Shown: in pieces, positions 1 through 64,000 of the stretch | Layout: each line of letters begins with the position of its first letter | How positions within the stretch are numbered: position 1 is the first letter of the stretch | Source of the DNA: Bradyrhizobium canariense | Lineage (GTDB): Bacteria > Pseudomonadota > Alphaproteobacteria > Rhizobiales > Xanthobacteraceae | Length of the DNA: 64,000 nt | Assembly (NCBI RefSeq): GCF_900105125.1 | Contig: NZ_LT629750.1 | Location: 558,001-622,000 of the forward strand | Direction: 5' to 3' | Notes under the pieces: generated by a model | The model's database searches: none | Seen by the model: the letters and a program-made list of their open reading frames with translations, nothing else | What the model was told of the DNA's origin: nothing | Program-made: the position numbers and the translations under genes

Positions 1-1
1 T

Positions 2-97
2 CTTGCAAACGTGCCGCGTCAGGATGCAGACTGTATACGCTTGATGGACGTCTACGGTTCTGCTGCCCGGCTGGAATTGACGGTCGTGCAGAAGTGA
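2..97 (+). CDS. possible 3' end of an upstream gene
   Basis: The frame that begins at base 2 is open for 31 codons and ends in TGA at 95-97, 13 bases before the next start codon. The visible peptide ends in ELTVVQK and matches no family that I recognise. It may be the tail of a gene that begins outside the window, or a chance open frame. Confidence 0.25.
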   Translation, partial: LANVPRQDADCIRLMDVYGSAARLELTVVQK

Positions 98-110
98 GGA
101 GCATGGCGCC

Positions 111-293
111 ATGCGAGAAATCGAAATCCAAAGCTTTGCGCGACAGTTGCTGGAAGCACACGGCGCGAAGGCCATTGCGGAAGCCGCCCAGAACGCCATC
201 GACCTTGAAGCAAAGGGCGAGGTGGAATTGGCCAGAACCTGGAGGCATGTCGAAGACGCCATGAAAATCATGCGCGGGCCTCACCAAAGCTGA
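111..293 (+). CDS. short conserved hypothetical protein
   Basis: A 60-residue helical, soluble protein. It resembles a family of roughly 60-residue proteins common in Bradyrhizobium relatives, with the recurring pattern FARQLxEAHG near the start and a C-terminus ending IMRGPHQS. It has no signal peptide or membrane segment. The ATG lies 8-14 bases after a GAGGAG ribosome-binding site. The gene is codirectional with the glutamine synthetase 137 bases downstream, but no shared function is apparent. The function is unknown; family membership is from memory. Confidence 0.6.
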   Translation: MREIEIQSFARQLLEAHGAKAIAEAAQNAIDLEAKGEVELARTWRHVEDAMKIMRGPHQS

Positions 294-430
294 AGCTGAC
301 GGATCGCGCGTGACGAAGGCGTGTCTGCGTGCGGGCGCCGCCAACGGCGGCGCCGAGGGTGGGACATGGCCAAATTCGTCCCCAGCAGCTTGGCCGCGGC
401 GCGCGCCCTCTCGGATACAGGAGCGAAGCC

Positions 431-1861
431 ATGGTTCCGAATTGTGCGACAGCCGAAGATCTCCTGAAGGCGATAAAAGACGAGAAGGTCGAGATGATTG
501 ATCTGCGGTTCACCGACTTGCCGGGGGTCTGGCAGCATTTTTCCGTGCCGCCGAGTGCAGCTAATATCGATGCTCTCGATGCAGGTATCGGGTTCGACGG
601 CTCATCGATCCGCGGATTCCAGGAGATCCAGGAAAGCGACATGCTGGTCGTTCCGGACCCGACGACCGCCTTTGTCGACCCATTCACCCCGACGAAGACG
701 TTGGTCCTGATTTGCAACATCAGGGATCCCGTTACCGGTCAATCCTATAGCCGTGACGCCCGCTACATCGCGCAGAAGGCCGAGACTCACCTGAAGAGCA
801 CTGGCCGCGCCAATACCAGCCAGTTCGGCCCGGAGGCGGAGTTCTTCGTGTTCAACGACGTGCGCTACGGACAGGGCATCAACTACGCCTTCCACGAAAT
901 CGATTCCGGCGAGGGCAGTTGGAACACCGGCACGAAGGAAGCGCCGAATCTGGGCCACAAGCCGCGTCCGAAAGAAGGATATTTTCCGGTTCCTCCGACC
1001 GACAGCATGCAGGATCTCCGCACCGAGATGGTGCTGACGATGGAGTCGCTCGGAATTGCGATCGAAGCCCATCATCATGAAGTCGCGACCGGCGGCCAAA
1101 ACGAAATCGACATGCGCTTCACCACGCTCACCCGGATGGCCGATAACCTGATGATTTACAAATACGTGGTGAAGAATACCGCCCGCCAAAACGGCATGAC
1201 GGCGACGTTCATGCCCAAACCGCTGTTCGAGGACAACGCCTCGGGAATGCACGTTCATCAGAGTCTGTGGAACGGCGAGACCAATCTGTTCTACGGTGAG
1301 GCGGACTACGCCCAACTGAGCGAACTTGGTCGCTATTACATCGGCGGGCTGTTGAGCCACGCTTGGGCGTTATGCGGCTTTTGCGCCCCGACCACCAACT
1401 CCTATCGCCGTCTGGTGCCGGGCTACGAAGCGCCGATCAACCTGGTCTATTCCCAGCGCAATCGCTCGGCCTGCTGCCGGATTCCGATGTATTCGCCGAA
1501 CCCGCGGGCAAAGCGCGTCGAGTTTCGTTCGCCGGATCCTTCCTGCAATCCGTACCTTGCCTTCTCCGCTATGCTGATGGCGGGCCTTGACGGCATCGAC
1601 AACAAGATCGACCCGGGCAGGCCGATCGACAAGAATCTTTATGATCTCCCGCCTGCCGAGGCGAAGGACGTGAAGTCGACGCCTGGATCGCTGGATCAGG
1701 CGCTTGACGCACTCGAACGCGATCACGCGTTCCTGCTGCGCGGCGATGTGTTCACCCGCGACGTGATCGAAACCTGGCTCGACTACAAGCGAACAAAGGA
1801 GGTCGATGCCATCCGGCTGCGTCCGCATCCTCACGAGTTTCATCTCTATTACGACATCTAG
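431..1861 (+). CDS. glnA: type I glutamine synthetase
   Basis: Catalyses ATP-dependent formation of glutamine from glutamate and ammonium in the cytoplasm. The 476-residue length fits dodecameric type I enzymes (about 470). Visible signatures are [11 protein letters not shown] near residue 55, the glutamate-binding stretch around [25 protein letters not shown], and NLYDLPP near residue 400, where the regulatory adenylylated tyrosine of type I enzymes sits. An upstream in-frame ATG at 329 would add 34 residues rich in Arg and Pro; the start at 431 was preferred because the family N-terminus begins there. A GYD-domain gene follows after 65 bases. No glnB lies beside it, so this may be an accessory copy rather than the housekeeping glnA. 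It is distinct from the GmaS enzyme at 43 kb. Confidence 0.93.
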
Positions 1862-1869
1862 CGCGTGTT

Positions 1870-1920
1870 CCGGGGCAAGCCTGCCCCGGAGATTATCCGG
1901 GGCAGGACCCCGGAAGGAGG
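1870..1920 (+). promoter_or_regulatory. mutually exclusive GC-rich hairpins before the GYD gene
   Basis: Four complementary arms lie between glnA and the GYD gene: CCGGGGCA (1870-1877), TGCCCCGG (1882-1889), CCGGGGCA (1897-1904) and CCCCGG (1908-1913). Arms 1-2, 2-3 or 3-4 can pair, but neighbouring pairs exclude each other. Arm 4 touches the Shine-Dalgarno AAGGAGG (1914-1920). It may be a translational switch, a weak attenuator, or only a GC-rich repeat. Confidence 0.45.
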
Positions 1921-1926
1921 ACGATC

Positions 1927-2220
1927 ATGACCACATACGTCATGCTTGCAAATTGGACCGAGCAAGGGATCCTGAAGGCGAAGGACTCGCCACGTCGTCT
2001 GGATGCTGCGAAGAAAGCCCTCAAGGATATGAGCGGCGAGTTCAAATCCTTCTACCTGACTATGGGCGACTATGACATGGTCGCGATCTTCGAAGCTCCG
2101 GACGACGCTGTGGCGGCACGTTTCAGCCTGCAGATGGGCATGCTGGGAAATATCCGGACGCGCACGCTGAAAGCGTTTCCCGAGGCGGCTTATCGGGAAA
2201 TCATCAACTCGCTGGGCTAG
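1927..2220 (+). CDS. GYD domain protein
   Basis: A 97-residue single-domain protein of the GYD family, named for the motif seen here as MGDYDMVAIFEAPDD around residues 41-55. The fold is a dimeric ferredoxin-like alpha/beta barrel; biochemical roles in the family are mostly unproven. AAGGAGG sits 6 bases before the ATG. It lies 65 bases after glnA on the same strand, so the two are probably cotranscribed, which suggests but does not prove a link to nitrogen metabolism. Confidence 0.85.
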   Translation: MTTYVMLANWTEQGILKAKDSPRRLDAAKKALKDMSGEFKSFYLTMGDYDMVAIFEAPDDAVAARFSLQMGMLGNIRTRTLKAFPEAAYREIINSLG

Positions 2221-2361
2221 TCGGCTCACGCACACAATTGCAGCGAGGATTCGGTCGGGTCGGAACGGCTGTCCGAGTGGACCGGCCGGCCGAAGCTATC
2301 GCCCGAGCGTAAGCGATTTTACGGCACGGGTCTAACTGGTCGAATGTCCGGTGAAGGTCTT

Positions 2362-2516
2362 GGCTGTGTAAAAACGCAGCGGCGCCGCGATAATGGTAGA
2401 ATGAGCATTCCACCAAGTTTCGCTTCTGGTCTGCGAAACTTCGCGGGCTTGTTCGGATGCGATTGTTTCGGAAATTATTCTCGTCGTCTTTTGAATTTTT
2501 GAGTTTTTACACAGCC
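2362..2516. repeat. MITE-like element with 14-bp terminal inverted repeats
   Basis: GGCTGTGTAAAAAC (2362-2375) and its exact reverse complement GTTTTTACACAGCC (2503-2516) bound 127 bases with no coding potential. The ends resemble insertion-sequence termini, so this may be a non-autonomous or internally deleted element. No target duplication is obvious. Apart from this element, the stretch 2221-2758 holds no gene that I can support. Confidence 0.5.
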
Positions 2517-2758
2517 GGGATCAAACCCGGAAGAGTTATGATGCTAATTTCCGTGAACTCTCACCGTACGCCCCTACGGCATCGAAAGGGTCGCCCCCGC
2601 AAGCGCCGGATGATCTATTTGAGAGCGGCCCCTCTTCGTTGTGTTCCGCGCCCGATCCAGCGACGCCGTCGCGTGGCGATGGCGAGCCGCGATGGTCGAC
2701 CGCGCGTAAAAAGGTGCGTAACCATCCCTCATGCAGGCGCTGGAATTGTCGCCACTTT

Positions 2759-3646
2759 TCAGCGCGCTTTCATAGGAAGGACAAAGAGCTGGCCGGGATA
2801 AATACGATTTGGATTTCGAATCAGCTCCCGGTTCGCTTTGTAAACGGCGGCGTATCGCAAGCCCGTACCGTAGATGACACGGCTGATGCGCCAGAGGCTG
2901 TCGCCACGGGATACGATTGTGGTTGCCGTCCTGGGCACGACCACGGCGGACGGTGAGCTTCCGCCTGGCAGGGGGTTGGTGGCAGTCGCGTGCGGCACCT
3001 GTGAAATGGCTGTGTCCTGCCGCTTTGCAATTTGAAAAGGAGGCTGGGAAGATTGGTGCGCTTGAGAAGACCCAACGGTCTGATCCAGCACGGAAGGGTT
3101 TGCCACCACCGCTTCCGGAACATTGAAAGGCGCCTCGGCGCTCGATCGGATCGCGCCGGAGCTAGACTCGCCTAGCGCAACTACCACGCTCTGTTTGGAT
3201 GTTGCCTGCTTGCCGTCCGGCTGTCTGGACCTCAATGTCAGCTCATAGTCTCCGGGAGGAAGCCGGGGAGGGACCATGACGAATTGCCCGGTTTGATCTG
3301 CGACCGCTTGATCATGGCGCTCGCCGTTGCGCAACAGTTCCACGACCGCGCCCGGCGCAGCCCTGCCGGCGATGACCGCGTCACCCGTTCGCTCAATGCG
3401 GGCAATGTCGAAGACGGGCACGGACTCATCGGTGTCCGGCGAGTGCGGCGATACGGCAGGTACAGCCGAGCCTTCGTCTCGATCGCCTGATGCAGGGGGC
3501 GAAACCGCCGGCGCAGCGGCAACGGCTCTGATTTCAACCGGCGGCTCGCGCTGTACGGGCGTGATGCCGAAGACAAGGGCTGCACCACAAGCCGCAACAA
3601 GTGCCAAAAACGGTATGACTATTCGGCTTATCGATGTGGCGGTCAT
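2759..3646 (-). CDS. LysM-domain cell-envelope protein
   Basis: A protein of about 295 residues. After the start MTATSIS comes one hydrophobic segment (about residues 8-28), which is a signal anchor. A long low-complexity Pro/Ala/Ser-rich middle follows, and a C-terminal LysM domain of about 50 residues beginning IVSRGDSLWRIS and ending near YPGQLFVLP. LysM domains bind peptidoglycan, so the protein probably spans the periplasm from the inner membrane. The frame is open further upstream to 3757, but the 37 extra residues are polar and precede the signal anchor, so the internal ATG was chosen. The central region contains a short GDAVIAGRAAPGAVVELL segment typical of bacterial Ig-like repeats in LysM proteins. 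It is a single gene convergent with the GYD gene. Confidence 0.8.
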   Translation of the reverse strand: MTATSISRIVIPFLALVAACGAALVFGITPVQREPPVEIRAVAAAPAVSPPASGDRDEGSAVPAVSPHSPDTDESVPVFDIARIERTGDAVIAGRAAPGAVVELLRNGERHDQAVADQTGQFVMVPPRLPPGDYELTLRSRQPDGKQATSKQSVVVALGESSSGAIRSSAEAPFNVPEAVVANPSVLDQTVGSSQAHQSSQPPFQIAKRQDTAISQVPHATATNPLPGGSSPSAVVVPRTATTIVSRGDSLWRISRVIYGTGLRYAAVYKANRELIRNPNRIYPGQLFVLPMKAR

Positions 3647-3889
3647 AATACGCGACCCTTGGCTAGACCGTCGGCTCGTCAGCAGCCCCGGGTTGAGCCT
3701 GCGCCGATTTGTGCCGGTCCTCAAGTCCGTATCCCATCGGTCAGTCGCGCTGACCAATGCACATCGCGGTGCAACGCAGACGCTTTCGACCGGAAGTGAC
3801 AGGGCACACTGAAATGTCCTGCGCCCCGAAGGCGCGAATTACGTGTGGAGGACGATATTATGGATGCGGTGGGCCGCGCCCGCCGTTAG

Positions 3890-4678
3890 CTATTGATTCT
3901 TTGCTGGTGCGCCCGGAAGCACGGCTGCCACACCTTCCGGATTGATGTTGAAGGCCAAGAATATCAACGGCTCGTCGCCTGGGTTTCCCCATTGGTGCAC
4001 GAGGGCGTACGGTTCATAGATCAGGGAACCCGGTCCCCTTGCTTCTGTCTTACCGTCGACCGTGTTGGCCCCGGTGCCGGAGATGACAAAGTATAGAGCC
4101 GCGCCTGACCGATGGTGTGGCGGGTTGGAAGGCGTCCGCACCGGAAATGTAACCCGCGTAAGATTGAGATCATAACCGCCTGGCTTCAAGTCGGGGATCG
4201 GATTCGCTGTGCGATATAATTCTCTCACGGCAGCTGCCGTCTCAGCAGGCCGACCCAAGTCCACAGCGGGAACAAGGAAGAAGTGGAGGAAAGTAGATGA
4301 CTCTCCGCTGCCCGCCGTTAGCGCCGCGGTCTTTCCGCCGGCAATGAACAGTCCCTCTCCGGGGTTCAGCACTTTGGTCTCGCCATCGAGCGCGACCTCG
4401 GTCGATCCTGACATCTGGTAGAGGATACCGTTGGCCGCCGAGACGTCGCTCTTCTCGTGCGGCTGAAGAGTGATGCTCACCGCTTTGAAATGGAGCGGCA
4501 CGTCGGTGACGGTCGGCAGTTTGGTTGCGGCGACCACTGTTCGCGTAATTGCCGGTGGAGCAGGGGGAGTTTGCGCGGTCGCGGAGGCGGGAAGCGCCAT
4601 CGCGCCGAGCAACAGTAGTCCGGTCGTCCTGAACTGCACGATTGCCTCCCAGGTTCGGAAGGATAATCGGAGCACCAT
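3890..4678 (-). CDS. secreted cupin-domain protein
   Basis: A 262-residue protein with an N-terminal hydrophobic segment ending in an Ala-rich cleavage region (ALPASATAQ), so it is probably exported to the periplasm. Two cupin-like beta-barrel halves follow. The first is around residues 65-130 (ILYQMSGSTEVALDGE, then LNPGEGLFIAGG). The second is around residues 185-245, with the metal-ligand pattern PPHHRSGAALYFVISG and a later H in ALVHQWGN. The second half therefore keeps candidate His ligands, while the first looks degenerate. The substrate is unknown. The ATG at 4678 precedes a rather long n-region; a start at the internal MALPAS codon would remove most of the hydrophobic signal. Confidence 0.75.
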   Translation of the reverse strand: MVLRLSFRTWEAIVQFRTTGLLLLGAMALPASATAQTPPAPPAITRTVVAATKLPTVTDVPLHFKAVSITLQPHEKSDVSAANGILYQMSGSTEVALDGETKVLNPGEGLFIAGGKTAALTAGSGESSTFLHFFLVPAVDLGRPAETAAAVRELYRTANPIPDLKPGGYDLNLTRVTFPVRTPSNPPHHRSGAALYFVISGTGANTVDGKTEARGPGSLIYEPYALVHQWGNPGDEPLIFLAFNINPEGVAAVLPGAPAKNQ

Positions 4679-4722
4679 ACGCTCTCCCAGCGCCTCTTGG
4701 AATGGCAGGCCGCTTCGGGCTG

Positions 4723-5091
4723 CTATTGGACAGAAGGCGGGAGCAAGGGCCGGGCGAAACTCAGTTCGTGGCCGTCGGGGTCAAATAGGTGGAAGAAGCG
4801 CTCACCCCATTCGGCGTCGCGGGGCACGGTAACTGGCTGGTATCCCGCCGCGAGCGCACGGTCGTAAAGTGCGTCAACATCGGCGACGTAGAAGATTACT
4901 CGCCCCCACCAGGACCAGTGCCGCTCGGCGGGCTGGACGACGAGGTTGAGATAGCTGGTCCCCGCTCGAAAGCTGGTGAATGACGATTCTTCGCCGCCAT
5001 GCAGGACCTCAAACCCCAGCGCGCGGTAGAATCGGACAGCTCGTGGCATTTCGTGGGTGCCCAGTGTGACCGCGCTGATCCCCTCGATCAT
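4723..5091 (-). CDS. VOC-family (glyoxalase-like) protein
   Basis: A 122-residue protein with the paired beta-alpha-beta-beta-beta modules of the vicinal oxygen chelate superfamily: VTLGTHEMPRAVRFYRALGF at the N-terminus and FFHLFDPDGHELSFARP near the C-terminus. His and Glu in the second module are the usual metal ligands. Family members include glyoxalases, dioxygenases and antibiotic-binding proteins, and the substrate cannot be told here. It follows the secreted cupin gene on the same strand with a gap of 44 bases. Confidence 0.8.
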   Translation of the reverse strand: MIEGISAVTLGTHEMPRAVRFYRALGFEVLHGGEESSFTSFRAGTSYLNLVVQPAERHWSWWGRVIFYVADVDALYDRALAAGYQPVTVPRDAEWGERFFHLFDPDGHELSFARPLLPPSVQ

Positions 5092-5675
5092 GGACAGAAC
5101 TCTCCTGTTTTATTTCCCTGCGCTGTTTGTAATCGACAGTTCTCTACCGGTCAGAACGAAGCCGACTGCGTGACGCGCAGGCTGACCTCCGCCTCATCAT
5201 AGATCGGCTGGATCAGAAATATCCGCAATGGAGTTCCATAGCTCGATCGCATTTTGAAAGGTGCCAAACCTTCCGACCTGACAATTGGGCAACCTTCCAA
5301 GTTCGAACGATGATCAACCTCAAGACCGCCAAGTTGCTTGGGCCCCACCGGACGCAAGTAAAACACCGTCGAGCCAGTAAGCTTAAACCAAATTTTCTTT
5401 TCAAGATGGGGGATGGAATAGCCGCGACTTACTCCGGCTAACGTCGTTTCGGGCGGAGCCCCGGCGTGCAGGAAAATGCCGCTCGCTTCTGTCCGTCGGG
5501 CGCTGACTTCAGACCGTGCGCTGCAAAAAACCCTGACGCGGCCTTGCAGAAGTCGACGTGGTTGTTACCTAAATGACTGACATACGCCCCCGATGCGGCC
5601 AGATTGGTCGATGGACAGTGGGAGTGTCGCGCCCGTCAGCCGCTGACGTATGCCTCTTTACAAGGGAGGTTTACA
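5092..5675. other. intergenic stretch without a recognised gene
   Basis: Both strands carry only short open frames (up to about 70 codons) without family resemblance or a convincing ribosome-binding site. A Shine-Dalgarno GGGAGGT near 5664-5670 belongs to the SPW gene that follows. I see no RNA gene. Confidence 0.5.
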
Positions 5676-6080
5676 ATGTCGGACTTTCGGTTTTTTCACA
5701 CACATCGAACATGGGAAGACTGGTGCGGCATGCTGCTTGGCATGCTGATTGCGTTGTCGTCCTGGTTTCCCGCGCAAACAAGCCACGAGCTTGTTGGTGG
5801 AGACCGTGGCTTCGTGGTTTTGAATACGATTACGATCGGCGTCTTGGTGTTCGGTCTTGCCCAGCTCGAATATGTTGCGTTGCAGCGTTGGCAAGAGGGA
5901 TGCGAGATCTTGCTCGGCCTCTGGCTAATCGCCTCGCCTTACATCTTCGGTTACTTCGACGACGGCTTGCTCAGATTCTGGCATCCCAGTCTAGGCGGAC
6001 TGGTGGTGCTGCTCGCGACACTGCAGTTGTGGCAGGACTGGGACCTCAGTGATCAGGAGATGCTTAAGCACGGGCGATAA
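5676..6080 (+). CDS. SPW-repeat membrane protein
   Basis: A 134-residue integral membrane protein with four hydrophobic segments arranged as two repeats. Each repeat carries the aromatic pattern of the SPW family: WEDWCGMLLGMLIALSSWF in the first, and EILLGLWLIASPYIFGY in the second. The family is found in many bacteria and has no established function. GGGAGGT lies six bases before the chosen ATG. A small one-helix membrane protein follows 43 bases later, probably in the same transcript. Confidence 0.8.
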   Translation: MSDFRFFHTHRTWEDWCGMLLGMLIALSSWFPAQTSHELVGGDRGFVVLNTITIGVLVFGLAQLEYVALQRWQEGCEILLGLWLIASPYIFGYFDDGLLRFWHPSLGGLVVLLATLQLWQDWDLSDQEMLKHGR

Positions 6081-6123
6081 TGGCCAACACCGGGTTCGTT
6101 GGCATCCGTAAAGGAGTGAGGAT

Positions 6124-6309
6124 ATGCACACTTATGAAAAACCGCCCGTAAGCGGCAGCCGGGGCCCGAATTACATGGGTTTGATCGCAGTGATATGTTT
6201 GTTCACGTTGATGTTCGCGACCTGGGCGCTCATGAGAACAAATCTCGGTCAAATTCCCTATCGGATCATAACAATTGGAATGGCTCCGAGTGCGCCCGGC
6301 GATCGGTGA
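6124..6309 (+). CDS. small single-pass membrane protein
   Basis: A 61-residue protein with one transmembrane helix around residues 19-37 (GLIAVICLFTLMFATWALM), flanked by a polar N-terminus and a short tail. A strong AAAGGAGTGAGG ribosome-binding site precedes the ATG. It is likely cotranscribed with the SPW gene. No family is recognised. Confidence 0.6.
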   Translation: MHTYEKPPVSGSRGPNYMGLIAVICLFTLMFATWALMRTNLGQIPYRIITIGMAPSAPGDR

Positions 6310-6413
6310 GAGGTTCGAAGCAGGGTGCCCCTCCCTTCCAACGCATGTCCGCCGACAAGATTTTGAACGGACCTTTTGCGGACGCACAACGGGAGCACAT
6401 TTCGGCGCTGGTT

Positions 6414-6599
6414 TCAGGCTCCTATCAAGGAATCCGTCATCTCGCCCAGCGTGACCATTGCCGTGTTTCCCGTCGCCGAATTGTCGTCCTTGAAAAGATG
6501 AAGGTTCACCCGGTCGGAAATCGCGTTGATGACGCGCGCGCGGCGCCATTCGCCGTCGCGAAGAACATACCAAAACTGATCCTGTTTGACGGGTTGCAT
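6414..6599 (-). CDS. short hypothetical protein
   Basis: About 61 residues from the internal start MQPVKQDQFWYVLRDG. It is predicted to be soluble, with an aromatic N-terminal half (FWYVLRDGEWRRARV). The frame extends upstream to 6695, but that extension overlaps the next minus-strand gene and is Arg-rich, so the shorter form is preferred. The function is unknown. Confidence 0.45.
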   Translation of the reverse strand: MQPVKQDQFWYVLRDGEWRRARVINAISDRVNLHLFKDDNSATGNTAMVTLGEMTDSLIGA

Positions 6600-6654
6600 G
6601 GCCGTCTTTCGGACCAGGAGAGGTGATTTCGCTCGTTCACGTCCGGCGCGCGCC

Positions 6655-6900
6655 TTACTTCGGCGGGTGCAAATCGCCTTGAAGCCAGCGTCCAAGACCC
6701 TTGGACCTCATGGGGTCTTCGTACGCAGCGAGGGTCGTAAGTACGTGATTGCAGATAGCGCATTCAAACGTATGCAAGTCGACGCCCGCGCGTGCTGGCT
6801 CGATACTGACTTGCATCATCGCGGCCTTGCACTTTGGACAAGCGGGACGCTCAATTGCAATGAACGGAATGACGGACGACAGGCGTTGAGACTGGGGCAT
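6655..6900 (-). CDS. short zinc-ribbon protein
   Basis: About 81 residues from the start MPQSQRLSS. Two CxxC knuckles are visible, CPKC near residue 21 and CAIC near residue 46, which together can hold one zinc ion. The C-terminus ends GDLHPPK. Very similar short proteins recur in Bradyrhizobium genomes (from memory); none has an assigned role. An upstream ATG at 6933 adds 11 residues and is less likely. Confidence 0.6.
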   Translation of the reverse strand: MPQSQRLSSVIPFIAIERPACPKCKAAMMQVSIEPARAGVDLHTFECAICNHVLTTLAAYEDPMRSKGLGRWLQGDLHPPK

Positions 6901-7148
6901 GATGCTTCCCTCGAATAGGCGGGAGCGCAACACTCTCTGTCACCGGTAATGCCTGGGAGGCGGAGCGGTGATTGTGTAAGTGTACGCCTCCAGGGATCTC
7001 AAACGCGAGTTAATTCTCGAATATGTGGAAGGAAGGTAGGCACCAGCCCATACTCCGGGCCCGCCGGCTCACCCCGGCGGGTTTTGTTTGCTTTCCAAAT
7101 CGGCATGAGGTTGTTTCTAGGTCCTATCGGATATGGGAGACGATCAAG

Positions 7149-7352
7149 GTGGCAACTGGAACGGTGAAGTGGTTCAACGCGACAAAGGGCTATGGATTCA
7201 TTCAGCCTGATAACGGCAGCAAGGATGTGTTCGTGCACATCTCCGCGGTTGAAAAAGCTGGGCTCAGCACACTCAATGAGGGTGCAAAGGTGAGCTATGA
7301 GGAAGTGCCCAACAAGGGGAAGACTTCGGCGGAGAATTTGAGGGTCGGGTGA
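7149..7352 (+). CDS. cold-shock protein (CspA family)
   Basis: A 67-residue OB-fold single-stranded nucleic-acid binding protein that acts as an RNA chaperone. Both RNA-binding motifs are present: RNP1 as KGYGFIQ and RNP2 as DVFVHIS. The family N-terminus, (M)ATGTVKWFN, fixes the start at the GTG at 7149, although the frame is open further upstream. The upstream region 6934-7148 is long for so small a gene, and would fit the structured leader usual for cold-shock genes, though no specific fold was worked out. Confidence 0.93.
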
Positions 7353-7516
7353 CTTCGGAAGGGCATGGCAAAGCCTGCCAGGGGGGGCGCGGTTCGCGGC
7401 TGCGAGGTATCTGTAGTCCCAATTGCACGTCGCATCGAGGCTTTGGAACCTTTGAAGGCATTGTATGCCGAGATATCCGGCACTGGCGGATGATTCCTGG
7501 GGCTTCGCACCCAAAC

Positions 7517-7793
7517 GCCGGTAGTGGATCAGTTTGATTGTGGCGGAGGGTTTCCGCTTGTTTCGGAGTGCCGCAGGTGCATATTCCCACAATGGCGACA
7601 ATTGTCCGATGCAATTGCGGCGCTGAGTACAAACGCACTGAAGCGAAGTTCTTAGTACCGCACACGGGTCACGCATCCTGTAAAGTCTGCGGGGCCACGC
7701 TAGAGTCTTGGTTGGAAAGCACCCACGTTGCCACATTCGAGCTGGTCAAACATCCAGACGGAAAGGCCGGTAGTGGGTCAGTTTGATTGTGGC
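7517..7793 (+). repeat. 28-bp direct repeat bracketing a zinc-ribbon gene
   Basis: The unit at 7517-7544 and the unit at 7766-7793 match at 27 of 28 positions; the core is TAGTGGRTCAGTTTGATTG. The copies lie 249 bases apart, one before and one across the stop codon of the zinc-ribbon gene. Each copy supplies the C-terminal codons (AGSGSV, stop) of the frame that enters it. Confidence 0.7.
7592..7786 (+). CDS. short zinc-ribbon protein
   Basis: A 64-residue protein with two cysteine knuckles, CNCG near residue 7 and CKVCG near residue 33, probably binding one zinc. The start MATIVRCNCG was chosen because homologous short proteins of Rhizobiales begin this way (from memory); an upstream in-frame start at 7538 lies inside the direct repeat. 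The last six residues are encoded by the second copy of that repeat, so the natural C-terminus may have been altered by insertion of the repeat. Confidence 0.55.
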   Translation: MATIVRCNCGAEYKRTEAKFLVPHTGHASCKVCGATLESWLESTHVATFELVKHPDGKAGSGSV

Positions 7794-7839
7794 AGGATGA
7801 CTGGCTTGAACGGCAGAGCCGGAGGCGCATATTTGGAAA

Positions 7840-8034
7840 ATGAACCCCGATTTGTCTGCGCCATTGACCCACGAAGAATTCGTCTCGTTGCGGGACTGCG
7901 CTAAGGGTTTGATGCACCGGACAATCCCAGCCGAACACAAAGACCGACTGATCCAACTAGGGTACATACAGGAATTGTCGGGCGGACTTCGACTGACGAA
8001 CGCTGGCAGGCGGAGGATTGCGGAAGGCAAATGA
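7840..8034 (+). CDS. short hypothetical protein
   Basis: A 64-residue soluble protein. The C-terminal half (DRLIQLGYIQELSGGLRLTNAG) resembles the recognition part of a winged helix, as in many short proteins that end LTxAGRxxL, so nucleic-acid binding is possible. Its stop codon overlaps the start of a 42-codon frame (ATGA). Confidence 0.5.
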   Translation: MNPDLSAPLTHEEFVSLRDCAKGLMHRTIPAEHKDRLIQLGYIQELSGGLRLTNAGRRRIAEGK

Positions 8035-8159
8035 CCCCTGCTGCCCAGGGTGCTCAAGTCGTTATCGACGCGGTCTTGCGCGCTGGCGCAATCACGAGCG
8101 CGCAGCAATTGGGGAGCGAGCATCGAGAAGAGCAGCCGGCCAAGGTCCGCGGCACGTGA
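8031..8159 (+). CDS. possible 42-residue small protein
   Basis: An ATG at 8031 overlaps the stop of the preceding gene as ATGA, the arrangement used for translational coupling. The frame runs 42 codons to TGA at 8157-8159 and starts MTPAAQGAQVVIDAVL. No family is recognised, and it may be a chance frame. Confidence 0.3.
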   Translation: MTPAAQGAQVVIDAVLRAGAITSAQQLGSEHREEQPAKVRGT

Positions 8160-8232
8160 CTGACTCGGCCAACGTGCCACGAATTTTTGTCGCTTGCAGA
8201 AAGCACCGCGAAACGAAGCGGTGGACTTCGCT

Positions 8233-9201
8233 CTAGCGGGACTGAGCATAGGGTGCAGCATTCATCAGCAGCACACCAAAAAGAAGGACCAGATAGAGCA
8301 TCGAAAACACGAATAGGCGACGAGCAGGCCGCCTTTCCCTGTCATTGCTGCGACGTACTTGCCATGAGAGAAAAATCATGATCGCTCCAAGCATCGCCGC
8401 AGCCGAGCCATAGATGGCCCCCGCGAACCCGAGTGCCCAGGGTAGCAATGAGATCGGAACCAGAAGAACGCTATAGAGAAGAATCTGGCGCTTTGTTTCG
8501 GCCCTGCCGGCGACGACCGGCAACATCGGCACGCCGGCGCGAGCGTATTCTCCGGCAAGATTGAGCGACAGTGCCCAGAAGTGGGGTGGCGTCCAAAGGA
8601 AGATGATCAGGAACAGGATGAGCGGTTCGAGCCCAACATTTCCGGCGACCGCAACCCAGCCGATCACCGGAGGGAGTGCGCCAGCCGCACCACCAATGAC
8701 GATATTTTGCGGTGTTCGGCGTTTGAGCCACATCGTGTAGACGACGACATAAAAGAATATTGTGAAAGCAAGCAGCGCGGCCGCGGCTACGTTCAGCAAC
8801 ATGCCGAGGGCCAGAATGGCGCACACGCCAAGCACAAGTCCGAAAGCTAATGCTTCCGAGCGCGATACACGGCCGCTAGGAATTGGACGCATCGCGGTAC
8901 GCGCCATCACCGCATCGATGTCGGCGTCGTACCACATATTGAGCGCACCTGCGGCGCCAGCTCCGGCAGCTATGCAAAGAAGAGCAACAACACCGGCGAA
9001 GGGATCGATGCCGCCTGGTGCGACCATGAGACCGACTAATGCGGTAAAGACGACCAGTGACATAACGCGTGGTTTCGTCAGCGCGACATAGTCTCCGATG
9101 TTAGCATAGCTTCCGCGAAGGAGAATTGAACGGTTGATTTGCATGAGATTAATACCTCGGCTTGCAAGCGATACGGCGACGTCTTTCAGTCTGATACTCA
9201 A
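8233..9201 (-). CDS. ctaB: protoheme IX farnesyltransferase (heme O synthase)
   Basis: Adds a farnesyl group to heme B to make heme O, the first step to the heme A of aa3 oxidases. The 322-residue membrane protein has the UbiA-family allylic-diphosphate binding motif NMWYDADID near residue 88, a second Asp-rich loop after the PPVIGWVAV and [12 protein letters not shown] segments, and about eight transmembrane helices. It is the last gene of the oxidase operon, consistent with dedicated cofactor supply. An alternative start at [11 protein letters not shown] would shorten it by 19 residues. Confidence 0.92.
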
Positions 9202-9276
9202 AAAGCCATCGGTTGTGGAACACTCTTGTCAGGCAGTCTCCGAAAGGCGGCAGACCCGATTTCGCCGACTGCGCTG

Positions 9277-9702
9277 CTACTGCACCTTCGCGAGCTTTCT
9301 TCCGGCAGGGACGATCCCCGCTTTCTTCTTTCCCGTAGAATCGAACTGTTTGAGGTAGGCGACGATATCGTCAATTTGCTTCGGATCTTTCAAACCTGGA
9401 AAAGTCATTTTGGTACCAGGTATCTTGGCCCGCGGATCCTTGATGTATTCGCGGAAGGTTGCTTCATCCCAGGTGATGCCGGAATTCTTGTTCGCAGGAG
9501 AATAGCTGTAGCCTTCGATTATCCCGGCCTTTCGCCCGAACAGGCCGTTGAGCACCGGGCCAACTGCGTTCTTCGCGTTCTCCCCAATTTGGTGACACGC
9601 CCTGCATTGGACGAAAATCTTCTCGCCCGAAGCCGCATCCTGGGCATACCCAGGGACGATTGCGAATATTCCGGCTCCGAGTACGAGAACGGAACTGCGC
9701 AT
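9277..9702 (-). CDS. soluble class I cytochrome c
   Basis: A 141-residue precursor with a signal peptide (MRSSVLVLGAGIFAIVPGYAQ) and a mature part of about 120 residues. It has one heme-binding site, CRACH, and the distal Met ligand in GTKMTFPG, in the layout of mitochondrial-type cytochrome c (PGTKMxFxGL). It lies between the oxidase subunit genes and ctaB, so it is the likely electron donor to the CuA centre of the adjacent oxidase. The frame is open upstream to 9783, but the signal peptide fixes the start at 9702. Confidence 0.9.
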   Translation of the reverse strand: MRSSVLVLGAGIFAIVPGYAQDAASGEKIFVQCRACHQIGENAKNAVGPVLNGLFGRKAGIIEGYSYSPANKNSGITWDEATFREYIKDPRAKIPGTKMTFPGLKDPKQIDDIVAYLKQFDSTGKKKAGIVPAGRKLAKVQ

Positions 9703-9808
9703 CCGACTGTCTCCATGGCCGATAAGGAATATGCCAGCGCAAACCGCAGTGACTATTTCGGCTGCGTAGTTAAAACGATTCAATCGCCCAGGTGCGAGGC
9801 AATGGTAG

Positions 9809-10210
9809 CTACGTCGTTGGCACGAAAAATATGACCCGGAGGAGATGCGTGTAGTCGGATTCGAACACCATGATCGCCACGAATACCAACACCAGCACCG
9901 GCGGTAGCAGGATGGCGTAGGCCAAGGCCAGCCGCTCCCAGGCCATGTGCATGAAGACAGCGACGATCAGACCAGCCTTCAACACCATAAACAGCAGGAT
10001 CAGCGACCATCTGAGATAGCCATGGAGGCCAAAGAAGTCGACGAGATAGGAGCAGGTGCTGAGAACGAACAACCATCCCCAGACCGCGAGATAAAGCTTG
10101 ATCGGATGCTGCTGGCCCTTTGCGTGCGTGGTTCCTGATGCGAGCGCCTCATGCACGGGAGCCTGCAGCGAATGCTGCTGTCCTTCTAAATGTACCGCGG
10201 CGTTTGTCAT
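9809..10210 (-). CDS. cytochrome c oxidase subunit IV
   Basis: A 133-residue membrane protein with three transmembrane segments after a hydrophilic N-terminus of about 45 residues. It fits the bacterial COX4 family, whose members have conserved (K/H)xY...W..L...T and FM..K...I..FM.H patterns, seen here as KLYLAVWGWLFVLSTCSYLVDF and VLKAGLIVAVFMHMAWER. It probably helps assemble or stabilise the binuclear centre. It follows the second subunit III gene with a 9-base gap. Confidence 0.85.
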   Translation of the reverse strand: MTNAAVHLEGQQHSLQAPVHEALASGTTHAKGQQHPIKLYLAVWGWLFVLSTCSYLVDFFGLHGYLRWSLILLFMVLKAGLIVAVFMHMAWERLALAYAILLPPVLVLVFVAIMVFESDYTHLLRVIFFVPTT

Positions 10211-10219
10211 GCGACGACC

Positions 10220-10942
10220 TCACCAGAGATAAAAAAGGGCAAAGATGAACACCCACACAAGATCGACGAAGTGCCAGTATAGGCCGGTGATTTCGACGAT
10301 CTCGTAGTGCCCTTTCCGGCTCGTGAAAAAACCGCGCCTTTCGACATCGAAGTCTCCCCGCCAAACCTTTCGCGCAATGGCGATCAGGAAAATCACGCCG
10401 ATCGTCACGTGCGTGCCATGGAAGCCCGTGATCATGAAAAAGCTTGAACCAAACTGCTCCGCGCCCCAGGGGTTACCCCAGGGCCGGACGCCCTCCATGA
10501 TCAACTTGGTCCATTCGAAGGCCTGCATTCCGACGAACGTTGCGCCGAATGCCGCCGTGGCCAGCATCAAGGCTGCAGTTTTCACGCGATCGCGGCGATA
10601 ACCGAAATTGACGGCCATCGCCATCGTCCCGCTGCTGCTGATCAAGATGAAGGTCATGATGGCGATCAGGATGAGCGGGATTTTCTTCTCTCCGATCGTG
10701 AGGGCGAAGACTTCGCTGGGGTTCGGCCACGGCACGGTCGTGGACATTCGCGTCGTCATGTACGACAGCAGAAAACAGCTGAAGATGAAGGTGTCGCTGA
10801 GGAGGAAGATCCACATCATCGCCTTCCCCCAGGAAACATTCTTGAAGGCGCGCTGATCCGAGGACCAGTCGGCGGCGATGCCTCGCCAGCCCGCAGGCCG
10901 TGTGGTCGATGCTGCGGTGTCTGTCAGCGCGGTCTCTGCCAT
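10220..10942 (-). CDS. coxP: cytochrome c oxidase subunit III (second copy)
   Basis: A 240-residue protein of the heme-copper oxidase subunit III family with about five transmembrane helices. Visible family features are WIFLLSDTFIFSCFLLSYM near residue 44, FHGTHVTIGVIFL near residue 170, and the C-terminal ETTGLYWHFVDLVWVFIF-like end. It is a paralog of the next gene upstream; two subunit III genes side by side recall CoxO and CoxP of the Bradyrhizobium japonicum coxMNOP oxidase. The symbol is assigned by that order. Which copy takes the classical position in the complex is not visible. Confidence 0.8.
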   Translation of the reverse strand: MAETALTDTAASTTRPAGWRGIAADWSSDQRAFKNVSWGKAMMWIFLLSDTFIFSCFLLSYMTTRMSTTVPWPNPSEVFALTIGEKKIPLILIAIMTFILISSSGTMAMAVNFGYRRDRVKTAALMLATAAFGATFVGMQAFEWTKLIMEGVRPWGNPWGAEQFGSSFFMITGFHGTHVTIGVIFLIAIARKVWRGDFDVERRGFFTSRKGHYEIVEITGLYWHFVDLVWVFIFALFYLW

Positions 10943-10956
10943 GGCGTCTCAACCTC

Positions 10957-11661
10957 CTAGGTGAGCAACTGGCGACAGATGTCGACGAAGTCTTCTGTCC
11001 AGCCTGTCAGCAGGCCGAGTAAGACCAGCCAGACCAACAGCAGGAAATGCCAATAGATAGCGCAGAGTTCCACACTCAGGCGCACCTGGGCTACCTCAGT
11101 GCCACGCCACACCTTGGCTGTCGTTCTGCCGAGGGCCACGAGACCGCCCATCAGATGCAGCCCGTGCATCGCGGTGATCAGGTAGAAGAACGAATTGGCT
11201 GGATTGGACGCCACGAAATACCCCGCGACGCTCAGCTGTTGCCACGCCAGGAGCTGCCCAATCAAGAATGTAACGGCGGATGCTCCGCCTGTGCACATGC
11301 CGATAATTACGCCGTCCATGTCGTTCCGGCGCGCGGCCAAGTACGCCCATTGCAGCGCGATACTGCTCGTGATCAGAACGCCCGTGTTGAACCACAGCAG
11401 CTTGGGCACGGGCAGCGGCCGCCAGTCCACCATGTTCATGCGCATGGAGTAAGCGCTGATGAAGAGTGCGAACAATGAACCGACGACCGCGAGAAACACG
11501 CCCAATCCGATTTTCGCCGGCGGCAGGGACGAAGGGCTCTCCTCGCGCCAATCGGCGATTACTCCTTCCTCCAGCCAGGGTTTGGCTCCTAGCCGTTGCT
11601 GCGAGAGCCACCATCCGGCAATCGCCGCTATTCCAGCCATGAACAGGATAATGGCGCTCAC
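10957..11661 (-). CDS. coxO: cytochrome c oxidase subunit III (first copy)
   Basis: A 234-residue subunit III homolog with seven predicted hydrophobic segments. The family signatures AMHGLHLMGGLVALG near residue 160 and IYWHFLLLVWLVLLGLL near the C-terminus are clear. It overlaps the subunit I gene by four bases, indicating translational coupling. It is more hydrophobic at its N-terminus than its neighbour and the two copies differ widely, so they are not a recent duplication. The symbol follows the Bradyrhizobium coxMNOP order. Confidence 0.8.
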   Translation of the reverse strand: MSAIILFMAGIAAIAGWWLSQQRLGAKPWLEEGVIADWREESPSSLPPAKIGLGVFLAVVGSLFALFISAYSMRMNMVDWRPLPVPKLLWFNTGVLITSSIALQWAYLAARRNDMDGVIIGMCTGGASAVTFLIGQLLAWQQLSVAGYFVASNPANSFFYLITAMHGLHLMGGLVALGRTTAKVWRGTEVAQVRLSVELCAIYWHFLLLVWLVLLGLLTGWTEDFVDICRQLLT

Positions 11662-13433
11662 GGGTGGGCCCCCTGCGCCGATAATGTGGTCGGCGGTTCA
11701 TTTTGCGGCACGAAATCCCTGATGGCGCCGGGTACGCTGTAATCGTAGGCCCAGCGATAGACGATCGGGAGCTCCTTGCCCCAGTTGCCATGCCCCGGCG
11801 GGGTCTGCGGGGTTTGCCATTCCAGCGACGCGGCTCCCCAGGGATTGCCGCCAGCCTCTTTTCCTTTGAACAGGCTCCAGATCAGATTGAACAGGAACAC
11901 AAGCTGGGCGAAGCCGACAATCAGGGCCGCCACGCTCATGAACGCATTGAGGTCATGGGCGGATGCCGGGACGAAGGCCGTTTCGCCAATTTCGTAATAG
12001 CGGCGGGGCACGCCCAGCAGGCCCAGATAGTGCATGGGGAAGAAAATCGCATAGGCCCCGAGGAACGAGACCCAGAAGTGGAATCGTCCAAGCGCCTCAT
12101 TGAGCATTCGTCCGGTGACTTTTGGATACCAATGATAGATCCCGCCAAACACGGCCATGATCGGCGCAATGCCCATCACCATGTGAAAGTGCGCGACAAC
12201 GAACATGGTGTCGGACAGCGGTACGTCCACAACCACGTTGCCGAGGAACAGGCCGGTCAGGCCGCCGTTCACGAACGTGACGATGAACGCGAGGGCGAAC
12301 AGCATCGGAACGGTGAGATGAATATCGCCGCGCCACAGGGTTAGCACCCAGTTGTAAACCTTGATGGCGGTCGGGATGGCGATGATAAGCGTCGTGGTGG
12401 CGAAGAAGAACCCGAAATACGGGTTCATGCCGCTCACATACATGTGGTGCGCCCATACGACAAAGCTGAGGGCGCCGATTGCCACGATAGCCCAAACCAT
12501 CATGCGATAGCCGAAGATGTTCTTCCGCGCATGGATGCTGATCAGATCGGAAATGATGCCGAAGGCCGGCAAGGCGACGATGTAGACTTCGGGATGGCCG
12601 AAGAACCAGAAAAGGTGCTGGAACAGGATCGGGCTGCCACCTCCATACTTCGTCAGCTGGCCCATCTCGACCAGTGTGGGCATGAAGAAGCTGGTTCCCA
12701 AAATGCGATCGAGCAGCAGCATCACCGAGGCGACGAACAGCGCCGGGAAGGCCAGCAGCGCCATGACGGTGGCCGTGAAAATGCCCCACACCGTCAAGGG
12801 CAAACGCATCAACGTCATGCCGCGTGTGCGCGCCTGGAGCACCGTCACCACGTAATTCAGCCCGCCCATGGTGAAGCCGATGATGAACAGGATCAGAGAG
12901 GCCAGCATGAGGATGATGCCCCAATCCTGCCCGGGGGAGCCGGAGAGAATCGCCTGAGGTGGGTACAGCGTCCAGCCGGCGCCAGTGGGCCCGCCGGGCA
13001 CGAAAAAGGTCGAGACCAGCACCACGACCGCGAGCAGGTAGACCCAGTAGCTCAGCATGTTGACATAGGGGAAAACCATGTCCCGGGCGCCGACCATCAG
13101 CGGGATGAGGTAGTTTCCGAAACCTCCCAGAAACAGCGCGGTGAGAAGATAGATCACCATGATCATGCCGTGCATGGTGATAAGCTGAAGATATTGGTTC
13201 GGATCGATAAACGAAAACGTGCCGGGGAATCCGAGTTGCAGCCGCATCAGCCACGACAGCACCAGCGCAACCATTCCGATGGACAACGCCGTGATCGAGT
13301 ACTGGATGGCGATAACCTTGGCGTCCTGCGAAAAGACGTACCTCGTCCACCAGCTTTTCGGATGATAGAGCTCGACCTCACCCACTTCGGCCGGCGGGAT
13401 GCCTGCGACTGTGTCAAACGGGATATCGACCAT
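11658..13433 (-). CDS. coxN: cytochrome c oxidase subunit I
   Basis: The catalytic subunit of an aa3-type cytochrome c oxidase: it reduces O2 to water and pumps protons across the inner membrane. It has 591 residues and about 12 core helices. Visible ligand and channel motifs are MHGMIMVIY (low-spin heme ligand), GHPEVYIVALPAFG (CuB His, the crosslinked Tyr-type position and the D-channel Glu), VWAHHMYVSGM (CuB His pair) and VVAHFHMVMG (heme ligands). It lies after subunit II with a 74-base gap and overlaps subunit III. The residual 60-residue C-terminal tail (QTPPGHGNWGKELPIVYRWAYDYSVP) is typical of this oxidase type. Confidence 0.95.
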   Translation of the reverse strand: MVDIPFDTVAGIPPAEVGEVELYHPKSWWTRYVFSQDAKVIAIQYSITALSIGMVALVLSWLMRLQLGFPGTFSFIDPNQYLQLITMHGMIMVIYLLTALFLGGFGNYLIPLMVGARDMVFPYVNMLSYWVYLLAVVVLVSTFFVPGGPTGAGWTLYPPQAILSGSPGQDWGIILMLASLILFIIGFTMGGLNYVVTVLQARTRGMTLMRLPLTVWGIFTATVMALLAFPALFVASVMLLLDRILGTSFFMPTLVEMGQLTKYGGGSPILFQHLFWFFGHPEVYIVALPAFGIISDLISIHARKNIFGYRMMVWAIVAIGALSFVVWAHHMYVSGMNPYFGFFFATTTLIIAIPTAIKVYNWVLTLWRGDIHLTVPMLFALAFIVTFVNGGLTGLFLGNVVVDVPLSDTMFVVAHFHMVMGIAPIMAVFGGIYHWYPKVTGRMLNEALGRFHFWVSFLGAYAIFFPMHYLGLLGVPRRYYEIGETAFVPASAHDLNAFMSVAALIVGFAQLVFLFNLIWSLFKGKEAGGNPWGAASLEWQTPQTPPGHGNWGKELPIVYRWAYDYSVPGAIRDFVPQNEPPTTLSAQGAHP

Positions 13434-13507
13434 CGGAATACCCTCCTTGGTCTCCTGTTCAGCGAGGAGTTCGCCTTACGATAAGCGGCGTCTCCTTGTC
13501 GGTATTT

Positions 13508-14341
13508 TCATTCGCTTTCTGTCTTATAAGCCGCCTTCGCGACGTTGCGCGGCCCCGATAGCTCGGCGAACGTCTGCTGCTTCTCCAGCCACGCGTGATA
13601 ATCTTTCTCTTCCTGAACGATGACCTTGCTCCGCATCTGCGCATGCGCGACACCGCAGAGTTCCGCACAGAGAACCTCGAATGTTCCGGTGCGGGTGGGC
13701 GTGAACCAGTAATATGTAACCGAGCCCGGAATCATATCCATCTTCGCCCGGAACTCGGGCACATAGAAATCATGCAGGACGTCAATTGAGCGGAGCAACA
13801 CCTTCACTGGTTTCCCAACCGGCAGGTGCAGGTCGTCGTTTTGAACGACGACGTCGTCTTGTCCGTTTGGATCGTCAGGATTCAATCCCATAGGATTGTC
13901 GGAACTGATCTTGCGGGCATCGGTAGAACCGAGCTTGCCGTCCTTTCCGGGAAGCCGATAGCTCCACATCCACTGCTGTCCCATGACCTCGACCTCGGTC
14001 GCGTCGGCAGGAACCGTGACGAACTGGTGCCAGACAACCAAGCCGGGCGCCAACATGGCTGCGACGCCGATTGCGGTTCCGATGCTGAGCCACCATTCGA
14101 GCTTTTTGTTTTCGGGATTGTAGGCTGCCTGCCTTCCCTCCTTGTGACGAAAGCGGAAGACACAATAAGCCATGAACACAACGACTGCGGAGAAAACCGC
14201 CCCCGTGATCCAAAACGTCAGGGTAATCGTGTCGTCGATGTAGCCCCAGTTTGAGGCGAGCGGTGTCCACCACCACGGGCTGAAGAGGTGAAACAGCACC
14301 GAGGCGACCGCTACCAAAAGCAGTATGAGCGCTACAGCCAT
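13508..14341 (-). CDS. coxM: cytochrome c oxidase subunit II
   Basis: Carries the dinuclear CuA centre that accepts electrons from cytochrome c. The 277 residues comprise an N-terminal two-helix membrane anchor (about residues 1-60 and 85-105) and a periplasmic cupredoxin domain. All CuA ligands are visible: the His in RSIDVLHDF, then CAELCGVAHAQM (Cys-x3-Cys-x3-His-x2-Met). The GQQWMWSYRLPG aromatic electron-entry patch is present. There is no fused cytochrome c domain, so this is not a caa3 enzyme; a separate cytochrome c lies downstream. It is the first gene of the operon, with 558 bases of non-coding DNA before it. Confidence 0.95.
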   Translation of the reverse strand: MAVALILLLVAVASVLFHLFSPWWWTPLASNWGYIDDTITLTFWITGAVFSAVVVFMAYCVFRFRHKEGRQAAYNPENKKLEWWLSIGTAIGVAAMLAPGLVVWHQFVTVPADATEVEVMGQQWMWSYRLPGKDGKLGSTDARKISSDNPMGLNPDDPNGQDDVVVQNDDLHLPVGKPVKVLLRSIDVLHDFYVPEFRAKMDMIPGSVTYYWFTPTRTGTFEVLCAELCGVAHAQMRSKVIVQEEKDYHAWLEKQQTFAELSGPRNVAKAAYKTESE

Positions 14342-14899
14342 CTCTTATGCATCCTTGCCATCAAAGGCTGCGGATACGAAAAATTAGAGGGCGGAGCTCA
14401 CGTCTGTCGCGATGGCGGACTTCACTTTCGCCATCGTCGTGCCTCTTGCCTCGCCCATTCAACCGGTCACGACGTCAAAACAACACACAAAGTACGCGTC
14501 ACGGCCGCTCGTCTCGTCGGAGCTGGGGGCGTCTGGAATTTCAAGATGGTACCTGCCGCGCCTGACGTCAATAGCTCAATACTCAATAGAGGGCCATGTC
14601 ACATCCTGATCTGGCGCGTGCAATGCGCAATCCGGCGAGCATCCGTCGCGCACATCGTTTGGTGATGCAACGCAACAAACGATGTCTGCGGATGCACAAT
14701 TCACCCAACCGTGAGTGCTATCTTGCTGCCATCGCGCTAAGGTCACTGCACCGGTCGCGACAGGTGTCGTCCGGCAAAGCTCCTTCTCGTTGAACTTGGT
14801 TTGCCGGACTCAATCGCGATTTTCGCGCATGAGGCTGATTGCGCGCGATTTGAGGGCGCGCCGTTCCCTCCTGCGACCACGAGCAAGGAGACCGGGGTC
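14342..14899. other. divergent promoter region of the oxidase operon
   Basis: No gene is supported here; only short overlapping frames are open. The region separates the oxidase operon (leftward) from the DUF2189 gene (rightward). Its most structured part is the two-tier hairpin described separately at 14639-14695. Confidence 0.5.
14639..14695. promoter_or_regulatory. nested inverted repeat, possible operator or small RNA hairpin
   Basis: The inner arms ACATCGTTTG (14652-14661) and CAAACGATGT (14676-14685) are a perfect 10-bp inverted repeat around a 14-base loop. The outer arms GCATCCG (14639-14645) and CGGATGC (14689-14695) also match exactly. There is no T-run on either side, so a simple terminator is unlikely. 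Confidence 0.4.
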
Positions 14900-15802
14900 A
14901 TGGCCACACAGTATTTCGCAAGACCTAAACTACAATGGTTCGGCGTCTCCGCTGCGTATGTCGTTCGCAAAATCAGCATTTCCGACTTGCGCGACGCGCT
15001 GCGCCTTGGCTGGGAAGACTTCCAGGCCATACCAACTCACGCCGTTGTCCTGTGCGCGATTTATCCCGTTCTCGGGCTTGTTCTGTTCAGACTGGTCCTT
15101 GGCTATTCCGTGCTGCCGCTGCTCTTTCCGCTGGCCGCCGGTTTTACGTTGATCGGTCCTTTTGCCGCGCTCGGCCTCTACGAGCTCAGCCGCCGCCGCG
15201 AGCGCGGCGAGGAAGCCGCAGCGTGGCACGTAGTACACGTGCTGCGCGCGCCGTCTTTCGGCGCCATTCTCGGACTCGGCACGCTCCTGCTCGCTTTGTT
15301 CCTGACTTGGATCGCCATTGCGGACACTATCTACGTTGCAACCTTCGGCCATGCTCCCGCTGCAAGCATCCCTGATTTCGCAAGGCGCGTGTTGACGACG
15401 CCAGAAGGTTGGTCGCTGATCATCGTCGGCTGCGGCGTCGGCTTCCTGTTCGCCGTCGTGGCCCTCTGCGTCAGTGTTGTGTCGTTTCCGTTGATGCTCG
15501 ACCGGCATGCGTCTGCGATAGACGCAATCCGGACGTCGCTGCGGGCCGTGATGGAGAATCCATTTGCGATGGCCGAATGGGGGCTGATTGTTGCGGTACT
15601 GCTGGTGATCGGTTCGCTACCGCTCTTCGTCGGCCTCGCTGTCGTTCTTCCGGTGCTCGGTCATGCCACCTGGCACCTTTATCGGAAGGTGATCGAGCCT
15701 GACCCGAATCCCCCAGAAGAACAGCCCCGCCCGCCAATAGGTCGCCGCTATGCGGCAGATTTCCCGGCTTCTCTCTTTCCCTGGAGCCGTGAGAGCAAGT
15801 GA
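14900..15802 (+). CDS. DUF2189-family integral membrane protein
   Basis: A 300-residue membrane protein of the DUF2189 family. The N-terminus carries the family pattern RKISISDLRDALRLGWEDF, followed by about six transmembrane helices grouped in pairs (IPTHAVVLCAIYPVLGLVLF, then FGAILGLGTLLLALFLTWI, and others). The C-terminal 40 residues are polar and cytoplasmic. Members often lie near cytochrome oxidase genes, as here, but have no proven role. The start was set at the ATG at 14900, preceded by GGAG; an upstream in-frame start at 14801 lacks a ribosome-binding site. Confidence 0.82.
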   Translation: MATQYFARPKLQWFGVSAAYVVRKISISDLRDALRLGWEDFQAIPTHAVVLCAIYPVLGLVLFRLVLGYSVLPLLFPLAAGFTLIGPFAALGLYELSRRRERGEEAAAWHVVHVLRAPSFGAILGLGTLLLALFLTWIAIADTIYVATFGHAPAASIPDFARRVLTTPEGWSLIIVGCGVGFLFAVVALCVSVVSFPLMLDRHASAIDAIRTSLRAVMENPFAMAEWGLIVAVLLVIGSLPLFVGLAVVLPVLGHATWHLYRKVIEPDPNPPEEQPRPPIGRRYAADFPASLFPWSRESK

Positions 15803-15835
15803 TGAGAAGCTTGTAAGCCGCAGCGGAGGTCGATC

Positions 15836-16339
15836 ATGTCCATAGCTCCCACACTCCAGCGATACTTGACTGCGGAAAACATCCAATACGATGTGATCTC
15901 GCATGACCCTACCATGTCATCCGCACGTACCGCCGAGGCTTGTCGGATTTCGGGGGATCGTTTGGCCAAGGCAATCGTGTTGCGGCGCAATGCCGGCTAT
16001 GTACTTGCCGTCCTGCCAGCGTCGCATCACCTTCGCCTTTCGGATTTGAGGGACCAGCTTGGCGATAATGTTGAAATGGCCGAGGAACCCGAGATCGATC
16101 CGCTGTTCCCGGATTGCTCGCACGGGGCTGTTCCACCCCTCGGTCACTGTTACGCGCTGCCTCTCATCGTGGACGACAGCATCGAGGCGCAGCCAGAAAT
16201 CTATATGGAGGCGGGCGATCACGAGACGCTGCTCCGTATAAGTCATGCGCAGTTTGCTCGCTTGATGGGAAATGCACGACACGGCCGCTTTAGCGAGAAG
16301 CTGCCGCACAGGATAAGCAGCTCGATTGTGTGGGGGTAA
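15836..16339 (+). CDS. YbaK/EbsC-type aminoacyl-tRNA deacylase domain protein
   Basis: A 167-residue single-domain protein of the YbaK / ProXp family, which hydrolyses wrongly charged aminoacyl-tRNAs in trans. The conserved lysine lies in RLAKAIVLRRN near residue 43, and the following VLPASHHLRLSDLRDQLG matches the family core. Several YbaK-like proteins have other or unknown substrates, so the tRNA specificity is not assigned. It follows the DUF2189 gene after 33 bases and precedes a CBS protein. Confidence 0.8.
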   Translation: MSIAPTLQRYLTAENIQYDVISHDPTMSSARTAEACRISGDRLAKAIVLRRNAGYVLAVLPASHHLRLSDLRDQLGDNVEMAEEPEIDPLFPDCSHGAVPPLGHCYALPLIVDDSIEAQPEIYMEAGDHETLLRISHAQFARLMGNARHGRFSEKLPHRISSSIVWG

Positions 16340-16451
16340 GGTGCCCTTGCGGCCGCGTCACAATCGCCGTTCATTTCGAAGCCGCGACAATGGAAATTTG
16401 ACAGATTGCTGTTAAAAAATTGCCGGAGCTTGTGTCCGAAGGAGGATCCAA

Positions 16452-16901
16452 ATGACTACGGTGCGACAGTTGCTTGATCAGAAGGGCAGGAACATTTGGT
16501 CTATTCACCCGGACGCTACCGTCTTCGATGCCGTCGCGAAAATGGCTGACAAAGACATTGGATCGTTGGTAGTGATGGAAGGCGAGGAACTCGTTGGCAT
16601 CATCACCGAAAGGGACTATGCGCGGAATGTTGTTCTCAAGGGTAAGACGTCTCCCGCAACACCCGTGCGGGACATCATGGAAAGACACGTCGTCATTGCA
16701 CAGCCAGAACAATCCGTTGACCAATGCATGGCCGTCATGAGTGAGAAGCGCGTGCGCCATCTGCCCGTCTTTGAGGGAAATAAGCCAATCGGCATTGTTT
16801 CAATCGGCGATCTCGTCAAAAGCATAATCGGTGATCAGAAGTTCGTCATTGTTCAGCTCGAGCAGTACATCCACGGTGAACGGGCCATTGTGGACGGTTG
16901 A
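16452..16901 (+). CDS. two-CBS-domain protein
   Basis: A 149-residue cytoplasmic protein made of a tandem CBS pair: the first domain is around residues 10-65 (SIHPDATVFDAVAKMADKD, ending GIITERDYAR) and the second around residues 75-130 (MERHVVIAQPEQSVDQCM, ending GIVSIGDLVK). CBS pairs bind adenine nucleotides and usually sense energy state. Stand-alone copies like this are common in alphaproteobacteria near respiratory genes. GGAGG lies 6 bases before the ATG. Confidence 0.88.
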   Translation: MTTVRQLLDQKGRNIWSIHPDATVFDAVAKMADKDIGSLVVMEGEELVGIITERDYARNVVLKGKTSPATPVRDIMERHVVIAQPEQSVDQCMAVMSEKRVRHLPVFEGNKPIGIVSIGDLVKSIIGDQKFVIVQLEQYIHGERAIVDG

Positions 16902-16939
16902 ATACGATCGCGAACGACCGCAGTGCTCGGAAGCATTAC

Positions 16940-17141
16940 GGCCGAACATTACCGCGCGGTGGATAGCCCCACTGCTCAGGGGATTTGCTAATCAGCATCC
17001 TTACACGACCGTTGAGCTTGGCCTCAACGATCGTTCGATCGATCTCGCTGAAGAAGGCTGGATCTCGCGATCCGGATTGGCAACCTTAGCGATTCAAGTT
17101 TGATTGCGCGCCGAATCGCGCCGTGCCGCATGATCCGATTC
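16940..17141 (+). pseudogene. LysR-regulator fragment (effector domain)
   Basis: The translated stretch APLLRGFANQHPYTTVELGL and the following LNDRSIDLAEEG match the start of a LysR effector-binding domain. A frameshift near 17065 then continues the match as IRIGNLSDSSLIARRIAPC in another frame, up to about 17141. The HTH part and the C-terminal half are missing. It abuts a trbI fragment on the opposite strand. Confidence 0.7.
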
Positions 17142-17142
17142 C

Positions 17143-17490
17143 AGGCCAGCAGCACGCGCGACTATCCGAACGAAATCTGGCTGTCATATTGCCCGATCAG
17201 CCGTGCGCCTTGCGGCACCAGCAGATATTTTCCGATCGGACTGTCATAGACATTTTCCGTCACTTGCGCGGTGATCTCGCCGGGCAGATCGGAACGGATG
17301 CCGGTAATCGGCGCCGCTGAAATGACGGCGCCCGCCGGTACCGCGGCGGCGTGGTGTCACGCGGCAATCCGGCGTAATCCTTCGGCAGCGTCTGAAGGCC
17401 GTCGGCGGTGGTCTTGTGATCGGTGCTGTAGAGTTCGGTGCCGTTATCCTGGCGCGCCGAGCGAGGAGGAGAATCCTTCAACTGAGCCAT
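17143..17490 (-). pseudogene. trbI: trbI (conjugal transfer) fragment
   Basis: Read on the minus strand from about 17490, the first frame gives LQTLPKDYAGLPRDT, a TrbI/VirB10 linker typical of tra/trb conjugation systems. After a frameshift near 17335 a second frame gives ITGIRSDLPGEITAQVTENV and then GKYLLVPQGARLIGQYDSQ, which is the conserved core of TrbI. A stop follows after SFG, and homology continues briefly (VLLAWNRI). TrbI forms the type IV secretion channel across both membranes. The rest of the gene and the other trb genes are absent, so this is a relic of an integrated conjugative element. Confidence 0.75.
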
Positions 17491-17971
17491 GGTTGCCGCT
17501 GCTTTGGTCAGGGTTGGACTCAACTATTTCCAATCTTGGCCGCATCTCAACCGAGAAAAGTCCCTTTCCCTCCTCGATAAACTCGATGAGGTTGCCGTCC
17601 GGATCGCGCACAAAAAGGGTTCCAGTCCCGAAAGTCAGAGGATCGCCGGGATCGACCAAAAAGTGTTCCTTCATCTTGCCATCCATCTGGAATGGCTTCT
17701 GTCCTGCTTGCAGAAGGATTGTGAGTACGTTCGCAAGATTGGAGACCTGCAGGGCGAAATGCTGGATAGGACGGTGCGGGGACGCATTCCTTGGTGCGGT
17801 ACCGGGAATGGCGACCAGGTGCAGCGTGCTGGTGTCGTTCAGGACCAGCCATGATTTCACTCCGTGATGCGGTTGAAAGCCGAGAACCCCGATATAGAAC
17901 GCATCGGCGGCTTCCCGATCTTGCACGACGAGACAGACGTGATGGACGGATATGACATCGACGTTCGGCAT
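17444..17971 (-). CDS. VOC-family (glyoxalase/dioxygenase-like) protein
   Basis: A 175-residue protein with two VOC modules: VISVHHVCLVVQDREAADAF at the N-terminus and TLFVRDPDGNLIEFIEEGKG around residues 130-150. The metal ligand pattern His, His, Glu (HHVCLVV, QHFALQV, LIEFIEEG) is present. The substrate is unknown. The last 20 or so residues (NHGSVEGFSSSLGAPG) run out of frame into the trbI fragment, so the original C-terminus was probably replaced when that DNA arrived; the catalytic core is complete. A longer frame up to 18187 overlaps the next gene and is rejected. Confidence 0.75.
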   Translation of the reverse strand: MPNVDVISVHHVCLVVQDREAADAFYIGVLGFQPHHGVKSWLVLNDTSTLHLVAIPGTAPRNASPHRPIQHFALQVSNLANVLTILLQAGQKPFQMDGKMKEHFLVDPGDPLTFGTGTLFVRDPDGNLIEFIEEGKGLFSVEMRPRLEIVESNPDQSSGNHGSVEGFSSSLGAPG

Positions 17972-18059
17972 AGTTGGCTCCTGAAGTCCGATTGCAAATT
18001 CAACCCGTATGCTGAGATCGCTCTGCGACCACATCGCTCTCTTCGCCGTCTTGTTCGAT

Positions 18060-19031
18060 TCAGTGTGTGGCGGCATTTGGGGAATCCGGCAGATCTTTGA
18101 GATAGGCGTAGATTGCGCCCAGTTCTTCATCGTCCATCTTGCCGATCGCACGCCAGGGCATCCGATCGCCGTCAAGGTGATAGCCATTGGGATCGATGCC
18201 GGTACGCAGGGTGGCGATGAATTGCTCGAGCTTCCAGTCCTTCACCACAGTGAGACCGGGTCCGATCGTACCAATCTGCCCGGGCATGCCGCCGAGTAGA
18301 TCGGCGCCATGACAGGTGCGGCAGTCATGGTAGGAGAGGATGTAGGCGCCGTATCCGGCGGTCGCCGCTTTGGGCGGAGCGGTGATGGCACCGGTGAAGA
18401 CGGGCTTGCCGGTCGGCAGTTGCCCGGCGCCCAACATCACGAGCCCCAGCGGGTTCAACGCATCCGGCGGATTTGGCGTCGGCCGGCCTGCGGCGGGCAC
18501 GCTGCGGATATAGGCAACGAGAGCTTGAATATCATCATCACTCAGTTTGCTGACATTGGTGAGCGACATGACCATGAGCCAATGTCCGTCGGCGTCGACA
18601 CCATTACGGATCGCCCGGAAGATTTCGCCGTCCGACCACCGGCTCAGTTGCCCGACCGGGGTCAGGTTGGCCGCGATGAAGCGGCCTACCTGCATGGGCA
18701 GATGCGCACCAAGGTCTCTCCCACCCGTCAGCGTGCCCGCGCTCGAGTGACAGGCGCCACAATAGGCGGAAGCGATCGCTTGCCCGCGGTGAATTCGCTC
18801 GGATGTCATGGCGACCTTTATGTCAGGCAGCGGGGCGTGGCGGGCGTGCGATCTGTAAAGCCCCGCGGCCATCAAGATAGCGGGCAGGGCAAACGCAGCG
18901 GCCGCCAGTCCCGCCAGGCTTACGCATCCCCATCTGAGAATCGGGTATTTCAACCGTCGGGCCCGAATGGCCCCAAAGGCCAGGGTCGCAGAGAGGACGA
19001 CAAGGATCGTTAAGCAGAGCGCATTCAACAT
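18060..19031 (-). CDS. membrane-anchored diheme cytochrome c
   Basis: A 323-residue protein with two N-terminal hydrophobic segments (about residues 3-21 and 34-57) that anchor it, followed by two periplasmic cytochrome c domains. The heme sites are CGACH near residue 91 and CRTCH near residue 237. The layout resembles the cytochrome subunits of membrane alcohol and sugar dehydrogenases, or diheme electron-transfer proteins that hand electrons to an oxidase. No dehydrogenase gene is adjacent, so the partner is unknown. The 311 bases beyond its start (19032-19342) hold no recognised gene. Confidence 0.82.
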   Translation of the reverse strand: MLNALCLTILVVLSATLAFGAIRARRLKYPILRWGCVSLAGLAAAAFALPAILMAAGLYRSHARHAPLPDIKVAMTSERIHRGQAIASAYCGACHSSAGTLTGGRDLGAHLPMQVGRFIAANLTPVGQLSRWSDGEIFRAIRNGVDADGHWLMVMSLTNVSKLSDDDIQALVAYIRSVPAAGRPTPNPPDALNPLGLVMLGAGQLPTGKPVFTGAITAPPKAATAGYGAYILSYHDCRTCHGADLLGGMPGQIGTIGPGLTVVKDWKLEQFIATLRTGIDPNGYHLDGDRMPWRAIGKMDDEELGAIYAYLKDLPDSPNAATH

Positions 19032-19342
19032 GATGCCCCCGTGAGCTATCCGCCCGTCTAAAAGGCTTCGGTTATTGGGATCAATGATTGTGAACCGGAT
19101 CGCGCTGCGCGGCCGTCGCTTGCGCAGACATAGATATGGTCATCAGCGCGATAGAGAGGTTGGGTCTTCAAATGACCCGTGATCAAGCTCCCCATGTACA
19201 ACTTTGGGGTCTCCAGCGACGGAGCCCAGCTTGAACGCTGATAAAATTGACGAATGTGACATGCATCCTCGGTCCGGCAAGGTGAATTGCGCGGCACCAT
19301 TGCTACGCGAGGCGCAGTATAGGCGCCGATCAGACCCGACCT

Positions 19343-20503
19343 TTAGTCAGGCAGCGCCATGTCGCTTGTCGATTTGCGCACGGCGATGGCCGAATGCGTG
19401 CTTGGAGGATGACCGAAGCGCTCGCGAAATTTGCGCGAAAAATGTGCATAGTCGAGAAAGCCGCACGCGAACGCAATCTCGCTGAGAGGCTCCTCGCTCC
19501 TGGAGAGTGCGCGGCGCTGAAGCAGGCGCGACGCGTGATCAAGGCGGAGCGAATGAATGAAGTGGCTACAGGTCGTGCCGCGCGCGCTGAAGAGTTTTTG
19601 AAGATAGCGAACCGAGATCCGGGCTTCGGCGGCGACGACGGACGGGGTCAGCTCGGGATCAGCCAACTGCGCTTCGATCATGCTGCAGATACCGGCGAAC
19701 AGCTTGTCAGTATGAGCCGAGCCACGTTCGTCGCCCGATGGCGCAAAAAGGGCGGCGAGCAAATCATAGACGACCAGCTGCATTTGGGCTGCCGGCAAAG
19801 CGTCGGAGGGGCCGTTTCCTCGAGAGGCTTCGATCATGAGCTGCAGGAGCAAGCGGTTGGCGGCAGTCCCGCCCCGATGGAGCACGCCCTTTGGTTCAAA
19901 GCCCAAATGAGCGACAAGCTGCCGGCGCGGCAGATGAAGTGCCATATGGCGAACGCCGCCCGGCTCATTAAAGACGGTTATCGGGCGCGTGGGATCGACG
20001 AGTATCAAATCGCCAGTGTCCAGCTCAAGAAGCTTGTCGTTGTGATCTATCGCCGATCTGCCTGTTAGCTGAAAGATCAGGCTGTAATCCTCAAGACCAT
20101 CACGACGGGCGTGCTGTGAAGTGCGGTTGACTCTGCCAATATTGCTGCCAGCGTTGATTGCCTTCAGCCCGTGCACCTGGAAGGGGCTAAACCAGCCCAC
20201 GAATGCTTTTGGATCGATCCCCACGAGATCATTTGCACATGCCTGTTTCAGCGATGACGCCCACTCGTCACTTGTTAGTCTTCTAAGGGCTTGATCTGTT
20301 CCGGCTTCGCCCGCCGTTCTTATCAGGCTGTTGTCGGAAAAATTGATTCTTCTATGCAATTTTTTCGTCCTCTGATGGAATTGATCGGGCAAATCGTCAT
20401 GAGCCCGGCGATTTTTCAGGAGTCTTTCAAAACAGAGCGAAGGACTGGCCGTGAATCGTGACGGGTCAACGTAGTGCGTAAATGGACAACCTTCATGGCG
20501 CAC
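19343..20503 (-). CDS. AraC-family regulator (FeaR-like ligand domain)
   Basis: The C-terminal 100 residues form a double helix-turn-helix of the AraC/XylS type (SVRYLQKLFSARGTTCSHFI, then SEIAFACGFLDYAHFSRKFR and ERFGHPP). The middle (about residues 115-250) resembles the AraC-binding-like domain of FeaR-type activators. The first 60 or so residues of the open frame do not look like the family, and no clear internal ATG is available, so the true start is uncertain and may be an alternative codon near 20320. It is divergent from a methyltransferase gene and probably regulates it. Confidence 0.78.
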   Translation of the reverse strand: MRHEGCPFTHYVDPSRFTASPSLCFERLLKNRRAHDDLPDQFHQRTKKLHRRINFSDNSLIRTAGEAGTDQALRRLTSDEWASSLKQACANDLVGIDPKAFVGWFSPFQVHGLKAINAGSNIGRVNRTSQHARRDGLEDYSLIFQLTGRSAIDHNDKLLELDTGDLILVDPTRPITVFNEPGGVRHMALHLPRRQLVAHLGFEPKGVLHRGGTAANRLLLQLMIEASRGNGPSDALPAAQMQLVVYDLLAALFAPSGDERGSAHTDKLFAGICSMIEAQLADPELTPSVVAAEARISVRYLQKLFSARGTTCSHFIHSLRLDHASRLLQRRALSRSEEPLSEIAFACGFLDYAHFSRKFRERFGHPPSTHSAIAVRKSTSDMALPD

Positions 20504-20631
20504 CCATTCTAAAATCCGATTTCATCCAAGCCTATACTTCGCGTCACGAACCATCGTGACGAACCGGGATTTTATGTGGCTTCCCGCGCGGTTTGCGTTG
20601 CGGATAACAAATATGTGTAAGGGGAATAAAA

Positions 20632-21492
20632 ATGCCGGATGGCGAAACAGTCGAAAATCCAAATCAGCTTTCGTGCCTTCAGGACCCGAGACCCTATTCG
20701 CTCGGCCATTCCGACACCGAGATTCGACGCCTTCTGCTGCAGGCAGAGATGTTGCGGCCGATAACGGAGCGGCTTCTGCGGCGAGCCGACCTCCGCGAAG
20801 GGATGCGGGTTCTGGACATGGGATGCGGTACGGGGGACGTGGCGATGCTCGCGGCCGCCATCGTGGGGCCAACCGGTTCTGTCGTCGGAGTGGATCAGAG
20901 CGAGGAAACCGTCAGCCTTGCGCGCCGAAGAGCAGATGAGAGGAACTTCGGCAATGTCAGCTTCGAGGTCGCAACACTGCCGGATCTGGCAGGCCCGAAG
21001 GATTTCGACGTGGCCATCGGCCGTTATGTGCTGGTCCATCAATCGGACCCGGTCGCTTTCCTCCGGGATATCGCAAAATGCGTCAAGCCCGGCGGTTTGA
21101 TCGTGTGCCACGAGGTGTATCCCCGGTTTACTCTGTGGTCGAGTCCGCCGCTCGCGCTGTGGGAAGAGATCGGCATCTTTCTGCACGAGGCTGCGGTCCA
21201 TCTGCCGGGCGTCGATGCCTGTGAGGGCATGCATCAAACCCTTGAAAAGGCCGGCCTTCAGCAAGGTGAAGTCTATTATGAACTTCCCGTCGCACAGAAT
21301 GCCCGGTCGCCGCTCATCGAGTGGGTCGCCAGTTCGGTACGTGCCTTCCTCCCCCTTGCCAAAGCAAGGGCAGTCGCAGATGAAGCGGCACTCGATCCAT
21401 CCACGCTCGAGCAAGGATCGCGGGACGCAATGCAGAACGCAGGAAGCCATGTGACAGCCTGGCTACAGGTTTGTGCATGGGCCACCGTATAA
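20632..21492 (+). CDS. SAM-dependent methyltransferase
   Basis: A 286-residue class I methyltransferase. Motif I, VLDMGCGTGDVAML, lies near residue 60; the acidic residue of motif II is in VGVDQSEETVSLA; and KPGGLIVCHEVYPRF is the post-motif III strand. The N-terminus (DPRPYSLGHSDTEIRRLLLQ) resembles methyltransferases that act on small natural products. It starts 128 bases from the divergent AraC gene, preceded by GGGGA. Downstream genes for a SnoaL-like protein and a FAD monooxygenase suggest a tailoring role, but the substrate is unknown. Confidence 0.82.
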   Translation: MPDGETVENPNQLSCLQDPRPYSLGHSDTEIRRLLLQAEMLRPITERLLRRADLREGMRVLDMGCGTGDVAMLAAAIVGPTGSVVGVDQSEETVSLARRRADERNFGNVSFEVATLPDLAGPKDFDVAIGRYVLVHQSDPVAFLRDIAKCVKPGGLIVCHEVYPRFTLWSSPPLALWEEIGIFLHEAAVHLPGVDACEGMHQTLEKAGLQQGEVYYELPVAQNARSPLIEWVASSVRAFLPLAKARAVADEAALDPSTLEQGSRDAMQNAGSHVTAWLQVCAWATV

Positions 21493-21547
21493 ACTGATTG
21501 CGAAATATTCCTCACCATCCGGCATGTAGGCCTTGCGGAGAGCGGAA

Positions 21548-21925
21548 GTGAATAGAGAAATGAGCAGAGAAATGAGTAGAGAAGACTTCAATAAAAACCT
21601 GGTCTGCGGTTTGGCGAACGCCCTCAACGATCACGATTTGATGCGCGCGAGGAGCTACTTGACGGATGATCTACATTTTATTGGCGTCTTCGGCCCGACG
21701 CTCGAAGGAGCGGATGTCTATCTGGACGCCATGGGGCGCCTTGGCGCCCAACAGACGATATTGAAATGTCTTGCAGAACACGACGATGTTGCTTGTTTTT
21801 ACGAGCTTTCATTGCCCGCAAAACCGGAAATCAGGCTTTTCGGCTGTGGATGGTTCACCATCGATAGCGACAGGATCAATTCGATCCGCGTCGTGTTCGA
21901 TCCGACGCCGCTCGGCAAGACCTGA
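21548..21925 (+). CDS. SnoaL-like / NTF2-fold small protein
   Basis: About 125 residues with the cone-shaped NTF2 fold pattern: an N-terminal helix (KNLVCGLANALNDHDLMRAR), LTDDLHFIGVFGPTLEGADVY in the middle, and a C-terminal strand (INSIRVVFDPTP). Such proteins include polyketide cyclases, isomerases and ligand carriers. The start is unsettled among TTG 21533, GTG 21548 and ATG 21560; the GTG best follows the GGAGAGCGGA stretch. The N-terminal repeat REMSREMSRED is unusual and may be non-native. Confidence 0.65.
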   Translation: MNREMSREMSREDFNKNLVCGLANALNDHDLMRARSYLTDDLHFIGVFGPTLEGADVYLDAMGRLGAQQTILKCLAEHDDVACFYELSLPAKPEIRLFGCGWFTIDSDRINSIRVVFDPTPLGKT

Positions 21926-22032
21926 GATAGCTGTCTCGCCTGAACTGCGCACATGCATGATGTATCTTTCTCCCGTGCTTGTGGCGTAAGTCGCCCGGCA
22001 TACGTCGAAGTCTCCGTCTGAAACGAGGTGAA

Positions 22033-23145
22033 ATGCGAATTCTGATTGTGGGGGCTGGCATTGCCGGTCTCGCCCTGGCAAAGGCCATGGAGCAGCGGGG
22101 GATGGAGGCGCAGTTGATCGAGCGCCAGCGAGAGGTGCAGACCGCTGGAGCTGGGCTGTTTCTGCCTGGAAATGCAGTCCGGGCGATCGAGCAGCTTGGG
22201 CTGTTTGAAGACGTCGCCGTAAAAGCGGTCCCGATCAAGCGTCAACTCATCTTTGACGCTGGCGGCAAAGTCCTGAACACGATCGAGACAGAAGACTTTT
22301 GGCGTGGCTGCGGACCTTGCCTCTCGCTGCCACGCAAGGAGATGCAGGACGTTCTGAAGGCCTCTCTCAGGCGTTCGACCACTGCCTTCGGCAGATCCAT
22401 CGCGAGCCTGGTCCAGGATTCCGCTGGATGTTTAGTCACCTTCGACGATGGCGCGGCTGCTAAATATGATTTTGTCGTTGGCGCCGATGGGATGCACTCG
22501 AAAGTTCGAGAGCTGGTCTCATTGGGCGGATCAGCGCGTTATGTGGGCACGGTGTGCTGGCGGTTCATCGCCAAAAACACCTCTGGTATCGATTGTTGGA
22601 CCGCGATGCTCGGAAGTGGCCGCACCTTGCTGGCGATCCCGGTCAACCGAACGGATGTTTATGTTTATGCAGATATCGCTATCCCCGGTGACGGGGCCCC
22701 CGACCTGCCGCCAGATTCACCTCTTCGATCGCTGTTTAAGGATTTTTCCGGACCGGTATTTCCGCTGATCGACGGCTTATCCGCGGAGACGCCCATCCAT
22801 TATGGGCCCATTGAGGAGGTGCGGCTGAAGGATTGGATAAACGGCCGCGTCGTTCTGTTGGGCGATGCTGCGCACGGCTGTTCGCCAAATATGGCAGAAG
22901 GCGCAGGCATGGCGATGGAGGATGCTCTTGTTTTGGCGGAGGAGTTGTCTCGTGGCACGGACATCACGAAGGCTCTTCGCGCGTATATGGAAAGACGAAG
23001 ACCCAGAGTCGATTGGGTACAGAACCAATGTCGCGCGCGCGATAAAATGCGCTCGCTGCCAGCTTTGCCGAGAGCTGCCGTGCTGCGATTATTTGGGACT
23101 TCACTTTACAAGCGCAGCTACTCGCCGTTGCTCAAGTCTTTTTGA
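22033..23145 (+). CDS. FAD-dependent aromatic-type monooxygenase
   Basis: A 370-residue class A flavoprotein monooxygenase (NAD(P)H- and FAD-dependent hydroxylase). The dinucleotide fold GAGIAGLALAKAM opens the protein, the middle motif is YDFVVGADGMHSKVRE near residue 155, and the second FAD motif VVLLGDAAHGCSPNMAEGAG lies near residue 275. The His-Ser/Pro pair in AHGCSP is usual. The substrate cannot be named; salicylate hydroxylase-like and antibiotic-modifying enzymes share this layout. GAGG lies before the ATG; an upstream in-frame ATG at 21979 was rejected because the FAD fold starts at the chosen Met. Confidence 0.87.
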   Translation: MRILIVGAGIAGLALAKAMEQRGMEAQLIERQREVQTAGAGLFLPGNAVRAIEQLGLFEDVAVKAVPIKRQLIFDAGGKVLNTIETEDFWRGCGPCLSLPRKEMQDVLKASLRRSTTAFGRSIASLVQDSAGCLVTFDDGAAAKYDFVVGADGMHSKVRELVSLGGSARYVGTVCWRFIAKNTSGIDCWTAMLGSGRTLLAIPVNRTDVYVYADIAIPGDGAPDLPPDSPLRSLFKDFSGPVFPLIDGLSAETPIHYGPIEEVRLKDWINGRVVLLGDAAHGCSPNMAEGAGMAMEDALVLAEELSRGTDITKALRAYMERRRPRVDWVQNQCRARDKMRSLPALPRAAVLRLFGTSLYKRSYSPLLKSF

Positions 23146-23346
23146 TCTCTCCTTGAGTACGATGATCGCCCATAAGCGCGAGCTCAGTAACTGGCAAATC
23201 GCCAGGACGGAGCGTCGCCGGACGCGCTGTGTGTGCCGGATTCTGTTAATGAGGGGGCCGGTCGCTCGCTTGCAGTTCGCGAAGCTGTGCTGCTGACAAT
23301 TTCTGTCAGGGCCTTAAGGTAGCCTCGCATCCAGCCGGGAGTCTGC

Positions 23347-24060
23347 ATGGGCCGTTCCACCCGCCTTCTTGCTTTGCTGCAAGCGCTTCGGGGCCGCCGT
23401 CATCCGGTGACGGCCGCGACGCTCGCTCGGGAGCTGGAGGTTTCCGAGCGCACGATCTATCGCGACCTATCGGAACTGGCGGCCCAGGGCGCGCCGATCC
23501 AGGGTGAAGCCGGCGTCGGCTATATCCTTGGTCCCGGGCTGTTTCTGCCGCCGCTCATGCTGACCGAAGACGAGACCGAGGCCGTTCTGCTTGGACTGCG
23601 CTATGTCGATCAGCGCGGCGACGACGTGTTGGCGAAAGCTGCCGAGGGTGTCCGTGCCAAGATCACGGCCGTATTATCCCGAGAGATGCAGGCGACCGCA
23701 AACACGCCGCTGTCGATCCCGGGACCCGGCGGCAAAGAGTTTCCGGAGAACAGGGTGCCCCTGGCCCTCCTGCGGTCCGCGATCCGGACACAGAAACGGC
23801 TGGCCATCGAATATGTTGACGAGCAGGAACGTCGTACCGGGCGTGTCGTATGGCCGATCCAGCTCGGCTTCATGGACAGCGCACGCGTGCTGACAGCCCG
23901 GTGCGAACTGCGCAAGGCATTCCGATTCTTCAGAACCGACCGGATCCTCTCGGCCGAGCTGCGCGACCGTTACCCGGCGCGGCGGACAGACCTGTTGCGC
24001 GATTTTCAAGCCCAGCTGCGGGATGAGCAGCATCGTCGCGATGCTCCTGACAGAATTTGA
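23347..24060 (+). CDS. HTH-WYL transcriptional regulator (YafY type)
   Basis: A 237-residue regulator with an N-terminal winged helix of the DeoR/HTH_11 type (TAATLARELEVSERTIYRDL near residues 22-41) and a WYL ligand-sensing domain from about residue 130 (RLAIEYVDEQERRTGRVVWP). The C-terminal extension carries the SARVLTARCELRKAFRFFR element. YafY-type regulators in alphaproteobacteria often sit next to the genes they control, here a SnoaL-like gene and an SDR gene 37 and 487 bases downstream. Confidence 0.85.
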   Translation: MGRSTRLLALLQALRGRRHPVTAATLARELEVSERTIYRDLSELAAQGAPIQGEAGVGYILGPGLFLPPLMLTEDETEAVLLGLRYVDQRGDDVLAKAAEGVRAKITAVLSREMQATANTPLSIPGPGGKEFPENRVPLALLRSAIRTQKRLAIEYVDEQERRTGRVVWPIQLGFMDSARVLTARCELRKAFRFFRTDRILSAELRDRYPARRTDLLRDFQAQLRDEQHRRDAPDRI

Positions 24061-24097
24061 CAGGGGCACCGATTAGCATCCTTCCATCACAACGGAG

Positions 24098-24478
24098 ATG
24101 GAAGTCATGCGGAACGTATCGGCCGACGCATTGCCCCAGGTCATCCTGGACCACGTGGCCGCCTATCGGCGCCACGACGCCGAGGCGTTCATGGCGACGC
24201 TGGCGCCCGATGCGCTCATCAACGACATTCAGCGCGAATTTCTCGGGCATCCGGCGATCCGCGCCTGGGCGGACAAGGAGATCTTCGGCCCCAAGGTGAC
24301 GCTGGAGACCGAGGCGGCCTTCGAGCACTTCGGAAACACGATCGTCCGCTTCCGCGTCGATGGCGACTTCGACAAGTCGAACCTGCCAGACCCCTTGATC
24401 CTCACTTACTATTTCGCCGTCCAGGACGACCGCATCACCCAGCTCATCATCCTGCATAACAAGGCCGTCGCGATCTGA
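24098..24478 (+). CDS. SnoaL-like nuclear transport factor 2 family protein
   Basis: A 126-residue NTF2-fold protein: ILDHVAAYRRHDAEAFMATLAPD at the start, the central FLGHPAIRAWADKEIF, and YYFAVQDDRITQLIILH at the C-terminus. Its function is undetermined. It is not closely similar to the other SnoaL-like protein at 21.5 kb. It lies between the WYL regulator and the SDR gene on the same strand. The start could be ATG 24098 or ATG 24107. Confidence 0.75.
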   Translation: MEVMRNVSADALPQVILDHVAAYRRHDAEAFMATLAPDALINDIQREFLGHPAIRAWADKEIFGPKVTLETEAAFEHFGNTIVRFRVDGDFDKSNLPDPLILTYYFAVQDDRITQLIILHNKAVAI

Positions 24479-24547
24479 CGCGATACGGGCGGCCGCCGTG
24501 GCCGTCCGATGCAACCACCCATCGACCCATCGAGAGAAAGAGAGATT

Positions 24548-25303
24548 ATGAACGACGAGTTTTCAGGCAAGGTCGCCCTCGTGACCGGCGCATCGAAGGG
24601 GATCGGCGCCGGCATCGCCAAGGCGCTGGGTCAGGCCGGCGGCCATGTGGCGGTAGCCTATGGCCGCGACGAGGCCGGCGCGCGGCGCGTCGTCGCGGAG
24701 ATCGAGGCGGCCGGCGGGCACGCCTTGGCGCTGCAGGGCGATCTGACGCGCACGGCTGACATCGAGGCAATGGTCGCCAGGACAGTGGCGGCATTCGGCC
24801 CGATCCATATCCTCGTCAACAACGCCGGTGTGTTCGAGTACAAGGCTTTGGCGGAGATCACCGAGGCGCATGTCCGCAGCATTTTCGACACAAACGTGCT
24901 CGGCCTCCTGATGATGACCAAAATAGCTATCGCCAACTTCGATCCGGCCGGCGGCAGCGTGATCAATATCAGCTCCCTTTCCGCCGCAGGAAACGGGGCG
25001 GGCCAAGCCGTCTACGCATCGTCCAAGGCCGCAGTGAACACCATCACCAAGGTGCTGGCGCTGGAGCTGGCCGGGCGGAAAATCCGCGTCAACGCCATCA
25101 TGCCCGGATATTACGATACCGAGGGAGCTCGCTCTTTCGGCATGCCGGGCTCGGAAGCCGAAGCCCGACTGATGGCTGCGACGCCGCTGGAAAAACGAGC
25201 TGGCCGCCCTTCAGACCTTAGCCCGGTGGCCCTGTTCCTGGCATCGGCGGCTTCGTCCTGGATGACCGGAGAAATCCTGACGGTTTCCGGTGGCCTGCGC
25301 TAG
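24548..25303 (+). CDS. short-chain dehydrogenase/reductase
   Basis: A 251-residue classical SDR using NAD(P). Visible motifs are TGASKGIGAGIAKAL for the cofactor, NNAGVFEYKAL, the catalytic Ser in SSLSAAGNG, and YASSKAAVN with the Tyr-x3-Lys pair; the C-terminus TGEILTVSGGLR is typical. The substrate is unknown. The ATG at 24548 is preceded by GAGAGAAAGAGAG. The stop codon TAG is made of the TA target site plus the first base of the adjacent insertion sequence, so the reading frame survived the insertion intact. Confidence 0.88.
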   Translation: MNDEFSGKVALVTGASKGIGAGIAKALGQAGGHVAVAYGRDEAGARRVVAEIEAAGGHALALQGDLTRTADIEAMVARTVAAFGPIHILVNNAGVFEYKALAEITEAHVRSIFDTNVLGLLMMTKIAIANFDPAGGSVINISSLSAAGNGAGQAVYASSKAAVNTITKVLALELAGRKIRVNAIMPGYYDTEGARSFGMPGSEAEARLMAATPLEKRAGRPSDLSPVALFLASAASSWMTGEILTVSGGLR

Positions 25304-26150
25304 GTGGTGTGGACTCTAAGGATTCCCTTTTAGGAGCAAATCAGATTCAAGGCTGCTTTTTGGGAGGCAGCCTTGGGTGTGATGGACCGTTTGGTTTTGA
25401 GCGACGCGGCGTGGGAGCGGATGGCGCCGCTGATCATAGGTCGGCCCGACCAGAAAGGGTCGACTGGACGCGACAACCGGATGTTCGTGGAGGGCGTGCT
25501 GTGGATCGTGCGTACGGGCTCTCCCTGGCGTGATCTTCCGGAGACGTTCGGGGATTGGAACAGCGTATTCCGGCGCTTCAGTCGATGGAGCATCAAGGGT
25601 GTTTGGTGGCGGATCTTCGAGGCGATGTCCGATGATCCGGACTTCGAATATCTGGTCATCGACTCCACCATCGTTCGGGCGCATCAGCACGCGGCCGGGG
25701 CGAAAAAAGGGGGTCTGAAGATCAGGCGCTCGGCCGCTCGCGCGGTGGCCTGAGCACCAAGATACATATGGCCGTTCGCGGCTTGGGATGTCCCGTGCGG
25801 TTCACGCTTACCGCGGGTCAGAAGGGCGATGCACCGCAAGCCGCCGCATTGATCGAGGGATTACCCGCCGAGGTCGTCATGGCCGATGCGGCCTATGATG
25901 CCGATCACTTGCGCCAAGCCATCGCCGCCAAGGGGGCGCTCGCTGTCATCCCCAACAACCCGTCACGTGCGCTCAAATATCCGCTCGACAAGCATCTCTA
26001 TGCCCAGCGCCATCTCGTGGAATGCTGCTTCTCAAAACTCAAACAGTTCCGCCGCGTCGCAACACGCTTCGAGAAAACGGCACGAAATTATCGGGCCGTC
26101 GTTACTCTCGCCGCCATTGCCCTATGGCTGCGGTAAATGTCCACACCACC
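25303..26150 (+). mobile_element. IS5-family insertion sequence (IS427-like)
   Basis: An 848-bp element with perfect 12-bp terminal inverted repeats, GGTGGTGTGGAC (25303-25314) and GTCCACACCACC (26139-26150). It is flanked by TA on both sides (25301-25302 and 26151-26152), the duplication usual for the IS427 group. A 9-bp stem (25348-25356 with 25367-25375) lies just before the transposase start. It separates the SDR gene from a LysR fragment. Confidence 0.88.
25382..26136 (+). CDS. IS5-family transposase, two overlapping frames
   Basis: A DDE transposase encoded in two frames: the first runs from the start region to 25753, and the second continues to 26136. The shift occurs at or after A6G5 at 25703-25713, where the first frame turns to KIRRSAARAVA while the -1 frame reads on as SEDQALGRSRGGLSTKIH. 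Catalytic residues are visible: Asp in YLVIDSTIVRAHQ, Asp in VVMADAAYDAD, and Glu in HLVECCFSKLKQFRRVATR. Programmed frameshifting at such a run is known in this IS group, so the element may be active rather than broken. GTG at 25379 and TTG at 25373 are alternative starts. Confidence 0.85.
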
Positions 26151-26209
26151 TAGTGCGGACGCAGAATCTACGCCAGCGCTGGATTATTTTTGGCGAATTT
26201 GTCGCTGAC

Positions 26210-26457
26210 TCAAATTTCGGAGACGAAGCTAAGTTGTCGAACATCTCACGCACGTCGCGGAGAAACGCACGGCCGACTTCCCTTGGCCGCGCGCCATGGC
26301 CCGGCTCACGGAGGAAAAGGTCAGCGCCCAATTCTTCTTCGATGTCGCGGACATGTCGCGAGATAATGGATTGATTGGTGTCCAACCGAAGTGCCGCACG
26401 ACGGAAGTTCGACTCTTCCGCCGCGACAACGAAATGACGCAAGCGGCGAAGATCCAT
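26210..26457 (-). pseudogene. LysR regulator, N-terminal fragment
   Basis: The start MDLRRLRHFVVAAEESNFRR and the HTH (AALRLDTNQSIISRHVRDIE, then ELGADLFLRE) are those of a LysR regulator, continuing to FLRDVREMFDNLA near residue 82. After that the sequence loses resemblance to the family (SSPKFESATNSPK...) and runs into the insertion sequence. The effector domain is gone. The open frame that reaches 26122 therefore includes non-native codons. Either an older deletion or the IS event removed the rest. Confidence 0.75.
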
Positions 26458-26534
26458 TTCAAACGGCACTCTTAGGGATGGTTATCCAATCACCGCCAAT
26501 TTCCATTTGGGTCCCCGTCATCCAGAATTGGCTA

Positions 26535-27569
26535 TCATGCCACCTTGGGCCGCCAAGCGATGACACCAGCGGTTCGCGCTCGAACTTCGGGCGATGCCAA
26601 GCACGAGGCGACTGCCTCATAACCAGGGCCGCCTGGATAAGGTGCGACGCGCAACGGCGCGCTGTGGTTAGCGGGGCAGAAAATAATTGCCTCGTCCGAG
26701 CCGACAGAATCTAAATCCAGGATGGCGGTAGAGCGTGTGAGGAAGAAGAGCGGGCGAGCGCCAGGTCCACGGCGACGAAGATGAGCGATCAGAGCCTCTT
26801 GGGTAACCTTGTCCAGCCCTTCTTCCAACATATCAATCACCAGAATGGACGGGCTTTCCGCTTCCAATCCCGCGAGTAGCGCGATCAAAGCCTCTGACAC
26901 AGTGCCGCCATCCTCAACGAGCCAGGCAAGGGCCTGATCGACGCGCGACTTGAGGACTTGATCGGCGTCTAACCGCGCCCGGGCCATTGCACCTCCGTCC
27001 CCCAACCGCTCTAAGCCTATGAAAGCGGCGTCGGGCAATGCTTCAGCCAAGCGCATCGCAAGCCGCGTCTTGCCGCTGCCCAAGGGGCCGGTAATGTAAT
27101 TTAGCGACCGGATATCGTGCAGTTCGAAGCGTTCAGCCCCCCACGGCCAGGGGAGATCGAACGCGACACGAAACTCGGCTGCAGGTGTCAACAGCCGCGC
27201 CAAATCGCCGATTGTCGGCGTCTGACCGCCGGCGAGATCACTCCTGAGCCCGCGAACTTTTTCCACCTTAGAGGCGAGCTGGCTGATTTGTCCTTCAAGC
27301 GTCACTTGATGAGCTGCCAGAGCAAGTTCCAGGCCCTTGGGATCGCCTCTCAACACTCGTGCAACTTGCGCGAGGCTGAAGCCAAGCGCCCGTAATGAGA
27401 TAATTTCTGCGGCCCGGCTCATTTCGTCCGGGCCATAGATTCGCCATCCGGCCGCAGTTCGAGCCGGCATTATAAGACCGCGCTGCTCGTAGACTCGCAG
27501 AGCTTTGACGGAGATGCCAAGCCGGCTGGCAGCCTCTGATGCATTCAAGAATACGGCGGAAAAGCCCAC
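26535..27569 (-). CDS. MerR-type regulator fused to a P-loop ATPase domain
   Basis: A 344-residue protein. Residues 8-75 form a MerR winged helix (SEAASRLGISVKALRVYEQR), followed by a dimerisation coiled coil (about residues 80-120). Instead of a metal-binding tail there is a domain of about 200 residues with Walker A GPLGSGKTRLAMRL near residue 163 and a Walker B-like SILVIDMLEEGLD near residue 243. The ATPase part resembles small ABC/RecA-type ATP-binding domains, but the exact family is not recognised. The start is GTG at 27569 after GGGGTGA. A MerR-style promoter reads towards the gene from 27629, suggesting autoregulation. An ATP-dependent transcription switch is an inference. Confidence 0.75.
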   Translation of the reverse strand: MGFSAVFLNASEAASRLGISVKALRVYEQRGLIMPARTAAGWRIYGPDEMSRAAEIISLRALGFSLAQVARVLRGDPKGLELALAAHQVTLEGQISQLASKVEKVRGLRSDLAGGQTPTIGDLARLLTPAAEFRVAFDLPWPWGAERFELHDIRSLNYITGPLGSGKTRLAMRLAEALPDAAFIGLERLGDGGAMARARLDADQVLKSRVDQALAWLVEDGGTVSEALIALLAGLEAESPSILVIDMLEEGLDKVTQEALIAHLRRRGPGARPLFFLTRSTAILDLDSVGSDEAIIFCPANHSAPLRVAPYPGGPGYEAVASCLASPEVRARTAGVIAWRPKVA

Positions 27570-27598
27570 GACTCACCCCGCTTTTGCTGACCGCATCT

Positions 27599-27629
27599 CT
27601 TATCGAGGCAGCCCCAAGGGCCGGGTCAA
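27599..27629 (-). promoter_or_regulatory. MerR-type promoter with 19-bp spacer
   Basis: On the minus strand, TTGACC (27624-27629) and GATAAG (27599-27604) are separated by 19 bases that contain the near-palindrome CCCTTGGGG. The overlong spacer with a palindrome is the hallmark of promoters that MerR proteins untwist. It sits 30 bases before the GTG of the MerR-ATPase gene. Confidence 0.6.
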
Positions 27630-27812
27630 GGGCTTTTATTGGCAGCGGATGCCCAGCAAGGTCCCGCCATGGCCGCGGCGGCGCAGAGCTAGCCAAGGCT
27701 CGGCGGGCCGTCTAGATGGCCGCCATCCTGGCGCCCGGTTCCTCCCCGACGGTGACCGAAACAGAGTCGTGTCGCCGCGCGTTGGTCCCGCGCGCAAGAG
27801 GAGAAGCCCGTC

Positions 27813-28058
27813 ATGTCGAAACTAGCAATCGCGTTTGTGTTGGCACTGGCCGCGACCGCGGCCAACGCGCAAGATACTAAGTCTGGACAATCGCATACGC
27901 CGGCCGTTGCCAGCGCGAATGGAGCACGGCCGTTCCTATTTGATGGACGAATGCGAGGTGATGGCGTCCGGCAGGGAGCGCTCACCGACGATCATCACCC
28001 CAACGCTGGCGCCATCGTCGTGCCACCGAAAGCAAGCCAGCCTGGGCGCGAACGATGA
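27813..28058 (+). CDS. small exported hypothetical protein
   Basis: An 81-residue protein with a clear signal peptide (MSKLAIAFVLALAATAANAQ) and a short, polar mature part rich in Gly, Pro and His (DDHHPNAGAIVVPPK). GAGGAGA precedes the ATG. It is divergent from the MerR-ATPase gene and could be part of its regulon; the His residues would allow metal binding, but no motif is recognised. Confidence 0.55.
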   Translation: MSKLAIAFVLALAATAANAQDTKSGQSHTPAVASANGARPFLFDGRMRGDGVRQGALTDDHHPNAGAIVVPPKASQPGRER

Positions 28059-28263
28059 GTTCGCGCACCCGTTTATTGAATTGTTCATTGGCTCTGTGTC
28101 CGCTGTGGTCACTGCGGGTTCCTAGCGACCTCTGCTATCGGCCGACAGGCGAACATTAGGTGCGCCTTACCCAAGCACTGCGCCTTATGATGGGGTGGAC
28201 GCCCCGCCGACGGCATCGATGTGCCAAAGTGGAGGTGTTGAGCACCACTTAAGGGAGGCGTCC

Positions 28264-29298
28264 GTGTCAGAGGTTATCATAATTGGTTTGGATATCGCCA
28301 AACATGTTTTTCACGCTCACGGAGCGGATGAGCGTGGTCAAGCGATATTCAGTAAGCGGATCAGCCGAGGGAAGCTGCTGGATTTCTTCGCTGCCCAGCC
28401 AAGTTGCACGGTAGCGCTGGAGGCATGTGGTGGAGCCCATCACTGGGCCCGTCAGCTCACCCGGCTTGGTCATGAAGTTCGGCTGATCCCGCCCGCCTAT
28501 GTAAAACCGTTCGTGAAGCGGCAAAAGAACGACGCGATCGATGCCGAGGCGATTTGCGAAGCAGCGCAGCGGCCGAGCATGCGGTTCGTGGCCGTGAAGA
28601 GCGAACAGCAGCAGGCGGCGGGTCTGGTGTTTCGGACCCGTGACCTGTTAGTGCGGCAGCGAACGCAGCTCATCAACGCGATCCGGGGACACCTCGCTGA
28701 ATATGGTTGGGTCGCACCCAAGGGGCCGTCGCATGTGGCGATGCTTGCCGACCTGATCGAGGAAGAAGCGATGGCCAGCTCGCTTCCCAAAGCGACCCAC
28801 GCCATGTTCCGATTGATGTTAGACCTGCTGGCCGGCCTCAATGGCAAGATCGCGGATCTCGACAAGGAGATCGCGCGACGTGCTCGCGAGGACGAAGTAT
28901 CGCGCAGGCTAATGACCGTTCCCGGCATTGGCCCAATCTCCGCCACCGCGATCGCCGCTCTAGCACCGCCGGCCGAGACCTTTGCCAAAGGCCGTGACTT
29001 CGCGGCCTGGCTCGGCCTCACGCCTCTTCAAAGATCGACAGGCGGCAAACAGAAGCTCGGTGCGACATCCAAGATGGGCGAACGCACGCTCAGGCGTCTC
29101 CTCATCATCGGCAGTAGCGCGGTCGTACAACAGGCGAGCAAACGCGGTGCGCCAAGGGGTTCGTGGCTCGAACAGATGCTGGCTCGCAAACCGCGCATGC
29201 TGGTAACCGTCGCGCTCGCCAACAAGATGGCGCGGATCGTCTGGGCGCTACTCGTAAAGCAGGAAAACTACAGAGCTCCGGTCGCCGCCAAGGCGTGA
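28264..29298 (+). CDS. IS110-family transposase (RNA-guided recombinase)
   Basis: A 344-residue DEDD recombinase. The RuvC-like N-terminal domain shows the four acidic positions in GLDIAKHVF, ALEACGGAHHW and KRQKNDAIDAEAICEA. The C-terminal domain has VPGIGPISATAIAAL and the catalytic Ser in LQRSTGGKQKLGA. Members of this family act with a structured RNA encoded in the element. The start is GTG at 28264 after GGGAGG. All catalytic positions look intact. Confidence 0.93.
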   Translation: MSEVIIIGLDIAKHVFHAHGADERGQAIFSKRISRGKLLDFFAAQPSCTVALEACGGAHHWARQLTRLGHEVRLIPPAYVKPFVKRQKNDAIDAEAICEAAQRPSMRFVAVKSEQQQAAGLVFRTRDLLVRQRTQLINAIRGHLAEYGWVAPKGPSHVAMLADLIEEEAMASSLPKATHAMFRLMLDLLAGLNGKIADLDKEIARRAREDEVSRRLMTVPGIGPISATAIAALAPPAETFAKGRDFAAWLGLTPLQRSTGGKQKLGATSKMGERTLRRLLIIGSSAVVQQASKRGAPRGSWLEQMLARKPRMLVTVALANKMARIVWALLVKQENYRAPVAAKA

Positions 29299-29535
29299 GC
29301 CTGGCGGGCCTGAGGTCGTCGCGGGTGTAGTCGGTCGAAGGAGGGTATGGCGCAACAGTCGGCGAGACGGGGCCGGAAGAACCAGATGTACTCATCGTGC
29401 CTGGAGCACGCATTTATGATTTGGTTCCGGTCCGCGAACTCCCATACGGGCCCGCAGCTCCATCGCTGCATCAGAGGCCGGACAGATGGCAGCATCCGAC
29501 TACGTGCCAATCTTCTTCAAATACCGCTTGCATCC
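29299..29535 (+). ncRNA. candidate bridge/seek RNA region of the IS110-family element
   Basis: In IS1111-type members of the IS110 family the guide RNA is encoded in the non-coding right end between the recombinase gene and the subterminal repeat. This 237-base stretch occupies exactly that place and has no convincing gene. No fold or boundaries were computed, so the coordinates are only the interval in which the RNA would lie. Confidence 0.35.
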
Positions 29536-29549
29536 GGCGGGGCGTCCAC

Positions 29550-30106
29550 AGATGTGTACATGGGTTAGTCAGCCGACGATCCCGCCACCGTCCATCGAGG
29601 TAGCGCCGACCGAGCAGTCGGTCGCGCGCCTGCCCGATGAGACGACGGATCAAACGCGCGTGGAATCCCTGGCTAAGCTAAATCCCGATGTACGGCCGAT
29701 CGATGCTCAGCGCCGGCCCGCGCGAGCCGAGCGTAAGCCTACAAGGGTATTTCCATCGAGCCAGGTGGCCAGAACCCGTCATCGCAACGAGCAACCAGCG
29801 TTGGGTACGGGCGAGGAGTGTTGTCGGTTTGAGTGGGTGGATAGGTCAGCAGTATCAAACGCTGCATCGCGCAAGCGTGTTGCGCGTCGGGACTCATAGA
29901 TAGACTGGCACTTCCCGGATGCAAATTGAGGGTCAGGCCGCTTCTATCGGCGTCATCTCGTACTTCGCTGCCTGGCTTGGTTGCGCGTTTCAAAGCATCG
30001 TGGGAGTCTTTATGTACCGGATGCCCTATTGTACACGTTGACGCCGTCAATCGGGGACACGACATATCCTGTTCGGTCGGTCGAGATCACCGCTCAGGAG
30101 CAAGAA
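29550..30106. other. stretch without a recognised gene
   Basis: It lies between the right repeat of the IS110-family element and the cyclase gene. Open frames of up to about 100 codons exist on both strands, but none shows family resemblance or a good ribosome-binding site. The first part may be the outer end of the insertion element. Confidence 0.45.
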
Positions 30107-31306
30107 ATGAACGCGCCGCCAACCATTGATCCCGTCACCGCGCATCCTGACAACGATGTTGTGCACTGGCTGACCAACGACACGCGCGATGAGCGCTTCA
30201 TTGACAATATTTTCGCCGAGCTGTGTGTCCGGCTCCAGCGAGCGGGCATTCCCGTGAAGCGGGCGTCGCTTCATATCCTGATCCACCATCCGCAGTGGCT
30301 TGGCGCCCGGATCATGTGGGCCGACGGGATGCGCGAGGCCGAGATTGCGAGAGTCGACTACGATGTCAGGGAGCGATCGGAATACATCGATAGTCCCGCC
30401 AACGAAATCCATGACGGTGCCACCGTGGTGCGCGAGAATCTCGAACGCGATCCCTCGGTGGGCCGCAAGCACGCCGTCTATGACGAGATGCGGGCGAAAG
30501 GGCTGACCGACTATGTGGCGTGGCCGCTGTACCATACGCTCGGCAAGCGGCATCTCGTGACCTTTGCAACCGACCGGCCCGGAGGTTTCGGCGACGCGCA
30601 TATTGCCGACCTGCTGAAACTGTTGCCGGTTCTCGCGCTGGTCAGCGAAATCCGCATCAAGAACCGGCTGGCGCGAACACTGCTCGAAACCTATGTCGGG
30701 TCGCATGCCGGCGAGCTCATTCTGGCCGGCGCCACCAGGCGCGGAAGCGGCACGACGGTACGCGCCGCCATTATGATCTGCGATCTGCGTGATTTCACCC
30801 GGATCTCCGACAACTGGCCGCGCGATGACGTGATTGATCTTCTGAACGGCTATTTCGACGCGATGTCGGAACCGATTGCGCGACATGGCGGGGAAATACT
30901 GAAATTCATCGGCGACGGTCTGCTCGCCATTTTTCCGCTCAGCCAGCCGTCGGCCTGCGCAAATCTGCTGCTTGCCGTGGCCGAAGCCCGTCAGGCCATG
31001 GTTGCCCTGAACGAAAAGAACAGTGAAACCGGTCGTGCACCGCTGAATTACGGTATCGGCGTACACGTCGGCGACGTCATGTACGGCAATATCGGGTCAC
31101 ACACCCGGCTCGACTTCACCGTCATCGGTCCTGCGGTCAACATGGCTTCGCGTCTCGAAACACTCACCAAACAATTAGGGAGAACGGTGCTGCTGTCTCG
31201 CGCGTTCGCCGACTTCGTCGAAAGCGATTTCGATCTCGAACGCGTCGGCGAATATCCGGTGCGTGGCTTCAACGATCCGATCGAGCTGTTTGCGTATCAC
31301 GGCTGA
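30107..31306 (+). CDS. class III adenylate/guanylate cyclase
   Basis: A 399-residue soluble cyclase that makes cAMP or cGMP. The C-terminal catalytic domain (about residues 215-395) keeps the metal-binding Asp pair in MICDLRDFTRISD and KFIGDGLLAIF and the Asn/Arg transition-state residues in AVNMASRLETLTKQ. The N-terminal 200 residues form a domain seen in many Bradyrhizobium cyclases (around LHILIHHPQWLGARIMWADG) with no known ligand. The ATG at 30107 follows AGGAGCAAG; the frame is open upstream to 29981. It is a lone gene, codirectional with the IS110-family element and convergent with the GlxA-type regulator. Confidence 0.88.
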   Translation: MNAPPTIDPVTAHPDNDVVHWLTNDTRDERFIDNIFAELCVRLQRAGIPVKRASLHILIHHPQWLGARIMWADGMREAEIARVDYDVRERSEYIDSPANEIHDGATVVRENLERDPSVGRKHAVYDEMRAKGLTDYVAWPLYHTLGKRHLVTFATDRPGGFGDAHIADLLKLLPVLALVSEIRIKNRLARTLLETYVGSHAGELILAGATRRGSGTTVRAAIMICDLRDFTRISDNWPRDDVIDLLNGYFDAMSEPIARHGGEILKFIGDGLLAIFPLSQPSACANLLLAVAEARQAMVALNEKNSETGRAPLNYGIGVHVGDVMYGNIGSHTRLDFTVIGPAVNMASRLETLTKQLGRTVLLSRAFADFVESDFDLERVGEYPVRGFNDPIELFAYHG

Positions 31307-31536
31307 ATGCCGCCCCATCATCAGGTGAAGAGCCACGCGATCGAGGGCGAGCGCAGCGCTTTCGCCCAATTCGTCTAGCAGGGAAAGCTGGTTTCAGGAT
31401 TTCTTTCGAGTATTCACCGAGCGTAGGTGGCGCTTGCAATGGTTGGTCCCCGCGTCGACCGTCAAGCCAGATGGGCGGCAGATGCCGATGAGTTCGCCCT
31501 CTGGCGGCTGGTCTCATAGCCGATTGTCTAATGCTG

Positions 31537-32490
31537 TTACGCTCCGCGGGCACGACTAGGAGCAGAGCCAAAGCGATCCTTGAATGCGCGCGAAAAGTGG
31601 CTGCTGCTTTGAAAGCCGCAGGCCAACGCGATATTGGTCATGGTCATATTGGTCTTGTGCACAAGCTGATGGGCTTGGTTCAATCGTATCTGCAGGTAGG
31701 CTTCGTTCAAGGTTCGTGCGCTATGTTTGATAAATAGCCGTTCAAGCGAGCGAACCGATACGCCGGCAATCTTGGCAAGTTTGACTCGCGAAATTGGTTC
31801 TTCCACTGTTGCTTCCATTCTAGCCAAAACCTTGAGTACCCTGTCATCGCTGACGCCATAACGCTCCCGAAGACTCAACCGTTGCGGCTCATTGGCGGGG
31901 CGGGGCTCGGCTCGGATGAACCATTCGCTCACCTTATTCGCCAGCGCGTTTCCTTGTTCGCGTTCGATCAGTTCGATGGCGAGGTCGAGGCCCGCGATGC
32001 CGCCGGCGCAGGTCACGCGGCGGCGGTCGATGACGTAGAGGCTCGATTCGACGTGAAGCGTGGGAAACATCTCTACGAACGTTGGCCTGTGGTCCCAGTG
32101 GATGGTGACACTGTGACCCTCCAGCAGACCCGCGCGCGCCAACAGGAACGGCCCTCCGGAAACGCCGACCAGCACGGTGTTCTTCAAGGCTTGCCGCCTT
32201 AACCAAGCGAACGTCCTGGCTTCCTGAAAGGCTGTCGGATCGCCGGCTGCGAACACAAACAGCATTTCACACTGGAGCGGTTGCGAGACGCTTTGGTCGG
32301 CGAGAATCATGGCGCCATTGGAAGCGCGAACGGGTTTGCCATCGGTCGAAATGTGGACCCAGCGATAGAGCGGCTGTCCAGTAAGTGTATTGGCGGCCCG
32401 GAACGGCTCAACGATCGATGCGTACGACATCAGGGCAAAATCGTTGATCAGGAGAAGGCCGATGGTCCGGGATTCGGATGCCTTCGCCAT
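31537..32490 (-). CDS. GlxA-type AraC-family regulator
   Basis: A 317-residue regulator with an N-terminal DJ-1/PfpI-like domain (about residues 8-180, with VSGGPFLLARAGLLEGHSVT near residue 120) and a C-terminal AraC double HTH (SVRSLERLFIKHSARTLNEA, then IALACGFQSSSHFSRAFKDR). Such regulators commonly sense quaternary amines, glycine betaine or sarcosine derivatives. It is divergent from mgdA with 112 bases between, holding an inverted repeat at 32556-32582, and so is the best candidate to control the mgd operon. The frame is open to 32709, but those codons overlap the promoter region; the start MAKASESRTIG fits the family. Confidence 0.85.
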   Translation of the reverse strand: MAKASESRTIGLLLINDFALMSYASIVEPFRAANTLTGQPLYRWVHISTDGKPVRASNGAMILADQSVSQPLQCEMLFVFAAGDPTAFQEARTFAWLRRQALKNTVLVGVSGGPFLLARAGLLEGHSVTIHWDHRPTFVEMFPTLHVESSLYVIDRRRVTCAGGIAGLDLAIELIEREQGNALANKVSEWFIRAEPRPANEPQRLSLRERYGVSDDRVLKVLARMEATVEEPISRVKLAKIAGVSVRSLERLFIKHSARTLNEAYLQIRLNQAHQLVHKTNMTMTNIALACGFQSSSHFSRAFKDRFGSAPSRARGA

Positions 32491-32551
32491 TGTCGCTATC
32501 GGACCTGATTTTGTCGCTTGGGGTAAAATTCGGGTTGCTTTAACCGATATA

Positions 32552-32582
32552 CTTCTTCTCAGGCAAGTAGTTTTCCTGAGAA
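32552..32582. promoter_or_regulatory. inverted-repeat operator between glxA-type gene and mgdA
   Basis: The arms TTCTCAGG (32556-32563) and CCTGAGAA (32575-32582) are perfect complements 11 bases apart. The left arm with its flank, read on the minus strand (32566-32552), is TTGCCTGAGAAGAAG, a 12 of 15 match to the TTTCCTGATAAGAAA motif found elsewhere in the island. It lies 20 bases before the mgdA start codon. Confidence 0.55.
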
Positions 32583-32602
32583 ACGTAAGCTCGGTAAGGC
32601 AG

Positions 32603-33859
32603 ATGACGCGGTTTTCGATCTTGAGCCTGGTCCGGAATGCACTGTCCGGGCACCGCCGGTGGACGCCGACCTGGCGGGATGCATCGCCTCGGTCATCGTA
32701 CGACATCATCGTCGTCGGCGGCGGTGGCCACGGACTTGCGACCGCCTACTATCTCGCGAAAGTCCACGGTCTGCGTAACGTCGCCGTGGTCGAAAAGGGC
32801 TGGATCGGCGGCGGCAACGCCGGCCGTAACACCACGATCATTCGTTCGAACTACGGTTTGGACGGCAATACCGAATTTTACGAATGGTCAATGAAGCTCT
32901 GGGAAGGCCTGGAGCAGGAGCTCAACTACAACACCATGGTGAGCCAGCGCGGTGTGCTCAACCTCTATCACTCTGATGCACAACGCGACGCGTTCGTGCG
33001 TCGGGGGATTACGATGCGTCTCAACGGTGCGGACGCCGAATTGCTGGACGCGGAAGCGGTACAAAAAATAGCACCGTTCCTTAATTACGAACAGGCGCGC
33101 TTCCCGATCATGGGCGGGTTGCTGCAACGACGCGGGGGAACCGCCCGGCACGACGCCGTGGTGTGGGGATACGCGCGCGGCGCGTCCGATCTTGGCGTCG
33201 ACATCGTTCAGAATTGCGAAGTGACCGGCATCTTGCGCGATCATCAAGGTGCAGCCATCGGTGTTGATACGACGCGCGGCCAGATCAAGGCAAAGAAGAT
33301 CGGCTTGTCCGTGGCGGGCAGTTCATCGCGTGTCGCGGCCTTGGCCGGCTTGCGTCTGCCGATCGAGAGCCATGTCTTGCAGGCGTTCGTCAGCGAGGCG
33401 CTCAAGCCCGTCATTCCAGGCGTGATCACTTTCGGCGCGGGCCATTTCTACATCAGCCAATCCGACAAGGGCGGGCTCGTGTTTGGCGGCGATATCGACG
33501 GATACAACAGCTATGCAAGCCGCGGCAACCTGCCGACCGTGGAAGATGTCTGCGAAGGCGGCATGGCGATCATGCCCATGATCGGCCGAGCGCGCATGCT
33601 GCGGAGCTGGGGCGGAATATGCGATATGTCGATGGACGGCTCGCCGATTATCGATCGCACGCCGATCGACGGCCTCTATCTGAACGGCGGTTGGTGCTAC
33701 GGCGGGTTCAAGGCCACGCCGGCCGCGGGCTGGTGCTTCGCCCATCTTCTGGCGACGGATCGGCCCTACCAGGCGGCCGCCGCCTATCGCCTTGATCGCT
33801 TCGCGACAGGTCACCTGATCGACGAAAAGGGGCAGGGTGCCCAACCTAATCTGCACTGA
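32603..33859 (+). CDS. mgdA: N-methylglutamate dehydrogenase subunit A (SoxB-like)
   Basis: The flavin subunit of the four-part N-methylglutamate dehydrogenase, which oxidises N-methylglutamate to glutamate and hands the methyl carbon to tetrahydrofolate. The 418 residues match sarcosine oxidase beta subunits (about 415): the FAD fold YDIIVVGGGGHGLATAYYLA near residue 32, GWIGGGNAGRNTTIIRSNY, and His183 in GTARHDAVVWGYA at the position of the covalently bound FMN in heterotetrameric sarcosine oxidases. The start MTRFSIL was chosen because the upstream open frame crosses the operator region. The gene order beta-delta-alpha-gamma is that of soxBDAG. Linkage to mgsABC and gmaS favours N-methylglutamate over sarcosine as substrate. 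Confidence 0.88.
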   Translation: MTRFSILSLVRNALSGHRRWTPTWRDASPRSSYDIIVVGGGGHGLATAYYLAKVHGLRNVAVVEKGWIGGGNAGRNTTIIRSNYGLDGNTEFYEWSMKLWEGLEQELNYNTMVSQRGVLNLYHSDAQRDAFVRRGITMRLNGADAELLDAEAVQKIAPFLNYEQARFPIMGGLLQRRGGTARHDAVVWGYARGASDLGVDIVQNCEVTGILRDHQGAAIGVDTTRGQIKAKKIGLSVAGSSSRVAALAGLRLPIESHVLQAFVSEALKPVIPGVITFGAGHFYISQSDKGGLVFGGDIDGYNSYASRGNLPTVEDVCEGGMAIMPMIGRARMLRSWGGICDMSMDGSPIIDRTPIDGLYLNGGWCYGGFKATPAAGWCFAHLLATDRPYQAAAAYRLDRFATGHLIDEKGQGAQPNLH

Positions 33860-33872
33860 GGGCGACCAGCGT

Positions 33873-34124
33873 ATGCGCGTTCCATGTCCATATTGCGGTG
33901 ATCGTGACGTCCACGAATTCGTCTACCGCGGCGACGCCGCGCCCAAGCGTCCTCAATCGGACGAGGAATTCTATGACTACGTTTATCTGCGCGATAATCC
34001 GGCCGGCGAAATACGAGAACATTGGTATCACGCGCAAGGCTGCCGCAACTGGATCGTGGTGAGGCGCGATACAAGGAATCACGTCATTGTGGGCTCCATC
34101 CTCGCAAAAGAGCAAGCGCAATGA
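33873..34124 (+). CDS. mgdB: N-methylglutamate dehydrogenase subunit B (SoxD-like)
   Basis: An 83-residue zinc-binding subunit. The pattern CPYCGDRDVHEF at the N-terminus, then HWYHAQGCRNW near residue 60, supplies three Cys and a His as in the delta subunit of heterotetrameric sarcosine oxidase. It contributes structure rather than catalysis. The stop codon overlaps the start of the next subunit as ATGA, which indicates coupled translation. The start MRVPCPYCG was preferred over an upstream ATG at 33837 that overlaps mgdA. Confidence 0.88.
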   Translation: MRVPCPYCGDRDVHEFVYRGDAAPKRPQSDEEFYDYVYLRDNPAGEIREHWYHAQGCRNWIVVRRDTRNHVIVGSILAKEQAQ

Positions 34125-37078
34125 GCCGGCTGTTATCTGGAGGCGCGGTCGATCGCACGCGCGAGCTGCCTTTCACGTTCGACGGAAAATCTTATCGCGG
34201 CTATGAAGGCGATACACTCGCGTCGGCCTTGGTCGCCAACGATGTCAAGATCGTCGGCAGATCGTTCAAATATCATCGGCCCCGCGGCATATTGACGGCT
34301 GGCAGCGAAGAACCGAATGCCCTTGTCACGTTACGGTCGGGCGCTTTCGCCGAGCCAAACACGCGGGCCACGATCGTGCAATTGTTTGCCGGCCTCGAAG
34401 CGGTAAGCCAGAATCGCTGGCCGAACCTTCAATTCGACCTGATGGCGGTCAATCAGCTTGCGGCGCCGATCTTCGTCGCAGGATTTTACTACAAGACTTT
34501 TATGTGGCCCGCCAAGTTCTGGGAGAAGCTCTACGAGCCGCTCATTCGGAAGGCGGCCGGATTGGGGGCGCTGTCCACGCTGCCGGATCCCGACCGCTAC
34601 GATCGCAATCACGCGTTTTGCGACCTGCTCGTGATCGGCGGCGGACCTGCGGGTCTCACGGCGGCGCTGTCCGCGGGGCGTGCTGGGCTACGTGTGATCT
34701 TGGTTGAAGAGGACAACGCTCTCGGAGGCCGCCTGCTCTCGGAACGGCATGAAGTCGATGGCGTGCCGGGGAGCGATTGGGTGAAGCTCGCGACGGCCGA
34801 GCTGAATTCGATGCCGGCGGTCAGGCTGCTCAATCGCACGACGGTATTCGGGGTGTACGACAGCCATGAATATGGCGCGTTCGAACGCGTGTCGGATCAT
34901 CTGGCGCAGGCAACCTCAGGACAGCCGCGGCAAAGGCTCTGGAAGATCATCGCGAAGCGCGCGCTGCTGGCGACGGGCGCGATCGAACGCCCGATCGTGT
35001 TCGGAGGAAATGACCGGCCCGGCGTGATGATGGCTTCGGCGGTGTCGACCTATGTCAATCGCTTCGCGGCGGCTCCCGGCCGCAGAGCGGTAGTGTTCAC
35101 CACGACCGATAGTGGCTGGGCGACGGTTGCGGATCTCATCAGCGCCGGCGTCGAGGTCGCAGCCGTCGTCGAAGCCCGCAAGACATTGCCGGTCGCTGCC
35201 GAGCGCGTTCGTTCCGCCGGCATCGAAATTTTTGCGGGCGCCGTCATCCGGGATGTTCGGGGCAACACCGTGAGGGCCGTCGAGATTGTTGCAGCCGATG
35301 GCAGCGGGCGGCGCATCGACGCCGACTTCGTTGCGGTGTCGGGGGGCTGGAATCCATCGATTGGCATTGCGAGCAATCTGGGAGGCCGTCCAAACTGGTC
35401 GGACGAGATTCACAGCTTCGTGCCTGGCACGATGCCATCGGGCATGCAGGCCGCAGGTGCTGCGGCGGGTAATCTCTCGCTGGGCAAGGCGATTGCAAGC
35501 GGCTGGGCCGCGGCCGCGACGGCGATAGCCGATCTGGGCTTTGCGCGAGATCGCGGAACCGCGCCGACCTCAAGCGAGGATCTTGCCGAGGTTGCACCGC
35601 TCTGGCACGTCGCCACACGCAGGACCAAAGCCTTCGTCGATTTCCAGCATGACGTGACCGATGCCGACATTGATCTCGCCGCGCGTGAGGGTTTTGTCTC
35701 CATCGAACATCTCAAGCGCTATACGACCTTGGGCATGGCCACCGATCAAGGCAAGACGGGCCAATTGAACGGTCACGCCCTTCTTGCCGCGGCAACCGGG
35801 AGGACCATCGCGGAGGCGGGGACGGTGCTGTCGCGACCGCCGTACCAGCCGGTTGCGATCGGCGTGTTCGCGGGTCATCACCGCGAGGAACATTTTCGTC
35901 CCGAAAGACGAACGGCCAGTCACGAATGGGCGATCTCGCGCTCGGCCAATTTCGTCGATGCGGGACAGTGGAAGCGCGCGCAATGGTACACCAGGCCCGG
36001 CGAGCAGAGCTGGCTGGAGACGGTGAATCGCGAAGTGAGGGCGACGCGGGAAGGGGTCGGGATTTGCGACGTTTCGACCCTGGGGAAAATCGACGTTCAC
36101 GGGCCTGACGCCGCGGTCCTGCTCGATCGCCTCTACGTCAACATGTTCTCCACTCTTCCGGTCGGAAAAGCGCGTTACGGCCTGATGTTGCGGGAAGACG
36201 GTTTTGTGTTGGACGACGGAACCGCGACGCGCTTGGCCGACGACTATTTCTTCGTGACGACCACCACGGCCAACGCCGCCAAGATCATGCAGCACATCGA
36301 TTACGCGCGTCAGGTGTTGTGGCCCGACCTAGATGTTCAGGCCACCTCGGTTACCGAGCAATGGTCGACCTATTCGGTCGCAGGCCCACATTCACGGGGT
36401 TTGCTGCAAACGATGTTTCCGGAGCTCGATCTGTCGAACGCCAAATTTCCCTATATGGCTGCGACCCAGTTTCGCTGGCGCAACGCGACCGCCCGAATTT
36501 TCCGGCTGTCTTTTTCCGGAGAGCTTGCCTACGAGGTCAGCGTTCCCGCCAATTTGGGCGACGCGCTGATCCGTGCGCTGTTCGAGGCCGGTAGCGCGTT
36601 CGCGGTGGTGCCGTACGGAACCGAAGCGCTCAGCGTGATGCGCATCGAAAAAGGACACCCGGCCGGCAACGAACTGAACGGACAGACGACGGCCGGCGAC
36701 CTCGGCATGGCCAGAATGGTGTCGAAGAAGAAAGACTTCATCGGACGCGTGATGGCCTCTCGCCCCGGTCTTGTTGCAACTGATCGTCCGGCCCTGGTGG
36801 GAATCAAGCCGACCGGCGCGAACGTCCAGTTGCGGGGCGGCGGGCATTTACTCGAAAAGGGCGCGGCGGCGCGCGCCGGCAACGATCAGGGCTACGTCAC
36901 CTCAGTCGCATTTTCTCCGACGCTGGGCCATTCGATTGGCCTCGCACTGCTGAAGTTGGGTTCGCAACGTCACGGCGAGATTGTTCGGGTTTACGATCCC
37001 TTGCGTGGCACCGACACCGAAGTGGAGGTCTGCAATCCCGTGTTTGTCGATCCTGAAGGGGTTCGTGTCCGTGGCTAA
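34121..37078 (+). CDS. mgdC: N-methylglutamate dehydrogenase subunit C (SoxA-like)
   Basis: The 985-residue large subunit. In order it has a ferredoxin-like N-terminal domain (about residues 12-90, ELPFTFDGKSYRGYEGDTLA), a dinucleotide-binding domain (DLLVIGGGPAGLTAALSAGR near residue 170) and a C-terminal folate-binding aminomethyltransferase domain (about residues 600-985, with VMRIEKGHPAGNELNGQTT). The last domain receives the methyl carbon on tetrahydrofolate and yields 5,10-methylene-THF. The length fits SoxA (about 970-1000). It overlaps mgdB by four bases and mgdD by a few codons. Confidence 0.9.
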   Translation: MSRLLSGGAVDRTRELPFTFDGKSYRGYEGDTLASALVANDVKIVGRSFKYHRPRGILTAGSEEPNALVTLRSGAFAEPNTRATIVQLFAGLEAVSQNRWPNLQFDLMAVNQLAAPIFVAGFYYKTFMWPAKFWEKLYEPLIRKAAGLGALSTLPDPDRYDRNHAFCDLLVIGGGPAGLTAALSAGRAGLRVILVEEDNALGGRLLSERHEVDGVPGSDWVKLATAELNSMPAVRLLNRTTVFGVYDSHEYGAFERVSDHLAQATSGQPRQRLWKIIAKRALLATGAIERPIVFGGNDRPGVMMASAVSTYVNRFAAAPGRRAVVFTTTDSGWATVADLISAGVEVAAVVEARKTLPVAAERVRSAGIEIFAGAVIRDVRGNTVRAVEIVAADGSGRRIDADFVAVSGGWNPSIGIASNLGGRPNWSDEIHSFVPGTMPSGMQAAGAAAGNLSLGKAIASGWAAAATAIADLGFARDRGTAPTSSEDLAEVAPLWHVATRRTKAFVDFQHDVTDADIDLAAREGFVSIEHLKRYTTLGMATDQGKTGQLNGHALLAAATGRTIAEAGTVLSRPPYQPVAIGVFAGHHREEHFRPERRTASHEWAISRSANFVDAGQWKRAQWYTRPGEQSWLETVNREVRATREGVGICDVSTLGKIDVHGPDAAVLLDRLYVNMFSTLPVGKARYGLMLREDGFVLDDGTATRLADDYFFVTTTTANAAKIMQHIDYARQVLWPDLDVQATSVTEQWSTYSVAGPHSRGLLQTMFPELDLSNAKFPYMAATQFRWRNATARIFRLSFSGELAYEVSVPANLGDALIRALFEAGSAFAVVPYGTEALSVMRIEKGHPAGNELNGQTTAGDLGMARMVSKKKDFIGRVMASRPGLVATDRPALVGIKPTGANVQLRGGGHLLEKGAAARAGNDQGYVTSVAFSPTLGHSIGLALLKLGSQRHGEIVRVYDPLRGTDTEVEVCNPVFVDPEGVRVRG

Positions 37079-37571
37079 TGATCTCGACATCGTCGAACGC
37101 GACGGCCTTGGGCTGGCCACTGTGATGGCCCGAAAGGGCGTCACGGCACCGGCCATCGGCGCGGCGCTCGGGTTGGACGCGCCACGCGGTCCCACATCGG
37201 CGAGCAACGGTCAATTGAGACTGATCGGTACGGGCCCCGGCATGTGGATGGCGATCGCCGACACGGCCGGTGCGGACTGGGTGGATGGGTTGCGCACCAG
37301 GCTGACCGGGATCGCATCGGTTTCCGATCAGTCCGGCGGTTACGTCATTTTTCGGATTTCCGGGCCGTCGGCGCGGTCAACATTGCAAAAAGGCGTGTTC
37401 ATCGATCTCGATCCATCGGTGTTCGGAGCAGGATCGGTTGCGACAACCGTCGTGGCCCATATCGGCGTAACGCTTTGGCAGGTGGATGCGGCCCCCACTT
37501 TTGAGGCCGCGCTGTTCCGAAGCCTCTCCCGCAGTTTCCGCGAATGGCTCGAGTCCGTCGCAACTCGATAA
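37065..37571 (+). CDS. mgdD: N-methylglutamate dehydrogenase subunit D (SoxG-like)
   Basis: A gamma-type subunit of about 168 residues. Family features are MWMAIADTAGADWV around residue 62, SDQSGGYVIFRISGPSAR around residue 90, and LWQVDAAPTFEAALFRSLSRSF near the C-terminus, all found in SoxG proteins. The gene overlaps the end of mgdC; GTG at 37065 (after AAGGGG) and GTG at 37071 are both possible starts. It completes the four-subunit enzyme. Confidence 0.82.
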   Translation: MSVANDLDIVERDGLGLATVMARKGVTAPAIGAALGLDAPRGPTSASNGQLRLIGTGPGMWMAIADTAGADWVDGLRTRLTGIASVSDQSGGYVIFRISGPSARSTLQKGVFIDLDPSVFGAGSVATTVVAHIGVTLWQVDAAPTFEAALFRSLSRSFREWLESVATR

Positions 37572-37592
37572 CTGCAATCTACGGAGGTCGAT

Positions 37593-38450
37593 GTGTCCAA
37601 CGCGTTTATTCTTGCCCTGTCATGCCTAAATCAGCCGGGGATCGTCGCACGGGTAACCTCCGAACTGTTTTCCCAGGGAGGCGACATCCTGGAAGCTCAT
37701 CAATATGACGATATCGAAACCGGCAAGTTCTTCACCCGTATCGTCTGCAATTTCTCAAAAGAGATCAGGGAAAGCGCACTGAGAGCGAGGTTCGAGCCGA
37801 TTGCTCGACATTACGGGATGGAGTGGACCATTCGTCCCAGGGACGTACGAAGCAAGGTGTTGCTCATGGCCTCTAAATTCGATCATTGCCTTGTGGACCT
37901 TCTCTATCGTGTCCGCACCGATGAGTTGAAGATGGATGTCGTCGGCATCATTTCCAACCACCCGCGGGAGACTTACACCAATTCCGATTTCGGCGAAATT
38001 CCCTTTCATTTTCTTCCAGTCACCCGGGACACCAAGACCGCGCAGGAAGCGCAGGTCAAGAACATCGTCAACGCGACCGAGGCGGAACTCGTCGTTCTGG
38101 CCCGCTATATGCAAATCTTGTCGGATGACATGACGTCCTTTCTCTCGGGCCGCTGCATCAACATCCATCACAGCTTTCTTCCGGGGTTCAAGGGAGCCAA
38201 GCCTTACCATCAAGCGCATGGCCGTGGCGTGAAATTGATCGGCGCGACGGCGCATTACGTTACTGCGGAACTCGATGAAGGGCCGATCATCGAACAGGAC
38301 GTCGAACGCATCAGTCACCGGGACAGTGTCGACGATCTTGTGCGCAAAGGACGCGATATAGAACGACGCGTGCTTGCGCGCGCGGTAACGTTTCATCTGG
38401 AAGGTCGCGCGCTGATGAATGGCCACAAAACGGTGGTCTTTAGGGGTTGA
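37593..38450 (+). CDS. purU: formyltetrahydrofolate deformylase
   Basis: Hydrolyses 10-formyl-THF to formate and THF. The 285 residues have an N-terminal ACT domain (ILALSCLNQPGIVARVTSEL, about residues 4-85) and a C-terminal formyl-transferase fold with the catalytic triad in INIHHSFLPGFKGA and the Asp of ELDEGPIIEQD. The start is GTG at 37593 with GGAGG upstream, 22 bases after mgdD. With folD it forms the route from the methylene-THF made by MgdABCD to formate, sparing THF. Some homologs in these clusters may serve the same role under a different name. Confidence 0.92.
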   Translation: MSNAFILALSCLNQPGIVARVTSELFSQGGDILEAHQYDDIETGKFFTRIVCNFSKEIRESALRARFEPIARHYGMEWTIRPRDVRSKVLLMASKFDHCLVDLLYRVRTDELKMDVVGIISNHPRETYTNSDFGEIPFHFLPVTRDTKTAQEAQVKNIVNATEAELVVLARYMQILSDDMTSFLSGRCINIHHSFLPGFKGAKPYHQAHGRGVKLIGATAHYVTAELDEGPIIEQDVERISHRDSVDDLVRKGRDIERRVLARAVTFHLEGRALMNGHKTVVFRG

Positions 38451-38453
38451 TCC

Positions 38454-39317
38454 ATGGTGGCGAAGATAATCGACGGAAAAGCTATTTCCGAAAAAATGCG
38501 AGCCGGACTTGCAAAGGAAGTTTCAAATCTGGTCAGACATATGCCGAAACCGGGGCTGGCGGTTATTGTCGTCGGAGACGATCCGGCGAGCCATGTATAT
38601 GTCAGATCGAAGGCGAAACAGACGATCGAAGTGGGGATGGAGTCATTTGAATACCAATTACCCGCCAGCGCTTCTGAACACCAACTTCTCGATCTCGTCG
38701 CGACGCTCAACAACGACGAACGCGTGGACGGTATCTTGGTTCAACTTCCTCTCCCTCATCATATCAATGCAGAGAAGGTTTTGAGAGCCATCGCACCCGC
38801 AAAGGACGTGGACGGCTTTCATCCTTTAAATGTTGGACTCGTCGCGACAGGATCCGGTGGAATGGTGCCATGCACCCCGCTTGGGTCGATGATCCTGATC
38901 AAATCAGTTCGTGACAATATCGCTGGCTTGAATGCGGTTATTGTGGGTCGATCCAACATTGTCGGAAAGCCAATGGCGCAGCTTTTGCTGCAGGAGAGCT
39001 GCACCGTCACGATCGCGCATTCCCGCACCGCGGATCTGCCCGCGGTTGTCGGGGCTGCCGACATCCTGGTAGCCGCAGTTGGCCGGCCCGAGATGGTCCG
39101 AGGGACGTGGGTTAAACCCGGATCAGTCGTGATCGATGTCGGCATCAACCGTGTTGCCGCGCCGGACGGAAAATCGAAGCTTGTCGGTGATGTAGCATTT
39201 GGGGAATGTCTGGACCGGGCGGCCGCAATCACCCCGGTTCCGGGTGGCGTTGGCCCGATGACGATATCCTGTCTGCTTCAGAACACCTTGCGGGCTGCGA
39301 CTGCTCGTCGCGCCTGA
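38454..39317 (+). CDS. folD: methylene-THF dehydrogenase / methenyl-THF cyclohydrolase
   Basis: A bifunctional enzyme that oxidises 5,10-methylene-THF to the methenyl form with NADP and then opens it to 10-formyl-THF. The 287 residues show the YVRSKAKQT lysine region, [14 protein letters not shown] near residue 82, the cofactor motif [17 protein letters not shown] near residue 165, and [16 protein letters not shown] at the C-terminus. It starts 4 bases after the purU stop, so it is cotranscribed. It may be a second, pathway-specific folD beside a housekeeping copy elsewhere. Confidence 0.94.
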
Positions 39318-39318
39318 A

Positions 39319-39687
39319 ATGGTCTGCTTGAAACCAGATAGTTCCCGTTTGGTGATCTTTGTGCGGGAGCTCGACCTCCCGGCACATGTCGGCCTGTACG
39401 ATCATGAGCATGGTCATACGCAACCCCTTATCTTCGATGTCGAGGTGACATTAAATGGGGCAGGTGACGAGGGAATTTCTTCGACAGTTGACTACGACAA
39501 AATCGTTCGGATTGTCCAAGACGTGCTAGCGAAAGGTCATCATTTGCTGCTGGAGACTATCGCGAAGCGCGTATGCGCAGAGCTCTTCGAAGATCACAGA
39601 GTAAAACAAATCAATGTCAGGATAACAAAGCCGAGCGCGCTGAAGCTGGCTCGTTCTGCTGGAATTGTCTGGTCTGAATCTCGATAG
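39319..39687 (+). CDS. folB: dihydroneopterin aldolase
   Basis: A 122-residue tetrahydrofolate-biosynthesis enzyme of the tunnelling (T-fold) family. Features are VRELDLPAHVGLYDHEHGHTQ at the N-terminus, VDYDKIVRIVQDVLAKGHH, LLETIAKRVCAELF with the conserved Glu, and VRITKPSAL near the end. It begins one base after the folD stop. Its presence in the operon suggests that C1 transfer on methylamine raises demand for folate. Confidence 0.88.
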   Translation: MVCLKPDSSRLVIFVRELDLPAHVGLYDHEHGHTQPLIFDVEVTLNGAGDEGISSTVDYDKIVRIVQDVLAKGHHLLLETIAKRVCAELFEDHRVKQINVRITKPSALKLARSAGIVWSESR

Positions 39688-39994
39688 ATTTTCATTCGAT
39701 CTTAGGCGACCACCACCATTCCACCAAGGCCCTTGCCCGATAACTTCGTGCCCAAATGGTTTCAGGCACAATTTCCAATCCCGACGATGATTTGAACCTC
39801 GCCGCGGAATGCTCATGGTCCGAGGCGGCGGCGTCTCCGATTTGATGGAGACATTCAGACCGCGAAATATATAGGCAATAATTGATCGCGCCATCCCGTG
39901 CGTACGACAAAGTCGGGCAGATGACACGCGCGTTCTCGTAACGCGGCAGTGTCCGGTAGCGACTGAAGCGTCGTCCAGCCGGGCTCATGGTCAA

Positions 39995-40009
39995 ATTCTC
40001 ATCAGGAAA
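39995..40009 (-). promoter_or_regulatory. motif copy upstream of mgsA
   Basis: Read on the minus strand this is TTTCCTGATGAGAAT, 13 of 15 positions as in TTTCCTGATAAGAAA. It is 80 bases before mgsA. A second short symmetrical element, GTTTC (40014-40018) with GAAAC (40028-40032), follows. Apart from these the interval 39688-40089 shows no gene. Confidence 0.5.
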
Positions 40010-40089
40010 AGTTGTTTCTTGGTAGTTGAAACCGGCGGAAGACCTTGTTATTGCTGACCGGGTAGCGAAGTCGAAAGAGGGTAACAAAC

Positions 40090-40983
40090 ATGTGCGGGAT
40101 CGTAGGGCTATTCATCAAAGACGAGTCTCTGGAGCCGAACCTTGGTGAAATGCTCTCTGGAATGCTCGGCACGATGTGCGATCGCGGCCCGGACAGCGCC
40201 GGATTTGCAGTCTATGGATCTCCCGAAAACGGGGTGGTCAAGGTCACATTACAGTCGGCTGATCCGGCCCAGTTCAACAGTCTGCAGACGAAGCTCTCCA
40301 AGATACTCGGAAGGTCGGTTGCCGTTACCAGCAAGGATACGCATGCGATCCTCCGTGTCGATCACGACATTTTTGACACGACGCGGGAGGTGTTGCGCGA
40401 TCAATTTCCCCAATTTCGAGTCATGGCGGTTGGTGAACGGATCGAAATCTACAAAGAGGTTGGATACCCGACCGATGTAGCGGGCCGCTTTGGTCTGGCG
40501 AACATGCGCGGAACGCACGGCATCGGTCACACCAGAATGGCGACGGAATCTGCTGTGACGAGCATCGGCGCCCATCCGTTTTCGACTGGATCAGATCAAT
40601 GCCTAGTGCACAACGGATCGCTGTCCAACCACAATAATTTGCGTCGCGAACTCAAACATGAGGGGCGAACGTTCGAGACCGAAAATGACACCGAGGTGGC
40701 GGCTGCGTATCTTTCGGCGCAAATGGACAAAGGTCTCAGCCTCGGCGCCTCCTTGGAGAAGAGCCTCGGCGACCTCGACGGGTTCTATACGTTTGTGGTC
40801 GGCACGCGTGACGGCTTCGGCGTCTTGCGCGATCCGGTTGCGTGCAAGCCCGCCGTTCTTGCCGAGACGGATCGCTACGTCGCGTTCGGCTCTGAATATC
40901 GTGCCCTTGTTGGCCTTCCTGACATCGAATCGGCCAGAGTGTGGGAACCGGAGCCGGCCACGGTCTATTTCTGGGGGCGATAA
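40090..40983 (+). CDS. mgsA: N-methylglutamate synthase subunit A (glutamine amidotransferase-like)
   Basis: A 297-residue class II glutamine amidotransferase domain homologous to the N-terminal part of glutamate synthase and to GlxB. Cys2 (MCGIVGLF) is the N-terminal nucleophile; TMCDRGPDSAGFAVYG and VHNGSLSNHNNLRRE are the family's substrate-binding loops. In N-methylglutamate synthase it acts on gamma-glutamylmethylamide, releasing methylamine within the complex for transfer to 2-oxoglutarate. It is the first gene of mgsABC-gmaS. Confidence 0.9.
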   Translation: MCGIVGLFIKDESLEPNLGEMLSGMLGTMCDRGPDSAGFAVYGSPENGVVKVTLQSADPAQFNSLQTKLSKILGRSVAVTSKDTHAILRVDHDIFDTTREVLRDQFPQFRVMAVGERIEIYKEVGYPTDVAGRFGLANMRGTHGIGHTRMATESAVTSIGAHPFSTGSDQCLVHNGSLSNHNNLRRELKHEGRTFETENDTEVAAAYLSAQMDKGLSLGASLEKSLGDLDGFYTFVVGTRDGFGVLRDPVACKPAVLAETDRYVAFGSEYRALVGLPDIESARVWEPEPATVYFWGR

Positions 40984-40985
40984 TC

Positions 40986-41675
40986 ATGCGGACAGTCGAT
41001 CTTTCAACCACTGAACTGCGCAACCTGAATCAGGCCTTGCATGAGTTGAGCGAGGGCACCAACGAAACAGAATGGCAGATAACCAACCCTCGCGGATCCC
41101 ACGCCGTTGCGGTCGGGGTCAATGCTCCGATCGATGTCACCATTCGCGGCAGCGTCGGCTACTATTGTGGCGGCATGAACCGTTTAGCGAAAATTACCGT
41201 GAACGGTTCTGCGGGACCGGGAGTAGCTGAAAACATGATGTCCGGCGAAATCATCGTGAAGGGGGACGCCAGCCAGTACGCCGGCGCAACCGGCAAGGGC
41301 GGCCTTCTCGTCATCGAGGGTAACGCCTCTTCCCGCTGCGGCATTTCGATGAAAGGCATCGATATCGTCGTCAGGGGCAATATCGGGCACATGTCCGCTT
41401 TCATGGCGCAAGCCGGCAATCTCGTGGTCTGTGGTGACGCCGGAGATGCGTTGGGAGATTCGATTTACGAAGCGAAACTCTTTGTGAGGGGCTCCGTAAA
41501 GAGCCTGGGCGCGGATTGCATCGAAAAGGAAATGCGGCCCGAGCACACCGAAGTCCTGGGCAATCTGCTGCATCGTGCGGGAATTACCAATCTCACCCCG
41601 AAAGATTTCAAACGCTACGGTTCCGCCCGCAAGCTGTACAATTTCAGCATCGATCATGCAGACGCCTATGGCTAG
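40986..41675 (+). CDS. mgsB: N-methylglutamate synthase subunit B (GXGXG domain)
   Basis: A 229-residue right-handed beta-helix (GXGXG) protein, equivalent to the C-terminal domain of glutamate synthase and to GlxC. The repeat strands are visible as VTIRGSVGYYCGGMNRLAKI, GEIIVKGDASQYAGATGKGG and VVRGNIGHMSAFMAQAGN. It is a structural subunit that joins the amidotransferase and synthase parts. The ATG lies 2 bases after the mgsA stop. An upstream in-frame start at 40941 lies within mgsA and was rejected. Confidence 0.9.
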   Translation: MRTVDLSTTELRNLNQALHELSEGTNETEWQITNPRGSHAVAVGVNAPIDVTIRGSVGYYCGGMNRLAKITVNGSAGPGVAENMMSGEIIVKGDASQYAGATGKGGLLVIEGNASSRCGISMKGIDIVVRGNIGHMSAFMAQAGNLVVCGDAGDALGDSIYEAKLFVRGSVKSLGADCIEKEMRPEHTEVLGNLLHRAGITNLTPKDFKRYGSARKLYNFSIDHADAYG

Positions 41676-41725
41676 CCGATCAATCAGTTCGTGTTTCATC
41701 CTGGCTTGAATAGGTGCTTTCCGAA

Positions 41726-43048
41726 ATGTCTTACGCCAATCCACCGACAGTTCCCCGCAAGTCTGCGACGTTTGACGATTATACTTTGTCCGAGATCAGG
41801 CGCGCGGCGTCGACCGGCATCTACGATATTCGTGGCGCGGGCGCGAAGCGCAAGCTGCCGCACTTCGACGACTTGCTTTTTCTTGGCGCATCGATTTCGC
41901 GATACCCGCTGGAAGGCTATCGCGAGCGCTGCGATACCGATGTCGTGTTGGGCGCGCGGTTTGCAAAAAAGCCGCTTCATCTGAAGATTCCGATCACGAT
42001 TGCAGGGATGAGCTTCGGCTCTCTCTCGGCCAACGCCAAGGAGGCTTTGGGACGCGGTGCTACGGCTGCGGGCACATCGACGACGACCGGGGACGGCGGC
42101 ATGTCGGTCGAGGAACGTGGCCAGTCCAAGACGCTCGTCTATCAATACCTGCCATCGCGCTATGGCATGAATCCGGAAGACCTGTTGAAAGCGGACGCCA
42201 TCGAGATCGTGATCGGGCAGGGGGCCAAGCCTGGCGGCGGCGGCATGCTGCTCGGCCAGAAAATTACCGATCGCATCGCCGGAATGCGCACCCTGCCAAA
42301 GGGCATCGACCAGCGTTCCGCGTCGCGCCATCCGGATTGGACCGGGCCGGATGATCTTGAAATCAAGATTCTCGAGCTTCGAGAAATCACCGATTGGCAA
42401 AAGCCGATCTTCATCAAAGTGGGTGGAGCGCGACCGTACTATGATGTCGCGCTCGCGGTCAAAGCCGGCGCCGACGTCGTCGTTGTCGATGGCATGCAGG
42501 GCGGCACCGCGGCGACGCAGGAAGTGTTCATCGAAAATGTCGGCATGCCGACCCTGGCCTGTATACGTCCCGCGGTCCAGGCGCTGCAGGATCTGGGCGT
42601 GCACCGGAAGGTGCAACTGATCATTTCTGGCGGCATCCGCAATGGCGCGGATGTCGCCAAAGCGCTCGCGCTCGGCGCGGATGCGGTTTCCATCGGCACT
42701 GCCGCGCTGGTGGCGTTAGGCGACAACGATCCGGTCCACGAGCAGGAATACGCCGCGCTCGGCACCACGGCCGGCGCCTATGATGATTGGCACGAGGGCA
42801 AGGATCCGGCCGGCATTACGACGCAGGAACCTTCACTGACGGCGCGGCTCGATCCCGTGCTCGCGGGCCGGCGTCTAGCCAATTATCTGAAGGTCATGAC
42901 GCTGGAAGCGCAAACCGTCGCTCGTGCCTGCGGAAAGAACCATTTGCACAATCTGGAGCCCGAAGATCTGTGCGCTCTGACGGTCGAGGCGGCGGCAATG
43001 GCGCGTGTGCCGCTCGCCGGCACCGACTGGATACCCGGAAGATTTTGA
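41726..43048 (+). CDS. mgsC: N-methylglutamate synthase subunit C (FMN-binding glutamate synthase domain)
   Basis: A 440-residue TIM-barrel flavoprotein matching the synthase domain of glutamate synthase and GlxD. It makes N-methylglutamate from methylamine and 2-oxoglutarate. Features are ITIAGMSFGSLSANAKEALG near residue 92, TTTGDGGMSVEERGQ, the cofactor-binding IEIVIGQGAKPGGGGMLLGQ near residue 167, and LIISGGIRNGADVAKALALG near residue 300. The iron-sulfur cluster cysteines may lie in the C-terminal third. The start MSYANPP follows a TGCTTTCCGAA region without a strong ribosome-binding site. Confidence 0.9.
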   Translation: MSYANPPTVPRKSATFDDYTLSEIRRAASTGIYDIRGAGAKRKLPHFDDLLFLGASISRYPLEGYRERCDTDVVLGARFAKKPLHLKIPITIAGMSFGSLSANAKEALGRGATAAGTSTTTGDGGMSVEERGQSKTLVYQYLPSRYGMNPEDLLKADAIEIVIGQGAKPGGGGMLLGQKITDRIAGMRTLPKGIDQRSASRHPDWTGPDDLEIKILELREITDWQKPIFIKVGGARPYYDVALAVKAGADVVVVDGMQGGTAATQEVFIENVGMPTLACIRPAVQALQDLGVHRKVQLIISGGIRNGADVAKALALGADAVSIGTAALVALGDNDPVHEQEYAALGTTAGAYDDWHEGKDPAGITTQEPSLTARLDPVLAGRRLANYLKVMTLEAQTVARACGKNHLHNLEPEDLCALTVEAAAMARVPLAGTDWIPGRF

Positions 43049-43081
43049 CAACTGCCGAAACATTAGCAGAGAGATAGATTC

Positions 43082-44389
43082 GTGTCGCAAAATCTAGCAG
43101 AGATCGCCAAACAACGCGGTATTCGTTATTTCATGATCTCGTACACGGACCTGTTTGGCGCCCAACGCGCGAAGTTGGTTCCCGCCGCGGCAATCGCCGA
43201 GATGCAGAGAGATGGCGCAGGCTTTGCGGGATTCGCAACCTGGCTCGATATGACGCCCGCACATCCCGATCTTTTCGGGGTTCCCGATCCCTCATCGTTC
43301 ATCCAGTTGCCGTGGCGCAAGGATGTGGCGTGGGTACCGGCCGATTGCGTGATGGAGGACAAGCCGGTCCTGCAGGCGCCGCGCGTCGTGCTCAAGAACC
43401 TTGTCGCCGAGGCGGCCAAGCAGGGGTTGCGGATCAAGACTGGCGTCGAGGCCGAGTTTTTCCTGATCGATGCCGATGGCGGCGTGATTTCGGATGCCAA
43501 GGACAATGCGACCAAGCCGTGCTACGACCAGCAAGCCTTGATGCGTCGCTACGATATCATTTCCGAGATTTGCGATTACATGCTCGAGATGGGGTGGCAG
43601 CCCTATCAAAACGACCATGAAGACGCTAACGGCCAGTTTGAAATGAACTGGGCTTTTGACGACGCGCTCGTTACCGCGGATCGCCACTCCTTCTTCAAGT
43701 TCATGGTGCGATCGGTCGCCGAGAAACATGGCTTGCGCGCCACCTTCATGCCAAAACCGTTCCCGGCGTTGACCGGATCGGGGTGCCACGTGCACGTCTC
43801 GGTCTGGGATCAGGCCGGAACGACCAACAGGTTTCACGACGATGCCGACGAGATGGGGCTTTCCAAGCAGGGCTATGGCTTCCTCGGCGGAATCATGAAG
43901 CATGCCGAAGCTATCGCCGCGATTACCAATCCGACCGTCAATAGCTACAAGCGCATCAATGCGCCGCGCACGGTGTCAGGCGCGACCTGGTCGCCCAACA
44001 CCGTCACCTGGACAGGCAACAATCGCACGCACATGGTGCGCGTTCCCGGCAAGGGAAGATTCGAACTTCGTCTGCCGGATGGCGCGGCCAACCCCTATCT
44101 GTTGCAGGCGGTATTGATCGCGGTCGGTCTGGAAGGCATCGCGTCCAAGGCGGATCCCGGCAAGCGCTACGATATCGACATGTATCAGCTTGGCCACACG
44201 GTGACGAATGCGCCCAAATTACCCCTCAATCTGCTGGATGCGCTGCGTGCATTCGACAAGGATGAAAGCCTCAAGGCCGCCCTGGGCAACGAATTCTCGA
44301 GCTCCTATGTCAAGATGAAGCTGCAGGAGTGGAACAGCTATACATCTCACTTCACCCAATGGGAGCGAGACGCGACGCTGGATATTTGA
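43082..44389 (+). CDS. gmaS: gamma-glutamylmethylamide synthetase
   Basis: A 435-residue glutamine synthetase-like enzyme (type III/GlnT branch) that joins methylamine to glutamate with ATP. Features are ISYTDLFGAQRAKLVPAAAI at the N-terminus, TGVEAEFFLIDADGG near residue 120, NDHEDANGQFEMNWAFDDA near residue 180, and GSGCHVHVSVWD near residue 236, with the Arg pocket NNRTHMVRVPGKGRFELRL near residue 315. GTG start. The C-terminus is EWNSYTSHFTQWERD, which recurs in the deleted copy at 56 kb. It is the entry enzyme of the N-methylglutamate pathway and the usual marker gene for it. Confidence 0.92.
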   Translation: MSQNLAEIAKQRGIRYFMISYTDLFGAQRAKLVPAAAIAEMQRDGAGFAGFATWLDMTPAHPDLFGVPDPSSFIQLPWRKDVAWVPADCVMEDKPVLQAPRVVLKNLVAEAAKQGLRIKTGVEAEFFLIDADGGVISDAKDNATKPCYDQQALMRRYDIISEICDYMLEMGWQPYQNDHEDANGQFEMNWAFDDALVTADRHSFFKFMVRSVAEKHGLRATFMPKPFPALTGSGCHVHVSVWDQAGTTNRFHDDADEMGLSKQGYGFLGGIMKHAEAIAAITNPTVNSYKRINAPRTVSGATWSPNTVTWTGNNRTHMVRVPGKGRFELRLPDGAANPYLLQAVLIAVGLEGIASKADPGKRYDIDMYQLGHTVTNAPKLPLNLLDALRAFDKDESLKAALGNEFSSSYVKMKLQEWNSYTSHFTQWERDATLDI

Positions 44390-44474
44390 TGGATCGTTTT
44401 GCAGAATGAAAATGCTGGACGGGTGATCGAGCCGACACTTGGACGCTGCACTGAACATTTGCAGAGCTGATCCA

Positions 44475-45000
44475 TTGAAAAGCCAGAAGATATCTTTCAA
44501 GGCGCGATGGCGCCGCGGGGATCTGCTTTTCGGTATATTATCGCGCTTAACCAGTAACGAAGCGTTCGGCCTGACATCGGTGGATCTCGTCGTGATCGAC
44601 GCGGAGCACAGCGATTTCGAGCGCGATAGACTCAGTCGTTGTCGGTCTGCGGCGCAGGCTGGGGTGTGAACGTCTTGGTCCGGTTGCCAGATATGGATCC
44701 GAAGGGCGTTCAGTACGCCATCAATATCGGGGCCGACGGGGTCATTATTCTGCACGTCGACGACGCCGGGGGGACGATTGGACTTACACTCGCCGCACCA
44801 GGTTGCGGACGATCTTCGGGTGGGCGGGCAGTGCATCCATATCTGTGCGTCGCGCGAGTAGCTGGATTGCTCGACGCTAGAAGAGGCGGTTGCAAAGGCC
44901 GTTTGTGTCGAAGTTATCCGGTACCGCGATTTCAGCTGAGCGGCGACCTCAGGCATGTTTGTGCCCCGACGACGTCGTGGTCTTGGGCGTGAACTTCGTC
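44475..45000 (+). pseudogene. HpcH/HpaI-type aldolase pseudogene
   Basis: Translated fragments in two frames match the start of an HpcH/HpaI aldolase: FKARWRRGDLLFGILSRL and VDLVVIDAEHSDFERDRL in one frame, then VNVLVRLPDMDPKGVQYAIN and GADGVIILHVDDA after a frameshift near 44645. Further shifts and stops follow (remnants VADDLRVGGQCIHICAS, LEEAVAKA). These enzymes cleave or form 2-keto-acids. It lies directly after gmaS on the same strand and is clearly inactive. Confidence 0.7.
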
Positions 45001-45048
45001 ACTGCGGCCGACAGGGTGGTGTGACTGACAGGAAATCGAAAAATAATG

Positions 45049-45063
45049 TTTCCTGATAAGAAA
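45049..45063 (+). promoter_or_regulatory. motif copy TTTCCTGATAAGAAA
   Basis: TTTCCT and the near-complement AAGAAA are separated by GAT. It lies 22 bases beyond the 3' end of the first XRE-cupin gene and 50 bases after the aldolase pseudogene. An AGGAAA half-site occurs at 45030-45035. Here it does not sit before a start codon, so it may mark a lost promoter. Confidence 0.45.
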
Positions 45064-45084
45064 TGGCTGATGTGTGCAACAAGA

Positions 45085-45747
45085 TTAGGCCCGGCGTCGC
45101 GGATAAATGATAATCGAGAGGTACGTCATCGGCCGTTTCACCAGCAATTCAGGTCCATGCAACGCGCTAGAGTCGAACAGCATGGAGTCGCCCGGGCGCA
45201 GCCGGTAGTTCTTGTTGCCGTGGCGATAGACGACCTCGCCGGTAAGCATATAGATGAATTCGGTGCCGGCGTGCTGAAAGCCGGTATAAGTCTCGGCCTC
45301 TTCCTTGATCTCGATGAGGTACGGTTCAACGCCGACGTCGTCACCGTGGACATGTCCGAGCAGTTGATAGACGTGTCCCACTTTTGTGCCCCGACGTTCG
45401 ATTACGACGCCTTGCTTGTCGCGGACGAATGAACAGTCGCGGCGCTCTTCGGATGCAGCAAACAATAAACTGAGGGGAATGGTGAGCGCATTCGCGATCG
45501 ACTGAAGCGTAGAAAGTGACGGCGAAATCTGGCCATTTTCAATCTTCGAAAGCATGCCGGCGGAGATGCTCGCTGCATTGGAAAGATCGAGAACCGAAAG
45601 ATCCAGCTCGCGACGAGTGTCTCTGATCTTGGCGCCGAGCGCGCGCTCCAGGCTTCGATTGGCTTCGACCGGCGCGTTCGAGCTCGTGCGATATTCGGTC
45701 TTCTCGACGACAGTTTCATGCACGTCCTCCGGAATCTTCCTCTTCAT
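45085..45747 (-). CDS. XRE-family regulator with C-terminal cupin (first paralog)
   Basis: A 220-residue regulator. The XRE-type HTH spans about residues 40-95 (LDLSVLDLSNAASISAGMLS, then KIENGQISPSLSTLQSIANA), and a cupin effector domain spans about residues 125-215 (FQHAGTEFIYMLTGEVVYRH, then LRPGDSMLFDSSALHGPELL). Such proteins usually repress amine, amino-acid or small-molecule catabolism. It is highly similar over its whole length to the regulator at 56503-57174. It is divergent from the ABC importer operon; the frame is open upstream to 45834, but MKRKIPEDV fits the domain layout. Confidence 0.87.
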   Translation of the reverse strand: MKRKIPEDVHETVVEKTEYRTSSNAPVEANRSLERALGAKIRDTRRELDLSVLDLSNAASISAGMLSKIENGQISPSLSTLQSIANALTIPLSLLFAASEERRDCSFVRDKQGVVIERRGTKVGHVYQLLGHVHGDDVGVEPYLIEIKEEAETYTGFQHAGTEFIYMLTGEVVYRHGNKNYRLRPGDSMLFDSSALHGPELLVKRPMTYLSIIIYPRRRA

Positions 45748-46033
45748 CGTTTGCCTTCTCGTCTGTCCGTGCGAGTCGTAACACGGCAGCGTGCGAGGCC
45801 TGCAACAAAAAGTTTTCCCACAGCCACTGCGCACGCTCCTGCGTCTTGCTCGTTCCCGACCGACGCATGCAACAACTTAGGATAGTGGTGGACGATTGCT
45901 CAGCAACAGGTGAGGACGCTGTTCGGAACGTGCTGTCGGGTCTGCTTAAACCTCTGCTCTGTATAGATCCTGTCAGTGCACAAATTTTACTCTTGAGAAA
46001 AAAATAATCGAATGTAATCGTATAGAAAATAGA

Positions 46034-46048
46034 TTTCGTCTCAAGAAA
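46034..46048 (+). promoter_or_regulatory. motif-like site before the ABC importer operon
   Basis: TTTCGTCTCAAGAAA matches TTTCCTGATAAGAAA at 11 of 15 positions and lies 25 bases before the binding-protein gene. A 7-bp inverted repeat, CTTGAGA (45992-45998) and TCTCAAG (46039-46045), overlaps it. The interval 45748-46072 is the divergent promoter region and holds no gene. Confidence 0.4.
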
Positions 46049-46072
46049 AATTGTCACCAGAGAGAGGTTGTT

Positions 46073-47389
46073 ATGCGGGCAGATCGTCGATCCTTTATGA
46101 AGGCTGCAACTCTTGGCGCGGCGGCCGCCGTTGCCGCGCCGTACGGATTCGTGAAGACCATCAATCAGGCGTGGGGCGCGCAGTCGTGGCTGAAGAAGGG
46201 CGAGCCCATCAAGATCGGTCTGCTGTTCTCACTCTCCGGCGGCTTGGCCGTGCCGGAGGAGGACTCGACCCTCGTCATGCAATACGCGATTGACGAGATC
46301 AACAAGAATGGCGGCATCGCCGGCTCGCCGATCGAGCCCGTCATTGTCGACGCCAAGTCCGATTTCAACGTCTACTCGGAAAAAACCAAGGAGCTGATCC
46401 TCCGTAACCGGGTGGTCGCGATCTTCGGCTGCTACACCTCGGCAAGCCGCAAGGCGATCCTGCCCACCGTGATGGCGCAGAACCATCTGCTTTATTATCC
46501 GACCTGTTACGAGGGCGCCGAGTGCACGCAGAACACGATCTGCACCGGGCCGTTGGCCAACCAGCATTCCAGGGATCTCATTCCCTTCATGGTCGAGCAG
46601 TTCGGCAAGAAGGTATTCTTCGTCGGCTCCAACTATGTGTGGCCGAAGGAGTCGAACAAGAACGCCAAGGTCTGGCTGGAGAAGGCCGGCGGTGAGTTGC
46701 TTGGCGAAGAATACATTCCGCTCGGCAGTTCGGAATTCGGCCCCGTGCTGAACAAGATCCGCGAAGCCAAGCCCAGCTTCATCTTCTCCACCGTGGTGGG
46801 GGCGTCCGATATCGCCTTCCACAAGCAGTTCAAGCAGGAAGGCTTCAAGGTGGATTCGATGCCGATCGCCTCGCTGACGACCGGCGAGATCGAAACCCGC
46901 GCGATGGGCAACGAGTTCGGCGCCGGCCATTTCCTGTCCGCGCCGTATTTCCAGGGCCTCGACAATCCGACCAACCACAAGTTTGTCGAGGGTTTCCTCA
47001 AGAGTAAATACGGCAAGAACGGCACAACCCACTACAACATGGAAGAAACCTATCTTTCCGCCTACGTGTTCAAATACGGTCTCGAAAAAGCGATCGCGGC
47101 AGGCGGCATCGAAGCGGTGACGCCACGCTCGATCCGGGACCACAGCGGCGGCGTCCGTGTCGAGGATGCGATTTCTCCGGAAGGCCTGGTCTGGATCGAT
47201 GATCAGAACTTCAACACCTGGCTGAAGCCGAAGATTGGTCAGTGCCAGGCCGACGGTAGCTTCAAGATCGTCAAGGCCTCGGCCGAGCACGTCGCGCCGG
47301 ATCCCTATTCGATCTACCCGGATCTTGGCAAATGTACCGCTGACGGCCTCAAGGCGGCGGACGGCAAGGTGCGCAAGAGCGTGATCTGA
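46073..47389 (+). CDS. amide/urea-type ABC transporter substrate-binding protein
   Basis: A 438-residue periplasmic binding protein with a twin-arginine-type signal (RADRRSFMKAATLGAAAAVA). The mature part matches the urea/short-chain amide branch of the branched-chain family (UrtA, FmdD): IKIGLLFSLSGGLAVPEEDS near residue 45, IFGCYTSASRKAILP near residue 120, and YYPTCYEGAECTQNTICTGP, a hallmark of urea and amide binders. The probable ligand is an amide or urea; dimethylformamide or N-methylformamide is an inference from the genes downstream. It is the first gene of a five-gene importer operon. Confidence 0.88.
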   Translation: MRADRRSFMKAATLGAAAAVAAPYGFVKTINQAWGAQSWLKKGEPIKIGLLFSLSGGLAVPEEDSTLVMQYAIDEINKNGGIAGSPIEPVIVDAKSDFNVYSEKTKELILRNRVVAIFGCYTSASRKAILPTVMAQNHLLYYPTCYEGAECTQNTICTGPLANQHSRDLIPFMVEQFGKKVFFVGSNYVWPKESNKNAKVWLEKAGGELLGEEYIPLGSSEFGPVLNKIREAKPSFIFSTVVGASDIAFHKQFKQEGFKVDSMPIASLTTGEIETRAMGNEFGAGHFLSAPYFQGLDNPTNHKFVEGFLKSKYGKNGTTHYNMEETYLSAYVFKYGLEKAIAAGGIEAVTPRSIRDHSGGVRVEDAISPEGLVWIDDQNFNTWLKPKIGQCQADGSFKIVKASAEHVAPDPYSIYPDLGKCTADGLKAADGKVRKSVI

Positions 47390-47452
47390 AGTTCGGACCG
47401 TGATGCCATGTCCTGGCATCACGGCCGCAATCGGCTTGCGACGGAGCGGGTA

Positions 47453-48355
47453 ATGGCGATCGGATCGTTCTTCACGACCTTCGAATGGAGCGCATTCATC
47501 AATGCGCTCATTCTCGGAGTCAGCATCGCCAGCATTTGGCTGATTGCGGCGCTGGGGCTGACGATCATCTATGGCGCGGCCGGTGTCATCAACATGGCGC
47601 ATGGCGAATTCATCATGCTGGGGGCGTACAGCTCCTACATGCTGCAGAGCTTCCTGGGGCTGCCGTTTGTGTTCTGCGTTCCGGCTTCATTTCTGATCGT
47701 GGCGGCGGTGGGGCTGGTGCTCGAACGCGGCCTGATCCGCTATCTGTACAAGCGCCCGCTGGATACGCTGCTGGCCACTTTCGGTGTCTCGCTCGTGCTG
47801 ATGCAGGGTGTGCGGCTGATCTTCGGCAGCGATCCGAAATACATCGCGGTGCCGCCGATCTTTTCCAGCAACATTCAGTTCGCTTTCGTGAACATCTCGG
47901 TGTTCCGTCTCGTGGTTCTGCTCGTGACGATCGCGATCGTCACGGCGTTGTGGGCGCTGTTCTACCGCACGCGCTTTGGCGTACAGGTGCGAGCCGTCAT
48001 GCAGGACAAGGAGATGGCGGCGTCCTTTGGGGTCAATGCGGACCGCATCTACATGCTGACCTTTGCGCTCGGCGCCGGGCTTGCGGGACTCGCGGGCTCG
48101 CTGTTCGGCGTCCTCAACATCGTCCTTCCGACGATGGGGACGGCTTATGTCGTGCAGGCCTTTCTGGTCGTCGTGGTCGGCGGCGGAACGCTTGCCGGCA
48201 GCGTCGCTGCGGGTGGCGCGACCGGCGAGTTGCAATCGATCTTCGCCTATTTCACCAACGACACCTTCGCTCGTTTCGTTCTGTTCGTGCTGATCGTGGT
48301 GTTCCTGCGGATCCGGCCTCAGGGGCTATTCACGCCGGCTGCAAAGCGTCGCTAG
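47453..48355 (+). CDS. ABC transporter permease (UrtB/LivH type)
   Basis: A 300-residue inner-membrane permease with about eight transmembrane helices. Family features are IWLIAALGLTIIYGAAGVIN near residue 27, MAHGEFIMLGAY, and RAVMQDKEMAASFGVNADRI near residue 180 (the ATPase-contact loop), followed by GTLAGSVAAGGATGELQSI. It pairs with the next permease to form the channel. The start MAIGSFFTTF was preferred over an upstream in-frame ATG at 47408 that is preceded only by the end of the binding-protein gene. Confidence 0.87.
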   Translation: MAIGSFFTTFEWSAFINALILGVSIASIWLIAALGLTIIYGAAGVINMAHGEFIMLGAYSSYMLQSFLGLPFVFCVPASFLIVAAVGLVLERGLIRYLYKRPLDTLLATFGVSLVLMQGVRLIFGSDPKYIAVPPIFSSNIQFAFVNISVFRLVVLLVTIAIVTALWALFYRTRFGVQVRAVMQDKEMAASFGVNADRIYMLTFALGAGLAGLAGSLFGVLNIVLPTMGTAYVVQAFLVVVVGGGTLAGSVAAGGATGELQSIFAYFTNDTFARFVLFVLIVVFLRIRPQGLFTPAAKRR

Positions 48356-48387
48356 CAGCGTCAGTACGATCGAAAAGGGACGAGAAG

Positions 48388-49491
48388 ATGAACCTCTATC
48401 ACAAGGTGAGCGCCCAATGGTTGGCTTATCTGGTGTTCTTCGTAGTCCTCGCGGCGGTGCCGCTGGCGGTGAGTGACATGTTCCTTCTCAACCAGCTTGC
48501 GACCTACGGCGTGTTTGGCATGCTCGCGCTGTCGATAAGCCTGTGCTGGGGTTTCGGCGGCATTCTTAACCTGGGGCAGGGCATTCCCTTTGGTCTTGGC
48601 GCCTACGGCATGGCCATGACCATGCAGATGCAGTCGCAGGATGCGGCGAACCCGATGCCGCCCTTTATGCTCAACAACAGTCTGGATCATCTCCCGTTGC
48701 TATGGGTGCCGTTTGGCAACACGACGGTGGGCATCGTGCTTTCCCTGGTGGTGCCGACACTGTTCTGCGCGATTTTCGGTAGTCTCATGTTCCGCGCCCG
48801 GGTATCGGGGCCGTTTTTTGCCATCATGACGCTCGCGATGCTGAGCGCATGGTACACACTGATCCTCGACATTCAGCCCTACACCAACGGCGTCAACGGT
48901 ATTACGCCGCCGGCGCCCTTGAAACTGGGTGATCTCGCGATCGACCCCTACAGCGCCGGCGCCTATTGGCTGGTGCTCGCTCTCCTGGCCGGGGCGACGG
49001 TGGCGGCCAAGCTGATGACCCGCAGCCGGTTCGGTCTTGTCGTGCAGGCCATTCGCAACGACGCCGAGCGCGTGCGCTTTCTCGGCTACAACGTCGCAGG
49101 TTATGAGACGGCGATTTATACTGTCTCCGGCTTCTTCGCCGCGGTGGCGGGCTGCTGCTGGGTCATGATGACGCAATACGTCTCGCCCGCGCAATTCGAT
49201 ACCACCTTCAGCCTGTCGATGGTGATCTGGGCCGGCATCGGCGGCCGGATGTCGCTGCTGGGGTCCATTCTCGGCGCGTTCCTCATCCAATCGGCGCAGA
49301 GCTATCTGGGCGACACATTCCTCAACACCTGGCTGTTGGTGCTCGGCGCCTTCTTCATCCTGGTAGTCCGCTTCCTCCCCAAGGGTCTGATCGGTTTGCT
49401 GGAGAGCGCTCTGGCGCGCCTGTCGGCCGGCTCAAAGAAGGGCGGCAACGGCGTATCGGCCCATCGTCTCTTCCCGCAGCCGGGCGAATAG
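48388..49491 (+). CDS. ABC transporter permease (UrtC/LivM type)
   Basis: A 367-residue permease of the second type, with about nine transmembrane segments. Features are LCWGFGGILNLGQGIPFGLG near residue 52, and RSRFGLVVQAIRNDAERVRFLGYNV near residue 214, the cytoplasmic loop that contacts the ATPases. The segment EFDTTFSLSMVIWAGIGGRM-like region (here FDTTFSLSMVIWAGIGG) is also typical. The ATG at 48388 follows GGGACGAG. A longer open frame that begins at 47485 only reads the previous permease gene out of frame before it reaches this start. Confidence 0.87.
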   Translation: MNLYHKVSAQWLAYLVFFVVLAAVPLAVSDMFLLNQLATYGVFGMLALSISLCWGFGGILNLGQGIPFGLGAYGMAMTMQMQSQDAANPMPPFMLNNSLDHLPLLWVPFGNTTVGIVLSLVVPTLFCAIFGSLMFRARVSGPFFAIMTLAMLSAWYTLILDIQPYTNGVNGITPPAPLKLGDLAIDPYSAGAYWLVLALLAGATVAAKLMTRSRFGLVVQAIRNDAERVRFLGYNVAGYETAIYTVSGFFAAVAGCCWVMMTQYVSPAQFDTTFSLSMVIWAGIGGRMSLLGSILGAFLIQSAQSYLGDTFLNTWLLVLGAFFILVVRFLPKGLIGLLESALARLSAGSKKGGNGVSAHRLFPQPGE

Positions 49492-49500
49492 GGGGCGATC

Positions 49501-50244
49501 ATGGGCTTTCTTGAGATCCATAACCTCAGCAAGAGCTTCGATACCGTTGGAGTGATCAACGATTTCAGCATGGAGCTCGTCGAGTTGACGTTGTGTTGCC
49601 TGGTCGGCCCGAACGGTGCCGGCAAGACGACGACGATGGACCTGATCACCGGCCGACAAAAGCCGACATCGGGCCGGATTGTGTTCTGCGAAGACGATAT
49701 TACGGGTCTCGACGAGCACGAGATCGCCCGGCGCGGCATCGGCCGCAAGTTCCAGGTACCCGCCGTATTCCGCGACCTGACCGTCCATCAGAACCTCGAA
49801 GTCGCCTACAGCCGCAGCACCCATCCGTTGAAGAACATGTTTCGGTTCAAGGAGCCGTTATTCGCCGCCAAGCTGGATGAGGTGCTGGCGCTTACAGGGC
49901 TTTCCGGACGGCTGAATGACGAGGCGGGCATCCTGTCGCACGGCGAAACCCAATGGCTCGAGATCGGGATGGTGCTGATGCAGAACCCGCGCCTTCTGCT
50001 TTTGGACGAGCCTGTCGCCGGCATGACCGAGCCCGAGATTGAGAAGACCGTGGCGATCCTGAACAATCTTAAGCGCACCAATACGCTCCTGGTTGTGGAG
50101 CACGACATGGCGTTCGTTCGCGAAATCGCCGACGTCGTCACCGTGATGCATATGGGCAGCCTGCTCGCACAGGGACCGATCAGCGAGATCGAGACCAACG
50201 AGCGCGTCCGGGAAGTCTATCTCGGCGAGACGGAAGAAGCTTGA
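49501..50244 (+). CDS. ABC transporter ATP-binding protein (UrtD/LivG type)
   Basis: A 247-residue ATPase. Walker A is GPNGAGKTTTMDLITG near residue 37; the Q-loop region is GRKFQVPAVF; the signature is LSHGETQWLEIGMVLMQNP near residue 145, in which GETQ replaces the usual GQ/EQ as in UrtD proteins; and Walker B is LLLLDEPVAGMT. It is 9 bases after the second permease and its stop codon is next to the start of the second ATPase, so translation is probably coupled. Confidence 0.9.
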   Translation: MGFLEIHNLSKSFDTVGVINDFSMELVELTLCCLVGPNGAGKTTTMDLITGRQKPTSGRIVFCEDDITGLDEHEIARRGIGRKFQVPAVFRDLTVHQNLEVAYSRSTHPLKNMFRFKEPLFAAKLDEVLALTGLSGRLNDEAGILSHGETQWLEIGMVLMQNPRLLLLDEPVAGMTEPEIEKTVAILNNLKRTNTLLVVEHDMAFVREIADVVTVMHMGSLLAQGPISEIETNERVREVYLGETEEA

Positions 50245-50246
50245 CG

Positions 50247-50945
50247 ATGCTTTTGTCGATGGATCGCGTCACCTCCTATTATGGCAAAACGCCTATCCTG
50301 AAGGACTTTTCGTTCGGGGTCCAGCAAGGCAAATGCGTTTGTGTGCTGGGCCGTAATGGCGTCGGCAAGACCACCCTGATGCGGACGATCATGGGACTGA
50401 CCGATCGTTCCGTCGGCGACATCGCCATCGAAGGGCAAAACATCAATTCATCTCCCACCTATCTCCGGGCAAAGCTCGGGATCGGCTACGTTCCGCAGGG
50501 GCGGGGAATTCTTTCGGAATTTACCGTTCGGGAAAACATTCTCCTGGGGACCTTCGCGCGCCACGACGGTCGTTCGGAGATACCCGAGATTTGCCTTCAG
50601 ATGTTCCCCGATCTGAAGGTTAGTCTCGACCGCCGGGCAGGTCTTCTGTCCGGCGGTCAAAAACAGCAACTCGCGATCGCCCGTGCGCTTGCAGTCGATC
50701 CGAAGATTCTTCTGCTCGACGAGCCGACCGAAGGCATCCAGCCGAACATCGTCCACGAGATCGGCGAGACCTTGCTTACGCTCAATCGCAAGTTCGGCAT
50801 CACGCTGCTGTTGACTGAACAGCACATCCGGGTCGCGCGACGGCTCGGAGACACGTTCCTCATGGTCGATAACGGGCGCGTGGTCGCAAACGGACCGATG
50901 GCCGAACTAACCGACGGCGTCATCCACAAATACCTCACCATCTAG
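50247..50945 (+). CDS. ABC transporter ATP-binding protein (UrtE/LivF type)
   Basis: A 232-residue ATPase. Walker A is GRNGVGKTTLMRTIMG near residue 34, the signature is LLSGGQKQQLAIARALAVDP near residue 133, and Walker B is ILLLDEPTEGIQPNIV. It starts 2 bases after the first ATPase stop; a TTG at 50241 overlapping that stop is an alternative start. It completes the importer. DmfA1 follows after 18 bases, so the importer and the dmf genes are probably one transcript. Confidence 0.9.
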   Translation: MLLSMDRVTSYYGKTPILKDFSFGVQQGKCVCVLGRNGVGKTTLMRTIMGLTDRSVGDIAIEGQNINSSPTYLRAKLGIGYVPQGRGILSEFTVRENILLGTFARHDGRSEIPEICLQMFPDLKVSLDRRAGLLSGGQKQQLAIARALAVDPKILLLDEPTEGIQPNIVHEIGETLLTLNRKFGITLLLTEQHIRVARRLGDTFLMVDNGRVVANGPMAELTDGVIHKYLTI

Positions 50946-50963
50946 CCAGTATGGAGCAATCCC

Positions 50964-51404
50964 ATGATTCCGATCCCACGGAAGTCTTCCCCCGATGCCA
51001 AGCGCATGATCGACGAGCACAAGGAGTGCATCGATTCCATGAAGGGAGTTGCCGGCAATAGCGTGCTCAAATGCGCAACGCCCGGCGATACCACCACGGT
51101 GACCGGCGGCATTCACGAGGACTTTCAGCTCAACCGCGTTCTGCTGCGCATGCGCGCCCAGCCGGCCAAGGGCAAGCTCGTCGTCGTGTGCACCAAGGTC
51201 GAGAAGGAATGGCGCATCGCGCGGCTCTCGGGCATTCGGGGGGTGCCTCCGGAGTTCGCCACCGACAAGGTCTATGACAACGAACAGGACCCCCAGCACG
51301 ACATCTTCCTGATGCGGCTAGAAGAGTTCGCCGAGACCGACGGTTTTCCGGAGCACTTCCGCGAGGGGTGGAAGCGACGGGATGATATGTGGACCGTGAC
51401 CTGA
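50964..51404 (+). CDS. dmfA1: probable N,N-dimethylformamidase small (alpha) subunit
   Basis: A 146-residue protein directly before the large subunit, the order known for dmfA1-dmfA2. Its C-terminal half (EKEWRIARLSGIRGVPPEF, then HDIFLMRLEEFAE) resembles, from memory, the corresponding end of the 132-residue small subunit of characterised dimethylformamidases (EREW..RIA, then HAVFLRRIED). The N-terminal half (about residues 1-70) does not obviously match. In the known enzyme the small subunit is helical and wraps the catalytic subunit. Symbol and function are inferred; a search with the Paracoccus small subunit would settle it. Confidence 0.6.
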   Translation: MIPIPRKSSPDAKRMIDEHKECIDSMKGVAGNSVLKCATPGDTTTVTGGIHEDFQLNRVLLRMRAQPAKGKLVVVCTKVEKEWRIARLSGIRGVPPEFATDKVYDNEQDPQHDIFLMRLEEFAETDGFPEHFREGWKRRDDMWTVT

Positions 51405-51419
51405 TTTCCTAACGAAAAA
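51405..51419 (+). promoter_or_regulatory. motif-like site between dmfA1 and dmfA2
   Basis: TTTCCTAACGAAAAA matches TTTCCTGATAAGAAA at 11 of 15 positions and starts directly after the dmfA1 stop codon, 27 bases before the dmfA2 start. It might allow separate control of the large subunit, but the match is weak. Confidence 0.3.
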
Positions 51420-51446
51420 AGTAAAGCAAACGCTGAGGGCACAATC

Positions 51447-53846
51447 ATGACGTGGATGAAGATTACCGGCTATGCGGACAAGTTCAGCGTCCATCCGGGG
51501 GATACGATCAAGTTTTTTGTCAATTGCGACGGGCCTGCCGAATACCAGGCAGAAATCGTCAAGATGATTCACGCCGACACCAATCCGCGCGGTCCTGGAT
51601 TCATCGAGGAGTCGATCAAGGCCACGTGCGACGGTACCTACAAGGGAATGAAGCAGGAGATCTACAGCGGCTCCTATGGCTACGTAGCCGACAAGCCGCA
51701 ATTCTGCGTCGAAAGCGTGACGCTACAGTGCTGGATCTGGCCGACCACGCCGAAGACGCATCCCAAATACTGGAAGCACGGCGCGCAGGGCCTGGTCACA
51801 AAATGGCTCAATGGCAAGGGATACGGCCTCTTCATCAATGAGGATGGATGCGTTGAATTCCGCGTCAATGACCAGGTCATCTCGACGGGTGCGCCGCTGC
51901 GCGATCATGCCTGGCATTTCGTGGCGGCATCGTTCGACGCCAAGACCGGCGAAGCTATTCTCTATCACGAGCCGCAGATCGTGTACGCACTCGATCCGGA
52001 GATCCCGCCGGTCAAGAAGAAGCTCGCCGCCAAGCTGGCCTACACGCCGGGCACACCGACGGTGATCGCCGGCTATTGCGGCGCGTTGAGCGACGCGCCG
52101 CAGGCCAAGGCGTCGGTGCCGGCCGGCATCCTCATCAAGGGGCATTACAACGGCAAGATCGACAGTCCGCGGATCTCCAACCGTGCCTTGAGCCGACTCG
52201 AGATCGAGACGATGAAGCTCGGCGCGCAGCCGGGGCTCAGCGAGCGACGAAATTCCGGCCCGACCGGCAAACTCTCCGAGGCGATCGTCGCCTCATGGGA
52301 CTTTTCGGACGGCATCAACACCCTCGCCGGCAAGGACAAGGGGCCCTATCTGTTTCACGCCACCATCGTCAATTGTCCGACGCGGGCCATGACCGGCTAC
52401 AATTGGGAAGGCCAGGTGTTCGACTGGAAGACTGCGCCCGAACAATATGGCGCCATCCATTTTCACGACGACGATATCGACGACGCGCGCTGGGCCACCA
52501 GCTTCGAATGGACGGTGCCGAAGGGGACCAGCAGCAAGTTCTACGCCGCCAAACTGACCTCGAAGGATGGCGGGGAGGATTACATCCCGTTCTGGGTGGT
52601 GCCGCGGGTTGGCGAGGAGACCGCGAAGATCGCCTACATGGTCCCCACCATCAGCTACATGGCCTATGCCAACGAGCACCTTGCCAACAATGCTGGCGGC
52701 GCGGAACTTCTCGTCTATCGCGTGCCGATCATGCAGCAACAGAACATGTTCCTGTCGGAGCACCGTGAATACGGCGGATCGATCTACGATACCCACACGG
52801 ACGGCAGCGGCCTCTGCCTTTCCTCGCGGTTGCGGCCGATCCTCAGCATCCGGCCGAAATACGATCACTTCCTGGCGCAGGCGCCCTGGCAATATCCGGC
52901 GGACCTGCACATGATCTACTGGCTGGAGAAGAAGGGCTACGAGTACGACATCATCACCGATGAGGATGTCACCTATGACGGCCTCGCGCGGCTCGAAAAC
53001 TACAACGTCATCATCACGGGGTCGCATCCCGAGCACAACAGCGGACCGCAGCTCGATGCGCTCCACAACTACATGCAGCGTGGCGGCCGCTTCATGTATA
53101 TGGGCGCCGACGGCTGGTACTGGGTTCACTCCTACCATCCCGGCTATGACGGTCTGGGTCGCGGCATCGTCACCGAGATGAGGCGCTGCGAGTCCGGCAT
53201 CCGTACCTGGCGGGCCGATCCCGGCGAGTACTATCACCAGGGAACCGGCGAACTCGGCGGCATGTGGCGCTTCCGGGGCCGCTATCTGCACACAATCGCG
53301 GGTACTGGTATGTCGTCGGAAGGCTTCGATATTTCCAGTTACTACTCGCGCACGCCGGAAAGCAACGACGAACGCGTGGCCTGGGCCTTTGAAGGCATTA
53401 CCTACGACGAGAAGCTCGGCAATTTCGGTCTGGTCGGCGGCGGTGCCGCCGGCACCGAGCTCGACATCGTCGACACCATGCTCGGCAGTCCGCCCCACAC
53501 TCTCGTGGTTGCAACCTCGGCCGGTCGGCACACCGAAGGCTACCTGCTGGTCATGGAGGATTATGGCTTCAACCAGCAAGGTCTGGACGGAACGCAGCAT
53601 CCACGTGTTCGCTCGGATATCGCCTACCACGAGACGCCGAACGGCGGCGCTTCGTTTGCCTTCTCGTCGATCGCCTTCTGCGGCGCGCTGCCGTGGAACA
53701 ACGGCGACAACAATATCTCGACGCTGGTCGGCAACGTGCTTAACCGCTTCATGAAGGATGGTCCGCTGCCGACGCCGAGTCCGGCGGCGATCATTCATCG
53801 CGGTCGTGCCGATTACGACCAGCCGATGAACAAGGCTCGAAAGTAG
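51447..53846 (+). CDS. dmfA2: N,N-dimethylformamidase large (beta) subunit
   Basis: The catalytic subunit of dimethylformamidase, which hydrolyses N,N-dimethylformamide to formate and dimethylamine. Its 799 residues compare with about 760 in the characterised enzymes. It has a lectin-like jelly-roll region (about residues 90-270, around LQCWIWPTTPKTHPKYW and HAWHFVAASFDAKTG) and the C-terminal family domain (about residues 330-770). The known iron site uses two Tyr and one Glu; candidates here are Tyr407 (ISYMAYANEH), Tyr447 or Tyr442 (HREYGGSIYDTHTDGSG) and Glu529 (GSHPEHNSG). No signal peptide, so it is cytoplasmic. Substrate range (dimethyl- versus N-methylformamide) cannot be read from the sequence. 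Confidence 0.87.
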   Translation: MTWMKITGYADKFSVHPGDTIKFFVNCDGPAEYQAEIVKMIHADTNPRGPGFIEESIKATCDGTYKGMKQEIYSGSYGYVADKPQFCVESVTLQCWIWPTTPKTHPKYWKHGAQGLVTKWLNGKGYGLFINEDGCVEFRVNDQVISTGAPLRDHAWHFVAASFDAKTGEAILYHEPQIVYALDPEIPPVKKKLAAKLAYTPGTPTVIAGYCGALSDAPQAKASVPAGILIKGHYNGKIDSPRISNRALSRLEIETMKLGAQPGLSERRNSGPTGKLSEAIVASWDFSDGINTLAGKDKGPYLFHATIVNCPTRAMTGYNWEGQVFDWKTAPEQYGAIHFHDDDIDDARWATSFEWTVPKGTSSKFYAAKLTSKDGGEDYIPFWVVPRVGEETAKIAYMVPTISYMAYANEHLANNAGGAELLVYRVPIMQQQNMFLSEHREYGGSIYDTHTDGSGLCLSSRLRPILSIRPKYDHFLAQAPWQYPADLHMIYWLEKKGYEYDIITDEDVTYDGLARLENYNVIITGSHPEHNSGPQLDALHNYMQRGGRFMYMGADGWYWVHSYHPGYDGLGRGIVTEMRRCESGIRTWRADPGEYYHQGTGELGGMWRFRGRYLHTIAGTGMSSEGFDISSYYSRTPESNDERVAWAFEGITYDEKLGNFGLVGGGAAGTELDIVDTMLGSPPHTLVVATSAGRHTEGYLLVMEDYGFNQQGLDGTQHPRVRSDIAYHETPNGGASFAFSSIAFCGALPWNNGDNNISTLVGNVLNRFMKDGPLPTPSPAAIIHRGRADYDQPMNKARK

Positions 53847-53919
53847 CGCGCGGCGGAAACTCGGGAGGCGGCGATCGCACCAATACGCGATCGCCGCCCG
53901 TCCGGAAACGAGGCAGACG

Positions 53920-54957
53920 ATGTTGGCTCATCCCGATACGGTCTTTATCGACGAAGGCATCGATTTTCTCAATCCACAACTCTATTCGGCGTGTCGCGCC
54001 CCATTCGGGATGGCGACGGTTCTTCCCCGCCGCGCCTACACGTCGGAGGTGTTTCAGCGTCTCGAAAATGAGAAGGTCTGGACGCGGGATTGGGTCTGTA
54101 TCGGCACGGCGCCCGAAATTGCCAATCCTCTCGATCTTCTGCCCTACACGATCGGCCAGCATGCCATTCATGTTCAGAGATCGGAGGATGGCGAACTGAT
54201 CGGACGCTTCAACAAGGCCCAGCACGGCGGCTGTCGCGCCATTCCGGCACAATGCCGGACCGGCAAGAAGACCAAGTGTTCCTACACATCGTGTGGTTAC
54301 AGCCGTGACAGCGAGGTGATTCACGGCGAATCCCTCTCCGAGATGACGCCGCAGATGGGGCAATTTCTGGGTGCCATCCCGGAGCGTCTTCTGCCGGTGA
54401 AGGTCAAGACCTGCGGACCGCTGATTTTCGCCAACATCGATCCAACGCCTGGAACAAAGCAAACCCTGCACGGTCCGGAATGGACCGAGAATTTGGTGCG
54501 TCTGGAAGGCCATTGGCAGGAACACCGGGCGAACTGGAAGCTGGCTGGGGCGGCTATTGTCGATGTAGCGCGTTCCTGCCTGAGCGGCGGTGGTGGCGCC
54601 ACCAACTACGTCAGTGCCGAATGGGCTTTCCCGAATCTCATCCTAGTCCGGTCACGCCATGCCACGCTCGTAGTGGTGTTGCAGCCGACCGCGATGGATC
54701 GGACGCTCTGGCGATTGTCGTTCTTTGCCCAGCCGGAGCTTTCGCATTCAACGCATGAGGTTGCCTGCGGCAAGCTGCTGGGCCTGCTCGACCAGGCGTC
54801 AGCGGTTGCGAAGTCGCTGCAGTCGGAAATCGAGATGTCGCTGGCATCGGACCTCACGGAGCGCACCCGCGCGGGCTGGTCATTCAATCAAAGGCTGATT
54901 GGACGGATCGCGGAACACCATGTCGCCTATTGGAATGCACCATTGATGCGGGCTTGA
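53920..54957 (+). CDS. Rieske-oxygenase-like protein lacking the standard ligands
   Basis: A 345-residue homolog of ring-hydroxylating oxygenase alpha subunits: the N-terminus (RRAYTSEVFQRLENEKVWTR, then DWVCIGTAPEIANP) and domain length fit. In the Rieske site the usual Cys-x-His and Cys-x2-His are changed: the first pair reads A100-Q-H102 and the second reads C120-S-Y-T. Four cysteines, C105, C112, C120 and C125, lie within 21 residues. In the catalytic domain the 2-His-1-carboxylate motif is missing: after NWKLAGAAIVDVARSC there is no His. It therefore cannot work as a normal oxygenase; it might bind another cluster or zinc, or act as a partner protein. The frame is intact and in the dmf operon (73-base gap). 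Confidence 0.75.
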   Translation: MLAHPDTVFIDEGIDFLNPQLYSACRAPFGMATVLPRRAYTSEVFQRLENEKVWTRDWVCIGTAPEIANPLDLLPYTIGQHAIHVQRSEDGELIGRFNKAQHGGCRAIPAQCRTGKKTKCSYTSCGYSRDSEVIHGESLSEMTPQMGQFLGAIPERLLPVKVKTCGPLIFANIDPTPGTKQTLHGPEWTENLVRLEGHWQEHRANWKLAGAAIVDVARSCLSGGGGATNYVSAEWAFPNLILVRSRHATLVVVLQPTAMDRTLWRLSFFAQPELSHSTHEVACGKLLGLLDQASAVAKSLQSEIEMSLASDLTERTRAGWSFNQRLIGRIAEHHVAYWNAPLMRA

Positions 54958-54970
54958 GCGGGAAGAATCG

Positions 54971-55276
54971 ATGATTCTCAGCGTGCAACAGGTCAAGTAC
55001 GAATTCCTCGCCTATATCAAGGAATTCGATGAGACGTTTTCCAACTGGTGCGTCGGCATCTCCGATTCCCCGAAGCAAACCCTGTTTGAACGGCATGGCG
55101 TGCGCGATGACGCGGATCCCTGGCTGTACAAGCAACTCTTGACCCATCGTGCGGCGCGGACCGTCTACGACTATTTCGTCGAGCATCTGAAGACGGCGGG
55201 GATTCAGCCGGCGGCTAGCTCGAATGATTTCGACTGCGTCTATCTGTTCAAGATGGCGACGCATACGCGGCAATGA
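54971..55276 (+). CDS. short conserved hypothetical protein
   Basis: A 101-residue protein. The pattern NWCVGISDSPKQTLFERHGV, then PWLYKQLLTHRAARTVYDYF and CVYLFKM, resembles from memory a family of roughly 100-residue proteins with a GIY-YIG-like layout (W-x-VGI, then an alpha-helical RTVYDYF). The N-terminal helix MILSVQQVKYEFLAYIKEFD is amphipathic. It lies 13 bases after the Rieske-like gene and 10 before the Sel1 gene, so it is in the operon. I first considered it as the dimethylformamidase small subunit, but it does not resemble that protein. Confidence 0.55.
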   Translation: MILSVQQVKYEFLAYIKEFDETFSNWCVGISDSPKQTLFERHGVRDDADPWLYKQLLTHRAARTVYDYFVEHLKTAGIQPAASSNDFDCVYLFKMATHTRQ

Positions 55277-55286
55277 GGAGAGTGCG

Positions 55287-55928
55287 ATGTTGACCACCGC
55301 CGATGGTGAGGCCGCCTTCAACGACCGCAATTACGAGAAGGCGCGCGAGATCTGGGAACCGCTAGCGGAGCGCGGCCAGGCCGAGGCATGGCTGGGCTCG
55401 CTTTATGCCAACGGGCTTGGAACCGAGCGGGACGCGGCGCGCGCCTTTGCGCTTTACCGGCGCGCAGCAGAAAAAGGCAACCCGCTTGCGGCCAACAACG
55501 TAGCGGTGATGTATGCCAAGGGTGACGGCGTCGCGATCGATCCTGCTGAAGCCGCATCATGGTTTCGCCGGGCCGCCGAACAGGGCGATGCGTTCGGCCA
55601 GTTCAACTACGCGGTCGCCTTGACCAAGGGGCTCGGCATCACCGTCGACCTGCCGCAGGCCGTCGAGTGGTACCGTAAGGCTGCGCAGGGCGGTCACTAT
55701 CCGTCTCAGGCGCGTCTTGGCTATTGCTACGCCAAGGGCCTCGGCACGGCGATCGATCGTATCGAGGCGTTTGTCTGGCTCAGCGCCGCCGCGCGGCACG
55801 GCGTGGGGCTCGCAATGGCCGAACTCGAGGAAATCGTGCGAGCCATGGACGAAGAAGAGAGGCTGGAAGCTCGGCGGCGCCTCGCCGAGCGGCTCGGATC
55901 TCAAGGGACGACGCGGTTGTCGGCCTGA
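55287..55928 (+). CDS. Sel1-repeat protein
   Basis: A 213-residue solenoid of about five Sel1-like repeats (AEAWLGSLYANGLGTERDAA, then LAANNVAVMYAKGDGVAIDP, GQFNYAVALTKGLGITVDL and others), ending with an acidic/basic helix. Sel1 proteins are cytoplasmic or periplasmic scaffolds for protein-protein contacts; here no signal peptide is visible. It starts 10 bases after the preceding gene. An upstream start at 55224 overlaps that gene and was rejected. A role in assembling the dmf enzyme or the Rieske-like protein is conceivable only by neighbourhood. Confidence 0.8.
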   Translation: MLTTADGEAAFNDRNYEKAREIWEPLAERGQAEAWLGSLYANGLGTERDAARAFALYRRAAEKGNPLAANNVAVMYAKGDGVAIDPAEAASWFRRAAEQGDAFGQFNYAVALTKGLGITVDLPQAVEWYRKAAQGGHYPSQARLGYCYAKGLGTAIDRIEAFVWLSAAARHGVGLAMAELEEIVRAMDEEERLEARRRLAERLGSQGTTRLSA

Positions 55929-56219
55929 CGGCCGCACGCCCGTTCACGCAGCGGCTGGTGCAGGCAGAGCCAAAAGCTGCCGATGCCTTGTCCAAGGCCG
56001 GCTACTCCAAGGCCGGCTACGACCTGAGCGAGCTGGCGCCGTCCCAGTGAGGAGGTCATCAGCGCACGGGGAGCAACTCCCGATAGGCGACTTATGTGCG
56101 ATCAAATGGCTCCCCATGGACGAGGATGGCCTGTCGCTTCTTTCGCAGTCTTTTTCTTTTGCCGAAGGTCAATAGCTCGGCTGCGATGTCGCTCCTCCTG
56201 ATGACGCGCGATGGCCTTG
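55929..56219. other. degraded DNA between the Sel1 gene and the gmaS remnant
   Basis: In the frame that ends at 56050 a Pro/Ala-rich peptide with the tandem SKAGYSKAGYDLSELAPSQ is open, but it has no start of its own (it overlaps the Sel1 gene). It may be the tail of a lost gene. Nothing else is recognised. Confidence 0.4.
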
Positions 56220-56437
56220 TGTGCACACCGACCTATTCGGGGCGCAAGCGTGCGAAGGCTGGTGCCCGCGTCGGCGATATCGAAAATGCAGCAGAACGGC
56301 GCCGACTTTGCCGGTTTCGCGACCCGGCTCGACATGACGCTGGCGCATCTCGATATGTTTGCGATGTCTGAGGCACCAGGAGTGGAACAGCTATACCGCG
56401 CACGTCACGCAATGGGAAAGGGACGCTCGACATCTGA
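56220..56437 (+). pseudogene. gmaS: internally deleted gmaS copy
   Basis: About 150 bases (56223-56371) match the intact gmaS codons for TDLFGAQ through DMTLAHLDMF, with frameshifts; then the sequence jumps at about 56372 to the last 22 codons (EWNSYTAHVTQWERDA) and the stop (56435-56437, ATCTGA as compared with ATTTGA in the intact gene). About 1.1 kb of the middle is missing, as are the first 15 codons. It precedes the second XRE-cupin gene just as the intact gmaS precedes the first, though the intact pair has an aldolase pseudogene between. Confidence 0.85.
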
Positions 56438-56502
56438 AACCGTCTTCGGTTGAAGCGCAGCGCGCAGTATGGCGCGATCGCGCAACTTGCCGCTGGAGAC
56501 AG

Positions 56503-57174
56503 TCAGCTTCGTCGCGGATAGATGATGATGGACAGATATGTCATGGGCGCCTTGATCAATTCTTCGGGGCCATGGCGTCCGGCAGCATCGAAGAACAGGG
56601 AATCTCCCGGATCCAGGACGTAACTGCGGTCAGCGTGGCGATATCGGACCTTGCCTGTCAGCATGTAGATGAACTCGACGCCAGCATGCCGGAAGTCGAT
56701 ATAGGGCTCGGCATCGGCTTTGAGGGTGATGAGATAGGGCTCCACGATGATCTCGCCACCGAGCGAGTGCCCGAGCAGATCGTACATATGCCCAGCCTTG
56801 GTGCCGCGCCGTTCGATCCGCACGCCCGCTCCCGCCTTGACGAAGGAGCAGTCGCGCTGCTCGCCGGTCTCGCGAAACAGTCCGGCGATCGGAACGTTCA
56901 AAGCCTTTGCCAGGGCCGACAGCGTGGAGAGAGAAGGAGAGATCGAGCCGTTCTCGATCTTCGACAGCATTCCGGTCGAGATGCCGGAAGCAGCACCCAG
57001 TTCCGAGACGGTCAGGTCAAAGCTTTTTCGAAGCCGCCTGACCTCGGCGCCGATTTCGGATTCGAGGGTTGGTGCCGCCTCTTTCGGCGCGGACGAGCCC
57101 GTCAGAAGCACGCTGTCTTTTTTTCTTGGCGCAACAACGGCTTTCCGACTTTGAACGACGGCTTTCTTCACCAT
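56503..57174 (-). CDS. XRE-family regulator with C-terminal cupin (second paralog)
   Basis: A 223-residue regulator of the same layout as the one at 45085-45747: an HTH around residues 50-100 (LTVSELGAASGISTGMLSKI, then ENGSISPSLSTLSALAKALN) and a cupin around residues 130-220 (IDFRHAGVEFIYMLTGKVRY, then VLDPGDSLFFDAAGRHGPEE). The two share KIENGxISPSLSTL and end in YLSIIIYPRR. The N-terminus is Lys-rich and differs. A perfect palindrome TTTCCTGTAAGGAAA lies 73 bases upstream, which suggests autoregulation. The frame is open to 57231; MVKKAVVQ is preferred. Confidence 0.87.
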   Translation of the reverse strand: MVKKAVVQSRKAVVAPRKKDSVLLTGSSAPKEAAPTLESEIGAEVRRLRKSFDLTVSELGAASGISTGMLSKIENGSISPSLSTLSALAKALNVPIAGLFRETGEQRDCSFVKAGAGVRIERRGTKAGHMYDLLGHSLGGEIIVEPYLITLKADAEPYIDFRHAGVEFIYMLTGKVRYRHADRSYVLDPGDSLFFDAAGRHGPEELIKAPMTYLSIIIYPRRS

Positions 57175-57246
57175 CTGTATTCCCCTAAAATCGAATGTCC
57201 CGGATGCGGCTGCATCGTTGATGTCTCGCAATGTGCTATCTTATTG

Positions 57247-57261
57247 TTTCCTGTAAGGAAA
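57247..57261 (-). promoter_or_regulatory. perfect palindrome TTTCCTGTAAGGAAA
   Basis: A 15-base site with perfect 6-base arms around GTA. It lies in the shared promoter region of the second XRE-cupin gene (leftward) and the Lys-rich gene (rightward), and is the best example of the motif found near the other units of the island. Confidence 0.6.
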
Positions 57262-57370
57262 TATGAATTGTGGCGCCGTCCCCAGCGGTTGCAGCCTGGC
57301 GCCTGACAGGCGCGTCTGCGCGGTACTCACAAATTGATTGGGAAACCCAGCCAGTGTATCAGAATCGCGC

Positions 57371-57694
57371 ATGTCAAATCGTGAGGTAGAAAAAATGGCC
57401 GAGGCCGACTTGGACGTTGTCATTCGGTCCATTGCGAAGAAGCAGCACAAGAGCCTGATGGACGCGGCCAAGAAGCGGCACGGCCGATTTATGGGGCTGG
57501 CCGTCAAGGCCAAGGATAAAGAGAAGAAGGCGCGATTCAAGCAAATCGCAAAGGACACGTTGCTGCTGGCGGGCGCTGCGGCGAGGCGGCTGCAGGTCAC
57601 GGCGGAAAATGCGGCCGATAGCTACCTGCGGTCAATGAAGAAGGCCGCCGAAGCGCAGCCAGTGAAGAAGCCCGTCAAAAAGAAGAAAGACTGA
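57371..57694 (+). CDS. Lys-rich small hypothetical protein
   Basis: A 107-residue, strongly basic, mostly helical protein that ends KKPVKKKKD. The central segment AKKRHGRFMGLAVKAKDKEK is rich in Lys and Ala, like histone-H1-type tails or ribosome- and nucleoid-binding proteins of alphaproteobacteria. No motif is recognised. Either MSNREVEK (57371) or MAEADLDV (57395) may be the start. It ends before a hairpin and is convergent with the enoyl-CoA hydratase gene. Confidence 0.6.
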   Translation: MSNREVEKMAEADLDVVIRSIAKKQHKSLMDAAKKRHGRFMGLAVKAKDKEKKARFKQIAKDTLLLAGAAARRLQVTAENAADSYLRSMKKAAEAQPVKKPVKKKKD

Positions 57695-57708
57695 CGCCGA
57701 ACTATCAG

Positions 57709-57733
57709 CAAGCGAACCATATTTGTTCGCTTG
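57709..57733. terminator. hairpin between convergent genes
   Basis: CAAGCGAAC (57709-57717) and GTTCGCTTG (57725-57733) form a perfect 9-bp stem with a 7-base loop, 15 bases after the Lys-rich gene. No T-run follows on either strand, so if it terminates transcription it does so inefficiently or with Rho. Confidence 0.4.
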
Positions 57734-57831
57734 TGCCGGGGTGAGGTCATCGGGTCAGATGATGCATTTTCCGCCTCGACGCGGTCTCATCGCCTCATCA
57801 ACACAGACAAGATTTTCGGTACGCGCAGGGC

Positions 57832-58611
57832 TTACTTCCCCGTAAAACGCGGCTTTCGGCCCTCCCGCACGGCGGCGATGCCTTCATCGACGTCATGCGT
57901 CCATTCCAGCGCAGCGCGAAGCGCGTCGGACAATTCGCGGGCTGCGCGAAAGCCTGACTCCTTTCGGGAGCGGACGATGCGCTTGGTCCCACGCGTCGCC
58001 AACGGTCCGTTGGCGGCGATGGCGTGGGCGAGACGATCGATCTCGGCATGGACGCCGTCTTTCGGCACCACGCGCTCGACCAGACCGATCCGCTCCATCT
58101 CGATGGCGTCGATTTCCCGGCCAGTGCAGAGCAATTCAAGTGTCCGGCCGACGCCGATAATATCCGGAAGCCGAACCGGAGCGCCGGCGCCGGGAAAGCC
58201 GCCCCATTTGGCCTCGGGAGAGGAGAGGCGGACATGGTCGCCCGCGATCCTGATGTCGCAGGCGAGGATCAGTTCGACCGCGCCGGCGCGAACGTAGCCA
58301 TTGAGTCCTGCGATCACGATTTGCGGTAACGCCTCGATCGCATCGAAGGTCTCATTGGCCAGCCTGATCAACTGCAGGACCTGATCCTTGGCCAATTCGC
58401 CCCGCAAGGCAGGCGTTAAAATGCCGGTCGAAAAGCATTCGTTGCCCTCGCCAGTGATGGTGAGGACCTGGATGTCGGGATTTGCCGCAAGATCGTTGGC
58501 AATCGTTCGCAGTGACGACAGAAGATGCTGCGACAGCAGATTCTGGCTCTCCGGGCGATCGAGCACAATCTTCGCAATTCTTCCTTCGATCCGAAAATCT
58601 GGCCCGGTCAT
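57832..58611 (-). CDS. enoyl-CoA hydratase/isomerase family protein
   Basis: A 259-residue crotonase-fold protein. The N-terminus (IEGRIAKIVLDRPESQNLLS) and the oxyanion-hole region (IAGLNGYVRAGAVELILACD, near residue 98) match the family. In place of the common Ala-(x)-Gly-Gly-Gly a YVRAGAVEL is seen, and EAKWGGFPGAGAPVRLPDII near residue 130 keeps one of the usual catalytic acid regions (the E at SPEAKWG). Substrate: an acyl-CoA, identity unknown. The GTG/ATG region upstream to 58722 was rejected because MTGPDFRIEGR starts the fold. Confidence 0.8.
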   Translation of the reverse strand: MTGPDFRIEGRIAKIVLDRPESQNLLSQHLLSSLRTIANDLAANPDIQVLTITGEGNECFSTGILTPALRGELAKDQVLQLIRLANETFDAIEALPQIVIAGLNGYVRAGAVELILACDIRIAGDHVRLSSPEAKWGGFPGAGAPVRLPDIIGVGRTLELLCTGREIDAIEMERIGLVERVVPKDGVHAEIDRLAHAIAANGPLATRGTKRIVRSRKESGFRAARELSDALRAALEWTHDVDEGIAAVREGRKPRFTGK

Positions 58612-59113
58612 CCTATGCCCCTCCTGCATTGAAGCATTTGCGCCATTGCACCACTTTTCGGCCGGTTGCCCGCATTCAACCGGCACGTCGTTGAAGCCTT
58701 GTCTGCGATACAAACAACGCAATGCCGAATTTTTCGGCCGACAAATTATATCAAGTTGTGTGTGTCATGCATTTTTCACGCAGTCGTGGTGGCGTCGCTG
58801 GTCGGGTTGCCAAGGTCATTGCCGGAAATTGCGGCACCGATGGTTTAAATCTCGGCGTGATTTCTGCCATGCCAAAAAGATCCTGATCAAACACAAATTG
58901 TCATGACTGGATTATTCGCTGCTTCAAGATGAATCCGAAGCGCGCTTCTCCAACCGAAAATCGCCGCATTCGCGATCTACTTTTGGCTGAGAGTGGTCAA
59001 AGAAACACTTTGTTAAGCGCGTTCATCCCACCGAACACGACGGCGAAGTAATTCGCGATCGCTCACCTTGCCAACTCCCATCGACCTCGTCGCCCAGCCT
59101 CTGGAGAAACTGA
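58612..59113. other. divergent intergenic region
   Basis: About 500 bases between the enoyl-CoA hydratase gene and the Cache-TAXI gene. It is rather AT-rich in its middle and last third (around 58730-58760 and 58880-59010). Short open frames have no family resemblance. It presumably carries both promoters; no specific site is recognised. Confidence 0.5.
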
Positions 59114-60598
59114 ATGTCGCGCGTTGCTGCGGTTTTTGCCGTTATATTCGCTTTGATCGCGGCAGTCCCTGCAGACGCGGCCGAGTTCGGGACCAGGGAT
59201 GAAGCGGCGGCGATGGTCAAACGCGTGCAGGACAAATTCAAGAAGGACGGCCCCGAAGCGACTTTCCGGGCCATCAACAGTAAAGCGCCAGGGTTTGTCG
59301 ATCGCGATCTTTATCCGTTCGTCACCGAGTTGACCGGTCTTTGCGTTGCCAACGGGGTCACGCCGGCAGTGACGGGAAAAAACCTGATCGATCTCAAGGA
59401 TCAGGACGGCAAATTCATGATCCAGCAGTTCGTCAAAACGGCCAGCACGGCTCCCGGGCGCGGTTGGGTCGATTACCGCTGGCTCAACCCGGTCACGAAA
59501 ACCATCGAAGACAAATCGGCCTTGATCGAGCGGATGGGCAATTATTTCGTCGGCGTCGGCGTATATAGAAACGAGCAGCCCAACGAAAATACAATTGGCC
59601 TCATATCCGGCAGCCCGAATTCAGACGATACCTATCTGCAGATCGCCTACGATCTGGCTGACGTGCTCAACGACGGCGACAACCTTCGCATTCTCCCGAT
59701 CGTTGGAATTGGCGGCCCGAGGAACATCCGCGACGTGCGGTATTTGCGCGGTGTCGATATCGGCCTCACGCAAACCAGCATCCTCAACAATTTCCGTCGA
59801 TCGAACGAGCGAATGGGCCAGAACGACGACAAGATCGTTTACATCGCCAAGCTGTTCAACGAGGAGGCGCATCTCGTTGCGCGATCCAACATCACCTCGA
59901 TTGATCAGTTGCGGGGGCTGAAGGTCAATCTCGATGCGAAAGGCAGCGGCACCAGCTATTCGATGCGCGATGTCTTCCAGGCCCTTGGGATTCCGATCGA
60001 AGAAGTCAGCATGTCGCAGACCGAAGCCTTCGAAAAAGTCAAAAGCGGCGAGATAGCGGCGACCGTTCTCATTGCGGGCAAGCCGGTGCGGTCGATGTCC
60101 AAGCTGACCCTCGAGGATGGCCTGCACTTCGTTTCAATTCCGTACCCGCAGCAACTCATGAATGACTATTATCCCGCCGTGCTCACGCATAATGATTACC
60201 CCGACATCGTTCCGGCAGGTCAATCCGTCGACACGATTGCGGTTGGCGCGGTCCTCATCGCGTATAATTGGCCGAAGACCAACGTCGATCGCTATCGGCG
60301 GGTTCAGCGCTTCGTCGAGGCATTCTTCCCCAAGATCGCGGAATTCCACAAGGCGCCACGTCATCCGAAATGGCGTGAAGTCAACCTTGCAGCGACGCTG
60401 CCGGGTTGGACCCGGTTCGGGGCGGCGCAAGACTGGCTCGATAGTCAACGCGCCGGCACCGAGGCAAGCGCGGATGTTCAGCCAGGTGTGCGTCAGACGG
60501 CAATGCCATTAGCCGGCATCGCGAGCCCCGACGCTCCGCAAAGAAACGACGTACTTTACCAGCAATTTCTGCAGTGGAAGAGAGAGCAGGGCCGATGA
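59114..60598 (+). CDS. Cache-domain plus TAXI-family solute-binding fusion protein
   Basis: A 494-residue exported protein with a signal peptide (RVAAVFAVIFALIAAVPADA). Residues 25-155 resemble a single-Cache (sCache_2-like) sensor domain: MVKRVQDKFKKDGPEATFRA, DRDLYPFVTEL, FVKTASTAPGRGWVDYRWL, then ERMGNYFVGVGVY. Residues 160-430 match the TAXI type of TRAP-transport binding proteins: IGLISGSPNSDDTYLQIAYD, LRILPIVGIGGPRNIRDVRY, GLKVNLDAKGSGTSYSMRDV, then VGAVLIAYNWPKTN. Cache domains bind small carboxylates or amino acids; TAXI proteins bind glutamate-like solutes. No TRAP membrane subunits are adjacent, so it may act as a sensor or with a distant permease. Confidence 0.75.
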   Translation: MSRVAAVFAVIFALIAAVPADAAEFGTRDEAAAMVKRVQDKFKKDGPEATFRAINSKAPGFVDRDLYPFVTELTGLCVANGVTPAVTGKNLIDLKDQDGKFMIQQFVKTASTAPGRGWVDYRWLNPVTKTIEDKSALIERMGNYFVGVGVYRNEQPNENTIGLISGSPNSDDTYLQIAYDLADVLNDGDNLRILPIVGIGGPRNIRDVRYLRGVDIGLTQTSILNNFRRSNERMGQNDDKIVYIAKLFNEEAHLVARSNITSIDQLRGLKVNLDAKGSGTSYSMRDVFQALGIPIEEVSMSQTEAFEKVKSGEIAATVLIAGKPVRSMSKLTLEDGLHFVSIPYPQQLMNDYYPAVLTHNDYPDIVPAGQSVDTIAVGAVLIAYNWPKTNVDRYRRVQRFVEAFFPKIAEFHKAPRHPKWREVNLAATLPGWTRFGAAQDWLDSQRAGTEASADVQPGVRQTAMPLAGIASPDAPQRNDVLYQQFLQWKREQGR

Positions 60599-60707
60599 CG
60601 TTCTTGCTCCCAACGGGAGAGGTGAGGGAGTCGGCAGGTAAATCCGGATGATCTCGCAGGCGCGTATGCAAGCCGGCAAGATCGCGCGGATGGATGGTCT
60701 GGGCTTG

Positions 60708-61637
60708 TTACGCCGGTTGCTCGCCGTCGGCATCGGCCGCGACAATTCCCGCGCCTGCTTTCGGCAGTTCGGTCCACAAATAATCAACGAAAGCGCTGAT
60801 ACGGACGGGCCGGTAGCGCGACGGCGGGTAAGCCACCGACAGCATCAGAAAGGGCGGATGCCATTCCGGGCAAAGCTCGATCAATCGGCCCGAGTTCAGG
60901 TCGTCCTGAATGGCCCAGAACGGCAAAATCGCGTATCCGACGCCCTCCCGCACGGCTTCGATCGCGGCATAGATGTTGTCGGTGTTGAACGCGGCGCGGA
61001 TTTTCAGCGTCACGTTCCGGTGCCGCGGGCCTGTCAACAGCACCTCCTCGGATACGAAGGTAAACAGAACCACGGCAGGCAGCCGCTCGAGTGTTTTCGG
61101 ATCGGTGACCGCGCGAAAGCCTGGCGCCGCCACGATGGTGCGATCGATCCTCCAGAGATGGCGAACGATGAGACCGAGTTGGCGAACCGGTCCGGCGCGG
61201 ATCCACAGATCATAGCCGCCAGCGGCGAGATCGCCGGGCTGATCGATCAGGCGCCAATCGATCGTGACCGCGGGATGCCGAACCAGAAATCGCGCGGCGA
61301 TGGTGGCCAAAATCGTCTGGCCCAGGGCGACGGGCACCGCGACCCTGATCGGCCCCGTGAGTTCCTCGCGCTCGTTCCGCAAGGTGTCGATCGAGGTCTC
61401 CCAATCGGCCAGCATCGCTCTCGCATCTTCGAGAAAGCGGGTGCCTGCGTCCGTCAGCGCGAGATCATGGGTGGATCGCCGCACCAGCTGAACGCCGAGC
61501 AGCGCCTCCAATTGCCTGAGCTGACGGCTGGCGGTCGGCTGCGATATTCCGACCGATTGCGCGGCCGCGGAAAGCGAGCTGGTCTCGGCGATCCGCACGA
61601 ACAGCCGCATGAATTCGAAACGGTCCAGGGTTTTCAT
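60708..61637 (-). CDS. LysR-family transcriptional regulator
   Basis: A 309-residue regulator. The HTH is near residues 22-45 (SLSAAAQSVGISQPTASRQL) and the effector domain spans about residues 90-295 (GPIRVAVPVALGQTILATI, then VREGVGYAILPFWAIQDDL). It is divergent from the MFS gene with 183 bases between, the usual layout for a LysR that controls its neighbour. The ligand is unknown. Confidence 0.88.
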   Translation of the reverse strand: MKTLDRFEFMRLFVRIAETSSLSAAAQSVGISQPTASRQLRQLEALLGVQLVRRSTHDLALTDAGTRFLEDARAMLADWETSIDTLRNEREELTGPIRVAVPVALGQTILATIAARFLVRHPAVTIDWRLIDQPGDLAAGGYDLWIRAGPVRQLGLIVRHLWRIDRTIVAAPGFRAVTDPKTLERLPAVVLFTFVSEEVLLTGPRHRNVTLKIRAAFNTDNIYAAIEAVREGVGYAILPFWAIQDDLNSGRLIELCPEWHPPFLMLSVAYPPSRYRPVRISAFVDYLWTELPKAGAGIVAADADGEQPA

Positions 61638-61820
61638 CGGAAGGCCACCGTTATTCGTAATACGAATAAGCGCATTTCACCTGGAAGGTCTACCGTTTCC
61701 CCGAAACCTCTGCGCACACTGCGCCGGGGGAGTTGCTCAGGCTTCCAAAAACAGGCCGGTCCAGCCGGCTGCGGCGGGCGAAATCCAACGGGATAACGGC
61801 CGGAAACAAAAAGGGGCATC

Positions 61821-63149
61821 ATGTCGAGTTCAGTAGCGAGCGCCAGCGATCTTCGCTGGTACCAAGGCATCGACCGCAAGCTGTGGATCATCCTGGCCGT
61901 CACCTATGTGGGATGGCTGCTCGATTCGATGGACCTCAATCTCTTCACCGTCGTGCTGGTGCCGAGCCTGCGCGAATTGCTGGGTCCGCAGGCCAGTCCG
62001 CAAACCATCGGCTATTATGGCGGCGTGATCGCGGCGGTTCAGCTGCTTGGTTGGGGCGTCGGCGGACTGATCTTCGGTATCCTCGGCGATTATTGGGGCC
62101 GCTCGCGCACGCTGTGCATTTCGATCGTGGTCTATGCGTTGTTCACCGCACTGTCCGGCTTCGCGGCGACCTGGTGGCAGCTCGCTATTTTCAGGTTTCT
62201 GATGGCGGCGGGTGTCGGCGCCGAATGGGCGATCGGCACCGCTTTGATCAATGAGACCTGGCCGCAGCGGTCACGGGTCGCGGCGAGCGGCGTCATGATG
62301 TCGGCGTTCGGCTTTGGCTATCTGCTGGCCGGCATCATCAATCTGGCCGTCGGCTCCTATGGCTGGCGCTGGGTATTCTTCACCGGCGTCATCCCGGCGA
62401 TCCTGATCGCGTTCGTCTGGCACGAGGTGCCGGAATCCGAGCGTTGGCAAAACGCGGCGCGCCGCCGCAACGATGCGCAGCAACGGCTTCGATCAGGCGG
62501 GGCGGCTTCGCAGGAAGACAAGAAGCTCACGGAGTTCACGTTCCTGGGCCTGTTTCAGCCGCCCTGGCTGCGCAACACGGTGGCGGCGACGATCATGTCG
62601 TTCGCGGCGACGGTCGGATTCTGGGGCACGCAGACATGGATCCCGGCCCGTGCTGCCGAATTGGCGGTCGCGGGCGGCGCGAGCCCTGTGCAGATCATCA
62701 GCATCGCCATCATCATTCTCAACTGCGCGGCGGTGGTCGGCCTCCTGATGTTTGCGTGGCTGACCGAACTGATCGGCCGCCGGCCGGCCTTCGCGTTGGG
62801 ATGCATCGGCAACATGATCGTGTTGCCGATCGTCTTCCTGGTTCCGCAGAATTATCAGACGCTGTTCATGCTGCTGCCGCTGATGGGCCTGTTTACCAAC
62901 GGAATCCTCGGCACCTTCACGCCTTACTTCCCGGAACTGTTCCCGACGCGTTTGCGCGCCACCGGTGTCGGCTTCTGCTTCAACATCGCCCGGATCTTTG
63001 CCTCGGTCGGGCCGTTCATCGCGGGGTCGCTGGTGGTGGCATTCGGCGGCATTCCGAAATCCGGAGCCATCATGGCGTTGAGCTACGCGATCGGACTGAT
63101 CGCGGTGTACTTTGCGCCCGAGACGCGCGGCAAGCCGCTGCCGGAATAG
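61821..63149 (+). CDS. MFS transporter (aromatic acid:H+ symporter-like)
   Basis: A 442-residue secondary transporter with twelve predicted helices. The loop 2-3 signature is GGLIFGILGDYWGRSRTL near residue 83, repeated less strictly near residue 310 (WLTELIGRRPAFALG). The fourth helix has RFLMAAGVGAEWAIGTALIN, typical of the AAHS/metabolite:H+ group. It likely imports an organic acid. It is followed after 3 bases by an MBL-fold hydrolase, so the two may handle one substrate. Confidence 0.85.
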   Translation: MSSSVASASDLRWYQGIDRKLWIILAVTYVGWLLDSMDLNLFTVVLVPSLRELLGPQASPQTIGYYGGVIAAVQLLGWGVGGLIFGILGDYWGRSRTLCISIVVYALFTALSGFAATWWQLAIFRFLMAAGVGAEWAIGTALINETWPQRSRVAASGVMMSAFGFGYLLAGIINLAVGSYGWRWVFFTGVIPAILIAFVWHEVPESERWQNAARRRNDAQQRLRSGGAASQEDKKLTEFTFLGLFQPPWLRNTVAATIMSFAATVGFWGTQTWIPARAAELAVAGGASPVQIISIAIIILNCAAVVGLLMFAWLTELIGRRPAFALGCIGNMIVLPIVFLVPQNYQTLFMLLPLMGLFTNGILGTFTPYFPELFPTRLRATGVGFCFNIARIFASVGPFIAGSLVVAFGGIPKSGAIMALSYAIGLIAVYFAPETRGKPLPE

Positions 63150-63152
63150 ATC

Positions 63153-63926
63153 ATGCGCGTCGATTTGCTCATACCGGGCCTGCCGGCCAAGGCCGATCAT
63201 TTCCTGTTCGGCATCTGCTCGCTGTTGCTGCTGCGCGACGGCAAGCGGACGATATTGTTCGACACCGGGCCCTTCCGCGTGCGGCCGACGCTGATCGCAG
63301 CGCTGGCCGCGCACGGCCTTACGCCCGAGCAGATCGACACGGTGTTCGTGTCGCATCTGCATTGGGATCACATCGAGAATATCGATCTGTTTCGCCATGC
63401 CGAAATTCTGGTTCCCCGGCTGGAATTCGAATACGCCGCCGCGATCCGTCCCACCGATTGGGGCACACCGCCTTACGCGCGCGAGATGCTGCAGGGGATG
63501 CGGATCGAACTGCTCGATGATCGCGAGCAGGAGATATTTCCCGGCGTGAGAACTTTGCTGCTGCCGGGCCATTCGGTCGGACTGCAAGGGCTGGTGGTGC
63601 AGGCGGAACAGGGCGCTCTCGTGCTCGCCAGCGACGCCCTGTGGTCGGCGCGGGATGCCGTTCGCGGACACCCGGACGTCGCCTTCTTCGATCCCGCCAA
63701 GGGACAACAGAGCCTTGATCGGGCGCTCCGTGCCGGTGCGGTGTATTATCCGGGGCATGACAGGCCATTCACGCTGCAGGATGGTCGCGTGAACTATCTG
63801 GCTCAGTACACCTATCAGCTGCGCTTTTCGTTTCAGCCCGACGGGCGCGATATCCGGACCATGATTTCGACCGAAGACCGGCCACAGATGATCTCGAAAG
63901 CAGGGGCATCCGACCATGTCGCCTGA
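63153..63926 (+). CDS. metallo-beta-lactamase-fold hydrolase
   Basis: A 257-residue MBL-fold enzyme of the AHL-lactonase-like / glyoxalase II-like kind. The metal motif HLHWDH lies near residue 70; further ligands are GHSVGLQGL (His), LASDALWS (Asp) and YYPGHDRPF (His). The N-terminus RVDLLIPGLPAKADHFLFG is unusual in carrying the pattern P-G-L-P-A-x-A-D. The substrate is unknown; lactone or ester hydrolysis is plausible. It overlaps the next gene. Confidence 0.83.
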   Translation: MRVDLLIPGLPAKADHFLFGICSLLLLRDGKRTILFDTGPFRVRPTLIAALAAHGLTPEQIDTVFVSHLHWDHIENIDLFRHAEILVPRLEFEYAAAIRPTDWGTPPYAREMLQGMRIELLDDREQEIFPGVRTLLLPGHSVGLQGLVVQAEQGALVLASDALWSARDAVRGHPDVAFFDPAKGQQSLDRALRAGAVYYPGHDRPFTLQDGRVNYLAQYTYQLRFSFQPDGRDIRTMISTEDRPQMISKAGASDHVA

Positions 63927-64000
63927 AATCAAACCGCCGGAAATCGAACTGCTCTTCACCGGCCTTGCGGCCGAGGCAGACAAATTCCTGGTCGGCGCGT
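63916..64000 (+). CDS. MBL-fold paralog, start of gene (truncated by window end)
   Basis: ATG at 63916 overlaps the end of the preceding gene by 11 bases. The visible 28 residues (IELLFTGLAAEADKFLVGA) repeat the N-terminal pattern of the preceding protein (VDLLIPGLPAKADHFLFG), so this is probably a tandem paralog. The remainder is outside the window. Confidence 0.55.
   Translation, partial: MSPEIKPPEIELLFTGLAAEADKFLVGA

Follow-up and report, generated by a model that had tools for sequence, protein, structure and literature searches.

Background

In the N-methylglutamate (NMG) pathway of methylotrophs, the enzymes act in the order GmaS, MgsABC, MgdABCD, FolD and PurU. For uptake, the Fmd short-chain amide importers are a system of comparison. 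In Rieske oxygenase alpha subunits, the usual Rieske ligands follow the pattern C-x-H ... C-x-x-H, and the iron triad is 2-His-1-carboxylate.

Synteny of gmaS, mgsABC and mgdABCD in Methylobacterium is mentioned in an excerpt of PMC5017803. Paracoccus dimethylformamidase (DMFase) prefers N-methylformamide, with a catalytic efficiency of 6167 versus 257 for N,N-dimethylformamide (DMF), and its N547A mutant is inactive (PMC7686228, in excerpt). In Paracoccus aminophilus, DMF growth depends on plasmid pAMI2, whereas for the copy on pAMI5 no link to DMF use is reported to have been found (PMC4543880, in excerpt). One strain, P. aminovorans JCM 7685, is described as taking DMF through dimethylamine into the NMG pathway (PMC11381386, in excerpt). 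A dimethylformamidase near rhodopsin genes is mentioned in passing (PMC10308929), and a lead from a metformin paper was dropped, its key cluster holding agmatinase homologues (PMC9699525, in excerpt). Among the papers that our literature search listed for N-methylformamide in methylotrophs, none was on that link, judged by title.

Gene content of the island

The window is a 64,000-nucleotide stretch of Bradyrhizobium canariense contig NZ_LT629750.1. Profile searches of the window recovered the genes named in the earlier note, close to where it had read them. The NMG pathway and folate genes are as follows.

32603..33859, plus strand, mgdA (soxB-like), N-methylglutamate dehydrogenase subunit; TIGR01373 680 bits, cut-off 529; start chosen by reading
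33873..34124, plus strand, mgdB (soxD-like); PF04267 103.9 bits
34121..37078, plus strand, mgdC (soxA-like); TIGR01372 1358 bits, cut-off 1164
37065..37571, plus strand, mgdD (soxG-like), approximate start; TIGR01375 81.7 bits, well below cut-off 143.95
37593..38450, plus strand, purU, formyl-THF deformylase; TIGR00655 325 bits, above cut-off
38454..39317, plus strand, folD; NF010785 443 bits, above cut-off
39319..39687, plus strand, folB-like; TIGR00525 70.6 bits, just below equivalog cut-off 72.15
40090..40983, plus strand, mgsA (glutamine amidotransferase-like); glutamine amidotransferase families and neighbourhood
40986..41675, plus strand, mgsB (GXGXG); PF01493 above cut-off
41714..43048, plus strand, mgsC (glutamate-synthase-like FMN subunit); profile match, placed in tree
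43082..44389, plus strand, gmaS, gamma-glutamylmethylamide synthetase type; TIGR03105 673 bits, cut-off 470

The NMG set is thus complete, with gmaS, mgsABC and mgdABCD all present and open; mgdD scores below its family cut-off but is in place. The island shares this gene set with methylotroph NMG clusters, with purU and folD directly after mgdD. Unlike in those clusters, the set has a dmf-like module and an importer of the amide/urea type as neighbours. The importer and the regulators comprise eight genes.

31537..32709, minus strand, AraC regulator, GbdR/FtrA-like; NF052371 285.5 bits, cut-off 480
45085..45834, minus strand, XRE-cupin regulator 1, running divergently from the importer; HTH_3 and Cupin_2
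46073..47389, plus strand, UrtA/AmiC-like substrate-binding protein carrying a Tat signal; 332 bits to UrtA, cut-off 493
47408..48355, plus strand, UrtB-like permease; above cut-off
48391..49491, plus strand, UrtC-like permease; above cut-off, scanned as part of the longer ORF 47485-49491
49501..50244, plus strand, UrtD-like ATPase; 305.5 bits, cut-off 304.1
50241..50945, plus strand, UrtE-like ATPase; 284.3 bits, narrowly below cut-off 285.8
56503..57231, minus strand, XRE-cupin regulator 2, 60% identical to regulator 1

The three regulators that the earlier note had counted are real open reading frames, namely the GbdR/FtrA-like gene at 31537 and the XRE-cupin genes at 45085 and 56503-57231; they are presumed to regulate the island. 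The true start of the AraC gene is probably near 32493, because the domain match spans residues 73-388. The importer has the same five-gene ABC plan as Urt urea importers. As a set, however, it does not qualify as an Urt equivalog: UrtB, UrtC and UrtD pass the NCBIfam cut-offs, whereas UrtE lies narrowly and UrtA clearly below. The binding protein is related both to urea-binding proteins and to AmiC, that is, to the Urt and the Ami/Fmd short-chain amide importers.

Downstream of the importer lies the dmf-like module of five genes, followed by a decayed gene.

50964..51404, plus strand, dmfA1-like small subunit; in 79/80 clade loci
51447..53846, plus strand, dmfA2-clade large subunit, LamG and DMFA2_C; PF20254 296 bits, 541 bits to Paracoccus DMFase 6lvb
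53920..54957, plus strand, rskL, Rieske-oxygenase-like, invariant C105, C112, C120 and C125
54971..55276, plus strand, f8, 101-aa orphan family; in 80/80 clade loci
55287..55928, plus strand, sel1, Sel1-repeat protein; PF08238, 4 repeats, in 79/80 clade loci
56217..56427, plus strand, remnant of a decayed gmaS; matches to residues 18-76 and 412-431

The last four of these had been missed before. No Pfam family matched f8, and no Pfam or NCBIfam family matched the dmfA1-like product.

A DmfA2 clade with aspartate at the essential asparagine

By sequence, the DmfA2 of the window is a member of a separate clade and not a DMFase orthologue: identity is about 72-95% inside the clade and about 40% to true DMFases. 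The enzyme resembles Paracoccus DmfA1A2 (pAMI2; PDB 6lvb) in its two-subunit organisation, its DMFA2_C domain and its 2-Tyr-1-Glu iron site. The DMFase iron ligands Y399, Y440 and E521, together with residues H519, E657 and F693, are kept in all 84 clade sequences, the window included, where the predicted ligands are Y407, Y447 and E529. In contrast, the position of the essential Asn547 is occupied by Asp in 84/84 clade members (D555 in the window), and by Asn in 12/12 other homologues, pAMI2 and pLVM1 among them. N-acetyl-(R)-beta-phenylalanine acylase (8i5a), of the same superfamily (407 bits), also keeps the Asn in the alignment. Since N547A is inactive in Paracoccus DMFase and the clade carries Asp, there is no assurance that its members hydrolyse amides by the DMFase mechanism.

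The gene company differs as well. To the dmfA pair, the clade adds a constant rskL and f8 and a nearly constant sel1, none of which was found on pAMI2. The dmfA1 gene lies directly upstream of dmfA2 in 79/80 clade loci; in the exception, L078, the dmfA2 match starts at contig base 93. A weak dmfA1 match stands upstream of 5/12 non-clade DmfA2s, and none was found on pAMI2 at E 1e-5. The pAMI5 dmfA1-dmfA2 pair of P. aminophilus belongs to the same clade (71.7% identity), has Asp at the N547 position and is followed by rskL and f8. Unlike the island, this locus has an AmiS/UreI-type channel, AmiC-like/two-component regulation and no sel1; the 32-kb stretch read on pAMI5 holds no annotated NMG genes.

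The earlier note had taken dmfA2 for a dimethylformamidase. The separate clade, the change of N547 to D and the pAMI5 copy, reported as not linked to DMF use, led us to reject it as a plain DMFase, and clade genes annotated as N,N-dimethylformamidase are probably misnamed. As for a grouping with proteins of other known function, which that note had raised, the protein does stand apart from the DMFases, but no clade member with an established function turned up.

RskL lacks the usual ligands and triad of Rieske oxygenases

The rskL gene is present in 80/80 clade loci. It is followed by f8 in 78 of them; at L044 and L069, f8 lies ahead of dmfA1 and on the opposite strand. The AlphaFold2 model of RskL (pLDDT 85.4, pTM 0.88) predicts the overall fold of a Rieske oxygenase alpha subunit. 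All 50 Foldseek matches listed are Rieske-type oxygenases, with TM about 0.53-0.61 and rmsd 7-11 Å. The match to CntA carnitine monooxygenase (E 5e-14, TM 0.57) is a loose superposition with an rmsd of 9 Å.

Unlike these alpha subunits, RskL lacks the usual ligand set and the triad. Where the Rieske ligands are expected, the window reads A-Q-H-G-G-C ... C-S-Y-T-S-C, and a PF00355 search gave no match in this protein. In the four RskL aligned with the canonical neighbour at locus L124, nothing corresponds to its H-C-P-N-I-H stretch. Four new cysteines are invariant instead, in 84/84 sequences of one alignment (85 rows minus L011, a canonical Rieske oxygenase) and in 87/87 of alignment A3, made from 86 of at least 120 listed homologues after short or odd ones were left out. 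Model confidence is low (51-55) in the Cys loop, at about residues 101-130.

Given the loss of the usual ligands and the triad, we rejected RskL as a functional Rieske oxygenase. We propose that RskL may instead be a metal- or cluster-binding helper that assembles or stabilises the iron site. A bolder reading, which we hold improbable, is that the D555 DmfA2 clade and RskL form a new enzyme system: having lost both metal sites, a Rieske oxygenase would have been rebuilt around four cysteines as a dedicated cluster- or metal-bearing partner of the 2-Tyr-1-Glu iron enzyme with Asp for the essential Asn, for a chemistry not known for DMFases that methylotrophs widely use for methylamine. If true, this chemistry would address a different substrate class (ureas, amidines) or a redox-assisted C-N cleavage.

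Co-occurrence and linkage with MgsC

MgsC (at least 68% identity) occurs in 44/50 DmfA2-clade genomes searched, compared with 16/43 class-sample genomes with only other DmfA2s (Fisher p 3e-7) and 20/243 without DmfA2 at E 1e-50 (p 4e-30); the samples are not lineage-matched, and many clade genomes belong to methylotroph genera, which inflates the co-occurrence. The MgsC counts were made by eye from match tables; for the clade they cover 50 of the 80 loci, as do the linkage and PF11927 counts. At least one genome is in both the class and the clade sample (G230 and G119 share coordinates), and G373, with MgsC fragments only, was counted negative. The six clade genomes lacking this MgsC type are all MAGs. 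The other DmfA2s are also enriched (16/43 versus 20/243, p 4e-6), so the tie to MgsC is not specific to the clade.

In 13/44 MgsC-positive clade genomes, MgsC lies within 25 kb of DmfA2, where about 0.4 would be expected for 5-Mb genomes; in the other 31, no MgsC lies that close on the contig of DmfA2. The linkage recurs in six families: Nitrobacteraceae, Hyphomicrobiaceae, Aurantimonadaceae, Burkholderiaceae, Oxalobacteraceae and Pseudomonadaceae. A UrtB-like gene is found in 65 of the 80 clade loci. The gene counts per locus come from separate searches; gene-order clustering, which mixes real genes with antisense ORFs, served as a guide only. That the union is unusual, as the earlier note had it, is not supported: it recurs, importer and dmf genes are commonly linked in the clade, and we rejected it as unique to this genome.

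In the DmfA2 tree, which has one long row (L098), the window's protein groups with Bradyrhizobium, Rhodopseudomonas and Bauldia (98/97). In the MgsC tree (31 rows, part of the genomes), the window's MgsC groups with Chelatococcus and Rhodopseudomonas B29 (99/97). Forcing MgsC into the Bradyrhizobium/Rhodopseudomonas/Bauldia group, which was defined only once the tree had been inspected, is rejected (p-AU 1.4e-60). Different MgsC lineages accompany nearly the same dmf module.

A proposed route and its alternatives

The chain from uptake through amide cleavage to methylamine oxidation can indeed be written from linked genes, as had been suggested. The UrtABCDE-like importer would admit a small N-monomethyl amide or urea. 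The DmfA1-DmfA2-clade enzyme, a predicted iron (2-Tyr-1-Glu) hydrolase, would cleave it into methylamine and formate, or into another acid where the acyl part differs, with RskL, f8 and Sel1 as its putative dedicated accessories. GmaS and MgsABC would convert methylamine into N-methylglutamate, MgdABCD would oxidise the methyl group, giving methylene-THF from which FolD with PurU would release formate, the nitrogen being retained. We hold the balance to be even on whether the island serves this uptake, hydrolysis and oxidation through the NMG and folate steps. N-methylformamide is the first candidate and the most likely substrate; N-methylurea, N-methylacetamide and amidines are considered further possible ones. 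In favour of the route count also the amide- and urea-related neighbours of the clade loci, the preference of Paracoccus DMFase itself for N-methylformamide and the absence of PF11927 from the window's genome, all given above or below.

A functional tie between the dmf module and the NMG pathway is supported by their co-occurrence and by linkage that recurs in six families. The island suggests that methylotrophs and soil bacteria widely share a natural route by which N-methyl amides or ureas yield methylamine. Its amide part is a little-studied module common to many bacteria, which probably live on natural N-methyl amides rather than DMF; the five genes include one for an orphan protein and one for a pseudo-Rieske partner, whose role is directly testable.

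Somewhat unlikely, in our judgement, is that the clade draws nitrogen from urea or small amides without substituents by hydrolysing them, the linkage to methylamine genes reflecting co-regulated nitrogen scavenging. The neighbours fit this: the 80 clade loci include urease alpha in 21, an aliphatic amidase in 10, an AmiC-like sensor in 20 and an AmiR-like gene in 14, and the importer could carry urea or plain amides. AmiS/UreI, as seen on pAMI5, was found in 0/80 clade loci by one query at a strict E-value, which carries little weight. Yet amidase and urease, where present, already serve those substrates in the same loci, and NMG genes are enriched and independently linked.

Mere neighbourhood in a recombining region is unlikely. 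An IS110-family transposase (28195-29298), the gmaS remnant, the duplicated XRE gene, rearranged blocks and the presence of clade DmfA2 in only 1/59 same-genus genomes would suit it, but the linkage is repeated in six families, different MgsC lineages stand beside similar dmf modules, and a non-clade DmfA2 pair in genome G048 also lies 9 kb from MgsC.

PF11927, which we take to be the Dmm/HODM-type dimethylamine demethylase family, was the sole such family searched. It was not found in the window's genome, nor in seven Bradyrhizobium, Afipia and Rhodopseudomonas genomes (G100-G106). It is present in 23/50 clade genomes, so dimethylamine could be handled there. A true DMF island, splitting DMF into dimethylamine that is demethylated elsewhere and enters the pathway, is very unlikely: the 541-bit match, the six conserved residues and the P. 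aminovorans precedent (PMC11381386, in excerpt) favour it, whereas the N547 to D change in 84/84 members beside the inactive N547A (PMC7686228, in excerpt), the pAMI5 copy reported unlinked to DMF use with DMF growth lost with pAMI2 (PMC4543880, in excerpt) and the missing PF11927 in this genome speak against it.

The composition of the window has no sharp island boundary, with 57-62% G+C in all sixteen 4-kb steps. The gmaS-XRE pairing, decayed in the window, is intact in genome G024.

Gene content of the island

An earlier note had placed the genes of the N-methylglutamate (NMG) pathway (gmaS, mgsABC, mgdABCD), purU, folD, folB, an importer, dmf genes and regulators in one stretch. All of them were found at 31.5–57.2 kb of the window, in a genome of 7.84 Mb on a single contig. 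Three further genes, absent from that list, follow dmfA2. From left to right, the order is:

First part, from 31.5 kb: GbdR-like regulator, mgdABCD, purU, folD, folB, mgsABC, gmaS
Middle: XRE-cupin regulator, UrtABCDE-like ABC importer, dmfA1, dmfA2
Right end, to 57.2 kb: rskL (53920–54957, Rieske-oxygenase-like), f8 (54971–55276, 101-aa orphan), sel1 (55287–55928, Sel1-repeat), gmaS remnant, second XRE-cupin regulator

The island is real and recurrent, and is probably functional. Its NMG part is an already known pathway, and its dmf part is a module related to N,N-dimethylformamidase (DMFase) with a pseudo-Rieske partner, of which we found no characterised member. An IS110-family transposase lies at 28195–29298, upstream of the island by a few kb. 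Close to its left edge, at 329–1861, the window also holds a second gene for glutamine synthetase (PF00120, 448 bits).

DmfA2 belongs to a clade apart from DMFase

The window is Bradyrhizobium-like in its DmfA2: the tree placed the protein among Nitrobacteraceae, and its closest organism-named match among those listed in the protein search came from Bradyrhizobium sp. Arg237L (94% identity). Within the best 120 of 3486 matches, the 119 besides the query are 75–95% identical over 99–100% of its length. Across 100 related genomes, identity falls from 75% to 44% with no intermediate values. Scanning genome contigs, we collected 80 loci of this clade (the best 80 of 204 confirmed relatives; 73–94% identity by best segment) from Alpha-, Beta- and Gammaproteobacteria. 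Many hosts belong to methylotroph genera, Methylobacterium, Methylopila, Hyphomicrobium, Methyloversatilis, Hansschlegelia and Xanthobacter among them. Identity to the window DmfA2 is 39.7% for the true DMFase of pAMI2 and 37.7% for the pLVM1 copy of Methylobacterium sp. DM1.

According to the accessible part of one report, residues Y399, Y440, E521, H519, N547, E657 and F693 of Paracoccus DMFase have been studied, and the alanine mutant of N547 is inactive (PMC7686228). We aligned 84 clade sequences (the window, the 80 loci and the further loci L009, L010 and L098). Six of these residues are conserved in 84/84, whereas the N547 place (D555 in the window) holds D in 84/84 and N in 12/12 non-clade homologues; the acylase 8i5a, unlike the clade, also retains N. 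The dmfA1A2 of Paracoccus aminophilus pAMI5 is a clade member with 71.7% identity. In the available text of PMC4543880, no link of these genes to DMF use was found, and a strain without pAMI2 was unable to use DMF. Because the clade is separate, N547 has become D and the pAMI5 member is, as far as that text goes, unlinked to DMF use, the name DMFase does not fit clade DmfA2, and the reading of dmfA2 as a dimethylformamidase gene is not supported. We infer that the N-to-D change alters the substrate or the chemistry.

A five-gene module with a pseudo-Rieske protein

Profile searches of the 80 clade loci found rskL and f8 in all, and dmfA1 and sel1 in 79 each. The exceptions are L078 for dmfA1, where the dmfA2 match begins at contig base 93, and L036 for sel1, where the contig ends shortly past f8. 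After dmfA1-dmfA2-rskL come sel1-f8 in 56 loci and f8-sel1 in 19. Among the remaining five, L036 and L078 are cut by contig ends, L023 differs only apparently, through overlapping open frames, and L044 and L069 carry f8 upstream on the other strand. In an even class sample of genomes (n = 289), three have clade DmfA2, and these are the only ones to carry rskL (E <= 1e-20); 0 of the 43 with only other DmfA2s have it.

Sequence similarity of RskL to Rieske oxygenases is weak (41 and 40 bits); in the family scan PF00848 stayed under the cut-off and PF00355 was not among the matches. The top PDB matches of its AlphaFold2 model (pLDDT 85.4, pTM 0.88) are Rieske oxygenases, including CntA (E 5e-14, TM 0.57, rmsd 9.4, 14% identity). 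RskL nevertheless lacks both the usual ligand pattern and the catalytic triad of Rieske oxygenases. Cysteines C105, C112, C120 and C125 are invariant in 84/84 sequences, and in 87/87 of a chosen alignment, and their loop is modelled at low confidence (51–55).

At L124 (5661–9260), from an order-level relative, a non-clade DmfA2 adjoins a canonical Rieske oxygenase (CRHRG...CPYH and HCPNIH), together with ABC importer genes. This neighbourhood suggests that RskL derives from a canonical Rieske oxygenase, with L124 as a possible ancestor-like arrangement.

Linkage to methylamine oxidation and its history

A whole-genome search covering 50 of the 80 clade loci found MgsC, from the NMG pathway, at >=68% identity in 44/50 genomes. 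In the class sample, MgsC occurs in 16/43 genomes with only other DmfA2s and in 20/243 with no DmfA2 at E 1e-50. The samples are not lineage-matched, and on them clade genomes exceed those with other DmfA2s (Fisher p 3e-7) and those with none (p 4e-30), and genomes with other DmfA2s likewise have MgsC more often than those with none (p 4e-6). In 13 of the 44, from six families, no more than 25 kb separates MgsC from DmfA2 (3.3–22 kb), where about 0.4 such cases would be expected at a genome size of 5 Mb; the remaining 31 have MgsC farther away or on a different contig. NMG genes fall inside the 10-kb flanks of L018–L025, L084, L057, L073, L079 and L085. Within the genus, MgsC occurs in 7/59 genomes and clade DmfA2 in one (G024), with MgsC 14 kb off.

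On the position of the window, the trees of DmfA2 and MgsC are in strong conflict. Similar dmf modules stand beside different pathway sets, and the dmf-NMG linkage has therefore probably been remade. In G024, the second XRE gene comes directly after gmaS; window 56217–57231 holds a remnant of this arrangement, with decayed gmaS fragments and the second XRE-cupin regulator, which shares 60% identity with the first. Since the pairing is intact in G024, it seems that in the window the mgs-gmaS block was either relocated or first duplicated and then lost.

The accessible parts of earlier reports place NMG on pAMI6 and dmf on pAMI2 and pAMI5 in P. aminophilus, hence on different replicons (PMC4543880), and describe how P. 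aminovorans JCM 7685 breaks down DMF and then uses the NMG pathway (PMC11381386), so that the metabolic chain in one strain was already known. The passages and title listings of open-access papers that we covered yielded neither the rskL-containing module nor a physical dmf-NMG union.

In G048, two non-clade DmfA2 genes in tandem (L127/L128, contig C572) are separated by about 9 kb from a set of mgsABC and gmaS. The copy designated L015 carries C in place of Y440 and G in place of E657, and is perhaps inactive.

Candidate substrates

We take PF11927 to be the Dmm/HODM dimethylamine demethylase family. It is present in 23/50 clade genomes; none was found in the window's genome or in genomes G100–G106. 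An N-monomethyl substrate yielding methylamine directly fits best. N-methylformamide would be the first candidate, because Paracoccus DMFase hydrolyses it 24-fold more efficiently than DMF, as given in the accessible part of PMC7686228. The main alternative is N-methylurea.

The binding protein of the importer is kin to urea-binding proteins and AmiC, under the UrtA cut-off. Neighbours at the 80 loci are of amide/urea type: UrtB-like proteins (65), urease alpha (21), AmiC-like sensors (20), AmiR-like proteins (14) and aliphatic amidase (10), the last named by NCBIfam and AmiC, AmiR and urease identified by reading.

Several loci, L092 (58–1101) and L094 (998–1972) among them, have an aliphatic amidase upstream of the importer-dmf module, together with an AAA protein resembling GvpN (under cut-off) and, adjoining these, a further long protein. 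On a plasmid of Burkholderia vietnamiensis G4 (L101, 3634–10247), a DmfA2 homologue adjoins an amino-acid ABC importer as well as D-amino-acid genes, a setting that hints that this branch may act on N-acyl amino acids.
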